A stretch of 64,000 bases of DNA from Halomonas elongata (GTDB taxonomy: Bacteria; Pseudomonadota; Gammaproteobacteria; Pseudomonadales; Halomonadaceae). Below the pieces are notes generated by a model. It ran no database searches. It saw only the letters and a program-made list of their open reading frames with translations, and was not told where the DNA came from. The stretch is taken from positions 124,001 to 188,000 of the forward strand of contig NZ_JAJQTQ010000004.1 of assembly GCF_029081005.1 (NCBI RefSeq). The letters are read 5' to 3'. The translations under genes and the position numbers were made by a program. Of this stretch, positions 1-64,000 are shown piece by piece (position 1 is the stretch's first letter; each line of letters begins with the position of its first letter).

Positions 1-477
1 GAGGATCATGAAGATACTGGGGGGAATGATCGGACCGATCAAGGAGCTGCCCGCGGTGAGACCGGCGGCGAAGGCGGTGGAATAGCCCTCCTTGCGCATG
101 GGAGGCACCAGCAATGACCCCAGCGCCGAGGTGTCGGCCACCGCCGATCCATTGACGCCGGCGAAGAAGACGCTGGAAACCACGTTGACGTGGCCCATGC
201 CGCCGCGCAGGTGGCCGACCAGCAGGCGAGCCAGTGCCAGGAGGCGATCGGTGAGGCGGCTGGCGTTCATCAGGTTGCCGGCGAGGATGAACAGCGGAAT
301 GGCCATCAGCGAGAAGGCGTTGATGCCGCCGAAGAATTGCTGGGGCATCATTCGCGGGATCATCGCCGGGTCGACGAATAGAAAGCCGACCACGGCGGTA
401 GTCAGCAGCGCGATGAACAGGGGCAGGCCGAGCAGCACGTGCGTCAGGAAGACCGCGAACATGGTCAAGGTCATCAT
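1..477 (-). CDS. dctM: TRAP transporter large permease DctM (N-terminal part)
   Basis: This is the N-terminal 159 codons of the large membrane subunit of a TRAP (tripartite ATP-independent periplasmic) transporter; the rest lies beyond the left edge. The visible part is very hydrophobic and holds typical DctM features: an opening helix, a GLPLFIAL stretch, FSLMAIPLFILAGNLMN, and the FFAGVNGSAVADTSALGSLL and PIIPPSI regions. The start ATG at 477 overlaps the TGA of the small permease gene (ATGA), so the two are translationally coupled. The substrate cannot be read from the sequence. The neighbours suggest a sugar acid or another carboxylate linked to deoxy-sugar use, which is inference only. 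Confidence 0.93.
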   Translation of the reverse strand, partial: MMTLTMFAVFLTHVLLGLPLFIALLTTAVVGFLFVDPAMIPRMMPQQFFGGINAFSLMAIPLFILAGNLMNASRLTDRLLALARLLVGHLRGGMGHVNVVSSVFFAGVNGSAVADTSALGSLLVPPMRKEGYSTAFAAGLTAGSSLIGPIIPPSIFMIL

Positions 478-965
478 GATGACGGCTCCTCCAGAGTCGG
501 CAGCGGCGCCGGGCCATGCCACAGGGCCTGCCAGGCGAGCAGGGCGAAGCCGGTCGGCAGGGCCATCACCGGGATGGTACGGCTGATGCCGAGTCCCTGG
601 CTGGTGAACATCGACACCGATTGCGCATAGCGATAGCTGAAGATCGCGCCGGCCACGGCCAGGGTCAGCGTCAACAACCATTGATAGACGTTGAGCAGGC
701 GACACAGAGGGCGGGGCAGCAGACGCTCGATCAGCGCCACGCGCATGTGGCCGCCTTCGACCCAGACCGCGCCAGCCGCGAGCATGACGCCGCCGATGAT
801 CAGGTAACGGGCCAGTTCATCGGTCCAGATCGGAGCGCCGCCGGCCAGGTAGCGCATGACGACGCCATACAGCATCGCCAGCAGGTCGATGAACAGCAGG
901 CTGCCGGCCAGCGTCAGGGCGGCCCGCCGGGTCAGGTCCGGCAGTCGGGACAGGTGCGGGAGCAT
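474..965 (-). CDS. dctQ: TRAP transporter small permease DctQ
   Basis: This is a 163-residue small membrane subunit of the TRAP transporter with about four predicted transmembrane segments. It contains the family pattern of a polar WTDELARYL motif after the second helix (about residues 47-55), followed by GGVMLAAGAVW and a GGHMRVALIE stretch. I start it at the ATG at 965 rather than at an upstream ATG in the same frame, because the longer version would run far into dctP, and its extra residues are low-complexity S/T/R/P typical of a shadow frame. It lies between dctP and dctM in one operon and overlaps dctM by four bases. Confidence 0.92.
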   Translation of the reverse strand: MLPHLSRLPDLTRRAALTLAGSLLFIDLLAMLYGVVMRYLAGGAPIWTDELARYLIIGGVMLAAGAVWVEGGHMRVALIERLLPRPLCRLLNVYQWLLTLTLAVAGAIFSYRYAQSVSMFTSQGLGISRTIPVMALPTGFALLAWQALWHGPAPLPTLEEPSS

Positions 966-1020
966 AGGGGGATTCCGTACGGCGGGCCCGGGCGATGCAT
1001 GCCCGGGCCAGGATTGGGTG

Positions 1021-2064
1021 TTATTCGCTTTGCGGGTCCAGGCCGGCGTCCTCGAGGGCCATGTCGATGTAGCGGGGCGCGATGTCCTGCTGCTCGAGCC
1101 AGTCGAGGTAGGCCGGCTGCCCCTGTTCGCGGAAGGCGGCCAGCTGCTCCTCGTCGGGGCGGATGATCTCCATGCCCTGTTCTTCCAGATAGGCGATGCG
1201 CTCATCCACCCTGGTCTCGTTGTGCTCACGGGCCATCCGGTTGGCCTCGGCCACGGCTTCCTGGAAGGCGCTGCGCATTTCCTCGTCCCAGCCGTCGATC
1301 ATGGCGGCGTTGCCGACCAGGAACTGGTCCGAGTACTGGATGTTGGCCAGGGTCAGATAGTCCTGCACTTCATAGAGGCTGCCGAGGATGATGTACATCG
1401 GCGGGTTCATCTGGCCGTCGGCCACGCCGGTCTTCAAGGCCATGTAGACCTCGGTCCAGGGAATCGGCGTACCGGAAGCCCCGAAGGCCTCGTAGAGCGC
1501 CACCTGGCTCGGGTCCATGGCACGGAAGCGCAGGCCTTCGAAGTCGTCCGGCGAGGCGATGGGGCGCTCGTCGTTGGTGAAGGCCAGGAAACCGCCTTCC
1601 TCGACCACTGCCAGGAGTTCCAGGCCGGCTCGCTCGCGCAGGTCATCCTCCACCGCCTGCCAGTATTCGCCTTCATCGAAGAACTGGCGGGCGTCATCGA
1701 AGTCGTCGAACAGAAAGGGGATGGCGCTGACGTAGATCTCCGGAACGACCGGTGACATGCCGGCGAAGGAGGCGATGTTGAGCCCGGGCGAGCTCATGAC
1801 CTGCTCCATGCGTTCCTGCTCCTCGCCGAGCATGCTGTTCGGGTAGAGCTTGAGCTCGATCTCGCCGTCGGTCTTCTCTTCGACCCGCTTCTTGAGGTCG
1901 GTAGCGAAGACATGCACCGCGTTCTTCTCGGGGTCCGGGGCGCCGTTGTAGCCGAGATTGACCGTGGTAGCGGCCTGGACGCTGCCGCTCAGGGTGGCGG
2001 CGCCGAGCAGGCAGGCGGCAGCGAGCGGAGCGGGACGGAAGAAGGTAGGACGAAGGACGGCCAT
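1021..2064 (-). CDS. dctP: TRAP transporter solute-binding protein DctP
   Basis: This is a 347-residue periplasmic solute receptor for the TRAP system. It has a cleavable signal peptide (basic start, hydrophobic core, probable cut after VQA near residue 32) followed by the DctP fold: PEKNAVHVFATDLKKRVEEKT, LYPNSMLGEEQE and AIPFLFDDFDDA. The central FRAMDPSQVALYEAFG area corresponds to the ligand-anchoring arginine region of the family. I chose the ATG at 2064 because a GGAG ribosome site lies just upstream and the signal peptide begins there. The gene is followed by dctQ and dctM, and a LysR gene lies 115 bases upstream on the same strand. The ligand is unknown. Confidence 0.92.
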   Translation of the reverse strand: MAVLRPTFFRPAPLAAACLLGAATLSGSVQAATTVNLGYNGAPDPEKNAVHVFATDLKKRVEEKTDGEIELKLYPNSMLGEEQERMEQVMSSPGLNIASFAGMSPVVPEIYVSAIPFLFDDFDDARQFFDEGEYWQAVEDDLRERAGLELLAVVEEGGFLAFTNDERPIASPDDFEGLRFRAMDPSQVALYEAFGASGTPIPWTEVYMALKTGVADGQMNPPMYIILGSLYEVQDYLTLANIQYSDQFLVGNAAMIDGWDEEMRSAFQEAVAEANRMAREHNETRVDERIAYLEEQGMEIIRPDEEQLAAFREQGQPAYLDWLEQQDIAPRYIDMALEDAGLDPQSE

Positions 2065-2179
2065 GGGAGTCTCCTGCAAGGGTTGTTGTTGGGGTATTGC
2101 GTGCCGGTGAACGACCGGCATGGAACGAGACTAGGCGTTGTTTCGTTGACTATTCAAACCCATGGGTGTTGCCTTTATA

Positions 2180-3112
2180 TCAACGCTGGCTCAGCAGCCT
2201 GGGGGCATCGTCCTGAAAGAAGCGCATGCCGTGTCGCAAGTGGTCCAGGCAGGCGCGGCCGGCGACGGTCAATTCGCGATCGGCGCGGCTGACGATCTGT
2301 GCCCGGGCACCGTTCAGTACCCGATGGGCGAGCGGCAGCACGGCGATGTCGCCCTGCTGGATCTCCTCGGCCACGGTCAACTCCGGCATGAAGGTCACGC
2401 CGATGCCCGAGCGGACGAAATTCTTCAACACCGCGACCGAATTGGTATGCAGCCGCGCATGCAGGTGCAGTCGTTCCTGATGCGCCACGGCATTGACCAT
2501 CTGGCGCATGCCGAAGGGGTTGTCCATCAAGGCCAGTGGCCAGTCGGCGAACTCGTGCAATGAAACCGGCGTGGTGCGATCGGCCAGGGGGTGGCGCGTC
2601 GGCACGATCAGATCCAGTGGCTGACGGGTCTCCACATGGCAGCGCAGCTGGGGATCGATGGGCGGCGCATAGAGGAGGGCGAGATCGACCTCACGGGCCT
2701 TGACCAGTGCCATGGCCTCGTTGACACCGGCCATTTCCACGGCGATGTCGATGCCAGGGTAGGCGGTCATGAAGGTCTGCAGCGGCGCATCAATCAAGTC
2801 GGCGATGAAGCCCTCGCCCACTGCGATGCGTACCTGGCCGCTGACCAGCTGCTGCAGGGCACGCAGCCGGGAGATCACGGCGTCCTCGGCGCTGCGCTGG
2901 GCATGATGATGGTCGACCAGCAGGCGCCCTGCCTCGGTGGGCTTGACGCCACCGGCATGCCGCTCGAGCAGGGCGACGTCGAGCGTTTCCTCGAGCAGCT
3001 TGATCCGTCGGCTGATGGCCGAGACATCCACATGCAGATGCGTTGCCGCGCCGCGCAGGGAACCGCGACGGATCACCTCGCTGAGATAGGCCAGGGCGCG
3101 CTGGTTGAGCAT
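2180..3112 (-). CDS. LysR-family transcriptional regulator next to the TRAP operon
   Basis: This is a 310-residue LysR-type regulator. Residues 1-60 form the winged helix-turn-helix (LAYLSEVIRRGSLRGAATHL, then VSAISRRIKLLEETL), and residues 85-300 form the type 2 periplasmic-binding-like effector domain. The ATG at 3112 has a GGAG site upstream; an in-frame ATG 36 bases earlier has no better signal. It is transcribed in the same direction as dctPQM, 115 bases upstream of dctP, so it probably controls the TRAP genes in response to the transported solute. The effector is not known. A DUF952 gene diverges from it across 78 bases. Confidence 0.9.
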   Translation of the reverse strand: MLNQRALAYLSEVIRRGSLRGAATHLHVDVSAISRRIKLLEETLDVALLERHAGGVKPTEAGRLLVDHHHAQRSAEDAVISRLRALQQLVSGQVRIAVGEGFIADLIDAPLQTFMTAYPGIDIAVEMAGVNEAMALVKAREVDLALLYAPPIDPQLRCHVETRQPLDLIVPTRHPLADRTTPVSLHEFADWPLALMDNPFGMRQMVNAVAHQERLHLHARLHTNSVAVLKNFVRSGIGVTFMPELTVAEEIQQGDIAVLPLAHRVLNGARAQIVSRADRELTVAGRACLDHLRHGMRFFQDDAPRLLSQR

Positions 3113-3190
3113 CGGAACTCCATGACGTCTGGTGGACGGTTGCGACACCCGCTACGCTCAAGACGAATACCATGGGTCAGGGAGGCGGGC

Positions 3191-3520
3191 ATGGAGCCAT
3201 TATATCGCGTGTTGCCGGAGGCAACCTGGGAAGCGGCATGCCGTTCCGGCAAGGTGTCGCGTTGCGGCAATGACCACCGGGCCGACGGCGTGCACCTGAA
3301 TGTCGCCGCGGCGGTGGACGAAACGGCGCGCCGGTATTTCGCCAGGGAGGAACGGCCGCTGGTACTGGAAGTGGACCCCAGCGGTTTTGCCGAGTGTATC
3401 GAATGGCGCGAGCCGACCGAGGAGGAGCCCTGGCCGAGACCGCTGGCACGTATCGAAGCCCTGCCGACCGAGGCAGTGATAGCGATCCGTCGCGTCGAGG
3501 CAGGGTTGCTGGAGCGTTAG
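3191..3520 (+). CDS. DUF952 family protein
   Basis: This is a small 109-residue cytoplasmic protein that matches the DUF952 pattern: an opening LYRVLPEATWEAA segment, a central RADGVHLN motif, then LVLEVDP and a closing WPRPLARIEALP segment in which the proline-rich turn is typical. The length is normal for the family. The ATG at 3191 follows a GGGAGGCGGGC ribosome site. The biochemical function of DUF952 is not established. The gene stands alone, divergent from the LysR gene and convergent with the GntP-type permease gene. Confidence 0.8.
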   Translation: MEPLYRVLPEATWEAACRSGKVSRCGNDHRADGVHLNVAAAVDETARRYFAREERPLVLEVDPSGFAECIEWREPTEEEPWPRPLARIEALPTEAVIAIRRVEAGLLER

Positions 3521-3562
3521 CCGCGACCCCGCCTCGAAACATGTATGGCCTCGCGTCGGGGC

Positions 3563-4921
3563 TCAGCCCCAGATGGCGGCGCCCATCAGCGTCAGCGCCA
3601 GGATCACCAGGGATACCAGGGCCTCGCCTAGCGTGTAGGTCTTGAACCCACCTCGTACGCTGAAACCGGCGAGCTGGGTCGTGATCCAGAAGCCGCTGTC
3701 ATTGACGTGGCCGATGCTGATACCGCCCGACAGGGCCGCCAGGGCGATCCAGATCGGGTCGACCACGCCGGTGGAGGCGGCGCCGGCCATGATCGTCATG
3801 GCGGTGATGCCGGCGACAGTGCCCGAGCCCTGGGCGATACGGAAGATCGCTGCCAGGCCATAGGTGAGCAGGATCATGCTGAGCCCCGACTGGGTCTCGC
3901 GAAAGACGCTGTCGACCAGCGTCTGGCCGATCTGGGTCGCCTCGATCACGCTGCCCAGCGAACCGCCGGCGCCGGTGACCAGGAGGACCATGCCGGCGGT
4001 CTGCAGGCCGGTGGCGGCTGCGGTATCACGCTCGTCGCGGCTCATGCCGCGTGCGGCCACGGCATAGGCCGCCAGGGCGCCAGCCATCAGGGCGACGATG
4101 CGGTCGCTGATGAAGGCCACGAAGGCAGGGATTTCGTCACCGGCCAGCACGCCCAGTTGCTGGCAGTAATCATAGAGGGTGCCACTCAGGATCAGCAGGA
4201 TCGGCAAGGCGATCGGCAGCAGGGCCTGCCAGAGCGGTATCCGGTCGAAACCGGCCGGTGCTGTGGTGTCACCACCGCCGACCGCGGCGACGCTCAACTC
4301 GTCCGAGCGAGCGTTCCAGAGGCCCCTGTCGAGAATCAGGAAGTAGAGCTTCATCACGATCAGGGCGGTGATCAGGCCGACCCCCAGGCCAGCAAAGGTC
4401 ATGACCCCGATATCGAAGTCCAGGATGGTGGCCGCCGCCAGCGGGTTGGGGGTCGGCGGCACGATGGTGTGCGAGGTGGCGGCCCCGATGACCAGGGCCC
4501 CGATGGCATAGGGCAGGGGGCGACCGAGTGTCTTGGCCAGCGCGACACCCAGCGGCACCAGGATCACGAAGGTCACGTCGAAGAAGACCGGGATCGACAG
4601 CAGGAAGCCGGTCAGCCCCAGGGCATAGAGCCCCGCTCCGCGTGGCGCACTCTTCACCAGGGTGTGGGCGATCTTGTGGGCGGCACCGGAGTCGCTCATC
4701 AATTGGCCGATGATCACCCCGAAGCCGATGGGCAGGCCGATGCCGGCCATGATGTCGCCGAAGCCGCCGCTGATGGCGTCCACGGTGCCGGTCATGCCGA
4801 GTCCCATGGCAAGGCCGAGATAGAGACTGCCGATGATCAGGCTGATGGCAGGGTTCAGCTTGGCGTAGAGAATCAGGAGCAGGATGAGCGATATGGCGAT
4901 CGCGAGATGCAGAATTTCCAT
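3563..4921 (-). CDS. GntP family permease (gluconate-type H+ symporter)
   Basis: This is a 452-residue integral membrane protein with 12 or more hydrophobic segments. It carries GntP landmarks: a GFGDIMAGIGLPIGFGVIIGQLM region near residues 55-75, the conserved FFDVTFVILVPL stretch and SHTIVPPTPNPLAAA near residue 150, and GSGTVAGITA with GHVNDSGFW near the C-terminus. Family members import gluconate and related sugar acids with protons. It lies 151 bases downstream of the NCS1/small-protein pair, at the far end of the L-rhamnose cluster. A sugar acid such as rhamnonate or another aldonate is therefore a reasonable but unproven substrate. It is not the usual rhamnose transporter. Confidence 0.9.
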   Translation of the reverse strand: MEILHLAIAISLILLLILYAKLNPAISLIIGSLYLGLAMGLGMTGTVDAISGGFGDIMAGIGLPIGFGVIIGQLMSDSGAAHKIAHTLVKSAPRGAGLYALGLTGFLLSIPVFFDVTFVILVPLGVALAKTLGRPLPYAIGALVIGAATSHTIVPPTPNPLAAATILDFDIGVMTFAGLGVGLITALIVMKLYFLILDRGLWNARSDELSVAAVGGGDTTAPAGFDRIPLWQALLPIALPILLILSGTLYDYCQQLGVLAGDEIPAFVAFISDRIVALMAGALAAYAVAARGMSRDERDTAAATGLQTAGMVLLVTGAGGSLGSVIEATQIGQTLVDSVFRETQSGLSMILLTYGLAAIFRIAQGSGTVAGITAMTIMAGAASTGVVDPIWIALAALSGGISIGHVNDSGFWITTQLAGFSVRGGFKTYTLGEALVSLVILALTLMGAAIWG

Positions 4922-5034
4922 GGCGTGAACTCTCGAAGGGTCGTTGTCGGGACGAGTCTGCCCATGACGACCGGGACAACCCGGTCATCCTGTCGTGGTG
5001 GACGTCTTGAGCGAATGGCGTTTTCGGGGCGACG

Positions 5035-5059
5035 GGCCTCGGCATCGATCGCCGAGGCC
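5035..5059. other. Perfect hairpin between the small membrane protein gene and the GntP gene
   Basis: A 9-bp perfect stem (GGCCTCGGC / GCCGAGGCC) with a 7-base loop lies 14 bases beyond the stop codon of the 66-residue protein, reading on the minus strand. No T-run follows, so it is not a textbook intrinsic terminator. It could be a weak terminator, or a processing or RNA-stability element separating the rhamnose operon from gntP. Confidence 0.5.
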
Positions 5060-5072
5060 ACCGGTCAGTGGT

Positions 5073-5273
5073 TCAAGAGCCGCGTCGCTCGTGTCGGGTC
5101 GCCGGGGGCTGACGCCCCATCCAGAGTGGCGTGACGGCAAACCAGATGAGCGTGACGCACAGCAGCGCCCACTTCATCGCGACCTCGCCGAGGACATCGA
5201 ACAGGTACAGGCTCGGGAACAGTACCGTCAGGACGAGCATCGACAGCGAGAGGAACTGGAGAATCGTGCGCAT
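5073..5273 (-). CDS. Small two-helix membrane protein coupled to the NCS1 permease
   Basis: This is a 66-residue protein with two hydrophobic helices (about residues 5-26 and 32-50) and a short basic tail ending TRHERRGS. I do not recognise a named family. The ATG at 5273 has a GGGAG site eight bases upstream, inside the end of the permease gene; a GTG at 5282 would overlap the permease stop codon. The tight coupling suggests it is made together with the permease, like the tiny accessory subunits that accompany some sodium/solute symporters. That role is inference. It could also be an unrelated small membrane protein. Confidence 0.7.
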   Translation of the reverse strand: MRTILQFLSLSMLVLTVLFPSLYLFDVLGEVAMKWALLCVTLIWFAVTPLWMGRQPPATRHERRGS

Positions 5274-5278
5274 GGTGG

Positions 5279-6805
5279 TCACTCCCTCGTCGCGGTGGTG
5301 GTCGCGCCGCCAGGGGCGGTCGCCGTGTTCATGGTGGCATCGGTCACGGTTCGTCGACGCTGTGCCAGGAAGCTCAGGCCGGTGAACAGGACGGCGGCGA
5401 TGAACCAGCCGGGCAGGGCCACGAAGAAGATCTCGATATTCGCGAACCGCACCAGCACCAGGCAGATCGCCAGGGTGATCAGCCAGGTTCCCAGTGCCGG
5501 CATGGTCAACCGGTGCCCTGCGTACTCGGCGTAGAAGCTCTTCAGGCCGAGCTTCGGGAGTACCCAGTAGTCGATGACGATCACGGCGCCGATCGGCATC
5601 AACAGCAGGCCGTACAGGGCCACGAAGCCCAGCAGCTGCATGGCCACGCCAGGGAACATCGCCACGAAGGTGGTCAGCAGCCCCGTGCCGATCGTGACGT
5701 GGAACCGCGAGACCTGCGGGATGACGGCCTGGAAGGCGAGCCCGGCCCGGTAGATGGTCGGGTTGGCGGTGGTCCAGCCGGCGATGATCACGCAGATCAG
5801 CCCCGCCACGCCCAGTGCCTGATCGGCCAGGGGGCCGGGGAGCGGGTCCGGTATACGGCCGCCTTCCGCCGCGGCGATCACGGCGGCCTCGCTGCTCAGG
5901 CCGGCGTCATACATCTGGAAGGCGAACAGCATGGAGGCCGCCAGCCAGGCCATGAAGTGGCCGACATACATGCCCGCCGCCGAGGCGATGCTGTACCAGC
6001 TCTTGCGCGCGAAACGCAGCACGGAGAGGTCGGACATGCCGATGTGCATGGCCATGTTGGCGAACCAGGCGAAGAAGATGACATGCCAGACGGTGAAGTC
6101 CGGCTGCCCGGGCACGTGCACGCCGGTCCAGATCGCCGTCTCGGCCAGGTGCCACAGGTCGCCGGCGGACGTGACGGTCGTCCCCGTGGCATCGATGAAC
6201 CACTTCAGCGAGACGATACCGAAGCCGAGGAAGATCAAGACCATCCAGGGGGCGGCGATGTTGGCGAACCAGGACACGAAGCGATAGCCGTAGGCCGCCA
6301 CGATGGTGATCACGATGCCGACCCCGAGCACGCTGAGCACCCAGCCGATGCTGTTCGGCGTCATGTCCGCCAGTGTCGGCAGCGGAAAGCCGAACCAGAC
6401 CCCCACCGCGGTGGCGGAGACGGTGATCATGGCGCCGGCGAGAAAGCAGAACGCCAGACCGTTGGCCAGGTTGTAGAGGATGACGGTGTAGCGCCCGGCG
6501 ATCTTCTCGAGGTGGTAGTAGAGCGTCAGCCGTGCCCGGGTCCCGATGGGGGCCGTGAGGAAAAGCCAGCTCAGTACCGCCAGGGCATTGCCGACGAGCA
6601 GACCGATGACCACGTCGAAGGCCGAGACGCCCGCCAGGACGAACAGCGGGCCGATCATCAGTTCGGTGCCGGCGGTGTGTTCGCCGGCATACATGCCGAG
6701 AAAATTCTTGAACCCCAGTCGCGCCTCGTCGGGAACGGGCTGGCGCTCATATTCGCTGCCCGCCGGCGCCGCGGTGGCTCGTGTTTCATGGGATGTCGCG
6801 CCCAT
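5279..6805 (-). CDS. NCS1-type (cytosine/purine permease family) transporter in the rhamnose operon
   Basis: This is a 508-residue integral membrane protein with about 12 helices. It resembles the purine-cytosine permease (NCS1) superfamily: an early GTELMIGPLF stretch, LSWLFLTAPIGTRARLTLYYHLEKI, a central VSWFANIAAPWM region and GWTTANPTIYRAGL. Classical members move nucleobases, hydantoins or related compounds with cations. Here the gene is 35 bases downstream of the lactaldehyde dehydrogenase gene and within the L-rhamnose catabolic operon. No other sugar importer lies inside that operon, so the gene may import L-rhamnose or a derivative. This substrate is inferred from context only. A small membrane protein is coupled to its 3' end. 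Confidence 0.85.
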   Translation of the reverse strand: MGATSHETRATAAPAGSEYERQPVPDEARLGFKNFLGMYAGEHTAGTELMIGPLFVLAGVSAFDVVIGLLVGNALAVLSWLFLTAPIGTRARLTLYYHLEKIAGRYTVILYNLANGLAFCFLAGAMITVSATAVGVWFGFPLPTLADMTPNSIGWVLSVLGVGIVITIVAAYGYRFVSWFANIAAPWMVLIFLGFGIVSLKWFIDATGTTVTSAGDLWHLAETAIWTGVHVPGQPDFTVWHVIFFAWFANMAMHIGMSDLSVLRFARKSWYSIASAAGMYVGHFMAWLAASMLFAFQMYDAGLSSEAAVIAAAEGGRIPDPLPGPLADQALGVAGLICVIIAGWTTANPTIYRAGLAFQAVIPQVSRFHVTIGTGLLTTFVAMFPGVAMQLLGFVALYGLLLMPIGAVIVIDYWVLPKLGLKSFYAEYAGHRLTMPALGTWLITLAICLVLVRFANIEIFFVALPGWFIAAVLFTGLSFLAQRRRTVTDATMNTATAPGGATTTATRE

Positions 6806-6840
6806 GGCGAGTCCCTCCAGTCGTTGTTGGGTGTCGGGGC

Positions 6841-8280
6841 TCAGACCTCGAGATAGACCACATGGCTATGGGTATATTCGTAGAGGCCGTGCTTGCCATC
6901 GGCGCCCCCGATGCCCGACTTGCGAGTGCCGGCATGAAAGCCCTGCATCGCCTCGAAGTTTTCTCGGTTGATGTAGGTCTCGCCGTAATCGATCTCGCGA
7001 CAGGCGTGCATGGCGCGGGCAAGGTCTCGGGTATAGACCGAGGAGGTCAGGCCGTAATCGGAGTCGTTGGCCAGCCGGACGGCCTCGTCCAGATCGTCGA
7101 CGACCTGGATCGGCAGGACGGGGCCGAAGATTTCCCGGCGCATGATCTCCATGTCGCTGCGGCAGCCGGCGAGTACCGTGGGCTGATAGTGGAAGCCCTG
7201 GCCGAGGTCGGCGACACGGCCGCCGGTGATCGTTTCGGCACCGTCCCGGGAGGCGCGCTCGACCATGGCGGCCACCTTGTCGAGCCCCTGCTGGTTGATC
7301 AGCGGCCCCATCTCGATGTCCGGTTGTGCCAGCGGATCGCCGTATGTGGTCTCGGCCATGGCACGGGCGAGCTTGTCGGTGAACTCGTCGGCCACGCCGC
7401 GTTGCACGTAGACGCGTTCGGCACAGTTGCAGACCTGACCAGTATTGATGATGCGAGAGGCCCGGATCGACTGCACGGCGAGGTCGATATCGGCGTCGTC
7501 GAGGACGATGGCCGGTGCCTTGCCGCCCAGCTCCAGGTTGAGCTTGGTGATGTTGTCGGCGGCACCGCGCATGATGCGCGAGCCGGTCTCGACGCTGCCG
7601 GTGAAGCTGACCATGTCCACCTGTGAGCTCGCCGTCAGGGCATTGCCGGTGCCGGCGCCGCTACCGCTGACCACGTTGAACACGCCCTCGGGAAGGCCGA
7701 TCCGATCGAGCAGGCGAGTGAAGGCGAAGCAGTTGTTGGGCGTTTCCTCGCTGGGCTTGATCACCACGGTGTTGCCGGTGACCAGGGCCGGCGCCATCTT
7801 GCGGGCGATCAGGAAGAACGGGAAGTTCCACGGCAGGATGCCGGCGACCACGCCGAGCGGCTTGCGAAACAGGAAGATGTTTTCGCCGGGACGGTCACTC
7901 TCGATGATCTCGCCTTCGATGCGCCGTGCCCAGCCGGCCATGTAGTCGAGGTAATCGGCGGTGAAATTGACCTCGACTTCGGCCAGACCGGAGACCTTGC
8001 CCTGTTCCTCGGTGATGATCCGCGCCAGGGACTTGGCGTCTCGGCGTATCTCGTCGGCGAGGCGTTGCAGGTAGGCGGCACGCTCCACGGCGGGCAGGCG
8101 CGACCAGGGTTTCTGGGCGGCGCGTGCGGCGTCCAGGGCGCGCTCGACGTCATCGGGTGAAGCGTCCGGTGCATGCGAGAGCAGTTGCCCATTGGCGGGA
8201 TTGCGCACCTCGAGATGCTCGCGGGCAGGGACGAAAGTGCCGTTGATGTAGTTCTGGTGGGTCTGGATGTCGCTGGCCAT
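6841..8280 (-). CDS. aldA: Lactaldehyde dehydrogenase
   Basis: This 479-residue NAD-dependent aldehyde dehydrogenase closely resembles E. coli AldA over its whole length. Shared blocks include FTADYLDYMAGWARRIEGEI, SDRPGENIFLF, GILPWNFPFFLIARKMAPAL, ELGGKAPAIV with the general-base glutamate, GQVCNCAERVYV with the catalytic cysteine, and the near-identical YINRENFEAMQGFH and RKSGIGGADGKHGL blocks. In the pathway it oxidises L-lactaldehyde, released by the aldolase encoded 60 bases upstream, to L-lactate. The gene belongs to the minus-strand rhamnose operon and is followed by the NCS1-type permease. The length is normal for the family. Confidence 0.95.
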   Translation of the reverse strand: MASDIQTHQNYINGTFVPAREHLEVRNPANGQLLSHAPDASPDDVERALDAARAAQKPWSRLPAVERAAYLQRLADEIRRDAKSLARIITEEQGKVSGLAEVEVNFTADYLDYMAGWARRIEGEIIESDRPGENIFLFRKPLGVVAGILPWNFPFFLIARKMAPALVTGNTVVIKPSEETPNNCFAFTRLLDRIGLPEGVFNVVSGSGAGTGNALTASSQVDMVSFTGSVETGSRIMRGAADNITKLNLELGGKAPAIVLDDADIDLAVQSIRASRIINTGQVCNCAERVYVQRGVADEFTDKLARAMAETTYGDPLAQPDIEMGPLINQQGLDKVAAMVERASRDGAETITGGRVADLGQGFHYQPTVLAGCRSDMEIMRREIFGPVLPIQVVDDLDEAVRLANDSDYGLTSSVYTRDLARAMHACREIDYGETYINRENFEAMQGFHAGTRKSGIGGADGKHGLYEYTHSHVVYLEV

Positions 8281-8340
8281 GATTCGACTCCTCTCGTTGT
8301 GATGTTATGGCGTTGTCGTGCGTGTCGTTGGCGTTGCGAT

Positions 8341-9138
8341 TCAGTACGTCGCGGATGAGGTCGTTCGGGAAGCACCGGGCTTGTAGCGATCCACGGTCTG
8401 CAGGGCGGCCTGGCGCAGCAGGCTGATGTCGATGCCCACGGCGATGAAGTCGAAGCCCCACTCGGCATAGCGCCGGGCATCGGATTCGGCTGGCGCGAGG
8501 ATGCCGGTGGCCTTGCCGGCCGCCTGGGCGGCATCGAAGGCGCGCCGGATCATCGCCTGTACCTCGGGGTGCCCGGGGTTGCCGATATGACCGATCCCGG
8601 TGGAGAGGTCGGCGGGGCCGATGAAGACCGCATCGACGCCTTCCACGGCGGCGATGGCCTCGACATTGTCGATGCCCTGCGGTGACTCGACCTGAACGAT
8701 CAGGCACAGCTCCCGGTGGGCGGTCTCGATGTAGTCCGGCACGGCGTCCCAGCGCGTCGCTCGGGTCAGGCCGCCGCCCACGCCGCGGATACCCTGCGGC
8801 GGGAAGCGTGTGGCGCGTACCAGGGCCTCGGCCTGTTCGGCGGTATCCACCATCGGCACCATCAGGGTCTGGGCGCCGATGTCGAGCAGCCGCTTGATCA
8901 GGGCCGGGTCGTGATCGACGGCGCGTACCACCGGGGCGCTGTCATAGGGCGCCACGGCCTGGAGCTGGCCGAGTATGGCCGGCACCGGGTTGGGGGCGTG
9001 CTCGCCATCGATCAGCAGCCAGTCGAAACCGGTAGTGGCGAGGATCTCGGCGGCGTAGGCGGTGCCGAAACCGGCCCAGCAGCCATACTGCGTGTGGCCG
9101 TCGAGCGCGTGCTTGAAAGGGTTGCGGGGAAGTTGCAT
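8341..9138 (-). CDS. rhmA: 2-keto-3-deoxy-L-rhamnonate aldolase (HpcH/HpaI family)
   Basis: This is a 265-residue class II aldolase of the HpcH/HpaI family. It is similar along its length to E. coli RhmA (YfaU): WLLIDGEHAPN near residue 40, QLQAVAPY, LIKRLLDIGAQTLMVPMVDTAEQA, the RGVGG loop, LIVQVESPQG with the metal-ligand glutamate, and DAVFIGPADLS with the metal-ligand aspartate. It cleaves 2-keto-3-deoxy-L-rhamnonate to pyruvate and L-lactaldehyde. It lies nine bases downstream of the sugar dehydrogenase gene and upstream of aldA, which removes the lactaldehyde. Confidence 0.93.
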   Translation of the reverse strand: MQLPRNPFKHALDGHTQYGCWAGFGTAYAAEILATTGFDWLLIDGEHAPNPVPAILGQLQAVAPYDSAPVVRAVDHDPALIKRLLDIGAQTLMVPMVDTAEQAEALVRATRFPPQGIRGVGGGLTRATRWDAVPDYIETAHRELCLIVQVESPQGIDNVEAIAAVEGVDAVFIGPADLSTGIGHIGNPGHPEVQAMIRRAFDAAQAAGKATGILAPAESDARRYAEWGFDFIAVGIDISLLRQAALQTVDRYKPGASRTTSSATY

Positions 9139-9147
9139 GCCGGGCTC

Positions 9148-9918
9148 CTACTGCAGGTTGACGAACATGCCGCCGTCGACCAGCAGCGAGGCGCCGGTGA
9201 CGTAGGCCGCCATGTCGGAAGCGAGGAAGGCGATCGGGCCGGCCATGTCTTCCGGTCGTCCCAGTCGGCCCAGCGGCGTGCGGCCGATCATGTAGTCGCG
9301 CTTGTCCGGGTCGGCCAGGTCGCCCTTGTTGATATCGGTCTCGATGGTGCCCGGCAGCAGGGCATTGCAGCGGATGCCGTAAGGGCCCAGGGCGACGGCG
9401 CAGGACTGCATCAGCGACAGCAGGCCGGCCTTGGTCGGCGTGTAGTGGGTCTGCATGGCGCCGCCGACCAGCGCACTGATCGAACTCACCGCGATGATCG
9501 CCCCCCCGGTGCCTTGTTCCTTCATGCGGTTGGCGGCGGCCTGTACGGCGAAGTAGGCCCCGTTGAGGTTGGTGTTGACGGTTTCCAGATAGGTCTCCCG
9601 GGGCATGTCGAGGAAACCGTGGAACGGACAGATGCCGGCATTGTTGACGAACACATCGACACTGCCGAAGTGATGGACGGCAGCGTCGACCAGCTTGTCG
9701 CCGGTATCCGGGTCACCCGCGGGGGCACCCACCGCGGTGGCATCGCGGCCGAGCGAGCGGATCTCGCCGATCAGTTCGTCGACCAGCGGCCGGCTGCTGT
9801 CGCTGCCGCTGTAGCCGATGACCAGGTTGGCACCCTGGCGGGCGCATTCCAGGGCGGCGGCGCGGCCGATGCCACGCGAGGCGCCGGTGACGATGACGGT
9901 CTTGTCGTTGAGAAGCAT
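9148..9918 (-). CDS. L-rhamnose 1-dehydrogenase (short-chain dehydrogenase)
   Basis: This is a 256-residue short-chain dehydrogenase with the glycine-rich TGASRGIGR motif at residues 10-18, NNAGICP near residue 92, a catalytic SSIS serine with the YTPTK tyrosine-lysine pair, and a C-terminal TGASLLVDGGM. The family alone does not fix the substrate. The operon holds the mutarotase, lactonase, rhamnonate dehydratase and aldolase of the non-phosphorylating L-rhamnose route, so oxidation of L-rhamnose to rhamnono-lactone is the missing step this gene would supply. The ATG at 9918 has GGAG six bases upstream. An earlier in-frame ATG would extend into the lactonase gene and is rejected. Confidence 0.85.
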   Translation of the reverse strand: MLLNDKTVIVTGASRGIGRAAALECARQGANLVIGYSGSDSSRPLVDELIGEIRSLGRDATAVGAPAGDPDTGDKLVDAAVHHFGSVDVFVNNAGICPFHGFLDMPRETYLETVNTNLNGAYFAVQAAANRMKEQGTGGAIIAVSSISALVGGAMQTHYTPTKAGLLSLMQSCAVALGPYGIRCNALLPGTIETDINKGDLADPDKRDYMIGRTPLGRLGRPEDMAGPIAFLASDMAAYVTGASLLVDGGMFVNLQ

Positions 9919-9949
9919 GGAGGACTCCAGGGGTCGGGTGTCGGCGATG

Positions 9950-10858
9950 TCAGGCGTGGGGCGCGAGGCGGTACAGGCGTCGGGCGTTGTCGATGAAGAG
10001 CGCCCGTCGTTCGTCGGGCGAGGCATCGGCGACGACCTCGGCGTAGGCGTGCCAGATATCCGCGTAGCGGGCGTAGAGCCCATCCACCGGGAAATTGGAG
10101 GCAAAGAGGCTGCGCTCCACGCCGAAGGCGTCGATCGCCTCGAGAATCAGTGGCCGGATGCTGCCGACCGTCCAGTGGTGATCGAGCATGCCGAAACCAC
10201 TCAACTTGATGGCGACGTTGTCCCGTGCGGCCAGTTCGCGCAGACCATCACGCCAGGCGCGCCACCCCTCGACACTTTGACGGTCGACATACATGCCTGC
10301 GTGATTGAGCAGGAAAAGCGTGTCGGGGTGTTCCGCCGCCAGCGCCGCGGCCTGCGCCATCTGGGCCGGGTAGATCTGCAGGTCGAACGAGAGATCGTGC
10401 CGTGCCAGCAGGCGAAAGTTATCGCGCCAGGCGGGCTCGTTCATGTAGTGACGACCCACGTAATCGAACAGGGGATCCTCGTGCACATTGAGGATCTGGC
10501 GCACACCACGGACCCTGTCGCTGTGCCCGAGCTGTTCCTCGAGCACTTGCGCGGTCTCTGGTGTCGAGAAATCGGCGCCGATGACCAGTGCCGAAGGCAG
10601 CGGTGGGTGGCCGTCGTCATCGAGTGTCGTCAGCCAGCGCGTCTCCCTGACCGGGTCGACGGCGTCCGCCTCGACATGGACGGCGCCCAGCAACTCGATA
10701 TCGCCGCGCTGGCGACGCAGTTCGGCCGGGCCGATATCGTGGGCCATGGGGCTGTAGTCGCCGAGCAGGTTGGGAGACGGCCGCTCGAGCCAGGGCTGGT
10801 TGCCCTGATCGAGCTGCCAGAAATGCACGTGGGCATCGATCACTTGCATGGTCGTCAT
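9950..10858 (-). CDS. L-rhamnono-lactonase (amidohydrolase family 2)
   Basis: This 302-residue TIM-barrel amidohydrolase opens with the metal-binding DAHVHFW motif (residues 8-14). It has a later NHAGM histidine region, KLSGFG, and SNFPVDG near residue 260, as in sugar lactonases of this family. Its predicted job is hydrolysis of L-rhamnono-1,4-lactone to L-rhamnonate. The ATG at 10858 overlaps the stop codon of the mutarotase gene (ATGA), which fixes the start and shows coupling. A related enzyme (17861-18652) does the same step for L-fucose in the neighbouring cluster. The lactone specificity is inferred from context. Confidence 0.87.
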   Translation of the reverse strand: MTTMQVIDAHVHFWQLDQGNQPWLERPSPNLLGDYSPMAHDIGPAELRRQRGDIELLGAVHVEADAVDPVRETRWLTTLDDDGHPPLPSALVIGADFSTPETAQVLEEQLGHSDRVRGVRQILNVHEDPLFDYVGRHYMNEPAWRDNFRLLARHDLSFDLQIYPAQMAQAAALAAEHPDTLFLLNHAGMYVDRQSVEGWRAWRDGLRELAARDNVAIKLSGFGMLDHHWTVGSIRPLILEAIDAFGVERSLFASNFPVDGLYARYADIWHAYAEVVADASPDERRALFIDNARRLYRLAPHA

Positions 10859-11178
10859 TCCTCGGAAAGCAGAGTGAACACTTCATCCAGCGCCACGCTC
10901 TGGGGCGAGGCATCCGGCTCGGTGTCCATGATATCGGCCATGGCGTGCCACCAGCGCTGCATCACCGGCAGTGACGGCAGGTCGTCGACACGGTGATCGT
11001 CGGCCAGCGTCATGATGGCGAAGAGATGGCGCGATTCGGGGTCGAGGAAGATGCGATATTCCTCGACACCCGCTTCGCGCAATGCCGTGACCAGCGCCGG
11101 CCAGATGGCGTCGTGGCGTCGCCGGTACTCGGCTTCCTGGCCGGGATGCAGGGTCATGCGCAGGGCACGGATCGGCAT
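10855..11178 (-). CDS. rhaM: L-rhamnose mutarotase
   Basis: This 107-residue protein matches L-rhamnose mutarotase (RhaM) in length and motifs. It has an N-terminal LHPGQEAEYRRRHDAIWPAL block with the conserved histidine, EYRIFLDPESRHLFA, and a C-terminal MQRWWHAMADIMDTEPD tryptophan-rich block. RhaM interconverts alpha and beta anomers of L-rhamnose, so that the anomer used by the dehydrogenase stays available. It lies 33 bases downstream of the rhamnonate dehydratase gene and overlaps the lactonase gene by four bases. Its presence is the strongest sign that this operon is for rhamnose. Confidence 0.95.
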   Translation of the reverse strand: MPIRALRMTLHPGQEAEYRRRHDAIWPALVTALREAGVEEYRIFLDPESRHLFAIMTLADDHRVDDLPSLPVMQRWWHAMADIMDTEPDASPQSVALDEVFTLLSEE

Positions 11179-11211
11179 GTCGTTTCCTCTCCGGTCGGGG
11201 CTCGCAGGGAA

Positions 11212-12396
11212 TCAGTGCTCGTAGGGACGTGCCAGCTGGCTTTCCGGGTTCAGGCGCACGCCGAAGCCGGGGGCGTCGAGCCGGGAGGCGCGCATGCGGC
11301 CGTTTTCCGGTACCGGTTCGTCGAGCAGCAGCGGATTGAACATCGGCACCACCTTGTCGGCGTCGGGCGCCATCATCAGGAACTCGGCGAACGGGCTGTT
11401 GTGGCGGGTGACGACGAAGTGGTAGCTGTACACCGAGGAGCCGTGCGGCACGACCAGCTTGTTGTGGGCATCGGCCAGTGCCGAGATCTTGATCAGTTCG
11501 GTGACGCCGCCGCACCAGCCGACATCGGGCTGGATGACATCGCAGCACTCCATTTCCATCAGCATGCGAAAGCCCCAGCGGGTCGCCTCGTGCTCGCCGG
11601 TGTTGACCAGCATGCCGGTCGGGACATTGCGCTTGAGTTCGGCGTAGCCCCAATAGTCATCGGGGGGCAGGGCCTCCTCGATCCACTTGAGGTCGAACTC
11701 CCGGGCCCTCTGGGCGAGCCGAGTGGCGTAGTTGACGTCGAGACTCATCCAGCAGTCGAACATCAACCAGAAGTCGTCGCCGACGCGCTCGCGCATGTCG
11801 GCGAGCTGGGCGAGGTTCTTCTCGAGCCCGGCATCGCCTTCGGCCGGCCCGTGCTTGAGCGGCATCTTGCCGCCGATGAACCCCATCTGCTGGGCCAGGT
11901 CGGGCCGCGCTCCGGTCGCATAGAAGGTCAGCTCATCACGGACCGGGCCGCCGAGCATGGCATGCACGGGTTCCTGGCGAATCTTGCCCAGCAGGTCCCA
12001 GAGCGCGAGGTCGACGCCGGAGATGGTGTTGAGCACCACGCCCTTGCGACCATAGAAGAGCGTGGCATTGAACATCTGGTCCCAGATGCGCTCGATGTCG
12101 GTGACGCGCTGCCCCTCGACGAAGCGTGCCAGGTGTTTCTCGACGATGAAGGCGCCGATCTCGCCGGCGGTGGTCACCGCGAAGCCGATGGTGCCGTCGC
12201 TGGCCTCGACCTCGACCACCAGGGTGCCGAGCACGTTCAGCCCGAAGCTCTTGCGGGTCATGCGGTACTCGGGGTACTTGCTCATCGGCGTCGATATCTG
12301 GCCATCGATCCAGTGCCCGTCGCCCTGGTCATGGTAATCGGCGCCGCCGCCGCGAACGGTATAGGCACGGATGTGCTTGATGGTAGGCATCGGCAT
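11212..12396 (-). CDS. rhmD: L-rhamnonate dehydratase
   Basis: This 394-residue enolase-superfamily dehydratase is strikingly similar to E. coli RhmD (YfaW). Shared blocks include DYHDQG-HWID near the N-terminus, [36 protein letters not shown] and DVGWCGG. Metal ligands are visible as the aspartate of WLMFDCWMS and the glutamates of [12 protein letters not shown] and [10 protein letters not shown]. The catalytic histidine is in [12 protein letters not shown]. The enzyme dehydrates L-rhamnonate to 2-keto-3-deoxy-L-rhamnonate. It is the first gene of the minus-strand rhamnose operon, divergent from a LysR gene. The ATG at 12396 has an AAAGGA site eight bases upstream. Confidence 0.95.
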
Positions 12397-12491
12397 GATG
12401 CGGTCCTTTCAATGGGTGACAAATGGAGAAGGTGTGGGGGAATAGATACGCGTGATAGCGACGTCTGACTAATGCAGAGGCTGTCCCTTGT

Positions 12492-12508
12492 GATACCTTT
12501 TTGTTATC
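12492..12508. promoter_or_regulatory. Candidate LysR operator (GATA-N9-TATC)
   Basis: A short dyad, GATA-N9-TATC, lies in the 261-base divergent region between rhmD and the LysR gene. Its size fits the T-N11-A layout of LysR-type binding sites. Assignment to the adjacent regulator is inference. Confidence 0.4.
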
Positions 12509-12657
12509 TATTGACGTAGAGATGAGGCCTCATGGGCTCTGCAGCGAGTCCGCGAGATTCAAGGGATAGAGCGGAATTAGACCAATGTCGAATGGGAGGT
12601 GTCGGAATAGCTTCCCGTTATCTTGGGTGCAGAGAGCATGGAAAAGAGGAAGGCGCC

Positions 12658-13596
12658 ATGTCGGAATCGATGCGTCAAGCTGCGCTGCTCAACCGGTTGC
12701 GTTACAAGCACTTGTTGCTGATTGCCTTGCTCGACGAGCACCGCAATCTGCATCAGGTGGCGAGGACCCTGAACATGTCGCAGCCGGCGGCGACGCGCAT
12801 GCTGCGCGAAATCGAGGCGACCTTCGATTGTCGGCTCTTCGAGCGCACCACGCGCGGTGTGCAGCCGACGCGGCTGGGGGAGGTGTTGATCGAGTTCGCC
12901 CACGGCGCCTTGAATCGTCTCGATCGATGCGCCGAATCCCTGCATCGGCATCAACTGGGCGACCAGGGGCAACTGGTATTGGGAGCCATCATGGGGGCGG
13001 CACCCGATCTGGTGGCGGAGGCGGTGATCGAAATGAAGCGTCAGCGTCCGCTGCTGCAGGTGCGACTGCTGGGCGAGACCAGTGACCAGCTCGTGGAACT
13101 GCTGGCACAGAACAAGATCGATATCGCCATCGCCCGCTACGTGACCGCGCTCCAGCATAACCAGTTCGACTTCGAGTCACTGGGCAACGAGACGATGCTG
13201 GCGGTGGTGCGTCACGATCACCCGCTGGCTGACGAGGCCTCGTTGTCGCTGGCGACGCTGCTGGAGGCCTGGCCCTGGATCCTGCAGCCATTGGAGAGTC
13301 CGGCGCGACAGGTCCTGGAGAAAGAGTTCGAGCTGGCGGGCCTGATGTCGCCGCGTGACATCATCGAGTGCGGTTCGATCTTTGCGGCATTGCAGCTGGT
13401 CAAGCGCAGCGACGGCGTGCTGGTGATGCCCGAATCGGTGCTGCGTGACTATCTCGCGATCGGGCTGATCAAGGCGTTGCCGATCTCGGTCGGCAAGACG
13501 CTTTCGCCCTTCGGTATCCTGATCCGCAAGAACGAGGCGCTCAGCGAGCCCGTCCGCCACCTGTGTTCCATCCTGCGCGGCATCGCCGGGCACTGA
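12658..13596 (+). CDS. LysR-family regulator divergent from the rhamnose operon
   Basis: This is a 312-residue LysR-type protein. The helix-turn-helix is at residues 18-75 (HLLLIALLDEHRNLHQVARTL, then SQPAATRMLREIEATF and LFERTTRGVQPT), followed by an effector domain (LVLGAIMGAAPDLVAEAV onward). It resembles the GbpR/GalR-like LysR subgroup that controls sugar-derivative uptake. The ATG at 12658 is preceded by AGAGGAAG; an upstream in-frame ATG at 12532 lacks support and would start inside the promoter region. Its divergent position makes it the best candidate regulator of the rhamnose operon. The usual rhamnose regulators RhaS/RhaR or DeoR-type RhaR are absent from the window. Confidence 0.9.
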   Translation: MSESMRQAALLNRLRYKHLLLIALLDEHRNLHQVARTLNMSQPAATRMLREIEATFDCRLFERTTRGVQPTRLGEVLIEFAHGALNRLDRCAESLHRHQLGDQGQLVLGAIMGAAPDLVAEAVIEMKRQRPLLQVRLLGETSDQLVELLAQNKIDIAIARYVTALQHNQFDFESLGNETMLAVVRHDHPLADEASLSLATLLEAWPWILQPLESPARQVLEKEFELAGLMSPRDIIECGSIFAALQLVKRSDGVLVMPESVLRDYLAIGLIKALPISVGKTLSPFGILIRKNEALSEPVRHLCSILRGIAGH

Positions 13597-13906
13597 GTGG
13601 TGAGTCGTATGCGGCATTGCCACCGTGTGGCATGGGCTGGGTGCGATACGCGTTGTCTGAAAAGTGCCTGCACTACTAGTTGATCACTCAGGGCGAGCCT
13701 CGAAGACTATTCCACTATCCGATGATGGGGCTCGGCGTGTTCTTCACTTCATGCCCATGGCGTCATGCACCTCGCGCGGGGGTGATGCTGCTTATACGAT
13801 GGTCTTATTCATGATCCTTGCCATGTGATGGGTTCTCCGCTAGCTTCTGGAATGATCGAAATTCATCAGATGAATTGAGTGGCGCCAGAAAAACAAGGAG
13901 TCCCAC
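13597..13906. other. 310-base intergenic region upstream of fucP
   Basis: There is no convincing gene here. The stretch is less GC-rich than its surroundings and holds the GntR-type palindrome at 13860-13876. The fucP ribosome site (AAGGAG) follows at its right end. No strong -35/-10 pair is visible; AATGAT at 13851-13856 is a possible -10 just before the palindrome. Confidence 0.6.
13860..13876. promoter_or_regulatory. GntR operator upstream of fucP
   Basis: This is a perfect 17-base palindrome, AATTCATCAGATGAATT (8-bp arms, one central base), 30 bases before the fucP start. An identical copy lies between gntR and the fuconate dehydratase gene. The layout fits a FadR-type (FCD) GntR regulator, and such a regulator is encoded in the cluster. 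Confidence 0.85.
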
Positions 13907-15280
13907 GTGAAAGTATCCCCTACTGCGGCACCAGCGGTCGATGAGCCTATGCCGGATCGCTCCGACTCGCCCGAAACGGAAGTCGATTCATTTCTGCACA
14001 AGGGAATGTTCCTGCCATTCGCCTTGATTGTTGCCTGCTTTGCGGCATGGGGGCTGGCCGGAAATCTCACTGACCCTCTGGTCTCGGTCTTTGGCTCAGT
14101 CTTTTCGATGAGTACCTTCCAGTCATCGCTGGTACAGTTTGCATACTATGGCGCATATTTTGCTCTTGCCATTCCGGCTGCCTGGATTAATTCTCGGCTA
14201 GGGTATAAAGGTGGCGTGCTGATTGGCCTGCTGCTTGCTTCCTTGGGAGGGTTTCTCTTCTTTCCGGCATCTGTCGTGATGACCTATGCCGTTTTCCTTG
14301 TTGCATTGTTCACGCTGGCGGCTGGTCTTTCGATTCTGGAGACTTCCGCCAATCCTTATGTGATGGCCATGGGGCCACGAAGTAATGCAACGCGTCGATT
14401 GAACTTCGCCCAGGCTTTCAACCCCATCGGCTCCAATCTAGGTGTACTGCTTGCGGCAATTTTCATCCTCCCTCATGTCAATCCGGCAACGGTGGAGGAC
14501 CGTGCTGCCATGTCACAGCACGAGCTTGAAGCCATGCAATCATCCGAGTTGCAGGCGGTCATGGGCCCGTATATTACATTGGCTTTGCTCTATCTCGTTA
14601 TTGCGATTGCGATTGCTGTAGTGCGTGTACCGAAGTACGAGGCGATAGCCGCGGACCGGCAAGGTGGTGGCGACGAGCTTTCTGGAAATCGGTTCAGTCG
14701 ACTCCTGAGCAATCGTCATTATGCATTTGGCGTGATCGCTCAGTTTTTCAACGTGGCCGCTCAGACCTGTGCCTGGACTTTTACGATCCACTATATGACG
14801 GAAAATCTGGGAGCCAGCGATACGATAGCTGGATATTGGCTACAGGCCTCTCTGTTGGTCTTTCTGGTGTCCCGCTTTCTGATGGTGTGGATCATGGGGC
14901 GGTTCGATCCACGCAAGCTCATGACCTTGATGTGCTTGCTCGGTGTCGGGTTCTCTGCCCTGGCGGTGGTCAGCGGTAATATCGTGGGGGCTGTGGCTGT
15001 CGTCATGCTCAGTGCCTGTATTTCGCTTCTCTTCCCCACGATCTATGGCATTGCGCTCAAGGGGCTCGGGAAGGACACCAAGTATGGCGCTGCTGGACTG
15101 GTCATGGCCATTGTAGGTGGGGCCTTGGTGCCGCCGTTACAGGGGTGGGTGATCGATCTGACTTCGGCTCGTTTCAGCTACATGGTCGTGGCTGGATGTT
15201 TCTTGGTTATTGCCTGTTACGGGTTCTATGTATTGCGAAACTCTCCTGAAGGAAGAGGGAATGCTGAGGATATTTCGTGA
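13907..15280 (+). CDS. fucP: L-fucose permease (MFS, FucP type)
   Basis: This 457-residue major facilitator protein has 12 predicted helices. It shows the FHS/FucP signatures: FAAWGLAGNLTDPL in the first helix, QFAYYGAYFALAIPAAWI in the second, and ETSANPYVMAMGP followed by RRLNFAQAFNPIGSNLG in the middle. Near the C-terminus are SLLFPTIYGIALKGLGKDTKYGA and ALVPPLQGW. It is predicted to import L-fucose with protons. The start is a GTG at 13907 with AAGGAG seven bases upstream. Transcription is probably controlled through the palindrome just upstream. The gene is convergent with gntR. Confidence 0.93.
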   Translation: MKVSPTAAPAVDEPMPDRSDSPETEVDSFLHKGMFLPFALIVACFAAWGLAGNLTDPLVSVFGSVFSMSTFQSSLVQFAYYGAYFALAIPAAWINSRLGYKGGVLIGLLLASLGGFLFFPASVVMTYAVFLVALFTLAAGLSILETSANPYVMAMGPRSNATRRLNFAQAFNPIGSNLGVLLAAIFILPHVNPATVEDRAAMSQHELEAMQSSELQAVMGPYITLALLYLVIAIAIAVVRVPKYEAIAADRQGGGDELSGNRFSRLLSNRHYAFGVIAQFFNVAAQTCAWTFTIHYMTENLGASDTIAGYWLQASLLVFLVSRFLMVWIMGRFDPRKLMTLMCLLGVGFSALAVVSGNIVGAVAVVMLSACISLLFPTIYGIALKGLGKDTKYGAAGLVMAIVGGALVPPLQGWVIDLTSARFSYMVVAGCFLVIACYGFYVLRNSPEGRGNAEDIS

Positions 15281-15295
15281 CCTTGGCGTTTGGGC

Positions 15296-16009
15296 CTACT
15301 CATCAAGGTTGACGGCGACCTGGGCCAGGTGCGTATGCATGGCAGCATGAGCAGACACCGGGTCGCCGGCAATGACGGCATTGAGAATGGCCTGGTGCTC
15401 ATGATGTGTGGTTTCGAGGCGTCCTCCTCGGTAAATGGACTGCCAGATTCGCATTCTGAGTGTCGGCCTTGATAGGGCCTCGAGGAGCGCAATCAGGATG
15501 GTGTTTTCTGATATATGGGCCAGCGTGAGGTGGAATTCGAGGTCTATCGCCATTGCGGCTTCATGATCCTTGTTCTGGATGGCTGGCTCTGCTTCTCTCA
15601 AGAGGCTTTTGAGTTTCTCGATATCGGCGTCGGTTCGCCGTGATGCCGCTAGCGAGGCGGATTCAACCTCCAGTGCTTGTCGCACAGTATGCAGGCCGCG
15701 CGAAGACTTGCCTCCCTGGAGGCTTGCCCAGAACACCAGGGGCTCCAGCAGGAGATGGGGGTCGAGCGATGTCACGGTCGTGCCGGAGCCCTGCCGTGTT
15801 TCCAGAATTCCCATGGCCACCAAAGCTCTCACGCCTTCTCGGAGAGAGCTGCGGGAGACTCGGAAACGATCGGCGAGCAGTGATTCAACGGGAAGGCGAT
15901 CTCCGGGGGTGATCTCTCCGGAGAGGATCATGTCCTGAATGCCCTGTACAACCACCGCATATTGCGACGGTCGGCGGGCATCTCGCTCCTCCTGCTTGTC
16001 TTTCTTCAT
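15296..16009 (-). CDS. GntR-family (FCD) regulator of the fucose cluster
   Basis: This 237-residue protein has an N-terminal winged helix (about residues 15-80: LSGEITPGDRLPVESLLADRF, SRSSLREGVRALVAMGILETRQGSGT) and a C-terminal FCD effector domain (about residues 100-235). Metal or ligand residues are visible in the EFHLTLAHIS and HHEHQAIL motifs. Such proteins usually repress sugar-acid catabolism until an intermediate binds. It diverges from the fuconate dehydratase gene. The same 17-base palindrome lies in this divergent region and before fucP, so it probably represses both units and itself. The inducer is unknown; a fuconate-type intermediate is a guess. Confidence 0.9.
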   Translation of the reverse strand: MKKDKQEERDARRPSQYAVVVQGIQDMILSGEITPGDRLPVESLLADRFRVSRSSLREGVRALVAMGILETRQGSGTTVTSLDPHLLLEPLVFWASLQGGKSSRGLHTVRQALEVESASLAASRRTDADIEKLKSLLREAEPAIQNKDHEAAMAIDLEFHLTLAHISENTILIALLEALSRPTLRMRIWQSIYRGGRLETTHHEHQAILNAVIAGDPVSAHAAMHTHLAQVAVNLDE

Positions 16010-16049
16010 GTGTGTCTTCTCCTTGTCTTCGGGATGGGCTCGAGCTGGG

Positions 16050-16079
16050 TTGAAGATCTTACGAGTGTTGGTTTACAGT
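16050..16079 (+). promoter_or_regulatory. Predicted sigma-70 promoter of the fucose catabolic operon
   Basis: TTGAAG (16050-16055) and TACAGT (16074-16079) are separated by 18 bases. The expected start point would lie inside the GntR palindrome that begins at 16082, so bound repressor would block initiation. This is a pattern call only. Confidence 0.45.
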
Positions 16080-16081
16080 CA

Positions 16082-16098
16082 AATTCATCAGATGAATT
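16082..16098. promoter_or_regulatory. GntR operator between gntR and the fuconate dehydratase gene
   Basis: This is a second perfect copy of the AATTCATCAGATGAATT palindrome, identical to that at 13860-13876. The identity extends to 19 bases (13859-13877 and 16081-16099). It ends directly against the GGGAG ribosome site of the dehydratase gene. Confidence 0.85.
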
Positions 16099-16110
16099 GG
16101 GAGTACCTTG

Positions 16111-17433
16111 GTGGAAACTATCACCTCGATCGAACTGGTTGACCTACGCTTTCCGACTTCCGAGAGCAGCGATGGCTCGGATGCCGTGAACAAGGATGCT
16201 GACTACTCGGCAGCCTATCTCCGGATCGTTACCGATAACGATGCGCTGTATGGATGTGGCTTCACCTTCACCATCGGCCGTGGCAACGATATCTGCCTCG
16301 AGGCTGTCGATGCCTTGGCGTCTCGTTTCATTGGACGTGATGTGGCCAGCTTGTGCGATGAGCCCGGAGAAGCTTACAGGGAACTTGCTGCCGATTCACA
16401 GCTTCGCTGGCTAGGACCGGACAAGGGGGTTGTCCACCTGGCCCGTGCCGCTGTGATGAATGCCGTGTGGGATTTGGCGGCTCGGCGGGCAGGCCTTCCC
16501 CTTTGGCAGCTCATTTGCGAGATGGATCCGGAAGCGCTGGTAGATAGCCTGGACCTGAGCTATCTATCCGAGGTCCTGACTGCTGACGAAGCGGTTGCCA
16601 TGCTCAGAGAGCAACGCTCTTGGCGCGACGAGAGGATCGCAGAGCTCAGGGAGTGTGGATTTCCGTGCTACACGACGTCAGCGGGTTGGCTGGGATATTC
16701 CGATGAGAAGCTTGAGCGGCTTTGCCGCGAAGCGATGCAGCAAGGATACCGCCATATCAAGCTGAAAGTCGGTGCCAACCCGGACGATGACGAACGGCGG
16801 CTTGGTATTGCTCGTTCCGTCATTGGGCCAGACACGTCCTTGATGATTGATGCCAACCAGATCTGGGACGTTCCGGAAGCCATCGACAGGGTGCGGGAGT
16901 TGGCCCACCACCGTCTGCTGTGGATCGAGGAGCCTACCAGCCCTGATGATGTCCTGGGTCATCGCGCCATCGCCGACGGTGTTCGGCCCGAGGGAATCGG
17001 CGTTGCCACCGGCGAGCATGGCATGAATCGCGTGCTCTTCAAGCAGCTTCTGCAGGCCGATGCCGTGGACTTCGTTCAGATCGACTCCTGCCGTCTGGCC
17101 AGCATCAACGAGATCATCCCGGTGCTGCTCATGGCTAGAAAGTACGGAAAGCCAGTATGTCCACATGCCGGAGGAGTCGGTCTCTGCGAACTGGTCAATC
17201 ATCTGGTGATGATCGACTACATCGCAGTCTCGGGGCAGGTGGAAGGTCGGGTGGCAGAGTTTGTGGACCATCTCCACGAGCACTTCGTTGATCCATGCGT
17301 CGTGAAGGATGGTGCTTACACGCTACCCAAAGCCCCGGGTTACTCGGCCGAGATCAAGGCCGAATCGCTGGATGCCTGGTCATGGCCGGATGGTACCGAG
17401 TGGACAAGACGTCGCCATGGGGAGATCGCATGA
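16111..17433 (+). CDS. L-fuconate dehydratase
   Basis: This is a 440-residue enolase-superfamily enzyme of the fuconate dehydratase type. The N-terminal capping domain (VDLRFPTSESSDGSDAVNKDADYSAAY) is followed by the barrel. Barrel motifs are the KLKVGA catalytic lysine pair, LMIDANQIWD and WIEEPTSPDD and ATGEHGMN metal ligands, and the catalytic histidine of CPHAGGVGLCE. It dehydrates L-fuconate to 2-keto-3-deoxy-L-fuconate. Two starts compete: TTG at 16108 and GTG at 16111. I prefer GTG because the GGGAG site is then seven bases away. The gene leads the fucose catabolic operon and its stop overlaps the next start (ATGA). Confidence 0.92.
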   Translation: METITSIELVDLRFPTSESSDGSDAVNKDADYSAAYLRIVTDNDALYGCGFTFTIGRGNDICLEAVDALASRFIGRDVASLCDEPGEAYRELAADSQLRWLGPDKGVVHLARAAVMNAVWDLAARRAGLPLWQLICEMDPEALVDSLDLSYLSEVLTADEAVAMLREQRSWRDERIAELRECGFPCYTTSAGWLGYSDEKLERLCREAMQQGYRHIKLKVGANPDDDERRLGIARSVIGPDTSLMIDANQIWDVPEAIDRVRELAHHRLLWIEEPTSPDDVLGHRAIADGVRPEGIGVATGEHGMNRVLFKQLLQADAVDFVQIDSCRLASINEIIPVLLMARKYGKPVCPHAGGVGLCELVNHLVMIDYIAVSGQVEGRVAEFVDHLHEHFVDPCVVKDGAYTLPKAPGYSAEIKAESLDAWSWPDGTEWTRRRHGEIA

Positions 17434-17864
17434 TCACTGGCCGCCTCATCCATCCGGCGTTGCTGTCTGCACTCGCCAGCGCAGGACATGGCGCCCGGAT
17501 TCTCATTGCCGATGCCTTGTACCCGCATACTACCGGTGTCGCAGCAACGGCGAGCCGAGTGCATTTAAACTTGCGGGCCGGAATGGTGCCGGCCGTGGAT
17601 GTCCTGGAAGCCGTTGCCGAAACGGTGCCGCTTGAGGCTGCTACCTATATGCGAACCGCCGAGGGTGGCACATCTCAGCCGGTTAGGGAGTTCCAGCAGT
17701 TACTTGCCAGCTATCAGCATGATGGTGGTGCGGCGGTTTCATGGTCGAGTCTCGAGAGGATGTCATTCTATGACGCCTGCCGCGAGCCGGATGTCTGCTT
17801 GCTTGTCGCGACTGGCGAAGTGCGCCCTTATTCCAATCTCTTGCTGACGGTGGGAGTGCCATGA
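17430..17864 (+). CDS. RbsD/FucU family mutarotase (probable L-fucose mutarotase)
   Basis: This 144-residue protein of the RbsD/FucU fold has the typical LIHPALLSALASAGHGARILIADALYP opening (conserved histidine and aspartate), an ERMSFYDACR helix, and the closing LLVATGEVRPYSNLLLTVGV block. Family members interconvert anomers of fucose or ribose. In this operon L-fucose is the natural substrate. The start ATG overlaps the dehydratase stop (ATGA), and its own stop overlaps the lactonase start, so three genes are coupled in a row. Confidence 0.88.
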   Translation: MITGRLIHPALLSALASAGHGARILIADALYPHTTGVAATASRVHLNLRAGMVPAVDVLEAVAETVPLEAATYMRTAEGGTSQPVREFQQLLASYQHDGGAAVSWSSLERMSFYDACREPDVCLLVATGEVRPYSNLLLTVGVP

Positions 17865-18652
17865 TTCTCGATTCTCACCTGCATGTCTGGGACACGTCAG
17901 AGGTGGGCGTCTCATGGCTCGCCGAAGCAGGCTTGCCGGCAACGGCATGCATTCCTGATGCCCCGGAGGGGCGCCAATACATTCTCGTGGAAGCCGATGC
18001 TGATGATCCGGCACGAGAAGCCAATTGGCTGTCCGCGGTTGCCGCCGAAGATCAGCGAGTTCATGGCATCGTGGCTTGTGTCGCTCTTGAGAATGCTGAT
18101 GCTACCGGTGAGCTGAAAAGGATCGCCGCGATTCCCCAGGTGGTTGGCGTTCGGCGCCTCCTGCAGGATCGCGATCTGTTCCAGTCTCCGGGCCTTTTGC
18201 ACGGCTTGAGGCAGCTTGCCAGGCATGGTCTGCCTTTTGATGCCTGCGTTCGTGCCCATGAAATTCCGGATCTGGTCCGTCTGCTTGAGCATGTACCGGA
18301 GCTTACGGTTGTGCTGGACCACATGGGAAAGCCCGAGCCAGGGAGTCGGCAAGTCATGCGTGACTGGTGCCAGAATATCGCCCGTTTTGCAGAACTGCCC
18401 AATGCATGCTGCAAGCTCTCGGGGCTCCCGGCCGAGTGCCGTGATACCGCCGAACTGGAGGGAGCGGTGGCCGACATCATCGGTATCGCCATGGATCACT
18501 TCGGTCCACGCCGCTGTTTACTTGGTAGCGATCAGCCCGTCAGCCGGGATGTACATGACTGGTGTGGTCGAGTGCTGAGTCTTCTGCCTGAATCCGATCA
18601 GGAAGATGTGGCCAGCAAGAATGCCCTTCGCATCTACCCCAGGAGGCAATAA
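17861..18652 (+). CDS. L-fucono-lactonase (amidohydrolase family 2)
   Basis: This 263-residue amidohydrolase has the N-terminal metal motif DSHLHVWD (residues 4-11), a VVLDHMGKP histidine block near residue 155, KLSGLP, and a C-terminal LLGSDQPV aspartate block. These are marks of the lactonase branch. It should open L-fucono-lactone, the product of fucose oxidation, to L-fuconate. It overlaps the mutarotase gene by four bases and ends three bases before the dehydrogenase start. It parallels the rhamnono-lactonase at 9950-10858 and is about 40 residues shorter. Confidence 0.88.
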   Translation: MILDSHLHVWDTSEVGVSWLAEAGLPATACIPDAPEGRQYILVEADADDPAREANWLSAVAAEDQRVHGIVACVALENADATGELKRIAAIPQVVGVRRLLQDRDLFQSPGLLHGLRQLARHGLPFDACVRAHEIPDLVRLLEHVPELTVVLDHMGKPEPGSRQVMRDWCQNIARFAELPNACCKLSGLPAECRDTAELEGAVADIIGIAMDHFGPRRCLLGSDQPVSRDVHDWCGRVLSLLPESDQEDVASKNALRIYPRRQ

Positions 18653-18655
18653 ACC

Positions 18656-19654
18656 GTGACCTCAGGACCTGTTGCCACTCGTTTGCCCGAGACACTCCGC
18701 GCCGCCTTCTCCACCTTGGGCTTTGGCACGGCGCAGTTTGGAAACATGGGGCGGGAAGTGAATGAGCGAGACTGCCTGGATGCTCTCGAGACCGGCTGGA
18801 ACGCTGGGCTGCGATTCTTCGATACCGCCCCGCACTATGGGCTGGGTCTATCCGAGAAACGTCTCGGACAGTTCCTTCAGAACCGACCGCGTGAATCCTA
18901 TGTGCTCTCGACGAAAGTCGGGCGTCTCCTGCGACCGAACCCGCAGCCGACGGGGTCGGATGCCGTCAATGGGTTCATGGTGTCTGACGAGCTTGCCCGG
19001 GTGCGTGACTATACCGCCGAGGGTGTTCGATGCAGTCTTGAGGCGTCGCTGGACCGCCTTGGTGTCGATTTCGTCGACATTCTCTGGATTCATGATCCGG
19101 AGGAGCCCACGGATCGTTTCGATGAAGCGATTGCCGGGGCGGTGCCGGAGTTGAACCGTTTGCGTGATGAAGGGGTCATCTCTGCCTGGGGCGTCGGCTC
19201 CAAGGATCCGGCCATGCTGCGCCGTTTCGTTGACCAAGCTGGCCCTGATCTGATCATGCTCGCCGGCAGATACACTCTGCTCGAGCAAGAGCGGGAAGGG
19301 TTGATGGCAGCCTGTCATGAACAGGGGGTCGGTGTTGTTGCTGTTGGCATCTTCAACTCGGGATTGTTGGCCAGGCCCAAGCCCGCGGAAGACGCATGGT
19401 ATGAGTATGGACCTGCTCCTGAGTGGGCCCTGGATCGCGCTAGAGGGCTTGCCGTAGTGGCAAGTGAACATGGAGTGAGCCTGCCCGAGGCAGCATTGCA
19501 ATTCCCATGGCGTCATCCCGCTGTCGTGAATGTCATGGCCGGTATGCGGACGCCGGCCCATGTGAAATCGAACCTCGAATTGGCGACAGCCAAGATTCCT
19601 GAAGCTTTTTGGAACGATCTGCAGGCCCGGGGCCTGCTCAAGGAGATAGTATGA
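18656..19654 (+). CDS. L-fucose dehydrogenase (aldo/keto reductase family)
   Basis: This 332-residue aldo/keto reductase shows the catalytic tetrad pattern: LRFFDTAPHYGLGLSEKRLG (aspartate and tyrosine), VLSTKVGRLL (lysine) and FVDILWIHDPE (histidine). This resembles the pyridoxal 4-dehydrogenase/L-fucose dehydrogenase branch. It is predicted to oxidise L-fucose to L-fucono-lactone with NAD(P). The GTG start at 18656 follows AGGAGG at nine bases, which decides the start. Its stop overlaps the next ATG. It belongs to a different protein family from the rhamnose dehydrogenase next door. Confidence 0.88.
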   Translation: MTSGPVATRLPETLRAAFSTLGFGTAQFGNMGREVNERDCLDALETGWNAGLRFFDTAPHYGLGLSEKRLGQFLQNRPRESYVLSTKVGRLLRPNPQPTGSDAVNGFMVSDELARVRDYTAEGVRCSLEASLDRLGVDFVDILWIHDPEEPTDRFDEAIAGAVPELNRLRDEGVISAWGVGSKDPAMLRRFVDQAGPDLIMLAGRYTLLEQEREGLMAACHEQGVGVVAVGIFNSGLLARPKPAEDAWYEYGPAPEWALDRARGLAVVASEHGVSLPEAALQFPWRHPAVVNVMAGMRTPAHVKSNLELATAKIPEAFWNDLQARGLLKEIV

Positions 19655-20502
19655 GATTGGCACGACGTGGTGCGCCTGGTTATGAGCTCCCGCTCGTAGA
19701 AGTTGACGGGACCCTTTATGACGCCTCATGCGTCGGCGACTTCGGCCCCGATTTCTGGGCAGCAGGAGGGCCAGGGCAGCTCAGGTGCCTGTTGGACGAA
19801 GGGCATCTGACCCCCGTTACGGTCGATGAAAGTGTTCGTTACGGCGCTCCAGTGGCTACCGCTTCGGCAGTGATATGCATCGGTCAAAATTATGCGGCGC
19901 ATGCCGCCGAATCCGGTGCCGAGCCGCCAAAAAACCCCATCGTCTTTTTCAAGACTCCCAACACCATCGCTGGCCCAAACGATGATGTCACCCTTGCCCG
20001 TGGTTCCGAGAAAACGGACTGGGAAGTAGAGCTTGCCATCGTCATTGGTAGCAGAGCGGCTTACTGCGACTCGATCGAGGACGCCGCCCGACATATCGGT
20101 GGATACGTGCTGGCCAATGACCTGTCCGAGCGAGCTTTTCAGTTCGATGTGTCGGGGGGGCAGTGGAGCAAGGGTAAATGCAGTCCTGGATACATGCCGC
20201 TCGGGCCATGGATTGTGACGGCTGATGAGTTCGATCCATCGGATGTTCGGCTCCGCTCATGGGTCAATGGCGAGGGGCGGCAGGACTCTCGCACCTCGGA
20301 CATGATTTTCAGCTGTGCCGAGATCGTTCGGGATCTATCCCAGTATATGCAGCTCGAGCCGGGTGATGTGATCTCGACGGGTACTCCCCAGGGAGTGGCT
20401 GTTTCGGGGCGTTTCCGATATCTGCAGCCCGACGATGTGGTCGAGGTTGAAATTGATGGCCTGGGTCGGCAGCGGCAGATGTATCGTGCATGGAGGGCAT
20501 GA
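19651..20502 (+). CDS. 2,4-diketo-3-deoxy-L-fuconate hydrolase (FAH family)
   Basis: This is a 283-residue fumarylacetoacetate-hydrolase-fold enzyme. Motifs include CIGQNYAAHAAESGAEPP, VFFKTPNTIAGPNDDV, DWEVELAIVIG (metal-ligand glutamates), GYVLANDLSERAFQ (metal-ligand aspartate) and GDVISTGTPQGVA. In the diketo-hydrolase version of the fucose pathway it cleaves 2,4-diketo-3-deoxy-L-fuconate to pyruvate and L-lactate. This fits with the adjacent dehydrogenase that makes its substrate and with the absence of an aldolase in this operon. It overlaps the previous gene by four bases. Confidence 0.88.
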   Translation: MRLARRGAPGYELPLVEVDGTLYDASCVGDFGPDFWAAGGPGQLRCLLDEGHLTPVTVDESVRYGAPVATASAVICIGQNYAAHAAESGAEPPKNPIVFFKTPNTIAGPNDDVTLARGSEKTDWEVELAIVIGSRAAYCDSIEDAARHIGGYVLANDLSERAFQFDVSGGQWSKGKCSPGYMPLGPWIVTADEFDPSDVRLRSWVNGEGRQDSRTSDMIFSCAEIVRDLSQYMQLEPGDVISTGTPQGVAVSGRFRYLQPDDVVEVEIDGLGRQRQMYRAWRA

Positions 20503-20505
20503 GGA

Positions 20506-21258
20506 ATGGCAGCGCGCTTTGAAAGTTTGGTGGCTCTCGTCACTGGTGGTGGTTCGGGCATCGGTAAAGCCATTGCCGATCTCCTGGCAGAGGAAGGAGC
20601 CAGTGTTGCCGTCCTGGATGTCGATCCCTCTTCTAGTCGGCACTATGGACTCGAATGCGATGTTGCGGATAGTGCATCGGTGGAGTGGGCGGTTCAAAAG
20701 GTAGTCGATGAGTTCGGTCGCCTGGACATTGTGGTGAACAATGCCGGGATCGGTGCCCAGGGAGACGTCTGTGCCAATTCGGATGAAGAGTGGGCCCGCT
20801 CCTGGGAGATCAATGTTGCCGGAATGGCGCGAGTCTCTCGGGCCGCGCTGCCGCATCTCCAGAAATCCGGTGTGGCTTCGATCACCAACATGGCCTCTAT
20901 CGCTTCTACGGCGGGTCTGCCGCAAAGAGCGTTGTATTCGGCGACAAAAGGAGCTGTGCTGGCCCTGACTCGGGCGATGGCCGCGGATCATGTTCGTGAC
21001 GGCGTTCGGGTGAACTGTGTGGCACCCGGTACGGCGGATACGCCATGGGTGGGCCGGCTTCTGCAGCAGGCTGCCGATCCGGCTGCCGAGCGTGTGGCTC
21101 TTGAAGCTCGCCAACCCCATGGACGACTTGTCAGTGCTGAGGAGGTCGCGCGTGCAGCGGCGTATCTGGCGGATCCGGACAACCGCTCGTCAGTGGGTGT
21201 GTGCCTCCCTGTGGACGGCGGCATGGACGCATTGCGACTGAGGTCAGGGTCTCACTGA
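20506..21258 (+). CDS. 2-keto-3-deoxy-L-fuconate dehydrogenase (short-chain dehydrogenase)
   Basis: This 250-residue short-chain dehydrogenase has the TGGGSGIGK nucleotide motif, LDVDP and CDVAD acidic motifs favouring NAD, NNAGIGA, the catalytic serine in NMASIAS, the ALYSATK tyrosine-lysine pair and a closing LPVDGGMDA. It should oxidise 2-keto-3-deoxy-L-fuconate to the 2,4-diketo acid used by the upstream hydrolase. It is the last gene of the fucose operon, three bases after the hydrolase gene. Beyond it the sequence turns non-coding before the island junction. Confidence 0.87.
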   Translation: MAARFESLVALVTGGGSGIGKAIADLLAEEGASVAVLDVDPSSSRHYGLECDVADSASVEWAVQKVVDEFGRLDIVVNNAGIGAQGDVCANSDEEWARSWEINVAGMARVSRAALPHLQKSGVASITNMASIASTAGLPQRALYSATKGAVLALTRAMAADHVRDGVRVNCVAPGTADTPWVGRLLQQAADPAAERVALEARQPHGRLVSAEEVARAAAYLADPDNRSSVGVCLPVDGGMDALRLRSGSH

Positions 21259-21300
21259 GCGTTGGTCGGTGCTGTCGTGAGACAGCGAGGCGAGCCGGAT

Positions 21301-21321
21301 GCGGCTCTACCATTGAGCTAC
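21301..21321 (-). pseudogene. Possible tRNA D-arm remnant
   Basis: On the minus strand this reads GTAGCTCAATGGTAGAGC, the classic tRNA D-stem and D-loop. The following bases do not form an anticodon stem, and no TTCGA T-arm or CCA end follows. It looks like a broken 5' fragment of a tRNA gene, or a chance match. Confidence 0.35.
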
Positions 21322-21495
21322 AGTCAGGTGTCTGCCCGCAGCGATAGGTGGCCAAAAATGTTGACCAGAAAGCTGACCACACCATGCCCAAACCAGGCAT
21401 ATTCAGGCCCAATAAACAAAACAGTCGATCATAAGTAACTGTTTTCATTGGCCGTGTGGTGGGGTTTCGGTAATCGACCTTCTTGCCGTTCGAGA

Positions 21496-21520
21496 GATTG
21501 CCGACACGTCGTCGGCAATC
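21496..21520. other. Perfect 10-bp inverted repeat
   Basis: GATTGCCGAC and its reverse complement flank a 5-base loop. There is no T-run on either side. It could be an operator or a transcript-end hairpin; nothing nearby decides between them. Confidence 0.45.
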
Positions 21521-21534
21521 ATGCGGCACAGACG

Positions 21535-21560
21535 AAAAAAAGCCACCCGTGGAGGTGGCT
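21535..21560 (-). terminator. Native ssrA terminator, displaced by the island
   Basis: Reading the minus strand, AGCCACC and GGTGGCT form a 7-bp stem with a 6-base loop, followed by six T residues. It lies 13 bases beyond the right copy of the ssrA end (minus-strand direction), exactly where an ssrA terminator would sit in the empty site. Confidence 0.8.
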
Positions 21561-21572
21561 TTCTTCTGGTAG

Positions 21573-21586
21573 TGGTGGAGGCGGCG
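21573..21586. repeat. Distal attachment-site copy of the ssrA end
   Basis: This is a 14-base direct repeat, TGGTGGAGGCGGCG, identical to 37420-37433. It equals the CCA-containing 3' end of ssrA read on the plus strand. Confidence 0.85.
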
Positions 21587-22332
21587 TCCAACTAAAAGTC
21601 TTTTCATAATGCTGATATTTCTGGTTATTTTTGATTTTATGTCTAGATTATGCCCCCAGATATGCCCCCTTATAGACATTTCTGCCCCCGTCTCTGGCTC
21701 TTAAGACACGGCCTGCCAACCCCTACTTTTCCCTACCTGGCTGCCAGTAGCACTAGCCGTTGCTCGACCGATGCATATATGACGTTAGCCGCCCGGCCCG
21801 TCTGGTTTGTCCGTATAACGTCAAGGACGGCAACGCTGCTGCGTTCGTCGCTCCCTAGCAGGCTGTTTGGCCTATGGGGCGATGCCGGATTGACGTTTTC
21901 TGACGTAGCTGTTCGTAACCGGAGTCCTACCCTTCCGGCTTCTCGATGCCGACGCGTAGCAAGCCGAGATCACGACCGATGCAATCGCCCAGTTCCTACT
22001 GATCTTGGCGTTGGCTTGGGTAACGGTCCGGTGGCGCATAGTTGCGCCATGCTGGCCCGGTCCAGCTCGCCAAGATCGATAGGGGGGAAGCGGTTAGCTC
22101 GACCGTCTGCTTAGTATGGGCGTCCGGGAAAAGGGCGGGCATCTGGCTCAGCCGGCAGGGAGTCGCTAGCGCAGCGAGAAATTTGCCGGGCAGCATACGC
22201 CTAAGGAAGGATGACGGTCGCGTTCTCACTCCAATCCTTGGCTTGGGTAAAAATATTTTTTAATATCAAGAGGATAAGCAGAAACCGGCGTTTCCCATGC
22301 ATGAGGCATGATAATAGACGTGGCGGTTTGGC
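21587..22332. other. Non-coding island end with arm-type repeats
   Basis: I see no convincing gene in this stretch; the open frames are short and rich in R, S and P. TGCCCCC occurs at 21651-21657, 21663-21669 and 21683-21689. The first two are part of a 22-base block repeated at 37287-37308 at the other island end. An AT-rich patch lies at 22249-22276. Confidence 0.65.
21651..21672. repeat. Arm-type repeat block, distal end
   Basis: This 22-base block contains two TGCCCCC motifs 12 bases apart and is identical to 37287-37308. The two copies sit inside opposite ends of the island, as expected for integrase arm-binding sites. Confidence 0.75.
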
Positions 22333-22361
22333 TTGACGCTAGGCGATATCTTCCCCATCAT
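22333..22361 (+). promoter_or_regulatory. Predicted promoter of a possible small RNA
   Basis: TTGACG (22333-22338) and CATCAT (22356-22361) are separated by 17 bases. Transcription from about 22368 would reach the strong terminator at 22460-22489. This is a pattern call. Confidence 0.4.
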
Positions 22362-22367
22362 TAGGTT

Positions 22368-22489
22368 GTGTGAGTAAGGCCTAGGTCACCGCGACAGCAT
22401 TTGCATCGTAAGCGTACTGCTTTGTGCGCCGGCCCTAGGGGTCACACCCCTTTCTTAGGCCAATGCGTTTGCATTGGCCTTTTTATTTT
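22368..22489 (+). ncRNA. Candidate structured RNA or attenuator leader before the DUF3800 gene
   Basis: About 120 bases lie between a plausible promoter and a perfect intrinsic terminator, with no reading frame of note. Pairing elements include AGGGG-TCACA-CCCCT (22437-22451), an imperfect stem pairing GCGACAGCA with TGCTTTGTGCGC, and GGCCTA pairing with TAGGCC near the ends. No known RNA family was recognised. It could be a free small RNA or a leader that attenuates the gene starting right after the terminator. The ends are estimates. Confidence 0.4.
22460..22489 (+). terminator. Strong intrinsic terminator immediately upstream of the DUF3800 gene
   Basis: CCAATGC-GTTT-GCATTGG gives a 7-bp stem, followed by CCTTTTTATTTT. 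It ends only five bases before the first ATG of the next gene. Confidence 0.88.
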
Positions 22490-22493
22490 CCGA

Positions 22494-23228
22494 ATGAAGC
22501 CTATCTTGTGTATGCAGCGGTTAATTTTCTTGGATGAAAGTGGTGACCTAGGATGGAAGTTCGATGCTCCCTTTGGACAAGGTGGCTCTTCTAGGCACAT
22601 CACTATTGCTAGCGCATTCACCTGCATAGACGCAAAAAAACACCTTGCTAGAACAGTTAAGAAGCTAAAAAAAGAAGCCGGTTGGCCTCCAAGAGAGGAA
22701 ATGAAGTGGGTGGATATGCCTCACAGACTTCGTATAAAGTTTTGTCAAAGAGCAGTGCAGTTATGCGTTGACCACCCAACAATTGAATACCATGCAATTG
22801 TCGTAGCGAAGCAAGGGGTGTTTTCATGGCTTCGTAATGATGACTCCATGCTATACAACTACTTTATTAAGTGCTCTCTGCTAAATCCAATAACTTCATG
22901 TAGCAGGGTGACGCTTATACCCGACCCTAGAGGAATTGCTCCTAATTCAGGGAATCCTTTAGACATTTACCTCCGTCAAGCCATTTTTGAACACCAATTT
23001 CATGATGGGGGAGGTACTCAGCTTGGTATCAAGCAGATAGATAGCAGTGCAGAGATGGGCATTCAGTTTGCCGACATGCTAGCTGGAGCCATACAACTAC
23101 ATTACGAAGGAAAGACTTCCGACTATTACAATGTTTTGAGGCCTTGCCTATCAGGTTGCTTTGAGTATTTCTTTCAGAACGCTAGACGTGCAGCCGCACA
23201 AAGCTCTGTGATGCAAGCCCCTTACTGA
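22494..23228 (+). CDS. DUF3800 domain protein
   Basis: This 244-residue protein (238 if started at the ATG at 22512) belongs to the DUF3800 family. The RLIFLDESGDLGW motif opens the domain, HITIASAF follows, and acidic residues recur in EEMKWVDM and, near the end, in the conserved MGIQFADMLAGAIQLHYEGK block. The family is thought to have an RNase H-like fold with acidic active-site residues and is common on mobile elements; its activity is not established. Neither ATG has a good ribosome site, and a terminator lies directly upstream. Expression may depend on readthrough. Codon use is AT-richer than the chromosome, in keeping with transfer. Confidence 0.85.
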   Translation: MKPILCMQRLIFLDESGDLGWKFDAPFGQGGSSRHITIASAFTCIDAKKHLARTVKKLKKEAGWPPREEMKWVDMPHRLRIKFCQRAVQLCVDHPTIEYHAIVVAKQGVFSWLRNDDSMLYNYFIKCSLLNPITSCSRVTLIPDPRGIAPNSGNPLDIYLRQAIFEHQFHDGGGTQLGIKQIDSSAEMGIQFADMLAGAIQLHYEGKTSDYYNVLRPCLSGCFEYFFQNARRAAAQSSVMQAPY

Positions 23229-24486
23229 AAATAGTGGACAATGTAGACCTCATGGGGTGACAGCCGAGAGCTGGTTGGCTGTTGCAATAGCCACATGGAC
23301 ATTCCACTTACCGCACCCAGTGCGCACCGCCTGCGAACCAGCATCGACCTTGGCATTCCTTAGCATCGGCGTGTCTCTCGCTCGCGTAGTGACCGAGGAA
23401 AATCCTTCGCGCCAGCGTCATGCATCCAGGGCAGGCGGCCAGCGTTTCAGGTTTAAGGTTTTTTCAGGTCGGTGGGGCTGATTTTTCAATTTCGCGGGAG
23501 TGAAAGTTTCACCTCGTCATCGATGTCCACGGCCTTGCGCCGGTAGGTACTCGACCTCCTCTTACTCCGCCCGCCAGACCGGGCGCCAGCAGCTCATGTC
23601 GCTGTGCCAGCCCCGCCTCCCCACGGCTTCCAACTCGCTTGCCATGACGCCAGGAAAAGTATCTCGATGTCAGGTTGCCGGTACAAGTTTTCACAAGCCA
23701 GGCGGGCGGCTGCGCCTTTTCTCCCGCTGTTCTGGACAGTGGTCGAGTATCCTATGTCCTGTTCCAAGGGGACTGGCGGAACCGGAGAAGAGGTTAATCG
23801 CCCATTGATGCAGTAAAGCCTCGACTGGCTCCAGTCCTTACGGCTCTAATTGCCGGTGGAGAGAGTCAGCCGAGGTCTAGCAGGTCCCACCTGGTACGAC
23901 TCATAGGGGTACTGTTCCCCGGGAGTGGTTCACCAAGCTGGGCAGGCTCAGGATAGCAAGACTGGTCCCGACTAGAAATACAAAGGCATCCGAGCCCCCG
24001 GTCGAAGCCAAAGGCCAAGGGGGGGACTTCAGAACACCCTTTTGATATATCAGCGGCGAAATAGCGGCCAACGGCAGCGCCATCGTCGGAGGACGCGAAC
24101 GCTCCAGGAGTCAGGAGTGACGATGACCGGGCGCGGGGGCGGTATGGGGAAGCGGGCGCAGCCGGTCTTGAGGTTATAGCGCCTCTCGGTCTCGACGTAT
24201 CGCCTCGGCATGCTGTTGTCCTCTGGTTAAGCCATTTGCTACCAGCCTGCACGCTCAAGGCTGAGGCCTGCGAGGGCCAAGTATCTAAACCTGGTATCCG
24301 TTTCGTTTTACCGTTTCATTGCATCATCAGTCGCTGAAGAATCGAGAGCCGCTTGGTGCTTGTGCGCGGACGTATGCCTTGTAAACTGAATACTGCTTCC
24401 GTGCTGGTGAACCACGACCGGGGAATTGAGTCGTACCAGCCGGGAGCCTTACAACGCTTGAGCGCTGGAAGTCGCAGGTGCTGCAC
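23229..24486. other. Apparently non-coding or decayed 1.25-kb stretch
   Basis: No gene with recognisable domains lies between the DUF3800 gene and hsdR. Open frames are short and of odd composition. One 53-codon minus-strand frame (24050-24211) has a fair ribosome site but no recognised relatives. The stretch may be the remains of lost cargo genes. Confidence 0.6.
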
Positions 24487-27400
24487 TTATTGATTGACTG
24501 AAGGTCGATGCTTCTCCAGCAGCAATCGCAGCACCAGGTGTCTCAGCTTTACCTCATTCTCCGACGTTTCCATTGCCCGTTCCGCCATGCTCTGGTGCTC
24601 GTGCATATCATCCAGCACCAAGTCCTGCAGTTTCTGCGGGAAGGAGCCGTGCATGATCTGGTTCGGGTCGTTGTTCAGCACCTGGTTCATCACCGATGCT
24701 TCGCGCTCCAGGCGTCCAACAAGGCCTTTGGCGTAATGGAGCTGGTCATCCTCGCTGATGTCGCTACCGAAGATCTCGTTCAGTGACTCGATGATCTCGG
24801 AAAGGCGCTTAGTCTCGGGGTCGTGGGCCTTGCCAGAGCCGACGGAAGTGACTGATGAGAGGTTGTACTCGCCCTGTGTGTCGCCCAGTTCCAACTGGTT
24901 CTCAGCCTGTTTGGTCAGCCGGTAATGGGTTAGCTCCAGTTCGGATACATCAATGTCTTCCTCCAGCCGCTCGATGCGCAGCATTGGGTGGAGGGCTCTA
25001 GCGAAGACGCAAAGCTGCTCCAGGTCGCGGTCGTCATAGAACACGATCTGGGAGAGGAACTCGTAGGCGCGAACAAAGCTCTGCAGGTCCTTGCGGAAGG
25101 TATCGAGGGTGTCGCGTTGCTCGCCGGCCTGTTTTAGGTCGTGCTCGGCGCGTTTCTGGGCCCGTTCATCGCCATTTTTCTCCGCTTCCCGGGCCTGTCT
25201 TCGGGCTTCCTGTACCTTCTTCTGGGCGTCGTCATAACGGGCCTTGAAGCGATCCTTGGCGGGCTGGCAAGCGTTGGTCAGGCGAGCTGATTTGGCCCTG
25301 GGGTCGAAGAACGCTGTAGCGAATGCCTCTACCTCGCTCCAGGTGTAGATGTCGGACTCGTTGAGCTTGTCGAACAGGTCGTAGACCACCTGGGCATCGG
25401 AGACGTTGGCTAGTTCGGTCTGCTGGTAATAGGGCTCGAAGGCGTCCTGGATATCCGAGGCGTCGTTGACGAAATCCAGGATGAAGGTTTCCTTGCCCGA
25501 GAAGACGCGGTTCAGACGGGACAGAGTCTGAACGCACTCCACGCCCTGCAGCTTCTTGTCCACGTACATTGCACAGAGCTTGGGCTGGTCGAAGCCGGTC
25601 TGGAACTTGTTGGCCACCAGCATCACGTTGTAATCGTCCGTGTCGAATGCCTCGGCGTGGTCGCGGCCGTGCAGGTCCGGATTGAGCAGCTTTCTGGTTT
25701 CGGTCACCGGCTCAGGGATTACATCGTCGGCGGGCACCTCGCCGGAGAACGCCACCAGCGGGAAGACATCCGGGTAGTTCTGCTCCTGAACATACTTGCG
25801 CATCGCCAGCATATAGCGCACCGCTTCCTGGCGGCTAGCCGTCACCACCATGGCCTTCGCCTGACCGTCGAGCAGGTGGCGCACGTTGGCGCGGAAGTGC
25901 TCAACGATGACTTCCACCTTCTGGTTGATGTTGTGTGGGTGCAACCGCACCCAGCGCGCTAGGGTGGCTGAAGCCTTGCGGGACTCGACTTCCTCTTCAT
26001 CGCCATGGGGATGCGCCAACTTCCAGGCGACGTTATAGGTCACGTAGTTTTTGAGCACGTCCAGGATGAAGCCTTCCTCGATGGCCTGTCGCATGGAGTA
26101 CAGGTGGAACGGCTCCGGGAGGTTGTCCTCGCTTGCCGGTTCGTGGGAGTTGGGCGGGCGCCCGAACAGCTCCAGCGTCTTGGCCTTGGGTGTTGCGGTG
26201 AAGGCGTAATAGCTCAACTGGGTGGGTGGCTTGCGTGAGGACACCGCTGCATCCAGCACTTCCTCCGCGCTGATTTCGCCTTCGTCGTATTCATCGCCAC
26301 CGCCTAGTAGGGCCTTCAGTTTGGTGGCAGAGCTGCCGGTCTGGGAGGAATGGGCTTCGTCGGCGATGACCGCATAGCGGCCCTGGGCGAGCGCTTTATC
26401 CTTCTCCAGCGCATCGTAGAGCGCAGGGAAGGTCTGGATGGTGACCACGATGATGCGCGTGCCCTTGCGCAGCGCGTCGGCCAGCTGCTCAGACTTGCTC
26501 TGGGTGGTTTTCTCATCCCGGGTGATGGCCCGGACCATGCCCTCGGTGCGCTCGAACTGGCGAATGGTGTTCTGGAGCTGGCTATCGAGCACCGTGCGGT
26601 CGGTGATGACGATGACCGAGTTGAACAGCTTGGCGTCGTTGTCGTCGTAGAGGCCGGCGAGCTGGTGCGCCGTCCAGGCAATGGAGTTGGACTTGCCGGA
26701 GCCGGCGCTGTGCTGGATCAGGTAACGCTCGCCGGCGCCTTCCTTGCGGGTCGTCTCGATGAGCCGGTTGACCACTTCCCGCTGGTGATAGCGCGGGAAG
26801 ATCAGCGCTTCCTTTTTCTGAATGTTGCCGTGGAAGTCTTCCTCTTCCTTCTGCTCCAGGTGCAGGAATCGCTGCAGGATCCGCAGCCAGGCATCCGGGG
26901 CGAAGACGTCGTTCCAGAGATAGCCGGTGGCGTATTCGTTGGGATCGGTCGGTGTCGGGTTACCCGCCGCACCTTCCGGGGTGCCCTTGTCGAACGGCAG
27001 AAAGCCCGTGTCCTTGCCGGCCAGGCGGGTCGTCATGGCCACCCGGTCCTGGCTGACGGCAAAGTGCACCAGCGCGCCGGTCTTGAACGCCAGCAACGGC
27101 TCCACCTGCTTGTTGGTGGGCGCCTTCAGCGGCCGGTCGTCCTGGTACTGGCGCTTGGCCCGCTCCACGGACTGCTTGAACTCGCTCTTGAGCTCCAGTG
27201 TGGCCGTGGGAATGCCGTTGACGAACAGCACCAGGTCCAGACGGGGGTTGTAATTCTCTCCGGCATGGGGCGAGTAGGAGACTTCCGGTACCACGCGCAG
27301 CCGGTTGGCGTGGTAGCGCTGCTCAGACTCCGGGTTCATGCCGTGATCGGGTTTGAAGGCACAGGCCTCGATGTAGTGGCCAGGCAGACGCACCGGATTG

Positions 27401-27657
27401 CGCAGCACGAAGAGCGTACCCTTCTTGCGCCGTTCCCGATCCACCGCCAAGCACAGTTGGCGCTCCGGATCCCCTGGGTAGGCCTTGGCGAATTTCTGCC
27501 AGCGGTCCGGGTAGGCCTCCTTGAAGAAACCCACCAGGTCCTGGGTGTAGAGGGCCAGCCCCCGGTCATAACCGTCCGTCGTACCGGTCTGCCACCCCTG
27601 GGTGGTCATCTCGTTGATGATGTCCTTCTGGAACTGGTGCTCTCGTTCGTCGGCCAT
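24487..27657 (-). CDS. hsdR: Type I restriction enzyme, R subunit
   Basis: This 1056-residue HsdR protein has an N-terminal endonuclease domain with the PD-(D/E)xK pattern (LDLVLFVNGIPTATLELKSEF, about residues 140-180). The superfamily 2 helicase motor follows, with motif I HSAGSGKSNS near residue 315, motif II DEAHSSQTG near 435, and the FTATPK motif III. The later NKFQTGFDQPKL and LSRLNRVFSGK motifs and a coiled, charged C-terminal region (about 850-920) that docks on the methylase complete the protein. It cuts DNA lacking the host methylation after translocation. It is the last gene of hsdM-hsdS-hsdR, 73 bases after hsdS, and looks full length. Confidence 0.95.
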   Translation of the reverse strand: MADEREHQFQKDIINEMTTQGWQTGTTDGYDRGLALYTQDLVGFFKEAYPDRWQKFAKAYPGDPERQLCLAVDRERRKKGTLFVLRNPVRLPGHYIEACAFKPDHGMNPESEQRYHANRLRVVPEVSYSPHAGENYNPRLDLVLFVNGIPTATLELKSEFKQSVERAKRQYQDDRPLKAPTNKQVEPLLAFKTGALVHFAVSQDRVAMTTRLAGKDTGFLPFDKGTPEGAAGNPTPTDPNEYATGYLWNDVFAPDAWLRILQRFLHLEQKEEEDFHGNIQKKEALIFPRYHQREVVNRLIETTRKEGAGERYLIQHSAGSGKSNSIAWTAHQLAGLYDDNDAKLFNSVIVITDRTVLDSQLQNTIRQFERTEGMVRAITRDEKTTQSKSEQLADALRKGTRIIVVTIQTFPALYDALEKDKALAQGRYAVIADEAHSSQTGSSATKLKALLGGGDEYDEGEISAEEVLDAAVSSRKPPTQLSYYAFTATPKAKTLELFGRPPNSHEPASEDNLPEPFHLYSMRQAIEEGFILDVLKNYVTYNVAWKLAHPHGDEEEVESRKASATLARWVRLHPHNINQKVEVIVEHFRANVRHLLDGQAKAMVVTASRQEAVRYMLAMRKYVQEQNYPDVFPLVAFSGEVPADDVIPEPVTETRKLLNPDLHGRDHAEAFDTDDYNVMLVANKFQTGFDQPKLCAMYVDKKLQGVECVQTLSRLNRVFSGKETFILDFVNDASDIQDAFEPYYQQTELANVSDAQVVYDLFDKLNESDIYTWSEVEAFATAFFDPRAKSARLTNACQPAKDRFKARYDDAQKKVQEARRQAREAEKNGDERAQKRAEHDLKQAGEQRDTLDTFRKDLQSFVRAYEFLSQIVFYDDRDLEQLCVFARALHPMLRIERLEEDIDVSELELTHYRLTKQAENQLELGDTQGEYNLSSVTSVGSGKAHDPETKRLSEIIESLNEIFGSDISEDDQLHYAKGLVGRLEREASVMNQVLNNDPNQIMHGSFPQKLQDLVLDDMHEHQSMAERAMETSENEVKLRHLVLRLLLEKHRPSVNQ

Positions 27658-27730
27658 GACGTTATATGTTCCCTGATTTTACCGAATTGCGCCCCACTGT
27701 AGACCATAAGCCGCATTCCTTGAATTGGGC

Positions 27731-29095
27731 TCAGGCCGGCGTTTCTTCGCTGGGAGTGGATTGGGGGAGGGTTTCAGAAACCGGCGGTTCCCATTCGCGG
27801 ACATCGATCTTGCCGGTGACGGCGGCGGAGATAAGTGCAGAACGGCGCTCTCGCAGTAGCTCGATGCCCATCACTGCCTTGTCTAATAATTTGGCTACAG
27901 AGCGCATAGATGTATTTAAAGTCTCAACAATTTTAATTTGCTCCTGTTTTGGAGGGAGGGGGACCTTGATACTGGAAACAATTTCCGGATTGAGGTTGTC
28001 CATTGTAGAGCCGACGGATTCAAGCTTGAGGCGCTCCCTAAAGGCGCTAGTTCTTATCAATTCTGAGAGAAAGTTTGAGTTCACCTTATCGCCTAAAGAA
28101 ATCTTCATTGAACCGGTGCCACATAGCCAACCTTCTTGGTACTCATGGACCACCGCACAACGCCCCATTTCTCCACGACGACCGACAATGAGGTCCCCAG
28201 CAGAAAGCTTATGATGAGAAAGCCTTAAGACTACATCGTCGCGCACTGAAAGATAGTTGTCTGGGACAATTTGGCCGTCCTTAATGTTCGCTGGATTGAT
28301 AACTGGTACCCCTGATTCAACGTACTCGTGAGCATGAAGTTGGCTTCCAAAAGGACCAGTCTGAACTTTTTCTGCAATCAAACCTATGGGAACAAGTTCC
28401 CAATGCTCCGGAACCTTTCTAAGCCACTCCACCCCGGAATCCTTCATCGCCACATCCGGGTCCAGCCCCTTGGTCACGGCATGGGAAATCACCGCCTGGC
28501 GCTTTTCCTTGAGCAGATCGATCAGGCGTTGCTGTTCGGTGATCAGGGCGTCGATGCGGGCAGTTTGGTAGTCTAGGAAGCGGGTGATTTGGGTTTGTTC
28601 CTCATTAGAAGGAGGAATGGTCAAACTTAAATTCTCTACTTGCTCGGAGGATACTGCCTCGAAGGTGCTGCCAGTTGCAATAGAGTCAAAAGCTGGACCT
28701 GCCGAGGAGAGTGCCCAGGATAACAAGCTCCTGTTCGTTCTCTGACCTGGTGAGATTGCACACAAGCCACGTCCAATTCCGTACTCTCGATCAGCGACAT
28801 TTAAGGCTCCAACAGGGGCTCTGACAGAAAGCAAAATGTCACCAGCATGAGCATGTTTTTTAGCTGTTTGGCAGTAGAGCTTAGCCGTTGGGCTCTTCAG
28901 TCCAAATTCTGCATTGCCCTGAAGAAAAGGTATCGCATCCAGGCTTTCGTTATCCGTGTAATCACTAGAATCGGGAGACTGCCCCATATTCACGGAAGCA
29001 GCATGTTTTAAGCGGGTTACCCTCCAATGGCTAGGCACTTCACCAAGCCAATCAGCTCCAGTCGCCTTGTACTCTGGATAACTCGGATAGCTCAT
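27731..29095 (-). CDS. hsdS: Type I restriction-modification specificity subunit
   Basis: This 454-residue HsdS protein has two target recognition domains (about residues 15-170 and 225-385), each beginning with a W-L-G/R-x-V-P-x-H-W pattern. Each is followed by a conserved helical spacer (about 175-220: RIDALITEQQRLIDLLKEKRQAVISHAVTKG; about 390-435: LLRERRSALISAAVTGKID). It sets the DNA sequence recognised by the complex. The recognition-domain DNA is clearly more AT-rich than the spacer DNA, suggesting domain exchange. The start ATG overlaps the hsdM stop by four bases. Confidence 0.94.
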   Translation of the reverse strand: MSYPSYPEYKATGADWLGEVPSHWRVTRLKHAASVNMGQSPDSSDYTDNESLDAIPFLQGNAEFGLKSPTAKLYCQTAKKHAHAGDILLSVRAPVGALNVADREYGIGRGLCAISPGQRTNRSLLSWALSSAGPAFDSIATGSTFEAVSSEQVENLSLTIPPSNEEQTQITRFLDYQTARIDALITEQQRLIDLLKEKRQAVISHAVTKGLDPDVAMKDSGVEWLRKVPEHWELVPIGLIAEKVQTGPFGSQLHAHEYVESGVPVINPANIKDGQIVPDNYLSVRDDVVLRLSHHKLSAGDLIVGRRGEMGRCAVVHEYQEGWLCGTGSMKISLGDKVNSNFLSELIRTSAFRERLKLESVGSTMDNLNPEIVSSIKVPLPPKQEQIKIVETLNTSMRSVAKLLDKAVMGIELLRERRSALISAAVTGKIDVREWEPPVSETLPQSTPSEETPA

Positions 29096-31068
29096 ACCGC
29101 CATCTCCTCAATCATCCGTTTGATCGTATCCGTGCATTCCTTGAGGTCCGCGTCGATGTCTTCCAGCGGCCTGGGTGGCTCGAACACGTAGAAGTGGCGG
29201 TTGAAGGGGATCTCGTAGCCGACGATGCCGACTTCGCCGTCCTTCTCATCCGTCTTGGACTCATCGATCCAGGCGTCCGGCACATGGGGCAGGACTTCGC
29301 GCTCGAAGTAGTCGTAGACGGACTCGCCGAGCGGGACGTTTTCGTTATCCCGCAGATCCGGATCGGCTTCCAGGTTGCCTTTCTTATCCCGGCAGTAGTC
29401 GGCCACCGGGTCGTGCTCGCCCAGCGCCTTCCAGATGTTCTTGAGTTGGGCCGTACTGGGGTAGAAAGTGGCTCTGGTACATTTACCCTTGAGCGCTTCC
29501 AGGAAGGCTTCGCGGTTGTGGTAGAGGGTGTCGCCCAGGCTCTCGCAGGCGCTGACTAGGTTGGCCTGGTCGGCCTCGGGGAGCTTCTGGAAGAACTTTT
29601 CGCCCTTCATCCGCTCGATGCGCTCGGGTGAGGCCTGGAAGTTGAGCTGTAGCGGGCGTTCCACGGTGATTCGGCGGTAGCCGAAGGCCTCGGTCGGGAA
29701 GATCTTGCTCTCGTCCGTCTCTTCGAACCGGCCGTACAGGCGCACGATCTCGTCCTGCTCGGACTCGGGGATGTAGTTGCGCTTGCTGCCCAGTGATTTG
29801 CGCATCTTGGCGTAGCGATCCGCCGCATTGATGAGCTGGACCTTGTTGCGCCGCTGCTCGGGCTTGTCGTTGGACAGCACCCAGACGTAGGTGTTGATGC
29901 CGGTGTTGAAGAACGAGTCCGACGGCAGCGCGATAATGGCCTCCACTAGGTCGTGCTCCAGCATGTAGCGTCGAATCTCGGATTCACCACTACCGGCGCC
30001 ACCGGTGAACAGCGGCGAGCCGTTGAGGATGATGCCAATACGCGAGCCGCCCTTGTCAGCCGGGCGCATCTTGGCGACTAGATGCATGAGAAACAGTAGC
30101 GAGCCGTCCGAGACTCTTGGCAGGCCGGGGCCGAAGCGCCCCTCATAACCGCGCTCCTTGTGTTCCTTCTGGACCTTGTCCTGCACTTTCTTCCAGTCCA
30201 CGCCGAAAGGCGGATTACTGAGCATGACATCGAACGTCTGACCGCGCAGTTGATCGTCCGAGAGCGTGTTACCAAGCTTGATGTTCTCGACCTTCTCGCC
30301 CTTGATGAGCATGTCGCCCACGCAGATGGCGTAGGACTCGGGGTTGAGTTCCTGGCCGCTGACAGAGACATTCACCTGGTCGCTGATGGACTGCACGTAG
30401 TGTTCCGCCTCTGAGAGGAATCCGCCTGTTCCGCAGGTCGGGTCGTAGATGGTCAGAATCTTGCCCGGCTGCAGCTGGTCTTCCTCACCAGTCATCACCA
30501 GGGAGGTGGCCAAGTGAACGATGTCGCGGGGGGTGAAGTGTTCCCCGGCTGTGTCGTTGGAACTCTCCGCGAACTTGCGGATCAGCTCCTCGAATACACT
30601 GCCCATGCCAAAGTTGGATATACGCTTCGGGCTCAGGTCCACCGCCGCAAACTCCTGGACGACCTGATACAGCAGGTGGCTGCTTTCCAGCTGCTGGACG
30701 AAGTCCTCGAAGTTGAAGTGCTCGAAGATCGCTCGGGCCTGAGCACTGAACGAGTGCACATAGCTCATCAGGTCTTCGCCGGTCTGCGTGTCTGACAGGG
30801 ACGCCAGCCTCAGCGGGGAGTTGTTGTAGAACGGCTGGTCAGCGGCGCGGTGCAGCAGGCGGTCCTTGGCGGTTTCCGATTTGTCCGCGTGCTGTTTGGC
30901 GGCGTCCAGCACCGCCTCCTTCGTTGGCTCCAGGACGCATTCCATCCGGCGTAGCAGGGTGAACGGCAGGATGATGCGGCCGTACTGGGACTGTCTGAAG
31001 TCGCCACGTAATAGCTCAGCGATGGACCAGATGAAGGATGCGATTCCGGAGTGGTTTTCCGTGTTCAT
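29092..31068 (-). CDS. hsdM: Type I restriction-modification methyltransferase subunit
   Basis: This 658-residue N6-adenine methyltransferase has an N-terminal helical domain (IASFIWSIAELLRGDFRQSQYGRIILPFTLLRRME) and the AdoMet motif YDPTCGTGGFLSEA near residue 235. The catalytic LSNPPFGVDW motif follows near 305, with a long C-terminal region contacting HsdS. It protects host DNA and forms the enzyme core with HsdS and HsdR. I start it at 31068 (GGAG six bases upstream); an in-frame ATG at 31137 has no ribosome site. It heads the three-gene operon, with a TATAAT box about 95 bases upstream. Confidence 0.95.
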   Translation of the reverse strand: MNTENHSGIASFIWSIAELLRGDFRQSQYGRIILPFTLLRRMECVLEPTKEAVLDAAKQHADKSETAKDRLLHRAADQPFYNNSPLRLASLSDTQTGEDLMSYVHSFSAQARAIFEHFNFEDFVQQLESSHLLYQVVQEFAAVDLSPKRISNFGMGSVFEELIRKFAESSNDTAGEHFTPRDIVHLATSLVMTGEEDQLQPGKILTIYDPTCGTGGFLSEAEHYVQSISDQVNVSVSGQELNPESYAICVGDMLIKGEKVENIKLGNTLSDDQLRGQTFDVMLSNPPFGVDWKKVQDKVQKEHKERGYEGRFGPGLPRVSDGSLLFLMHLVAKMRPADKGGSRIGIILNGSPLFTGGAGSGESEIRRYMLEHDLVEAIIALPSDSFFNTGINTYVWVLSNDKPEQRRNKVQLINAADRYAKMRKSLGSKRNYIPESEQDEIVRLYGRFEETDESKIFPTEAFGYRRITVERPLQLNFQASPERIERMKGEKFFQKLPEADQANLVSACESLGDTLYHNREAFLEALKGKCTRATFYPSTAQLKNIWKALGEHDPVADYCRDKKGNLEADPDLRDNENVPLGESVYDYFEREVLPHVPDAWIDESKTDEKDGEVGIVGYEIPFNRHFYVFEPPRPLEDIDADLKECTDTIKRMIEEMAV

Positions 31069-31163
31069 TGGAGCTCCGTGCAAAGGGGTGTTGGGTCGGT
31101 GCGATCCACCCTGGGATGTTCGTGGCGCAGGCCTCAAAGGAGAGCTGCAGATGGTTTTTCTGT

Positions 31164-31169
31164 ATTATA
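31164..31169 (-). promoter_or_regulatory. Predicted -10 box of the hsdMSR promoter
   Basis: This is a perfect TATAAT on the minus strand, 95 bases before the hsdM start. No good -35 is seen at the usual distance, so an activator or a relaxed promoter is possible. Confidence 0.5.
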
Positions 31170-31555
31170 CGCCAGCAATCTGGTGCCAGAGAGCCATCCA
31201 CTATGGTGGGCAACTGTATCCCCCTGGAAACCTCCCTTCAATGTCGCTGTCCACGTCGAGTTGATCGGCCATCGCACTATCAGTGACAGTGACGCTCTGC
31301 TGGGTGAAGCCTCCGACAGCAACGGCGTAAGGCCCGCTTTTGCGAAACATTTGCGTCGATCAAGGTGCTCTGCATCGAGCTCGACATTCACTACCCAGTT
31401 GGTTCCGCACCGTGGCGCGGCAGCGGACCATGGGTAGGGTCAACCCCAATACGAAGGCCCTGCTCGGCGGCTTCGGTCATACTGGCGTGGGTGATCGTCA
31501 TCATAGTGGATGCATCTATTCGGTCGCCTGTTCTGTGTTTGCTCTGAATAGGGAA

Positions 31556-31575
31556 AGGCCCGCCTCAACGGGCCT
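31556..31575 (-). terminator. Terminator of the island replication operon
   Basis: AGGCCCG and CGGGCCT form a 7-bp stem with a 6-base loop, followed on the minus strand by TTTCCC. It lies 16 bases after the stop of the last gene of the alpA-to-helicase operon. Confidence 0.65.
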
Positions 31576-31591
31576 GTTCTCGACGTGGTGA

Positions 31592-31885
31592 TCAGGGTTC
31601 CACGGTGGCATCGGACCAGCGGGCTCGGGCAGCGGCCAGCGCCTCTTCAGGTGACATTAGCTTGCCGACCATGGTGGCGATGGGCTTGCCGCCTTGGATC
31701 ACACGCCATGCAAGCCGCTTGTCACTGTTCGCTGGCGCCAGCTCTTGCAGCAGCTCGGCCTTGTGCGACTTGATCCAGACGCGGGTTTCTTCGGTGATGT
31801 TCTCGGCAGGCCAGACGTAAAGGCGGCCACCAGGCAGGGGCCCGGCCTCCAATTCGTGAGCCTTGAGGTAGTCGAGCGCAGCCAT
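31592..31885 (-). CDS. Small TubC-docking-like hypothetical protein
   Basis: This 97-residue protein has an N-terminal part (LKAHELEAGPLPGGRLYVWPAENITEETRVWIKSHKAELLQEL) resembling the short TubC-type helix-hairpin fold found in many phage and plasmid proteins. An acidic/basic helical C-terminus with LMSPEEALAAARARW follows. Its function is unknown. Its ATG overlaps the stop of the Toprim-helicase gene (TAATG), so it is co-translated with the replication protein. It is the last gene of that operon. A non-overlapping alternative start was not found. Confidence 0.7.
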   Translation of the reverse strand: MAALDYLKAHELEAGPLPGGRLYVWPAENITEETRVWIKSHKAELLQELAPANSDKRLAWRVIQGGKPIATMVGKLMSPEEALAAARARWSDATVEP

Positions 31886-34137
31886 TAGAACTCCTCCCCG
31901 GACACCTTGGGCCAATAATTTTCTTCAGCCGAAGTCCCAGAAGTCACAAAGTCACACCCTCGACCATTCGAACTGTGACTTTGTGACATGGGGGACATTG
32001 GTTCAGGAACGTTTTTCCCGATCCTCCAGCGGATGACACCGCCACCCCCCTTACCGAGACTCTTGCACTCTATCCCGAGTTGTCGCAGAGCGGGCGCTGA
32101 TCGGCGCATCGCATCACCAAGCCCTTTGCCGGACCGTGGCCAGGCATCGGCTCCTGTCGGCTTGTAGTCGGCGAGGATGGCCAGCCAGCGCTTGGCCGGT
32201 TCGTCTCGTGTTTCGCCAGGATGGATCTCGGCCCAATCGCGAATGGCCGTCGCCACCGGGCTGGCTTCGAGTGTGCGCTCGAGGCCGTCTTGCCGTGCCG
32301 CTGTGAACTCGGCCATGAAGTCTTCGGGGTCGCGTCCCATCGCCTTGGCTACAGCCATGCCAAGATAAGCGAACTCGACCAGCCTTGGGCGTCGGTGCGT
32401 GGGTAGCCCCATGTCGGGCAGTTGCTTGAGCGCCTTGGATGCTATATCCAGCAAGCCGCCGATGATCTTTGGCCGGTTGGCCTCGAAGTCGGCATCCATT
32501 CGGTCCTTGGCCTGGGCATCCTGAATCACCGGCAACTCGATGGTGATGGTTCGGCTTACCAGGTCTTGCTGAGTGACAGCAGCCGATATGCCGTTGAGGA
32601 TGATGGGGCGCTTGAGCTGGATGACGCTCTCATCACCATCGGTGTAGAGTTTGCGCCGGGCGAAGCCACCACCCGTGGCCACAACGCACATGGCATCCTG
32701 CAAAGGTGCTGGCAAGTGGCTGGCGTTTTCGATGCTGATGACATGGTTTACGCCTCCGCTGACGAACAGGTCTTCGGCAGACTTGGGCGTTCCACGCAGG
32801 TCGGCGGCGTTGGGGTCGATCAACCGTCGCAATGCAGCTTGAGTGCCGCTTTTCCCGCTGCCTTGCTCACCCAGCAGCTCGATGATCGGGTAGGGTGTGT
32901 CGGGGCGCAGGCACTCGACCAGCCAGGCCACAACGATGATCCGGGCATTCTCGGGGATGTTAGCCACGCGCCATAGCGGCTCGATGCTGCCATTACTCAG
33001 AGGCTCTGGGAGCGTGTCAGCGCTTTCCGACCGGCAGAACATTAGTTCGCTTTGCTCTTCAATAGTCCAGGCGCCGGAACGTAGGTGAATACAGCGACTA
33101 CTGCCCGCAATGCCAAGATCCAGCCAGTAGTGGCCATCACCGCCGGCCGAGCGGATGTAGACGGTGCGATGCTCCTTCATCGCAATACCTTCGAGCGTCA
33201 TACGCGCTTCCCGCAGAGCCTGATCCTTCACCGCCTTTTCGTGCTGGGCGTAGAACTCGGCGGTCAACCAATGGCGAAAGGCGCGACTGCCGATGGACCA
33301 TACCTCACCTGTGCCGCGATGCCGGGCATAAGCCACGTCATTGTCGTCATGGAATAGGTCGTTCCAGGTCTGGACGAATGCCACGATCAGATCGGTTTGC
33401 GACTGCTTCTTGTCGTGCTCTTCGTTGCCCTTCTCTTCCTGTAACTGGGTATCTGGAGCCTGTTCACGGGTAGCCTGTAGCTGCTCCTTGACGGCTTGGA
33501 GCCCTTCTCCCTGGCGAACGTCGCTCCAGTCCTTGCACGTGGCTGGGCAGGCCCACTTGATCCCAGCCCGTTCGGCGGCACGATGCCCCGCCTCGTCATT
33601 GTCCACGGCGGCTAGCAGTTCGGCGCGACCAGCAGCAGTGCGCAGCACCTTGACGACGCTGGCCACCATCATCTCCCCAACACAGCAGGCAACGGGGTGC
33701 CCGGTGGCCGCATGGATCGAGTAGCCGTCAGCCAGGCCGGCACAGACGATCAACGGCCCTGACAGGCTCAGCAGGTCCGCCGGCACGAAGCCAATGGGAG
33801 TGAAGGTGCCGGACACCTTGCTTCCCGGTGTCGTGAACTTGTCACCCGGTTTGGCGTCCTCAGACTTCTGTATCTTCTCCGGCAAGATTCGCTCGAAGCC
33901 GGCAGACGCACCGGCAGCATCCACCAGCTCCCGAAGGATTATCGATCCGCGCCAGTCCTCGGCGCCATGGCATCGCACCTCGCCCGTCTCGACGGTGACG
34001 CTTGTCTGGCAAACCGCGTGCAGGTCAGCCAGGGCGATCTCCTTGCGTTCTAGGTAGGGGTGGCCATAATGGTCGGTGTTGTGACTGTTATGCGCCTGCC
34101 CCTGCCGGGGGGCGGGCGCTTTCATTTGTTCGGCCAT
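31885..34137 (-). CDS. Toprim-domain primase/helicase-like replication protein
   Basis: This 750-residue protein has an N-terminal Toprim-like domain (about residues 110-205; LIVCAGLADGYSIHAATGHPV, then LLAAVDNDEAGHRAAERAG with the aspartate pair) and a C-terminal P-loop ATPase. The ATPase shows IIELLGEQGSGKSGT near residue 440 and an SIENASHLP block further on, as in DUF927/DnaB-like helicases of satellites. It likely starts island replication. The usual Toprim glutamate (CEG) reads CAG here, so primase activity may be lost or altered. The ATG at 34137 follows GGGGGAAGG; it overlaps the 3' end of the previous small gene by 16 bases. Confidence 0.85.
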   Translation of the reverse strand: MAEQMKAPAPRQGQAHNSHNTDHYGHPYLERKEIALADLHAVCQTSVTVETGEVRCHGAEDWRGSIILRELVDAAGASAGFERILPEKIQKSEDAKPGDKFTTPGSKVSGTFTPIGFVPADLLSLSGPLIVCAGLADGYSIHAATGHPVACCVGEMMVASVVKVLRTAAGRAELLAAVDNDEAGHRAAERAGIKWACPATCKDWSDVRQGEGLQAVKEQLQATREQAPDTQLQEEKGNEEHDKKQSQTDLIVAFVQTWNDLFHDDNDVAYARHRGTGEVWSIGSRAFRHWLTAEFYAQHEKAVKDQALREARMTLEGIAMKEHRTVYIRSAGGDGHYWLDLGIAGSSRCIHLRSGAWTIEEQSELMFCRSESADTLPEPLSNGSIEPLWRVANIPENARIIVVAWLVECLRPDTPYPIIELLGEQGSGKSGTQAALRRLIDPNAADLRGTPKSAEDLFVSGGVNHVISIENASHLPAPLQDAMCVVATGGGFARRKLYTDGDESVIQLKRPIILNGISAAVTQQDLVSRTITIELPVIQDAQAKDRMDADFEANRPKIIGGLLDIASKALKQLPDMGLPTHRRPRLVEFAYLGMAVAKAMGRDPEDFMAEFTAARQDGLERTLEASPVATAIRDWAEIHPGETRDEPAKRWLAILADYKPTGADAWPRSGKGLGDAMRRSAPALRQLGIECKSLGKGGGGVIRWRIGKNVPEPMSPMSQSHSSNGRGCDFVTSGTSAEENYWPKVSGEEF

Positions 34138-34298
34138 TCGCCTTCCCCCATCTCCCTGACCAGTTTCTCCAGGCGCTCGACGTAGCTCATGAGCATCCAT
34201 GTGCCGACGGTGGCTTTGCCCATGTACTGAGCACGTGCCAAGTCGTCGCGGATGTCAGCAGCCAAGCTTTCAAGCTTGATACGCTCGCGATCATTCAT
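34122..34298 (-). CDS. 58-residue hypothetical protein in the island operon
   Basis: This is a small helical, charged protein (MNDRERIKLESLAADIRDDL, then YVERLEKLVREMG). It has a very strong ribosome site (GGAGGAGG, seven bases before the ATG). Its start overlaps the previous stop by four bases, and its end overlaps the helicase start. No family was recognised. Such coupling argues that it is real and made along with the replication protein. Confidence 0.65.
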   Translation of the reverse strand: MNDRERIKLESLAADIRDDLARAQYMGKATVGTWMLMSYVERLEKLVREMGEGEWPNK

Positions 34299-34753
34299 GA
34301 CGCCTCCTCCTTGCCGGCAATGCTGGCTTCCAGGCGGCGGGCTTTGGTCATGTGATGGTTGTAGCGCTTCAGGCGAGTGCAAGCGCTGGAATCGGCAAAT
34401 AGTGCGGCGCGTGCCATGGCCCGATGGGCGGCAGCGCGTGCAGATGGATTGCGGGTAGGGGATAGGCGTGAGATTGACATGGGTAACGCTCCTTGAGTTG
34501 AGGAGTCGTCCCCGGATGCCGCCAAGCACCGGATGGGGGCGACTGTACGCGAGTTGGCGGACCGGCACTCAAGGAAACCGGCATGCCCGAAGGCATCACG
34601 CGCACAGCCGCCATAACGCATGGCAGGCACAAAAAAAGCGCCCGTCATGATGGTGGCGCTCGTGCGCCTTGAGTGATCCGATCCGCCAAGATCGGCTGCC
34701 GATTTTGCGGCAGCACGAGGATAGTAGGCGTGGGCGCTAGTCGTGGTCAACAT
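34295..34753 (-). CDS. Ash/Icd-like phage protein with a possible internal start
   Basis: The 152-codon frame contains a stretch (GAFFVPAMRYGGCARDAFGHAGF, near residues 38-60) typical of the Ash/Icd-like proteins of P4-type phages, which are linked to host cell-division inhibition. Its ATG overlaps the alpA stop (TAATG), supporting translation from there. Inside it, an ATG at 34480 with AAGGAG nine bases upstream would give a separate 61-residue basic protein (MSISRLSPTRNPSARAA onward). Either or both may be made. The C-terminus overlaps the next gene by four bases. Function is inferred from family resemblance only. Confidence 0.6.
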   Translation of the reverse strand: MLTTTSAHAYYPRAAAKSAADLGGSDHSRRTSATIMTGAFFVPAMRYGGCARDAFGHAGFLECRSANSRTVAPIRCLAASGDDSSTQGALPMSISRLSPTRNPSARAAAHRAMARAALFADSSACTRLKRYNHHMTKARRLEASIAGKEEAS

Positions 34754-34971
34754 TACGCTGCACCCCCTTGGTTGCGGCTGGCCTCGATACGCTGCTCAAT
34801 CCACTCATTGATTTCAGACTCGACCCAGGCAACAGCGCGCGGGCTAATCTGAATCGGAGAAGGAAAGTCGCCGGCATTGATGAGTCGATGCAGTGTGGTA
34901 TTCGAGATGCCACAGCGTTGCAGCACCTCGGGACGGCGGATGAGGGTGGAAGACTGGTTGGTTTTGGTCAC
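34753..34971 (-). CDS. alpA: AlpA-family excisionase/regulator
   Basis: This 72-residue helix-turn-helix protein of the AlpA type has LIRRPEVLQRCGISNTTLHRLINAGDFPSP, then ISPRAVAWVESEINEWIEQRI, matching the MerR-like fold used as excisionase or activator in P4-type elements. I prefer the GTG start at 34971, which has GAGGAA six bases upstream and gives the usual family length. An ATG at 35004 has no ribosome site. It probably controls excision or expression of the operon it leads. The stop overlaps the Ash/Icd-like start. Confidence 0.88.
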   Translation of the reverse strand: MTKTNQSSTLIRRPEVLQRCGISNTTLHRLINAGDFPSPIQISPRAVAWVESEINEWIEQRIEASRNQGGAA

Positions 34972-35074
34972 GCTTGGTTCCTCACGGAATGAATGCATGA
35001 CCAAGGTTAGGATTACGGAAGCGCCCTAAAAATGTGCGCGTGTACGGAAAAAGGGGGTTTCCGTACGGGAGAGG

Positions 35075-35782
35075 TTATTTTCTGGGTGGTCGTCCTGGCT
35101 TTGTGGCGTAGTCTGGAGCCACTTTGCTAATCGTTGCTCGTATCTTGTCGAGTGACTTTGGCCAGTGTTTATGAGGGCCTTCGTCGCCTTGGCCCTGACG
35201 TTCCTCGGCCTCCTTCACAACGTCGTCGTGGACCATGCTTGCCACCTCGCCAATACGAAGTTCCTTGGCGTGGTCCTCCGCCCATATCTCGCTGGCGCGT
35301 TCCCTCATCCACTGTTTGCCACGTTCCCGCTCGGCATCGACGCTCCAGAATCCTGTCTGGCGCCGAATGTCTGCAATGGCGTGCCTCGACATCTCGGCGT
35401 GGCGATTTTTGTCTGGCATCGTCAGCTTGCCGTAGAAGTAGCCGGCCAGCAGGAGACGATGCCCATTGCTCAGACGCTCAAGTTCTTGGTCTGTAGCGCT
35501 ATGCTGAATTTCCTGCACAAGCTTTAGGCAGAGGTCAGCGGCATACTCCGTGGCGGGTGCTTGCTCATCGCTGGATCGGGCCATTTGCACCAGCTCGCTT
35601 ACCATCTGGGCAAGTACGTCGCGACCGTGTAGTAGACCGTCAGGGCTAGTAAGCGACAACTCGTCAGCCATTGTCTTTGGCGGTGGGGTGTTCATTGCTC
35701 CGGCAATTAGACCTCGGTCGCTTCCATGGCGTTGGACTTTGTCAGGTATGTCGAGCCCAAACGTCTGCTCGTTATCAGACAT
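35075..35782 (-). CDS. 235-residue hypothetical island protein
   Basis: I recognise no named domain. The protein is mainly helical, with DVLAQMVSELVQMARSSDEQ, a KLVQEIQHSATDQELERLSNGHRLLLAGYFYGKL region, and a basic C-terminal tail ending KPGRPPRK that could bind DNA. The ATG at 35782 has GAGGAG nine bases upstream. It lies between alpA and the integrase on the same strand, a common site for unnamed regulators in P4-like islands. The function is unknown. Confidence 0.7.
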   Translation of the reverse strand: MSDNEQTFGLDIPDKVQRHGSDRGLIAGAMNTPPPKTMADELSLTSPDGLLHGRDVLAQMVSELVQMARSSDEQAPATEYAADLCLKLVQEIQHSATDQELERLSNGHRLLLAGYFYGKLTMPDKNRHAEMSRHAIADIRRQTGFWSVDAERERGKQWMRERASEIWAEDHAKELRIGEVASMVHDDVVKEAEERQGQGDEGPHKHWPKSLDKIRATISKVAPDYATKPGRPPRK

Positions 35783-35896
35783 CGCGCTACTCCTCACGCA
35801 CTCCAGATGGGGAAGGCTGGCAGGCGTGGTGGAGTTGCCACGCTTTCGGGTGATCGGCCCTAGCCAGCCAACGGGGTGCGGCGGCTGCCGCTTGTC

Positions 35897-37135
35897 TCAG
35901 GCCCCGGCGCGGATCGGCACCACGTTGTCGGCACCATCTCGCAGGGTATCCAGGTAATCGGCCCAGCTTTGCAGCATCTCCCGGCGCTGCTCCAGGTGAG
36001 AAGTCCGGTTGTAGGCGCGACCGTTGCTGTCCTTCACAGCGTGCGCCAGTTGCTGCTCTATGTAGTGCTCCGGATAATTCAGGCGCTCGGCCAGGATCGT
36101 GCGGGCCATCGCCCTGAAACCGTGCGCTGTCATCTCGCCTTTGAAGCCCATCCTGTCCAGCGCGGCCTTGATCGTATTGTTACTCATCGGTCGTTTGCTG
36201 CTACGGACGCCGGGAAAGACATACTCGGCTCGCCCGGTCAGCCCGGTCAGCCCGTGCAGGTCGCGCAGGATCGCCACGGCTTGGGCCGGCAGTGGAACGA
36301 TATGGGCTTGCCCCGTCTTGCTGGCATGAAAGGTCCAGGTGGCTTCCTTCAGATCTATGTCGGTCCATCGGGCTTGGCGCAGCTCGCCGGGACGGGTGAA
36401 GACCAGGGGCGCCAGCTTCAACGCGGCGATGGTGACTGGCTGGCCGCCGTAGCCCTCGATCGCTCGCAGCAGGCCGATTACCTCCTTGGGATCGGTCACG
36501 GCTGCATAGTGCTTGGTCTTGTGCGGGCGCAGTGCGCCGCGCAGATCAGGCACAGGGTCACGCTCGACGCGCCCGGTGGAGATGCCATAGCGGAATACCT
36601 GGCCGCACAGTGTCTTCACTCGATGGGCCGTCTCGATATGGCCGCGCTCCTCGATGCGGCGCAGGCAGTCCAGTAGCTCGGGTGGGGTGATTTCGGAGAT
36701 GGGCCGCTTGCCGATGGTCGGGAAGGCGTCACGCTCCAGGCGGCGTTTGTTCCGCTGGTAGTGGGCGGGCACCACGTCGTGCTGGTGCACCTTCTCCAGC
36801 CACTCGACGGCCACGGCCATGAAGGTATTGGCGGCGGCCTCCTCGCCTTGCTGGCGGGCGATGCGCTTGGCGGCGCTGGGATCGATGCCCTGGGCAAGCT
36901 GGCGCTTGGCCTCGTCGCGGACCTCGCGGGCAGCCACCAGGGAAATGCCGGGATAGACGCCGATGGCCAGCCGCTTCTCCTTGCCGGCGTGGCGGTACTT
37001 CATCCGCCAGTATTTGCTCCCGCTGGGGGATACCTCCAGATAAAGGCCGCCGCCATCGGTCATCTTGAACGTCTTGTTCCTGGGCTTGGCCGTCTTAACG
37101 GCGGTAGCGGACAGCTTGTTGGTCTGGCGGCTCAT
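35897..37135 (-). CDS. int: Tyrosine integrase of the island (P4 type)
   Basis: This 412-residue tyrosine recombinase has an N-terminal arm-binding domain (TAVKTAKPRNKTFKMTDGGGLYLEV onward, DUF4102 type), a core-binding domain (about residues 100-185) and a catalytic domain. The catalytic residues are the arginine in TRPGELRQARW, the HGFRAMART block (histidine and arginine), the LAHAVKD histidine and the tyrosine of GRAYNRTS. It would insert the island at ssrA. The ATG at 37135 has GAGG seven bases upstream; a TGCCCCC motif (inverted) fills the spacer, hinting at self-repression. A longer frame to 37324 runs through the arm-repeat region and is rejected. Confidence 0.95.
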   Translation of the reverse strand: MSRQTNKLSATAVKTAKPRNKTFKMTDGGGLYLEVSPSGSKYWRMKYRHAGKEKRLAIGVYPGISLVAAREVRDEAKRQLAQGIDPSAAKRIARQQGEEAAANTFMAVAVEWLEKVHQHDVVPAHYQRNKRRLERDAFPTIGKRPISEITPPELLDCLRRIEERGHIETAHRVKTLCGQVFRYGISTGRVERDPVPDLRGALRPHKTKHYAAVTDPKEVIGLLRAIEGYGGQPVTIAALKLAPLVFTRPGELRQARWTDIDLKEATWTFHASKTGQAHIVPLPAQAVAILRDLHGLTGLTGRAEYVFPGVRSSKRPMSNNTIKAALDRMGFKGEMTAHGFRAMARTILAERLNYPEHYIEQQLAHAVKDSNGRAYNRTSHLEQRREMLQSWADYLDTLRDGADNVVPIRAGA

Positions 37136-37318
37136 GGGGGCACCTCGGGGCGGTGGTCGCCTTATGCCCCCTTGTCGGCAGTGCCAGATGCCCCCAAGGG
37201 TAGGGGGCGGGCTATCGGCCAGCCAGGCGCCGGATAGCGCGGCTTCTGGCAGGTTTGGGGGCATCAGGGTATCGGCTTCAGCGTTGTGCCCCCAGATATG
37301 CCCCCTTAGGTGGGGGCA
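37136..37318. repeat. Integrase arm-site cluster at the ssrA end
   Basis: TGCCCCC occurs at 37165-37171, 37189-37195, 37287-37293 and 37299-37305, and its complement GGGGGCA at 37136-37142, 37257-37263 and 37312-37318. The block 37287-37308 is identical to 21651-21672 at the other end. Confidence 0.75.
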
Positions 37319-37354
37319 TGTCAAGGAATGCTATGAAACGTCCAGGCACAAGAA

Positions 37355-37372
37355 AGGGGCCCTGAGGCCCCT
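37355..37372 (-). terminator. Island-borne replacement terminator after ssrA
   Basis: AGGGGCC-CTGA-GGCCCCT forms a 7-bp stem, followed on the minus strand by TTTCTTG. It lies 48 bases past the ssrA end and could stop transcription that lost its native terminator. Confidence 0.6.
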
Positions 37373-37419
37373 GTTCATGCGGTTTCTAGTGCTTCTTGGG
37401 AAGTCCTGAAACCTAGGTT

Positions 37420-37433
37420 TGGTGGAGGCGGCG
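37420..37433. repeat. ssrA-proximal attachment-site copy
   Basis: This 14-base TGGTGGAGGCGGCG is identical to 21573-21586 and is the 3' terminus of ssrA including CCA on the minus strand. Confidence 0.85.
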
Positions 37434-37798
37434 GGAATCGAACCCGCGTCCGCCGACACTCGCCCATCGGCTCTACATGCTTAGTTCCGTCTTTTGTTTT
37501 AACGTCGCTGGCTCCGACGGGCAGGATCCAGAAACGCGATTCCTCTAAGTTTTAACGGCTGACACGAGGACGGGGCCAGCCGCGATCCCATCAGTCTGAG
37601 CTCGTGCCCTTTGGTGATGAATGGGCACATCACCGCCGGGTAGGACTAGAAGCTAGCAGTTGTTACGCTGCCAGCGCGCCCTGAGCGTAGTTGTCGTCGT
37701 TTGCGACTATTTAATCGTGATGTTGGATTTACGAGATACATCACGCTCTCGGCATGCACCTCAGGGGTTGTCATCGGCGTCGAAGCCATGTCGCCCCC
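37420..37798 (-). ncRNA. ssrA: Transfer-messenger RNA (tmRNA)
   Basis: This 379-base gene begins GGGGGCGACATGG and ends with a T-arm (GGTTCGATTCC) and CGCCTCCACCA. The acceptor stem pairs GGGGGCG with CGCCUCC and includes a G3-U pair, the alanine-charging signal. The tag frame at 37704-37663 encodes ANDDNYAQGALAA and stop. With SmpB it frees stalled ribosomes and marks the broken protein for proteolysis. The CCA end is the island attachment site, so the gene stays intact after integration. smpB is encoded directly upstream on the same strand. Confidence 0.97.
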
Positions 37799-37809
37799 GT
37801 AACGACGCC

Positions 37810-37839
37810 ATTCTAACAGAGTGGCTATAGGTGTGACAG
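37810..37839 (-). promoter_or_regulatory. Predicted ssrA promoter
   Basis: On the minus strand, CTGTCA (37839-37834) and TAGAAT (37815-37810) are separated by 18 bases. They lie directly after the smpB stop and 11 bases before the mature tmRNA end. Confidence 0.55.
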
Positions 37840-37841
37840 CC

Positions 37842-38333
37842 TTATGTCTTGTTGTGCTCGCGCAGGATGCGGCCCTTCTGGCGCTGCCAGTCGCGGTCCT
37901 TCTCGGTGGCTCGTTTGTCGTGGAGCTTCTTGCCGGTCACCAGCGCCAGCTCGCACTTCACCTTGCTGCCTTTCCAGTACAGCTTGAGCGGCACGCAGGT
38001 GTGTCCCTTGTCCTGGGTCCGCGAGAAGATCCTGGCGATCTCCTTGCGATGCAGCAGCAGCTTGCGGGTCCGGGTCGGGTCGGCCACCTCATGCGTGCTG
38101 ATGGTGTTGAGCGGGGTGATATGACTGCCCAGCAGCCAGGCTTCCCCGTTCTTGACCAGGATGTAGGTGTCGGTGAGCTGCGCCTTGCCGGCGCGCAGGC
38201 TCTTCACCTCCCAGCCGGACAGTGCCAGGCCGGCCTCGAAGGATTCGTTGATGTGATATTCGAAACGCGCCTTCTTGTTCAAGGCGATGGCGTTGCTGCC
38301 CGGGCCCTTGCCCTTACCTTTCTTGTTGGCCAT
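37842..38333 (-). CDS. smpB: SsrA-binding protein SmpB
   Basis: This 163-residue RNA-binding protein has the typical [38 protein letters not shown] segment and a LLLHRKEI motif. [25 protein letters not shown] follows, and the basic tail [13 protein letters not shown] folds in the ribosome decoding site. It delivers tmRNA to stalled ribosomes. It lies just upstream of ssrA on the same strand, a conserved pairing. Confidence 0.97.
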
Positions 38334-38462
38334 GGAACCTCATATCCTGTCTTGCCGATGATGGCCTGCCCCTCCGATATGGGGGGAAGCGTGATACCAT
38401 TCAAGGCCTGAAATAACCGCTCATGATACGCCTTGGGCCCCTTGAAGTCAGCGGAGAGGTCA

Positions 38463-38897
38463 ATGCCAACGGTCAATCGGTCCGCCCTGGTGCGGCACAC
38501 CCCCCAGCAAATGTTCGACCTGGTCAACGATTTCGAACGTTATCCGGAGTTTCTACCGGGCTGTCGGCGTGCGCGATTGCTCGAACGGGACGCCGAACAC
38601 CTGGTCGGCGAGATGACGCTGGGCCGTGCCGGTATCGAGCAGAGCTTCACCACGCGCAACGATCTCCAGGAGCCCGAACGCATCGATTTGTCGTTGGTCA
38701 GCGGCCCCTTCAAGCGCTTGCGTGGGCGCTGGCTGTTCCTGCCCATGGGCGAGGATACCTGCAAGGTCAGTCTGGAGATGGAGTTCGAGTTCGCCAACCG
38801 CCTGCTGGGCATGGCATTCGGCAAGCTGTTCCAGCAGGTGGCAGGCCAGCTGGTGGATGCCTTCACGCGTCGTGCCGATGAGCTCTATGGCCGCTGA
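38463..38897 (+). CDS. ratA: RatA/Coq10-like START-domain protein
   Basis: This 144-residue SRPBCC/START-fold protein opens with VNRSALVRHTPQQMFDLVNDFERYPEFLPGCRRARLLE and ends with FGKLFQQVAGQLVDAFTRRADELYG, as in RatA/YfjG and Coq10 proteins. In E. coli RatA was described as a toxin that blocks ribosome subunit joining; Coq10 relatives bind ubiquinone. The gene diverges from smpB and overlaps rnfH by 11 bases, as in other gammaproteobacteria. The ATG at 38463 follows GGAGAGG. Confidence 0.9.
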   Translation: MPTVNRSALVRHTPQQMFDLVNDFERYPEFLPGCRRARLLERDAEHLVGEMTLGRAGIEQSFTTRNDLQEPERIDLSLVSGPFKRLRGRWLFLPMGEDTCKVSLEMEFEFANRLLGMAFGKLFQQVAGQLVDAFTRRADELYGR

Positions 38898-39201
38898 GCA
38901 CAAGAGCGTGGTGAACGTCGAGGTGGCCTTTGCGCTACCGCACCGTCAGCGTGTCATCTCCCTGATATTGCCCGCGGGCTCCAGCGCCCGTGCGGCGGTG
39001 CGCGAGGCGGATCTTGCACGGTATTTCCCCGATGTGCCGCCCGAAACCTTCGAGAATGCCGCGCTCGGCATCTTCGGCAAGGCGCTGCGCGATCCAGACC
39101 AGTACGTATTGCAGGAGGGCGATCGGGTAGAAGTCTACCGGCCTCTACGTATCGATCCCAAGGCGGCGCGGGCGGCCCGCGCCGCGGATCGGCGGGACTG
39201 A
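38887..39201 (+). CDS. rnfH: RnfH family ubiquitin-like protein
   Basis: This 104-residue protein of the RnfH (UPF0125) family has VNVEVAFALPHRQRVISLILPAGSSARAAV, LGIFGKAL and a closing GDRVEVYRPLRIDPKAARA with a basic tail. These are beta-grasp features. The precise role is unknown; it is classically paired with ratA. The ATG at 38887 overlaps the ratA end by 11 bases. Confidence 0.9.
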   Translation: MAAEHKSVVNVEVAFALPHRQRVISLILPAGSSARAAVREADLARYFPDVPPETFENAALGIFGKALRDPDQYVLQEGDRVEVYRPLRIDPKAARAARAADRRD

Positions 39202-39207
39202 GACGGG

Positions 39208-39630
39208 TCAGTCGTCCTCGGGGCGTACGTTGAGCAGGTTGCCGGCCTGCTCGCCGGCGGAATCCGTCGGGCCGATACCGCGCTCGTTGGCGACCGACGG
39301 GGGACGCGAGAAGTCGCCATGTCGATCGATGTCAGCCAGGCGGTTGCCCTGGAAGGTCAGCGTGAGGCGGCGTTGCTCGATGCCGCCGTAGGCCTCGTCC
39401 AGTCGATAGACGTAATCCCACTGCTGGGCGTCGAAGGGTGCCTCGAGCATCGGACTGCCCATCAGGTTGACCACCTGCTGGCGAGTCATGCCGGGTTGCA
39501 GTTGTTCGGCCATATCGGCGGTCACCAGGTTGCCCTGGGCCAGATCGCGCTTGTATACGCCGAAATAGCTGCAGCCACTGATCAGGGTCAGGGCGACGGT
39601 AAGGGTGACGGTTCGAGTCAGCTTTTGCAT
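39208..39630 (-). CDS. bamE: Outer membrane assembly lipoprotein BamE
   Basis: This 140-residue lipoprotein has a signal peptide ending in the lipobox LISGC (cysteine at residue 20) and the SmpA/OmlA domain: YKRDLAQGNLVTADMAEQLQPGMTRQQVVNLMGSPML, WDYVYRL and RLTLTFQGNRL. It helps the Bam complex insert beta-barrels in the outer membrane. I start it at 39630 so that the signal peptide is exposed. It diverges from fur across 72 bases, a conserved arrangement. Confidence 0.95.
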   Translation of the reverse strand: MQKLTRTVTLTVALTLISGCSYFGVYKRDLAQGNLVTADMAEQLQPGMTRQQVVNLMGSPMLEAPFDAQQWDYVYRLDEAYGGIEQRRLTLTFQGNRLADIDRHGDFSRPPSVANERGIGPTDSAGEQAGNLLNVRPEDD

Positions 39631-39702
39631 TTGCGCCTGTTCTTCACTATCGTGGTTTTGGTCGATCATACCCGACCCTACCTGATACTGCGAAGAGCAA
39701 CC

Positions 39703-40149
39703 ATGGCCGACCAGAACCATGAATTACGCAAGGCCGGTCTGAAAGTGACCCTGCCGCGCGTCAAGATACTGCATATCCTCGAGAACGCCACGGGGCAACA
39801 CCACCTGAGCGCCGAGGATGTCTACAAGACCCTGCTCGAGGCGGGCGAAGACGTGGGCCTGGCTACCGTCTATCGCGTGCTGACACAGTTCGAGACCGCC
39901 GGTCTGGTGACTCGTCACAACTTCGATGGCGGCCATGCCGTCTTCGAGTTGACGCAGGAGGAGCATCACGACCATATGGTGTGCCTGGACAGCGGCGAAA
40001 TCATCGAGTTCTTCGATGACACCATCGAGCGTCGCCAACAGGAGATCGCCGAGGAGCACGGGTACGAACTCGTGGATCATGCCCTGGTGCTCTACGTGCG
40101 CCCCAAGGGTTCCAAGGTGACGCGCCAGGAAACGCCCGGCAAGAAGTGA
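39703..40149 (+). CDS. fur: Ferric uptake regulator Fur
   Basis: This 148-residue Fur protein has an N-terminal winged helix (ELRKAGLKVTLPRVKILHILE, LATVYRVLTQFETAGLV) and a metal-binding dimer domain with HHDHMVCLDSGEIIEF. The second cysteine found in E. coli Fur is a serine here, and the C-terminal CxxxxC pair is missing, as in Pseudomonas Fur. With ferrous iron it represses iron uptake. A target in this window is likely the siderophore-type transporter at 47.7-50.6 kb, which has a Fur-like box. Confidence 0.95.
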   Translation: MADQNHELRKAGLKVTLPRVKILHILENATGQHHLSAEDVYKTLLEAGEDVGLATVYRVLTQFETAGLVTRHNFDGGHAVFELTQEEHHDHMVCLDSGEIIEFFDDTIERRQQEIAEEHGYELVDHALVLYVRPKGSKVTRQETPGKK

Positions 40150-40174
40150 CACGCCTGCTCGATGAGGCGTGACC

Positions 40175-40210
40175 GACGGCGCCCCCGATCCAGCGATCGG
40201 GGGCGCCGTC
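40175..40210. terminator. Bidirectional hairpin between fur and recN
   Basis: This is a perfect 16-bp stem (GACGGCGCCCCCGATC and its complement) with a 4-base CAGC loop, midway between the two convergent genes. T-runs are poor on both sides, but the stem is very stable. Confidence 0.75.
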
Positions 40211-40224
40211 TTGCGTATGGAATA

Positions 40225-41898
40225 TCAGTGATGGGCGCGCTGACTGGCGTCGAGCATCTCGCGGGCGTGTGCCAGGGTCTGGTCGGTCAGCTTCATGCCG
40301 CCCAGCATTCTGGCCAGTTCGCCGACCCGGCCGGCCTCGTCGAGCAGCGCCATGTGGGTCAGGGTGGTCGCGTCTTCGGCCTGCTTGGCGATATGCAGGT
40401 GCTGGTGGGCTTGAGCGGCGACCTGAGGGAGGTGGGTCACGGTCATCACCTGGCCGCCTTTTCCCAGGCGCCGCAGGAGCTGCCCGACGACCTCGGCGGT
40501 GGCGCCGGAGATACCGACATCGACCTCGTCGAAGACCAGGCTCGGGGTGGTGGAGTGCCGGGCGGCGACCACCTGGATGGCCAGGCTGATGCGGGACAGC
40601 TCCCCGCCGGAAGCAACCTTGGTCAGCGGGCGTGCGGGCTGGCCGGGGTTGGCGCTGATCGAAAAGCGGGCGCGTTCGAGCCCTTCGGGGGACGGGGCGT
40701 CGCGGGGCATCAGCTCGACATCGAAGCTGGCCTTGCCCATGGCCAGAAAGGCCAATTGTTCCTGTACGGCCGTGCTGAAGCGTCGGGCGGCGTCCTGGCG
40801 GGCGGCGCTCACCACCTCGGCCTGCTGCTGCCAGGCCTGCTTCAGGTGCTCGACCTCGCCGGCCAGGGCGTCCAGATCGCCGTCACCACCTTCCAGTTCG
40901 GCCAGTTCCTCGCCGAGGCGCTGGTGCAGCACGACGAGTTCGTCGGGCGGCACCTGGTGCTTGCGGGCGATGCGATGTACCTCGCCGAGGCGGTCTTCGA
41001 CCCAGCCCAGGCGCTCGGGGTCCAGCTCCACGCCGGAGGCGAAATGATTGAGTTCGCGACCGGCCTCCTCGACCTGGATGCAGGCGTCGCCCAGCATGCT
41101 CAAGGCATCGGCCAGGGCGCCGCGATCACTGCCGGGTAGCACCGAGAGTCGGTTCACTGCCTGGTGAAGCAACGGCAGGGCGCCGCCCTCGTCGCCGTCG
41201 CAACATTGGGCGGCGAACTGGGCCTCGCGCAGGCGTTCCTCGGCGTGTGCCAGTGTTTCCTGTTCCGATTCCAGGCCTTCGAGCTCGCCCTCGGCCAGGG
41301 CCAGTTGGTCGAGTTCCTCGACCTGGTAGCGCAGTAGCTGGAGGCGGGCGCGGATCTCGTCATTATCCTCCGAGAGGCGCTTGAGCCGTTGGTGAGCTTC
41401 GCGCCAGGCGTGGAAGGTCTCCTCCATGTCGCGCACGGTCTCGCCGTGGCCGGCGAAGTCATCGAGCAGGTGCAGATGGGTTTCCTCGCGCAGCAGGCCC
41501 TGATGGGCGTGCTGGCCATGGATCTCGATCAGGTGGTCACCCAGCGCCTTGAGGTCCGCTACCGTGGCGGGCTGGCCATTGATCCAGGCTCTGGAGCGGC
41601 CGCCCCGGGTGACCACGCGACGCAGCAGGCAGTCGTCGTCGGGGAGTTCGCGTTCGTCGAGCCAGGCCCGGGCGGCGGGCAGTTCGGCGATATCGAAGCG
41701 AGCGCTCAGGTCGGCGCGCTCGCAGCCGTGGCGGACGCTGCCGGCATCGGCACGTTCACCGAGGCACAGGCCGAGGGCGCCGAGCAGGATGGACTTCCCG
41801 GCCCCGGTCTCGCCGGTAATGGCGGTCATGCCGCCCTCCAGCTCGAGCGCCAGATGGTCGACGATGGCGAAATCGCGAATGGCGAGCTCTGTCAGCAT
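40225..41898 (-). CDS. recN: DNA repair protein RecN
   Basis: This 557-residue SMC-like ATPase has Walker A GETGAGKSILLG at the N-terminus, long coiled-coil arms in the middle (about residues 150-370), the signature LTKVASGGELSRISLA, and Walker B PSLVFDEVDVGISG. It aids double-strand break repair and end cohesion. The ATG at 41898 gives the usual MLTELAIRDFAIVDHL start. It diverges from the heat-shock operon. No clear LexA box was found upstream. Confidence 0.95.
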   Translation of the reverse strand: MLTELAIRDFAIVDHLALELEGGMTAITGETGAGKSILLGALGLCLGERADAGSVRHGCERADLSARFDIAELPAARAWLDERELPDDDCLLRRVVTRGGRSRAWINGQPATVADLKALGDHLIEIHGQHAHQGLLREETHLHLLDDFAGHGETVRDMEETFHAWREAHQRLKRLSEDNDEIRARLQLLRYQVEELDQLALAEGELEGLESEQETLAHAEERLREAQFAAQCCDGDEGGALPLLHQAVNRLSVLPGSDRGALADALSMLGDACIQVEEAGRELNHFASGVELDPERLGWVEDRLGEVHRIARKHQVPPDELVVLHQRLGEELAELEGGDGDLDALAGEVEHLKQAWQQQAEVVSAARQDAARRFSTAVQEQLAFLAMGKASFDVELMPRDAPSPEGLERARFSISANPGQPARPLTKVASGGELSRISLAIQVVAARHSTTPSLVFDEVDVGISGATAEVVGQLLRRLGKGGQVMTVTHLPQVAAQAHQHLHIAKQAEDATTLTHMALLDEAGRVGELARMLGGMKLTDQTLAHAREMLDASQRAHH

Positions 41899-42014
41899 GA
41901 TGCTTCCCCCGGGGCTTGTCCGAAGCGACTGGCTATTCATCCATTGCCTTGTGCGTTTATACAGTAGTTCATGTCCCGCAACAACGCACGGCATCAATCC
42001 GCTCGATCGGATGC

Positions 42015-42042
42015 CTTGAGTTCCGCGCGGTCAGCCCCATAT
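42015..42042 (+). promoter_or_regulatory. Sigma-32 heat-shock promoter of grpE
   Basis: CTTGAG (42015-42020), a 14-base spacer, then CCCCATAT (42035-42042) form a near-perfect heat-shock promoter, 78 bases upstream of the grpE ATG. Confidence 0.88.
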
Positions 42043-42119
42043 ACCTCGCAACGACGATTCATCCCGACAACATGTCTTCAGGCGGCCCATGGCCGCCGGC
42101 TGTCATTCAGGAGGCACGC

Positions 42120-42749
42120 ATGGCCAAAGATCCGCAGACACCGCTGGACGATGAGCTTTCCCGCCAACAGGGAGAGGCCGATGCCCAGGTGGAACCGGAG
42201 TCCGTGGAAGGCGAGCTCGAGGAGGCCATCGAGAGCGCCGAGCAACCCCAGGAAGAAGGCGAAACGCCGGACAACCCGGAAGCCGAGGTCCTGGCCGCCA
42301 AGGTCGAGGAGCTCGAGCAGAGCCTGGCCGACGCCAAGGATCAGTCGTTGCGGGCCGCCGCCGAGGCTCAGAACGTGCGCCGGCGCGCCGAACAGGAGGC
42401 CGAGAAGGCACGCAAGTTCGCGCTGGAGAAGTTCGTCAAGGAACTGCTGCCCGTGATCGACAGCTTGGAAAAGGCGTTGGACGCCATGGGCGAGGACGCC
42501 ACCGAGGCGCATCGCGAGGGCGTGTCCATGACGCTGAAGATGCAGCTCGATGTGCTGGGCAAGTTCGGCGTCGAGGCGGTCGACCCCACCGGCGAACCCT
42601 TCGACCCGCAGTACCATGAGGCCGTCACGATGGTGCCCAACGCCGAGCTGGACCCCAACAGCGTGATGGAGGTGATCCAGAAGGGCTATCTGCTCAATGG
42701 TCGTCTGGTGCGGCCGGCGATGGTGGTGGTCAGCCAGGCCGCCGAGTGA
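42120..42749 (+). CDS. grpE: Nucleotide exchange factor GrpE
   Basis: This is a 209-residue GrpE protein. The first 55 residues are acidic and disordered, then come a long coiled coil ([35 protein letters not shown]) and a C-terminal beta domain ([46 protein letters not shown]). It removes ADP from DnaK. AGGAGG lies upstream of the ATG. It precedes dnaK in the heat-shock cluster and has its own sigma-32 promoter. Confidence 0.96.
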
Positions 42750-42778
42750 GATTTCACGCCGAAAAGCGGCCCGGAGCC

Positions 42779-42806
42779 CTTGAAAAGGCGCCGAGGGCCC
42801 CCAGAT
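42779..42806 (+). promoter_or_regulatory. Second sigma-32 promoter, upstream of dnaK
   Basis: CTTGAA (42779-42784), a 14-base spacer, then CCCCAGAT (42799-42806). It lies in the 127-base grpE-dnaK gap, so dnaK can be induced separately. A GAAC-loop hairpin (42819-42834) follows in the leader. Confidence 0.75.
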
Positions 42807-42876
42807 AGACGGCAACCCCGCGGCGAACGCCGCGCACATGAATGAATCCGCAACATCGATATTTCGAGGAATTCCT

Positions 42877-44817
<1,941 letters not shown>

Positions 44818-44842
44818 ACCACGACGTCTGAATCACGGCTGG

Positions 44843-44875
44843 CGCCAGCGCGGGGGCTCGACTCCCGCGTTGGCG
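44843..44875 (+). terminator. Hairpin in the dnaK-dnaJ gap
   Basis: A 12-bp stem (CGCCAGCGCGGG / CCCGCGTTGGCG, one G-U pair) with a 9-base loop is followed only by TTT. It probably acts as a partial terminator that lowers dnaJ relative to dnaK, or as a 3' stabiliser. Confidence 0.65.
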
Positions 44876-44909
44876 TTTGCGCAGCGTCGCTATGGAGGCG
44901 GACAGACAC

Positions 44910-46049
44910 ATGTCCAAGCGTGACTATTACGAGGTGCTGGGCATAGAGCGTGGGGCCGATCAGAAAGAGATCAAGAAGGCCTACCGACGCCTGGCACAGA
45001 AATACCACCCGGATCGTAATCCGGATGATGACACCTCGGCGGAGAAGTTCCGCGAGGTTTCCGAGGCCTATGAGGTCCTGACCGACAGCGAGAAGCGCGC
45101 GGCCTACGACCAGTTCGGCCACGCCGGCGTCGATGGCCAGGCCGGAGGCGGCGGCTTCGGCGGCGCGGGGGCCGGGGGCTTCAGCGACATCTTCGGCGAT
45201 GTCTTCGGCGATATCTTCGGTGGCGGCGGGGCGCGTCGCAACCCGAACGCTCCGCAGCGCGGCAGCGACTTGCGCTACAACCTCGAGCTCGATCTCGAGA
45301 GCGCCGTGGCGGGCACCAGCGTGGACATCCGCGTGCCGCGCCACATCGAGTGCGAGCGCTGCGACGGCGATGGCGCCGAGCCGGGCTCCAGCAAGGAGAC
45401 CTGCCCGACCTGTAACGGCATGGGCCAGGTGCGCATGCAGCAGGGCTTCTTCGCCGTACAGCAGACCTGCCCGACCTGCCATGGCAGCGGCCAGCACATC
45501 AAGGTGCCCTGCCACAAGTGCAACGGCGAAGGCCGCGAGCGCGAGACGCGCACGCTGTCGGTGAAGATCCCGGCCGGTGTCGATACCGGCGATCGCATTC
45601 GCCTCAACGCCGAGGGCGAGGCCGGCATCAACGGTGGGCCGCCCGGTGACCTCTACGTCCAGGTGGCGATCAAGCCGCACCATATCTTCGAGCGCGAAGG
45701 GCGTCACCTGCAGTGCGAGGTGCCGATCAACTTCGTCGATGCCACCCTCGGTGGCGAGCTGGAAGTGCCGACCCTGGATGGCCGGGTGAAGCTCAAGATT
45801 CCCCCCGAGACCCAGACCGGCAAGATGTTCCGGCTCAAGGGCAAGGGCGTGAAACCGGTGCGTGGCGGTCCCGCCGGCGACCTGCTGTGCCGGGTGGTGG
45901 TCGAGACCCCGGTCAAGCTCAGCGAGGAGCAGAAGGACCTGCTGCGGACGTTCCAGGATAGCCTGGACGGCAGCAACAGCCATCACTCGCCGAAGAAGAG
46001 CAATTTCTTCGATGGCGTGAAGAAGTTCTTCGAGGACATGAAGCCTTGA
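44910..46049 (+). CDS. dnaJ: Co-chaperone DnaJ (Hsp40)
   Basis: This 379-residue class I DnaJ has a J domain with HPD (AQKYHPDRN, residues 30-38), a G/F-rich linker (about 75-115), and four zinc-finger repeats ([32 protein letters not shown]). C-terminal substrate-binding domains follow. It stimulates DnaK ATP hydrolysis and presents clients. I start it at 44910 for the [11 protein letters not shown] opening. It is the last gene of the heat-shock cluster. Confidence 0.97.
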
Positions 46050-46079
46050 CGACCAGGGTGTCGTAAAAGCCTCCCTGTC

Positions 46080-46113
46080 GCCCCCGTCGTTCTCCCGGCG
46101 GGGGCTTTCCTTT
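46080..46113 (+). terminator. Intrinsic terminator after dnaJ
   Basis: GCCCCCG and CGGGGGC form a 7-bp stem with a 12-base loop, followed by TTTCCTTT, about 30 bases after the dnaJ stop. Confidence 0.8.
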
Positions 46114-46167
46114 ATGTGCCTGCCGTTCTACCGTAATGGGTTTCCCCGCCGAGAAGGAATCTGTGTC

Positions 46168-46788
46168 ATGGAGTGGCTCGCCTTCGTGATCGCCGCCTTG
46201 GGTTTCGCCTATCTGCCCGGTCCCGCCATGCTGTATACCGCCGCCCAGACGCTGGGCAGAGGACGACGTGCGGGGTTCGGTGCGGTACTGGGCGTGCATC
46301 TCGGCTGCTATGTGCATGTCATCGCGGCGGCGCTGGGGTTGGCGGCACTGTTCGCCGCGGTGCCGCCGGCCTATGTGGCGATGAAGGTCATCGGCGGCTG
46401 TTATCTGATGTGGGTCGGCATGCGCCTGTGGCAACGCGGTATCGGCTCGCCCGAGGCGCCTGATGGTGCGGGCAAGGGGCGCCGCCGCGTGTTGATCGAC
46501 AGCATGCTGGTCGAGATCCTCAATCCCAAGACGGCACTGTTCTTCGTGGCTTTCTTGCCGCAGTTCGCGCAGCCGGATGCCGGCATGGCCATGGGCTGGC
46601 AGTTGTTCTGGCTCGGCATTGCCGCGAACTTCCTGTTCTCCTCGGCCGACGTGGTCGTGGTGATGCTGGCCGCGCCGTTGCGTCGTTGGCTGCAGGGCCC
46701 GAGGGGCTCGAGGCGTCTCGCCCAGCGCCTGGGTGGCGGCCTGCTGGCCAGCCTGGGGGTGCATGGCCTGACACAGGTCTATCGATAA
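46168..46788 (+). CDS. LysE/RhtB family exporter
   Basis: This 206-residue membrane protein with about six helices belongs to the LysE/RhtB amino-acid exporter family. It shows the N-terminal FAYLPGPAMLYTAAQTLGRGRRAGFGAVLGVHLG block (the PGP motif), VIGGCYLMWVGMRLW, and ILNPKTALFFVAFLPQFA. Family members export amino acids such as homoserine, threonine or lysine; the cargo is unknown here. It starts an accessory block between dnaJ and dapB, and an exporter of another family follows eight bases later. Confidence 0.9.
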   Translation: MEWLAFVIAALGFAYLPGPAMLYTAAQTLGRGRRAGFGAVLGVHLGCYVHVIAAALGLAALFAAVPPAYVAMKVIGGCYLMWVGMRLWQRGIGSPEAPDGAGKGRRRVLIDSMLVEILNPKTALFFVAFLPQFAQPDAGMAMGWQLFWLGIAANFLFSSADVVVVMLAAPLRRWLQGPRGSRRLAQRLGGGLLASLGVHGLTQVYR

Positions 46789-46796
46789 GGACGCTC

Positions 46797-47696
46797 ATGA
46801 CCAACGCCACGGATCGGCCGATGGCCGGCATCCTGCTCCGGCTGCTGTCGGGCATCCTGTTCACGAGCATGATGGTGTGCGTCAAGGTGGTGAGCACGGA
46901 GGTGCCGCTGGGGCAGACGGTGTTCTTCCGCTCGGCCTTCGCGCTGTTGCCCATCGTGGTATTCATGGCCTGGCGACGGGAGTTCCCGAAGGCCCTGGCG
47001 ACGCGACGTCCCGGGGGACACCTGTTGCGTTCGGGGCTGGGCGCGGCGGCGATGTTCGCCTCCTTTGCCGCAGTGGCTCGGCTGCCGGTGGCCGAGGCCA
47101 CGCTGCTGGCGCAGCTGGCGCCGGTGGCCATGGCGGTGGCCGGCGTGTGGCTGTTGGGTGAACGCTTCAGCCTCCACAGGGCGGCAGCCCTGGCCCTGGT
47201 GCTGGGGGGCGTGGCGGCCCTGGTGGTACCCGAGCTGGGCAACGGTGAGCAGAAGGGACGCCTTCCGGGCTATGCTCTGGGGATCCTGGCTGCCTTGCTG
47301 ACGGCGGGCGCCCTGGTCACGGTGCGGCGGATCTCGCGTACCGAGACACCGGCCTCCATTGCCTTCTACTTCGTGCTGGTCACGACGCTGGCCGGCCTGG
47401 CCACCTTGCCGCTGGGCTGGGTCGAAGTGTCGGGGAAGACGCTGGCGCTGCTGATCCTGGCGGGGCTGTTCGGCGGGGCCGCCCACATCTGCATGACCCT
47501 GGCGCTGCGCTTTGCCGAGGTCTCGCGCCTGGCGCCCTTCGAGTATGTCGCGTTGATCTGGCCGGTGCTGGCCGATCTGCTGATCTTCGGATTGCCCCTG
47601 TCGCCGGGCTTTCTGGTCGCGTTGCCCCTGGTGCTGGGCGGTGCCGCGCTGGCCGCCATGGAGGGGCGTCGGGTCAGGTGGCACCTTCGACGATGA
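46797..47696 (+). CDS. EamA/DMT family exporter
   Basis: This 299-residue protein has ten predicted transmembrane helices and two EamA repeats (about residues 12-145 and 160-290). Each ends with a LLGERFSLHRAAALALVLGGV-like or PVLADLLIFG-like segment. It is a metabolite exporter of unknown substrate, co-oriented with the LysE-type gene eight bases upstream, so probably co-transcribed. Its 3' end overlaps the convergent ABC ATPase gene by 23 bases. Confidence 0.88.
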   Translation: MTNATDRPMAGILLRLLSGILFTSMMVCVKVVSTEVPLGQTVFFRSAFALLPIVVFMAWRREFPKALATRRPGGHLLRSGLGAAAMFASFAAVARLPVAEATLLAQLAPVAMAVAGVWLLGERFSLHRAAALALVLGGVAALVVPELGNGEQKGRLPGYALGILAALLTAGALVTVRRISRTETPASIAFYFVLVTTLAGLATLPLGWVEVSGKTLALLILAGLFGGAAHICMTLALRFAEVSRLAPFEYVALIWPVLADLLIFGLPLSPGFLVALPLVLGGAALAAMEGRRVRWHLRR

Positions 47697-48423
47697 GCTG
47701 GGGGTTCCCCTGCGAGCAAGCCTCGATGCGGGTCTCCACGCGATAGACCCGGCGCAACAGCTCGGGGGCGACGACCTGCCCGGTAGGCCCGCAGGCGACC
47801 AGTTGGCCCTTCTCCAGCATGATCGCCTCGTCCGTGAAGCGCAGCGCCTGCCCCAGGTCATGCAGGGCCGCGATGACCAGCATGCCCCGCTCGCGGGTCA
47901 GCCGGCGCAGGATCGACAGCAACTGGATCTGGCGATGCAGATCGAGAGCCGAAGTGGGTTCGTCGAGCAGCAGAATCTCGGGGTCCTGCACGAGTGCCTG
48001 GGCCGCACCTACCAGTTGTCGCTGGCCGCCGCTCAGGTCGCCGATATCGCGCTCCCCCAGCTCGACGATGTCCAGTTCGTCCAGGGCGCGGTCGACTTCG
48101 GCCAGGTCCTCGGCCTGGACCTTCAAGCCGCGCCCCTGCATGCGCGCCAGCAGCACTGATTCGTATACCGTCAGCACCGCATTCGCGCCGGTGTCCTGTG
48201 GCATGTAGGCCAACGGCCGCTCCCGGGTGGCGCCGTCGATGCGAACGCTGCCTCCGCCATCGATCAGGCCGAGAATCCGCCGAAAGAGTGTGGATTTTCC
48301 CGCGGCATTGGGGCCGAGCAGTGCCACGATTCGGCCTCCCTCGAGAGGCGGCGTGGTGATTTCCGACAGGATCTCGTGACGTCCATAGCGGGCCGTCAGG
48401 CGGTCGAGCGTGAGCGTTACCAT
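47674..48423 (-). CDS. Iron-siderophore-type ABC transporter ATPase
   Basis: This 249-residue ABC ATPase of the FepC/FhuC type has Walker A ALLGPNAAGKSTL, Q-loop YMPQDT, signature DLSGGQRQL, Walker B ILLLDEPTSALD and the switch histidine in AALHDLGQAL. It powers uptake through the permease encoded directly upstream, which it overlaps by seven bases. The start ATG at 48423 gives the usual length. A longer frame through the permease gene is a shadow. Confidence 0.92.
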   Translation of the reverse strand: MVTLTLDRLTARYGRHEILSEITTPPLEGGRIVALLGPNAAGKSTLFRRILGLIDGGGSVRIDGATRERPLAYMPQDTGANAVLTVYESVLLARMQGRGLKVQAEDLAEVDRALDELDIVELGERDIGDLSGGQRQLVGAAQALVQDPEILLLDEPTSALDLHRQIQLLSILRRLTRERGMLVIAALHDLGQALRFTDEAIMLEKGQLVACGPTGQVVAPELLRRVYRVETRIEACSQGNPQLIVEGAT

Positions 48424-49502
48424 GCGGTCTTCTTGTGGCTGAGGACGAGGAACAGGAAGAACGGGATACCCACCAGCGAGGTGATGATCCCGATGGGAAT
48501 GATGGTGCCGGGCAGGATGACCTTCGACAGCACCGAGCCGACGGAGAGGATCAGGGCGCCGCACAGGGCCGCGCCGGGCAGGAAGAAGCGCTGATCCTCG
48601 CCCAGCAGCAGGCGGGCGATATGCGGCCCGACCAGGCCGATGAAGCCGATGGTACCGACGAAGGACACGGCGATGGCGGCCAGCAGCGAGACCAGCACCA
48701 GTACCTCCAGGCGCAGTGCTCGGGGCTTCACGCCGAGGCTTTCGGCCTTGGCGTCGCCCAGACGCATGGCGGTGAGCGCCCAGCCATGGCGGGCGAGCAG
48801 CGGCAGTACCACTACCAGCACTCCCGCGGCGATTCCCAGCTTGGGCCAGGTCGCCTTGGTCAGGCTGCCCATGGTCCAGAACACCACGGCGGCCACGGCC
48901 TGCTGGCTGGCGAAGAACTGGATCAGTGCCATCAACGAGTTGAAGATGAACACCATGGCGATGCCCAGCAGCACGATGGTCTCGATGGTCACGCCGCGCT
49001 TGAGGCTCAGCGCATGAATCGCGAAGGCCGTCAGCATGGCCATGACGAAGGCGTTGATCGGAATCACGTACTCGATCGCGGCGGGCACGAGCACCACGCC
49101 GAAGGCCAGCGCCAGGGCGGCGCCGAAGCTGGCGCCGGCGGAGATGCCCAGCGTGAAGGGGCTGGCCAGGGGGTTGCTGAGAATGGTCTGCATCTGGGCG
49201 CCGGCCACCGACAGGCTGGCGCCGACCACCAGCGCCATCAGCGCCACCGGCATGCGGATCTCCCACAGGATCACCCGAGCCTGCTGGCTGACGGCATCCG
49301 GGGTGAGGAGAGCGGCGATTACCTCGTCGAGGCTGAAGCGGGCCGGTCCCAGGGCGAGGTCGACGCACAGGCTCAGGCACAGCGCCACCGTCAGGGCGAT
49401 GAGGATCAACTGGCGACGCAGCACCAGGCTGCGATAGAGCCCTCTCCCCCGGGGAGCGGGTGAGGCCGTGTCGGTGGTCGAGACGTTCATGCCGGCCTGC
49501 AT
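48417..49502 (-). CDS. FecCD family iron-siderophore ABC permease
   Basis: This is a 361-residue permease of the FecCD (BtuC-like) family with about ten helices. Landmarks are RMPVALMALVVGASLSVAGAQMQTILSNPLASPFTLGISAGASFGAAL, then TIGFIGLVGPHIARLLLGEDQRFFLPGAALCGALIL, the coupling-helix GLVGPH motif. The ATG at 49502 follows the binding-protein stop by one base; an ATG at 49490 is also possible. It sits between the solute-binding protein and ATPase genes in one operon. Confidence 0.92.
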   Translation of the reverse strand: MQAGMNVSTTDTASPAPRGRGLYRSLVLRRQLILIALTVALCLSLCVDLALGPARFSLDEVIAALLTPDAVSQQARVILWEIRMPVALMALVVGASLSVAGAQMQTILSNPLASPFTLGISAGASFGAALALAFGVVLVPAAIEYVIPINAFVMAMLTAFAIHALSLKRGVTIETIVLLGIAMVFIFNSLMALIQFFASQQAVAAVVFWTMGSLTKATWPKLGIAAGVLVVVLPLLARHGWALTAMRLGDAKAESLGVKPRALRLEVLVLVSLLAAIAVSFVGTIGFIGLVGPHIARLLLGEDQRFFLPGAALCGALILSVGSVLSKVILPGTIIPIGIITSLVGIPFFLFLVLSHKKTAW

Positions 49503-49503
49503 C

Positions 49504-50631
49504 CTAGCGTTCCTTCAGCGAGGTCCAGTAACCCGGCTCGTAGTTCACCGGCAGGAAACGCTGGTGCAGTGTTTCCATCGTCGCTGCGGGATCGAGGTCA
49601 TCGAACAGCGTCGGGTGGAACCACTTGGCCAGTTGCTGGACGGCGACGAAATAGTAGGGGCTGTTGTAGAACTGGTGCCAGATGGCGTGGACGTCGTCGT
49701 TCGCGACGGCGTCGATACCGGTCATGGCCGTGCGTTCGGTCAGCGCCTCGAGCTTGGCGCGAGCGGCGCTCATGTCGGCGCCGGGGCCTACGCCGACCCA
49801 GTCGCCGCCGGGGACGTAGGCATCCCAGTTGCCGCCGGTCACCACCACCTGCTGCGGGTCGGCGGCGATGATCTGCTCGGGATTCAGCGAGCCGAAGGTG
49901 TCCGGGATGATGTCCTTGGCGATATTGGTGCCGCCGGCGATCTCGACGTATTCGCCGAAGTTGCCGTCGCCGAAGCTCATGCAGCAGTCTTCCGAATAGC
50001 CGCCGGCACGGTCGACGAAGACGCGCGGACGCTCGGGGTCGGCGGCCTCGATCGTCTCGGTGACGCGTGCCATCTGTGCCTCGGTGAAGTCGATGAAGGA
50101 TTCGGCATCCTCCTCCTCGCCAAGCAGCTTGCCCATCAGCCGCATGGACGGGACGGTGTGCTCGAGCGGGGCCTCGCGAAAGTCCACGTAGACGATGGGA
50201 ATCCCCAGCTCGGCCAGCTTGTCGTCATAGCCGGCGTCCTCGGTGGCGGCCCTGGCCTCGAGGTTCATCAGCACGACGTCCGGCTCCAGCGCGGCGGCCT
50301 GCTCGACGTCGAAGGTACCGTCCTTGAAACCGCCGAAGGTGGGGATTTCCTTCAGTTCGGGGAAGCGCTCGGCATAGGCGGCGTAGTTGTCCGGATCGGC
50401 CTGGGAAAAGTCCTCGCGCCAGCCCACCACATGCGCGAACGGATCTTCGGGCTGCAAGGCGCCGAGCAGATAGATCTGGCGGCCTTCTCCGAGAATCACG
50501 CGATCCACGGGCGCCTCGACGGTGACTTCGCGGCCGGCAATGTCGGTGACGGTGATCTCGTCGGCATGGGCGACGGCACTGCCCAGGATGAGGGAGATGC
50601 CGCCAAGGGTCTTGAGCAGGGCAGTGTGCAT
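49504..50631 (-). CDS. Iron-siderophore-type periplasmic binding protein
   Basis: This 375-residue periplasmic binding protein (TroA/FepB-like, peripla_BP_2) has a signal peptide cut near AHA-DE. The ITVTDIAGREVTVEAPVDRVILGEGRQIYLLGAL opening follows, with LEPDVVLMN and a NPEQIIAADPQQVVVTGG block. It would capture a ferric chelate, or possibly another chelated metal or cobalamin-like compound, and pass it to the FecCD permease. A Fur-like box lies 73-95 bases upstream. It heads the operon. Confidence 0.9.
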   Translation of the reverse strand: MHTALLKTLGGISLILGSAVAHADEITVTDIAGREVTVEAPVDRVILGEGRQIYLLGALQPEDPFAHVVGWREDFSQADPDNYAAYAERFPELKEIPTFGGFKDGTFDVEQAAALEPDVVLMNLEARAATEDAGYDDKLAELGIPIVYVDFREAPLEHTVPSMRLMGKLLGEEEDAESFIDFTEAQMARVTETIEAADPERPRVFVDRAGGYSEDCCMSFGDGNFGEYVEIAGGTNIAKDIIPDTFGSLNPEQIIAADPQQVVVTGGNWDAYVPGGDWVGVGPGADMSAARAKLEALTERTAMTGIDAVANDDVHAIWHQFYNSPYYFVAVQQLAKWFHPTLFDDLDPAATMETLHQRFLPVNYEPGYWTSLKER

Positions 50632-50703
50632 GAGGCTTCGTCACTCGCTGATGGGTCGATAGTTTCGAGGCGTCGACGAGTACGGCGGTATTGGTACTCG
50701 TCA

Positions 50704-50726
50704 TTGCATATCGTTCCTATTTGCAA
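50704..50726. promoter_or_regulatory. Fur-like box upstream of the iron transporter operon
   Basis: TTGCATAT and CTATTTGCAA form imperfect arms of a 23-base dyad. It matches the Pseudomonas-style Fur site (arms TTGCAAATG / CATTTGCAA) at about 18 of 23 positions by eye. It lies between the binding-protein gene and the divergent DUF2218 gene. Confidence 0.6.
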
Positions 50727-50879
50727 CGGTGGGGAGTGTGTCGTAATCGTTTCGTGTTGTCGAGATGGAGAAAGGCCGTTCCGCCCGGCCGAACGGGAAG
50801 TTCGTGAGGTTGGGGCTGGCGCTCGGGTGGAGCGCCGTCATAGGCTGAACACTCATGACCGAGGAAGATGGAGCGCATC

Positions 50880-51161
50880 ATGCCGATTTCACGTGCCGAG
50901 ATTGTCACCGAGTCCGGCGAAAAACTGATCAACCGGCTTTGCAAGCACTGGGCGCACAAGCTGGAGGTGAAACAGGAGGATGGCGAGGGTCGGATCACCT
51001 TCGACAACGGGAGCTGCCTGCTGCAAGCCGAACAGGGCAAGCTCAAGGTGGCGGTCGAGTCCCTGGACGAGGAAGGGCTGGATCACCTGGAAGGGGTAGT
51101 GGCGCGTCATCTCGAACGCATGTCCGGCAAGGAGTCCCTGGATATCATCTGGGAAAACTGA
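50880..51161 (+). CDS. DUF2218 family protein
   Basis: This 93-residue protein matches DUF2218: the SRAEIVTESGEKLINRLCKHWAHKLEVKQEDGEGRITFDNGSCLLQAE pattern, then VESLDEEGLDHLEGVVARHLERMS. The function is not established, but the family is often encoded next to siderophore uptake or release genes. That fits its divergence from the iron transporter and its share of the Fur-like box region. The ATG at 50880 has GGAG six bases upstream. Confidence 0.85.
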   Translation: MPISRAEIVTESGEKLINRLCKHWAHKLEVKQEDGEGRITFDNGSCLLQAEQGKLKVAVESLDEEGLDHLEGVVARHLERMSGKESLDIIWEN

Positions 51162-51164
51162 GCC

Positions 51165-52097
51165 GTGACGGCCCGGACCGCCCATCTGGGCATGCTGCTC
51201 TGGGCGGCATTGGTGGGCCTGTCGTTTCCTGCCGTGGGGCTGATGAACGAGTTGCCCCCGATGCTGCTCACCGCCCTGCGTTTCGCCATTGCCTGCCTGG
51301 GCCTTTGGCCGCTGGCACACCGAGCCGAGGGCTTTTCCCCGACGCGGCGGGCCTTGCCGGTATACGTCCTGATGGGCTTGTGCCTGGCGGGGTTCTTCGG
51401 CGCCATGTTCTGGGCGGCTCATCATGCGACGGCGCTTTCCATGGCGACGCTCCATGTCACCGTACCGCTGCTTGCCTATGGGCTGGGGCTAGGATTGCGC
51501 GTGGAGCGGCTGGCCTGGCGGCTGCCGGCGATTCTCGCGCTAGGGGCCGTCGGTGCCCTGGCACTGGTCTGGGCCGAGGCGCTGGTGCGGGGCGGCCAGA
51601 TGCGCTTCGGCGCGGGCGAGGCCGTGTTCTTCGCCGGTTGTCTCTGCTCGGCGCTCTATCCGGTGCTCTCCCGATGGGGGTTGAACGTGGGGCGGTTGCC
51701 GGCCTCGCCAGCGGTACGTACCTTCTGGAGCCTGGGTCTGGGCGGCGGTCTGGTCGGCGCCCTGGGCGTGCTGGTGGAACCGGTGTCGCGGTTTTCGGCG
51801 ATGGCCTGGTCCGATGCGTTGCTGCTCGTCTATCTGGGCGTGTTCTCCAGTGCCCTGACCTTCTGGTTGATGCAGCGTGCGACCCTGGTGCTGACGCCCG
51901 GCGCAATCACCGCTTACGGCTATCTGGTGCCGTTCGTCTCCATGCTCGTGCTCTTCCTGCGCGCACCGCAAAGCCTGGATTGGGTCTGGTTGCCCGGCAG
52001 TCTCATGGTGCTGATGGCCATCGCGTTGTTGTTGCGTCATGACACGGGGGGCGGCCAGCGGGGCACCTGTACGTCAGCGCGGACGGAGGCAGACTAG
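51165..52097 (+). CDS. EamA/DMT family transporter
   Basis: This 310-residue membrane protein has ten predicted helices in two EamA repeats (LLWAALVGLSFPAVGLMNELPPMLLTALRF and later VFFAGCLCSALYPVLSRWGL). The GTG start at 51165 lies three bases after the DUF2218 stop, so the two are likely co-transcribed. The substrate is unknown. If the unit is iron-regulated, siderophore or metabolite export is a possibility, but this is inference. Its 3' end overlaps the phytase-like gene by 24 bases. Confidence 0.87.
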   Translation: MTARTAHLGMLLWAALVGLSFPAVGLMNELPPMLLTALRFAIACLGLWPLAHRAEGFSPTRRALPVYVLMGLCLAGFFGAMFWAAHHATALSMATLHVTVPLLAYGLGLGLRVERLAWRLPAILALGAVGALALVWAEALVRGGQMRFGAGEAVFFAGCLCSALYPVLSRWGLNVGRLPASPAVRTFWSLGLGGGLVGALGVLVEPVSRFSAMAWSDALLLVYLGVFSSALTFWLMQRATLVLTPGAITAYGYLVPFVSMLVLFLRAPQSLDWVWLPGSLMVLMAIALLLRHDTGGGQRGTCTSARTEAD

Positions 52098-53069
52098 CAG
52101 GCTGCGTTGCAGCGGGCTGGCATTGTCATCGCTGAGCAGCAGCAGGCGACCGTCGTCGAGTCGGGTCAGGCCCTCCATGTTGTCCAGCCACCAGCCATCG
52201 CCGCTGGAGAAGCTGACCAGTGTCTCGACATCGAGTTCGGGTGGTTTGCCGAGCCGGATGCGGCGCAGGCTGATCACCAGCGGTGCCGGTGGCGCGAAGG
52301 CGCGCTCGAGGGCCAGCAGGTCGTCACCGTCGGTGGTGAACTCGGTCAGGGCGCTGCCTGTCGGGGCGGCCAGAGGGTAGCGCCACTCCTGGCCGTCGAG
52401 CGTGAAGAGACGCGTCTCCTTTGGGGCGAAGCCTCGAGGGGGCGATTCCAGGCCGAGAATGAGGCCGTGCTCGGGGTGCCGCGTCATGGCTTCCATGCCC
52501 TTGTTGGTCGACGCGTCTGTCGCTTGAGCGGGGCGAATGGGCGCCGCCAGGGGGCTGCCGTCGGGTCCGAAACGCTGCAGGCGATGGTCGCGCTCGAAGC
52601 TGACCCACAGCTCGGTATCGCCGAGCTTGCCATTGGTGTCGTGCCGCAGTGACAGGGACTCGGCATCGGCCGCCGAACCGTCGAGCGGGGCGCCATCGGT
52701 GTCGCGTAATCGATGGCTGTCGATGGGCGAGAGGCCGCTCAGGTGTCCTGCCTCGAAGCGCGGGCGAGCCCGGTGCAGCCAGCCCCGATCCGATACCATG
52801 TGCAATAGGCCGGCGTCGCGCTCCCAGGCCAGGTCGGAGAGCCCGTTGACCGGAGAGCCGTCCGGCCAGCGGCCGGGCAGGGAAAGCGTGCCGCAGCGTT
52901 CGACGCGTGCCGGTGGCGTGACATCGTCTCCGGCCAGGGGCACGACGCGGGCGCGCTCGGCGCAGCCCGGCAGGGGCGTGAGTATCGTCGTAAGCAGGAG
53001 GGCGATCGGCAGGGCGCCGACGCGCCGACACGGTCTCGGATTCCGGGGCATGGTCGACTCGGCCGTCAT
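52074..53069 (-). CDS. Phytase-like (esterase-like) lipoprotein
   Basis: This 331-residue protein has a lipoprotein signal (lipobox PLPGC, cysteine near residue 36). Then comes a beta-propeller of the esterase-like activity of phytase family: WPDGSPVNGLSDLAWERDAGLLHMVSDRGWLHRARPRF, AESLSL, WVSFERDHRLQRF, NKGMEAMTRH, and a C-terminal WWLDNMEGLTRLDDGRLLLLSDDN. It may act on phosphate or sugar phosphate compounds at the envelope; its real substrate is unknown. It is convergent with the EamA gene and divergent from dapB. Confidence 0.82.
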   Translation of the reverse strand: MTAESTMPRNPRPCRRVGALPIALLLTTILTPLPGCAERARVVPLAGDDVTPPARVERCGTLSLPGRWPDGSPVNGLSDLAWERDAGLLHMVSDRGWLHRARPRFEAGHLSGLSPIDSHRLRDTDGAPLDGSAADAESLSLRHDTNGKLGDTELWVSFERDHRLQRFGPDGSPLAAPIRPAQATDASTNKGMEAMTRHPEHGLILGLESPPRGFAPKETRLFTLDGQEWRYPLAAPTGSALTEFTTDGDDLLALERAFAPPAPLVISLRRIRLGKPPELDVETLVSFSSGDGWWLDNMEGLTRLDDGRLLLLSDDNASPLQRSLLVCLRPR

Positions 53070-53071
53070 GA

Positions 53072-54004
<933 letters not shown>

Positions 54005-54326
54005 AGGGTGGCCGAGCGGCCTCGGATGCTTTAAAATCCACCAAATTTTGGCCGGGCGCCGGCTCTCGCCGCGCAAACGCTTGTTGCGTCGGCCCAGCAT
54101 TCCGAGCGAATGACAACAAGCGGGATGAAACCGGTCTTCACTGTCGGGTTTCGTCCCGCTTTTTTGCGGGCCGATTGAAGGGACGGGGCCTTGAAAGGGC
54201 GCGGCCGGGCGAGAGCCTGTCTCGTGGATGGCTCCGGGGGGCGACCGGGCTGTCAGCGCCATGCGAGAAGTATTCCTTGACGAGCTGTCTCTTACGCCGT
54301 CTTTGACAATATGGGAGGACGTTGCA
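54005..54326. other. 322-base dapB-carA intergenic region
   Basis: This gap contains the strong terminator at 54118-54165 and a long GC-rich leader to carA. No gene is visible. A clear carA promoter could not be assigned; TTGACG at 54277-54282 is a possible -35. Confidence 0.6.
54118..54165 (+). terminator. Intrinsic terminator between dapB and carA
   Basis: AAGCGGGATGAAACC pairs with GGTTTCGTCCCGCTT (15 bp, one T-G pair), with a 14-base loop, and the last pairs run into six T residues. It ends dapB transcription or attenuates carAB. Confidence 0.85.
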
Positions 54327-55472
54327 TTGAACAAACCCGCGATACTGGCCCTGGAAGACGGCAGTGTGTTTCATGGCACCGCCATCGGTGCCGATGGGCA
54401 AACCAGCGGTGAGGTGGTGTTCAATACGGCCATGACGGGCTACCAGGAAATCCTCACCGACCCCTCCTATACCCGTCAGATCGTCACCCTGACCTATCCG
54501 CACATCGGCAATACCGGCATCAATGCCGAGGATGTCGAATCCGGCGCCATCGCCGCCGCCGGGTTGGTGATTCGCGACCTGCCGCTGCTGGCCAGCAGTT
54601 TCCGCTCCGAGCAGACCCTCTCCGACTACCTGGCGAGCCAGAACGTGCTGGGCATCGCCGATATCGATACTCGTCGGCTGACGCGTATCCTGCGCGACAA
54701 GGGTTCCCAGAATGGCGCGATCCTGGCTGGCTCGGACGCCGAGGGAGAGGGTGCCGAAGCGCGGGCCCTGGAAGCGGCCAGGGCCTTTCCCGGGATCAAG
54801 GACATGGACCTGGCCAAGGTCGTGTCCTGTGCCGAACCCTATGAGTGGCACGAGGGAGAATGGGCACTGGGCAAGGGGTACGCTGACGTCACCCAGGAGG
54901 AGCGCCCCTATCACGTCGTTGCCTACGATTATGGGGCGAAGCGCAATATCCTGCGCATGCTGGCGTCCCGGGGCTGCCGGCTTAGCGTGGTACCGGCCGA
55001 GACCTCGGCCGAGGACGTGCTGGCCATGAACCCGGATGGCATCTTCCTTTCCAATGGTCCGGGCGACCCCGAGCCCTGCGATTATGCCATCAGCGCCATC
55101 CAGGCGTTCCTGGAGACCGATATCCCGATCTTCGGCATCTGCCTTGGCCATCAGCTGCTGGCGCTGGCCAGCGGTGCGCGGACGGTGAAGATGGGCCATG
55201 GTCACCATGGCGCCAACCACCCGGTGCAGGACCTCGATACCGGTCACGTGATGATCACTAGCCAGAACCACGGCTTCGCCGCGGATGAGGCGACCCTGCC
55301 CGAGACCCTGCGCGCGACCCATCGTTCGCTGTTCGACGGCACCCTGCAGGGCATCGAGCGCACCGACTGTCCGGCCTTCAGCTTCCAGGGCCACCCGGAG
55401 GCGAGCCCGGGGCCGCGCGACGTCGCGCCGCTGTTCGACCGCTTTATCTCCATGATGAAGGCCAAGCGCTAA
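54327..55472 (+). CDS. carA: Carbamoyl-phosphate synthase small subunit
   Basis: This 381-residue glutaminase subunit has the N-terminal CarA domain ([43 protein letters not shown]) and a class I amidotransferase domain with the catalytic cysteine in [10 protein letters not shown] and the [11 protein letters not shown] histidine-glutamate pair. It supplies ammonia from glutamine to CarB. The start is a TTG at 54327, with GGGAGG eight bases upstream. No ATG in frame fits as well. Confidence 0.95.
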
Positions 55473-55520
55473 CCGTCCGATCGTTGCCCCTCGTCCGTCA
55501 CCTTTTTTGCGGGAAGCACC

Positions 55521-58747
<3,227 letters not shown>

Positions 58748-58751
<4 letters not shown>

Positions 58752-59224
58752 ACAAGGTCCCGATGACCGTCGTCGGTGAGCAGCGTCTTCGCGATGAGCT
58801 CGAACACCTCAAGAGCGAGGCGCGGCCCAATGTCATCGCCGCCATCGCCGAGGCGCGCGAGCACGGCGACCTCAAGGAGAACGCCGAGTACCATGCCGCT
58901 CGCGAGCAGCAAGGCTTCATCGAAGGTCGGATTCAGGAGATCGAAGGCAAGCTCTCCAACGCACAGGTCATCGATGTCACCAAGCTTCCCAAGACCGGCA
59001 AGGTGATCTTCGGGGTGACGGTGGAGCTGATCAATCTGGATAACGACGAGGAAGTGACCTATCGCATCGTCGGCGAGGACGAGGCCGACATCAAGTCGGG
59101 CCGGATCTCCGTCACCTCGCCCATCGCCCGCGCCCTGATCGGCAAGGAAGAAGGCGAGGTGGTGCTGGTGCGTACCCCGGGCGGCGATGTCGAGTACGAG
59201 ATCGGCGGCGTGGAGCACCTCTGA
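58748..59224 (+). CDS. greA: Transcription elongation factor GreA
   Basis: This 158-residue protein has an N-terminal coiled coil ([58 protein letters not shown], with the DLKENAEY tip) and a C-terminal FKBP-like domain. It rescues backtracked RNA polymerase. The start overlaps the carB stop by four bases, so it is coupled to carAB. Confidence 0.97.
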
Positions 59225-59228
59225 CCCC

Positions 59229-59340
59229 AGCTCGAAGCCTTAAGCTGGAAGAAAAACACCCCCGCAGCGCCGCTGCGGGGGTGTTTCGATTTCTGAAGCT
59301 GTTGATCCTGCTGGGCTTCCAGCTTCCAGCTCGCGCGAAG
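59229..59340. repeat. Inverted AAGCTGGAAG motifs flanking a terminator
   Basis: AAGCTGGAAG (59242-59251) before the hairpin and CTTCCAGCTTCCAGCT after it (about 59318-59333) form a larger inverted arrangement around the greA/yhbY terminator. It resembles a REP-like element. More copies elsewhere in the genome would be needed to confirm a family. Confidence 0.45.
59255..59285. terminator. Bidirectional terminator between greA and yhbY
   Basis: AACACCCCCGCAGC and GCTGCGGGGGTGTT form a 14-bp stem with a 3-base loop. TTTCG follows on the plus strand and TTTTTCTTCC on the minus strand, so it serves both convergent genes. Confidence 0.85.
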
Positions 59341-59341
59341 C

Positions 59342-59668
59342 TCAGCGCCGGCCGTGGTGGTTCTCGAAGCGTTTGATGTTGGAGAGCTTCGGGTTGACCC
59401 TGGGGTTGTGGCGATAGAGCAGGGCGACCTTGCCGATCTTCTGGATCAGTTCGGCGCCGCTGGCGTCGAGCAGTTCATCGATCATGGCGGTGCGGTCGTC
59501 GCGCTCGGGCAGGGCCAGTTTGACCTTGATCAGCTCATGGTCGCTGAGGGCACGGTCCAGTTCGGCGACCACGCCTTCGGATATCCCGTTTTCCGACACC
59601 GTGACCACGGGGTCGAGGTGATGGCCGATGCTGCGAAATGCTTTCTTTTGTGCCTGTGACAAGCTCAT
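59342..59668 (-). CDS. yhbY: CRM-domain ribosome assembly protein YhbY
   Basis: This 108-residue CRM-domain RNA-binding protein has [43 protein letters not shown] and the [11 protein letters not shown] region. It binds 50S ribosome precursors. It diverges from rlmE, which also acts on 23S rRNA. The gene has normal length, with a short extended tail. Confidence 0.93.
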
Positions 59669-59848
59669 GGTATCTTGATTCTTCCCGGTTGGCGCGCTGC
59701 GCGTATGGTACGGCGTATCGCGTCGCGGCGAAACCGCCGCGCCTCGTTATTCTCCCGAGTCGCCGGGCCCGCAGGTCAGCACCTCGTCCCAGGTCATTCC
59801 GGAATTCGCTCGACCGCCCGACATCCAGTTCATTCTACAGGTGATGCC

Positions 59849-60511
59849 GTGGCATCTTCCCATGATTCCCGCGCCAAGGGCGCCGGTCGAAACGGCTCCC
59901 GAAAGCGCCGTGCCGGTTGGCTCAAGGAGCACTTCGATGATCGTTATGTCCAGCAGAGCTGGCAGGACGGTTATCGCAGCCGGGCCAGCTATAAACTGCT
60001 GGCCCTCGATGAGAAGGACAAGCTGCTGCGCGCCGGCATGACGGTGATCGACCTCGGGGCGGCGCCCGGCGGGTGGAGCCAGGTCGCCGCGGAGAAGGTC
60101 GGCGACGAGGGCCTGGTGATCGCTTCCGATATTCTCGAAATGGACGCCCTGGCCGGGGTCGATTTCGTGCAAGGGGATTTTACCGAGGAAAGCGTGCTCG
60201 AGGAGATCCTGGGGCGGCTCGAAAATCGCCCGGTGGACCTTGTGATGTCGGACATGGCCCCCAATATGAGTGGTATGGCGGCCATCGACCAGCCACAGGC
60301 CATGTACCTGGTGGAGCTGGCCCTGGATCTGGCGCGCCAGACCCTGTCGCCCGGTGGTGTGTTCCTGGCCAAGGTGTTTCAGGGCGAAGGGTTCGATGCT
60401 TACCTGAAGGAGCTGCGCGGCAGCTTCAAGCGGGTAGTGACACGCAAGCCGGAGGCCTCGCGGGCGCGTTCCCGTGAGGTGTATCTGCTGGCAGAAGGTT
60501 TTCGCGGCTGA
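59849..60511 (+). CDS. rlmE: 23S rRNA 2'-O-uridine methyltransferase RlmE (FtsJ)
   Basis: This 220-residue methyltransferase has the AdoMet motif [15 protein letters not shown] and a basic N-terminal tail. The K-D-K-E catalytic set is visible in [32 protein letters not shown] and SREVYLL. It methylates U2552 of 23S rRNA (E. coli numbering). I use the GTG at 59849, with AGGTGA upstream. It precedes ftsH, the usual pairing. Confidence 0.95.
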
Positions 60512-60729
60512 GCCGGCCTGCAAGGCGCGGCTGGGCTGCGGGGTGTGACGATCTGTTCCATAGACTGGGGCTAACGGTGCGATGGCCGGACACGGCGGCG
60601 CAAGTATGCCACAGTGGGCAGTAACGGAGTGGACCGAGGTCCGCGTCCTGGCTGAACATGTGCTCCTGATGTAGTGTCGAAGCACCAGGCGCATTCGGCC
60701 GACGGATTCTTGCAATTGAGGGTAGTCCC

Positions 60730-62706
60730 TTGAACGATATGGCGAAGAACCTGATTCTGTGGTTGGTCATCGCGGCGGTGTTGCTGACGGTGTTCAACAA
60801 TTTCAGTGTCGATAACGCACCGCAGACGATGAACTATTCACAGTTCGTCGAGCAGGTGCAGAACGAGCGCGTCGATAGCGTGACCATCGATGGTTATACG
60901 ATCACCGGTCAGCGCACCGATGGCTCCCAGTTCCAGACCATTCGGCCGGCGGCGGAAGATCCCAAGCTGATGGATGATCTGCTGGCCCATGACGTGACCG
61001 TGGTCGGCAAGGAGCCGGAGCAGCAGAGCCTGTGGACGCGGTTGCTGATCGCCAGCTTCCCGATTCTGTTGATTCTGGGCATCTTCATCTTCTTCATGCG
61101 CCAGATGCAGGGCGGTGGAAGTGGCAAGGGCGGGCCGATGAGTTTCGGCAAGTCCAAGGCCAAGCTGCTTTCCCAGGATCAGATCAAGACCACCTTCGCC
61201 GATGTCGCCGGGTGCGACGAGGCCAAGGAAGAGGTCGAGGAGCTTGTCGACTTCCTGCGTGACCCGACCAAGTTCCAGCGCCTGGGGGGTACCATTCCCC
61301 GGGGCGTGCTGATGGTCGGCCCCCCCGGGACCGGCAAGACGCTGCTCGCCAAGTCGATCGCCGGCGAGGCCAGTGTGCCCTTCTTCTCGATTTCAGGTTC
61401 CGACTTCGTGGAGATGTTCGTCGGTGTCGGCGCATCTCGTGTGCGCGACATGTTCGAGCAGGCCAAGAAGCAGGCACCGTGCATTATCTTCATCGACGAG
61501 ATCGACGCCGTGGGCCGCTCCCGCGGTGCCGGCATGGGGGGTGGCAACGACGAGCGCGAGCAGACCCTGAACCAGCTGCTGGTGGAGATGGATGGCTTCG
61601 AGCCCAATGAAGGCATCATCGTCATCGCCGCGACCAACCGTCCGGACGTGCTGGACCCGGCGCTGCTGCGTCCGGGACGTTTCGACCGTCAGGTCACCGT
61701 GCCGTTGCCCGATATCCGCGGGCGCGAGCATATCCTCAACGTGCACCTGCGCAAGGTGCCGCTGGCCGACGACGTCAAGCCGACCTACATCGCGCGTGGT
61801 ACCCCCGGCTTCTCCGGTGCCGATCTGGCCAACTTGGTCAACGAGGCGGCGCTGTTCGCGGCGCGCGGCAACAAGCGCCTGGTGAGCATGGACGAGCTGG
61901 AAATGGCCAAGGACAAGATCATGATGGGCTCCGAGCGGCGCTCCATGGTCATGACCGAGAAGGACAAGCTCAACACCGCCTATCACGAGTCGGGACACGC
62001 CATCATCGGTCTGGTGATGCCGGAGCATGACCCGGTCTACAAGGTCACCATCATTCCTCGTGGCCGAGCGCTGGGCGTGACCATGTTCCTGCCCGAGGAA
62101 GATCGCTACAGCCTGTCGCGTCAGCAGATCATCAGCCAGATCTGCTCGCTGTTCGGCGGCCGTATCGCCGAGGAGATGACGCTCGGGCCGAACGGTGTGA
62201 CGACCGGTGCCTCCAATGACATCAAGCGTGCCACGGAGCTGGCGCACAACATGGTGGCCAAGTGGGGCCTGTCCGAGGAGATGGGGCCGATCATGTACGA
62301 CGAGGACGAGTCGCACCAGTTCCTCGGCGGCGGTAGCCAGGGCGGCATGCTGAAGTCCGGCGAGACCACGACTCGGCTCGACAAGGAAGTGCGTCGGATC
62401 ATCGACGATTGCTATAACCAGGCGAAGCAGATTCTCGAGGATAACCGTGACAAGCTGGACGCCATGGCCGAGGCACTGGTCAAGTTCGAGACCATTGACG
62501 CCAATCAGCTCCGGGACATCATGGAAGGGCGCGACCCACGGCCTCCGGAAGATTGGGAGGATGACGGTTCCGGCGGCGGTTCGCCGGTGACCGGCTCCGG
62601 CGATGAGTCCAAGTCTTCCGAAGCCTCCGATGATGGCGATGGGGGGGATGAGGAAACGCCAAGGCGTCGCCCCTCCGACCCCCTGGGCGGCCCCGCCGGG
62701 ACCTGA
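60730..62706 (+). CDS. ftsH: ATP-dependent zinc metalloprotease FtsH
   Basis: This 658-residue membrane protease has a first helix at residues 6-24, a periplasmic domain, and a second helix (about 100-120). The AAA domain follows, with [19 protein letters not shown] and the arginine-finger [20 protein letters not shown], then the zinc motif HESGH near residue 418. The tail is acidic. It degrades unassembled membrane proteins and sigma-32. I start at TTG 60730 (GAGGG eight bases upstream), which gives the MNDMAKNLI start like E. coli FtsH; ATG 60739 is the alternative. Confidence 0.96.
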
Positions 62707-62800
62707 TCCCCGTGGCGCCCGCCCCCGTTGAGTTCCAGGCGCCCCACGGGGCGCCTTCGTCGTAGAGGGCTCTGGCCCGGTACCCGATGTTCCCAGGACG

Positions 62801-63667
62801 ATGATGCAGACCACAGCCTCGAAACCCCTGCAGTGCGGCCGCCACCGGCTCGATCTTTCCTTCCCCCATGTGATGGGGATTCTCAACGTCACGCCCGATT
62901 CCTTCTCTGATGGTGGGCGCCATGTCGCCCTGGACGATGCCCTGGCCCGCGCCGAGCGGATGATCGCCGAAGGTGCCGCGATCATCGATGTGGGCGGGGA
63001 GTCGACCCGCCCCGGTGCGGCCGAGGTCTCGACCCAGCAGGAGCTGGACCGGGTGATCCCGGTAGTGGAAGCCCTGGTCCGCGAGCTCGATGCACTGGTG
63101 TCGGTGGATACCAGCACGCCGGAGGTGATGCACGAAGCCGCCGCTGCGGGGGCCGGTATGCTCAATGATGTGCGCAACTTGCGTCGCGATGGTGCGATGC
63201 GGGCCGCTGCCACCTCGGGGTTGCCGGTGTGTCTGATGCATATGCTCGGCGAGCCCGGCGACATGCAGGATTCGCCACACTATGATCGACCCGTGGAGGA
63301 AGCCGTGGCCGAGTTTCTCGAGTCGCGGGTGGCGGCCTGCGAAGCGGCAGGGTTGCGTCGCGAGCGTCTGTTGATCGATCCCGGATTTGGCTTTGCCAAG
63401 ACCGTCGAGCACAATCTACGGCTACTCAAGAACATGGAACGCCTGACCTCGCTGGCGTTGCCCATTCTGGTAGGCATGTCACGCAAGAGCATGATCGGCA
63501 AGGTGCTCGAGCGGCCGGTGGAAGAGCGCCTCTCCGGTGGGTTGGCGCTGTCCGCGCTGGCCGTGGAGCGAGGCGCGCGCATCCTTCGCGTGCATGATGT
63601 GGGGCCCCACGTGGACGCGGTGAACATGGCCTGGGCCGTACTCAAGGAAGGTTGTGACAATGACTAG
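62801..63667 (+). CDS. folP: Dihydropteroate synthase
   Basis: This 288-residue TIM-barrel enzyme has the two DHPS signatures [17 protein letters not shown] and [38 protein letters not shown] and [10 protein letters not shown]. It joins pterin diphosphate with p-aminobenzoate in folate synthesis. It overlaps the glmM start by eight bases and follows ftsH, the conserved order. Confidence 0.96.
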
Positions 63668-64000
63668 ACGTTATTTCGGTACCGATGGCATTCGCGGCAC
63701 CGTCGGAGAGGCGCCCATCACCGCCGACTTCATGCTGAAGCTGGGTTGGGCCACCGGTCGGGTGTTGACGCGCGAATCCGGGCAGGCGCGGGTGCTGATC
63801 GGCAAGGACACGCGGATTTCCGGGTACATGTTCGAGTCGGCGCTGGAGGCCGGGCTGTCCGCCGCCGGCGTCGATGTCATCCTGCTCGGCCCGATGCCGA
63901 CGCCGGGCATCGCCTATTTGACGCGGACGTTCCGGGCCGATGCCGGCATCGTCATTTCGGCGTCCCATAATGCCTTCGCCGACAATGGCATCAAGTTCTT
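63660..64000 (+). CDS. glmM: Phosphoglucosamine mutase (N-terminal part)
   Basis: These are the first 113 codons of GlmM, cut by the window edge. The [27 protein letters not shown] opening, [20 protein letters not shown] and the active-site serine loop [19 protein letters not shown] are clear. It converts glucosamine-6-phosphate to glucosamine-1-phosphate for cell-wall synthesis. Confidence 0.95.

What the first reader, a model, noticed from the sequence alone, without database searches (positions are those of the whole stretch)
21573..37433. Integrated island in ssrA with P4-satellite-like replication genes and a defence-type cargo arm
The sequence shows a 14-base duplication of the ssrA 3' end, an integrase beside ssrA, and the order int, hypothetical, alpA, Ash/Icd-like, small ORF, Toprim-helicase, followed by hsdMSR and a DUF3800 gene. 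P4-type satellites are known to carry anti-phage cargo. No structural phage genes are visible, so this looks like a satellite or a decayed relative with restriction and DUF3800 functions.
Basis: partly seen in the sequence, partly recalled or inferred. Interest (0 to 1): 0.72.

Follow-up and report, generated by a model that had tools for sequence, protein, structure and literature searches.

The report
Phage-satellite island in Halomonas tmRNA gene
A 15.9-kb mobile island, most likely a satellite that borrows phage particles to spread, sits in the tmRNA gene of a Halomonas bacterium and carries an anti-viral restriction system; it resembles known satellites but mixes their parts in a new way.

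Summary
The 14-bp ssrA-end copy (21573-21586) lies beside the native ssrA terminator. Relatives show unoccupied sites, and sister islands with the same integrase sit in the same site with the same core at both ends. Genome G234 carries nearly the same island: int, orf240-type gene, alpA, helicase, small ORF, hsdMSR, DUF3800. It also has a small-terminase gene that the window island lacks.

The island has a P4-type RNA immunity module: C4 RNA plus isrK/a1b1 target matches. Guide and target co-vary across eight elements in three of four pairings tested. Its helicase is not P4 alpha, has no Pfam match, and its listed plasmid relatives are 27-35% identical over the helicase half. The same cassette is followed by small-terminase genes in 4 of 12 elements found, one with a capsid gene. 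P4's psu, sid and delta were not detected.

Best reading: a Gram-negative PICI-type phage satellite, integrated, repressed and probably excisable, with restriction cargo and perhaps wholly dependent on a helper for packaging. Whether it still moves is untested. A new variant of a known kind, neither P4-like nor PICMI by definition. C4/isrK RNAs in PICIs are already published.

The parts
21409..21530 (-). degenerate older copy of terminator plus ssrA 3' end (probable scar of an earlier event), outside the island
   Evidence: similar to terminator + ssrA 3' end of G014/G018 and, by eye, to tandem units in G017, G021, G023
21531..21572 (-). native ssrA terminator, displaced to the far end of the island
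   Evidence: fold of 21528-21572: -19.7 kcal/mol, z -4.7; lies directly beside ssrA in unoccupied relatives; not called by the simple scan
21573..21586 (+). attL core, 14-bp copy of the ssrA 3' end
   Evidence: same core at the far end in G234, G237, G206
21651..21672 (+). arm-type repeat TGCCCCCAGATATGCCCCCTTA (attL side), putative integrase arm site
   Evidence: 22-bp exact repeat of 37287; 24-bp near-copy in G234
22401..23228 (+). DUF3800 gene (domain from about residue 41); cargo
   Evidence: Pfam 43.3 bits; phrog_9243 219.9 bits; PADLOC PDC-M04A 37.6 bits; another DUF3800 gene in G234
24487..27657 (-). hsdR, type I restriction subunit; cargo
   Evidence: 66% identical gene in G234 island
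27731..29095 (-). hsdS, specificity subunit; cargo
   Evidence: 35-38% in G234/G241
29092..31137 (-). hsdM, N6-adenine methyltransferase (ORF; start may be internal); cargo
   Evidence: 69% in G234 and G241 islands
31592..31915 (-). orf107, small ORF overlapping the helicase gene; TubC_N-like, weak
   Evidence: conserved after the helicase in relatives; TubC_N 19.7 bits, below cut-off 26
31885..34200 (-). Toprim-helicase, replication protein; N-terminal half differs among relatives
   Evidence: PHROGs replication (76.2 bits) and DNA primase (73.1 bits) within residues 23-274; alignments A1/A3; no Pfam match at 1e-3
34122..34568 (-). doubtful small ORF overlapping ash in another frame
   Evidence: matches in relatives may only reflect C4 RNA conservation
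34295..34753 (-). ash/Icd-like ORF that contains the C4 and isrK RNAs (name by resemblance, recalled)
   Evidence: 47-72% identical frames in G001, G141, G083, H. ventosae, G237, G206, part of which may reflect RNA conservation; no Pfam, PHROG or NCBIfam match
34490..34498 (-). downstream C4 target (9 nt complementary to the C4 loop)
34532..34618 (-). C4 antisense (immunity) RNA
   Evidence: Rfam RF01695 78.1 bits
34631..34714 (-). isrK-family element (P4 seqA-like) ending in a hairpin and U-run
   Evidence: Rfam RF01394 56.1 bits; P4 control 60.8 bits
34667..34689 (-). upstream C4 targets: 34667-34675 (9 nt, C4 loop) and 34682-34689 (8 nt, C4 linker)
34675..34727 (-). c4-a1b1 target element, overlaps isrK
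   Evidence: RF03163 41.0 bits, below the gathering score of 46.7; P4 scores 44.1, also below
34753..35004 (-). alpA, excisionase/regulator
   Evidence: PF05930 62.4 bits; 40% to P4 orf88/Vis, E 2e-13
35075..35797 (-). orf240, gene between int and alpA; same place as PICMI iolg/icg
   Evidence: 30-45% relatives in G234, G241, G227, G005; no accepted family match
35800..35870 (-). int-alpA RNA in the leader of orf240
   Evidence: RF02996 36.4 bits against a gathering score of 35.8; 6-sequence alignment, 7 of 21 predicted pairs with compensatory change, 4 of them within this stretch
35897..37135 (-). int, P4-family tyrosine recombinase (ORF open to 37324)
   Evidence: Pfam; 39% to P4 Int, E 4e-86; closest relatives next to ssrA
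37287..37308 (+). arm-type repeat (attR side)
37355..37372 (-). island-borne terminator that replaces the native ssrA terminator
   Evidence: terminator scan; fold of 37345-37382 -21.3 kcal/mol, z -3.7; same hairpin by eye in G003, G004, G006, G011, G016
37420..37433 (+). attR core inside the ssrA 3' end
37420..37798 (-). ssrA (tmRNA), integration target

Best explanation
It is a phage satellite of the Gram-negative PICI kind, 15.86 kb, integrated at the 3' end of ssrA in a Halomonas chromosome. Shown by sequence: identical attachment cores and arm-type repeats at both ends; an island terminator in place of the displaced native one; int, orf240, alpA, immunity RNA, helicase, orf107 and hsdMSR in one orientation, then DUF3800 in the other. 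Inferred: Int recombines the 14-bp core, so tmRNA keeps its sequence whether the island is in or out. In the quiet state C4 RNA pairs with targets upstream and downstream of itself and makes the early transcript stop before the helicase gene, as P4 CI does. A helper phage relieves this; AlpA and Int excise the island, the Toprim-helicase replicates it, and helper terminase and capsid package it. The type I restriction system and possibly DUF3800 protect the host from other phages. The island lost, or never had, the small terminase of its sister, so it would depend on the helper for packaging choice, or is stranded.
For: Site and ends. Unoccupied sites. Integrase specificity: 9 of 11 integrases at 78% identity or more lie next to ssrA; all 12 at 71% or less (E <= 1e-90) lie within about 1.5 kb of a tRNA gene. 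Satellite character: the G234 and G241 islands with the same integrase carry a TerS (phrog_1206, 127.6 bits for G234; 56% identical frame in G241). The helicase cassette is followed by TerS in G152 and G031, and by a Clp-protease/capsid fusion plus Nu1-type TerS in Marinobacter ELB17. Immunity module: C4 and isrK at 78 and 56 bits with P4 as positive control. Guide-target covariation in 8 elements: 12, 8 and 11 of 40320 permutations as good for three of four pairings. Cargo shared with G234 and G241. The host also holds a P2-like prophage with capsid and terminase genes, a possible helper.
Against: No TerS was found in the window island, and no sequence shared with the resident P2-like prophage beyond control (2 exact matches of 15 bp or more in 39.8 kb, against 5 with a 36-kb chromosomal stretch). 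The Toprim half lacks the usual glutamate (CAGLADG; the usual motif is recalled). The fourth guide-target pairing was not significant (1918 of 40320), and own target was best of 8 for only 3, 5, 5 and 1 guides. The guide segments were chosen. Pfam does not call the G152 TerS-like protein a terminase (only HTH matches); PHROGs does. Salmonella IsrK has a different published role (PMC4825925, passages), so its role here rests on the P4 comparison. Two related elements (G016, G083) carry a Mob_Pre relaxase instead, so conjugative mobilisation is possible in this family. No excision, induction or transfer data exist.
Confidence: 0.7

Rival explanations
1. A decayed satellite: it came in as a satellite but has lost packaging (no TerS) and perhaps primase activity, and is now a fixed defence island with int and att remnants.
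For: TerS present in sisters G234 and G241 but absent here; Toprim glutamate missing; remnants with only int fragments at the same site in G004 and G011.
Against: All core ORFs are open, both att cores are identical and arm repeats present; C4 guides still match their targets over 7-9 nt; EcCICFT073 is packaged without its own TerS (PMC6092414, passage); the Toprim variant is shared with Chromohalobacter and Marinobacter, so it is not fresh decay.
Confidence: 0.17
2. An integrative mobilizable element that moves by conjugation using a helper plasmid, with satellite-derived control genes.
For: Mob_Pre relaxases in the G016 ssrA island and downstream of the G083 helicase cassette; helicase-half relatives occur on plasmids.
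Against: The island ORFs searched gave no relaxase match; TerS genes follow the cassette in 4 of 12 elements, a relaxase was found in 1 of 12 (not every downstream ORF was searched).
Confidence: 0.08
3. A P4-like satellite in the strict sense.
For: Int 39% and AlpA/Vis 40% identical to P4, C4 and isrK RNAs in the same order; P2-like prophage in the same genome.
Against: No psu, sid or epsilon match at E <= 1; alpha and delta only at E 0.64 and 0.65; helicase without P4 alpha domains.
Confidence: 0.02
4. A chance collection of genes between two unrelated copies of a GC-rich 14-mer.
For: 14 bp is short; 0.085 chance matches expected for any 14-mer of the ssrA end.
Against: Unoccupied sites, displaced terminator, arm repeats and sister islands with the same core at both ends.
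Confidence: 0.01

Closest known systems
Gram-negative PICIs such as EcCICFT073 (PMC6092414, passages)
   Same: integrase, alpA regulator, replication protein, accessory genes, specific attachment site; TerS only sometimes; C4 and isrK RNAs are reported in several PICIs (PMC10111431, passage)
   Different: ssrA site in Halomonas; helicase outside the Pfam families; no TerS or recognised cos; large type I restriction cargo
PICMI (Vibrionaceae, PMC10803314, passages)
   Same: int, unknown gene, alpA, primase order; no capsid remodelling genes; defence genes between primase and the attachment site
   Different: site is ssrA, not fis; primase is neither DUF3987 nor DUF5906; larger; P4-type immunity RNA (not reported in the passages I saw)
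P4 and P4-like satellites (NC_001609; PMC8628076, passages)
   Same: Int family, AlpA/Vis, C4 RNA and its target
   Different: no psu, sid, delta, epsilon or alpha found; P4-like elements are described for Enterobacterales (abstract)
P4-family prophages in ssrA of E. coli and Shewanella (mentioned in PMC11131426; the name CP4-57 for the E. coli one is recalled)
   Same: P4-family int at ssrA
   Different: their excision costs tmRNA its G:U pair (passage); here the 14-bp core is identical at both ends, so it should not
Halomonas prophage Phm1 in ssrA (PMC11131426, passage)
   Same: same gene used as site in the same genus
   Different: Phm1 is a 40.8-kb prophage with 54 predicted genes
Pseudomonas satellite AH14b (PMC4936722, passages)
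   Same: 16.8 kb, P4-like integrase, AlpA and primase, no capsid-size genes
   Different: found packaged in helper capsids by experiment; no ssrA site mentioned in the passages seen

Membership tests
Gram-negative PICI | integrase with its own specific attachment site | tested here: met
Gram-negative PICI | AlpA-type regulator | tested here: met
   PF05930 62.4 bits
Gram-negative PICI | primase/replication protein | tested here: met
   PHROGs replication 76.2 bits and DNA primase 73.1 bits for the Toprim half; helicase half has no curated family
Gram-negative PICI | TerS or helper cos site for packaging | tested here: inconclusive
   no TerS; no sequence shared with the resident prophage beyond control; other helpers unknown; sisters have TerS
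Gram-negative PICI | no structural phage genes | tested here: met
   main island ORFs searched; short ORFs not all searched
Gram-negative PICI | induction by a helper phage | not testable with these tools
   needs culture
PICMI | int, AlpA and a DUF3987/DUF5906 primase | tested here: not met
   helicase has no Pfam match at 1e-3; definition read in a passage
PICMI | insertion next to fis (optional in one passage, mandatory in another) | tested here: not met
   site is ssrA; definition
P4-like satellite | psu, sid, delta | tested here: not met
   tblastn of 13 of the 14 annotated P4 proteins (P4p05 left out) against the island
P4-like satellite | alpha primase-helicase | tested here: not met
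P4-like satellite | P4-type Int and AlpA/Vis | tested here: met
   39% and 40% identity
P4/P1-type C4 RNA immunity | C4 RNA with complementary, co-varying targets | tested here: met
   three of four pairings; activity not tested
cf-PICI | own capsid and packaging genes (definition recalled) | tested here: not met
   none in the window ORFs searched; present in the G001 ssrA island
Type I restriction-modification | HsdM, HsdS and HsdR | tested here: met
Integrative mobilizable element | relaxase and oriT | tested here: inconclusive
   no relaxase match; oriT not searched

The most novel reading that the evidence does not exclude
The helicase plus small-ORF cassette marks an unrecognised satellite lineage of Halomonadaceae and Marinobacter. 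It keeps one helicase half while swapping its primase half, integrase and immunity RNA, and changes its way of travelling: small terminase, own capsid protein, relaxase, or full dependence on a helper. Because the helicase has no Pfam family, tools that define satellites by primase domains could miss it.
Probability: 0.35. Interest if true: 0.6.

Novelty: new variant of a known kind. Interest (0 to 1): 0.42.

Why it matters
It extends PICI-type satellites with P4-type RNA immunity to Halomonas, shows modules (integrase, immunity, helicase, terminase, restriction cargo) reshuffling at one hot spot, and gives a ready set of sister islands and unoccupied sites for testing what a satellite needs in order to move. 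The displaced and replaced ssrA terminator suggests how such islands use tmRNA without harming it. The immunity guide, different in each of the eight elements compared, could make compatibility between co-resident satellites predictable.

Tried and rejected
P4 alpha as the source of the helicase: rejected. P2-type cos shared with the resident prophage: searched as exact matches of 15 bp or more, none beyond control. TerS remnant in the window: tblastn found nothing (best E 0.12, outside the island). Zorya ZorC as the function of orf240: only 16 and 15 bits, rejected. AlphaFold model of the helicase: mean pLDDT 45.8, pTM 0.32, unusable, so no fold search was made; the second structure job was not used. 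Viral-contig search with alignment A1: no relative confirmed. each used two short peptide patterns and so will miss distant relatives. Weaker helicase matches (54 of 201 genomes at E <= 1e-3, many on short stretches only, and elements in G005, G067, G108 that share mainly the Toprim half) were not counted among the 12 elements. Rows dropped before the covariation count: G206, whose C4 has the same score and layout as that of G237, and L098, which is the same record as L080. Chance duplication: rejected (see observation). tmRNA damage by excision: rejected, because the core is identical at both ends. Literature: six searches. In the papers listed I saw none on Halomonas satellites in ssrA; lists were capped and subscription journals are mostly not held. 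Papers were seen as listings or passages only, none in full.

Full report
What was checked. The tmRNA gene is at 37420-37798 on the minus strand. Its last 14 bases recur exactly at 21573-21586, the only other 14-mer match listed. The 14-mer by itself is weak: 0.0022 expected on one strand, 0.085 for any 14-mer of the last 60 bp. Context makes it certain. Directly outside the copy is a strong hairpin followed by T residues (-19.7 kcal/mol, z -4.7; the simple scan did not list it). The same kind of hairpin stands directly beside ssrA in 14 of the 20 same-genus loci that I read (by eye; ssrA was found in 23 of 24 other same-genus genomes; G008, G009 and G010 were not read). The other 6 of 20 carry an island or its remnant there. 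Joining the window's outer flanks reproduces the unoccupied site of G017. In G018 (94% identical over 984 columns of ssrA and smpB) window 3560-13597 is followed after about 730 bp by ssrA, so at this place the island and also 13.6-21.4 kb are absent.

Ends and target gene. A 22-bp direct repeat lies inside each end (21651, 37287), as expected for arm sites of a P4-family integrase; this role is inferred. The island separates ssrA from its native terminator and supplies another one at 37355-37372 (fold -21.3 kcal/mol, z -3.7). The same island-borne hairpin is present, by eye, in the ssrA islands of G003, G004, G006, G011 and G016. Since both cores are identical, tmRNA sequence should be the same in the integrated and excised state, unlike the P4-family prophages of E. 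coli and Shewanella (PMC11131426, passage).

Same integrase, same site. In the genus, 20 of 90 genomes have an integrase match at E <= 1e-90, 23 matches in all. Of the 11 at 78% identity or more, 9 lie next to ssrA (G000, G237, G241, G206, G227, G234, G016, G006, G248). The two others (G162 contig 36 and G226, both partial matches) show no ssrA in the stretch held. All 12 at 71% or less have a tRNA gene within the 1.5-kb flank: Lys 5, Met 5, Ser 1, Leu 1. Exact cores at both ends were found in 4 of the 9 (window, G234, G237, G206). In the other 5 only the ssrA core was found in the stretch examined: 19.9 kb in G241, 10.5 in G227, 6 in G248, 16 in G016, 3.6 in G006.

Sister island. G234 carries at ssrA, in the same order: int 88%, an orf240 relative 44%, alpA 70%, helicase 75% over residues 222-760, orf107-type ORF 46%, a TerS (phrog_1206, 127.6 bits), hsdM 69%, hsdS 35%, a DUF3800 gene (74.8 bits; here between hsdS and hsdR) and hsdR 66%. 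It shows no C4 at the gathering score and no ash match. G241 has int 90%, orf240 45%, alpA 68%, a DUF927 replication protein, TerS 56%, hsdM 69% and hsdS 38%. G237 and G206 have int, alpA, ash, C4 and isrK, and DUF927, with a 356-aa ORF instead of an orf240 match. So the window island combines pieces found separately in its sisters. It has no TerS. A low-identity hsdS with conserved hsdM and hsdR is what specificity exchange gives; that is inference.

Replication cassette. The 771-aa protein has no Pfam match at 1e-3. Its first 270 residues match phage replication and primase families (76.2 and 73.1 bits). Its helicase half is closest, in plasmids, to proteins of Methanothrix, Methylobacterium, Streptomyces and others at 27-35% (the 20 records listed of 38). 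In phages the top match covers 76% of the query at 25% (one Microbacterium phage, two records); the 18 other records listed, of 45, cover 20-32%, all within the Toprim half. Viral contigs gave no confirmed relative. With the alignment as query, 8 of 275 family genomes and 5 of 390 order genomes matched at E <= 1e-60, two of them in both sets. With Marinobacter ELB17 that is 12 elements. The helicase half is conserved while the Toprim half differs in sequence, and it is missing from the G152 ORF, which has a separate zinc-ribbon-like gene (22.9 bits, below the cut-off of 24.9). The Toprim halves of the window, Chromohalobacter and Marinobacter read CAGLADG where H. ventosae and V. rituensis read VEGEK. 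A downstream small ORF of the orf107 kind follows in 10 of 12: by tblastn in the window, G234, H. ventosae/G011, G141, G152, V. rituensis/G266, G083 and ELB17; by position and TubC_N similarity, weak for G031, in G484 and G031. It is not seen in G251 and G290. A TerS follows, at once or after up to three genes, in G234, G152, G031 and ELB17, 4 of 12; Pfam alone did not name the G152 protein as TerS. ELB17 also has a Clp-protease/capsid fusion (PF00574 111 bits, PF25209 189 bits). G083 has a Mob_Pre relaxase further on. Type I restriction genes lie downstream in the window, G234, G141 and G152; for G141 and G152 I did not determine the element's far end. C4 passed its threshold in 4 of 12 (window, G141, G083, G011). 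Contig lengths of G141, G152, G266 and G011 equal those of Chromohalobacter sp. 296-RDG, Halomonas sp. PR-M31, V. rituensis and H. ventosae, so the window's family is Halomonadaceae (family name recalled). G011 is of the window's genus, hence Halomonas.

Immunity RNA. C4 (78.1 bits), isrK (56.1) and, below threshold, c4-a1b1 (41.0) lie in a row. P4 itself, searched as a control, gives 74.9, 60.8 and 44.1. The C4 loop differs in all eight elements compared. It has a perfect 9-10-nt complement about 30-36 nt downstream in 8 of 8 and a 6-9-nt complement upstream in 8 of 8. Permuting partners: as-good sums in 12, 8 and 11 of 40320 permutations for upstream loop, upstream linker and downstream loop, but 1918 of 40320 for downstream linker. 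Own target was the best of 8 for 3, 5, 5 and 1 guides. With six elements the ranks were 3, 4, 3 and 6 of 720. The guide segments were set after a first look, and the elements are related, so permutation counts are not exact probabilities. In G248 the C4 lies about 15 kb from ssrA, and I did not determine which element holds it. That C4 and isrK mark CI and seqA relatives in PICIs is published (PMC10111431, passage). In P4 the effect is early transcription termination (same passage); here it is inferred. In Salmonella, IsrK has another published role (PMC4825925, passages). An int-alpA RNA (36.4 bits, just above its threshold of 35.8) lies before orf240. In six loci its region aligns with 21 predicted pairs, 7 with compensatory change in at least one sequence, 4 of these inside the Rfam match; the covariation term was slightly unfavourable (+0.28). 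In the relatives whose loci were searched it did not reach the gathering score.

Place in the known world. In PICMI the order is int, an unknown gene needed for excision, alpA, primase, then a defence hot spot before the attachment site (PMC10803314, passages); the window has this order. PICIs sometimes carry TerS and sometimes use cos (PMC6092414, passages). AH14b of Pseudomonas is a 16.8-kb satellite packaged in helper capsids without capsid-size genes (PMC4936722, passages). Defence hot spots in P4-like satellites are known (PMC9122126, passages). P4 membership fails on psu, sid, delta, epsilon and alpha; PICMI membership fails on primase type and site. The functional likeness to PICI is good; induction is untested.

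Helper. The host genome has one Terminase_6N match at E <= 0.001, in a P2-like prophage on contig 137 with scaffold (316 bits), capsid (481.5), small terminase (135.5), large terminase (198) and baseplate J (94); its portal match (37.2) is under the cut-off of 39.1. P2-like prophages are the helpers of P4. The island shares no cos-like sequence with it beyond control, so this is only a possibility. Prophages of other kinds were not searched for.

Verdict. A real, well-bounded integrated island, most likely a PICI-type satellite with P4-type RNA immunity, a replication helicase outside Pfam and a restriction cargo. It is a new variant of a known kind. Mobility, helper and cargo activity are untested.

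Noticed in passing
window 13598-21408: A second, lower-GC segment (0.54-0.60 against about 0.65) absent at this place from G018, with transporter, GntR-like regulator, aldo-keto reductase, FAH-type and SDR genes (named by eye; looks like a sugar-acid or fucose catabolic cluster), and a tRNA-like fragment at 21303-21321 shortly before the island (ARAGORN calls no tRNA there).
   Followed up: partly
window 21409-21586; G017, G021, G023; G237 (L130:12979 and 13096); G206 (reversed L132:19637 and 19739): Tandem units of terminator plus ssrA 3' end, spaced about 100-117 bp where measured, look like scars of repeated island gain and loss at ssrA.
   Followed up: partly
L060:567-10924 (G001): Another ssrA island with C4/isrK, DUF3987 helicase, Gp13-like capsid protein (28.4 bits), TerS (phrog_309) and TerL, with no tail genes seen by eye: resembles a capsid-forming satellite at the same site.
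   Followed up: partly
L078:7471-16464 (Marinobacter sp. ELB17): Compact element with int, HTH regulator, the same helicase and orf107 type, a Clp-protease/capsid fusion and Nu1-type TerS beside tRNA-Leu: looks like a satellite; its ends were not mapped.
   Followed up: partly
window 31885-34200 and relatives: One helicase half is paired with at least two Toprim types; one type lacks the expected catalytic glutamate.
   Followed up: partly
L044:10271-11671 (G016) and L070:240-1649 (G083): Mob_Pre relaxases in elements that share the integrase type or the replication cassette of the window.
   Followed up: no
L128 and L135 (own genome, contig 137): P2-like prophage; by eye a Dam-like methylase beside its portal gene and a cytosine methylase with a Vsr-like gene further left.
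   Followed up: partly
L081:20700-20946; L069:9341-9457: HEARO RNA in Vreelandella rituensis; ALIL pseudoknot (by eye with an IS-type transposase frame) inside the G083 element.
   Followed up: no
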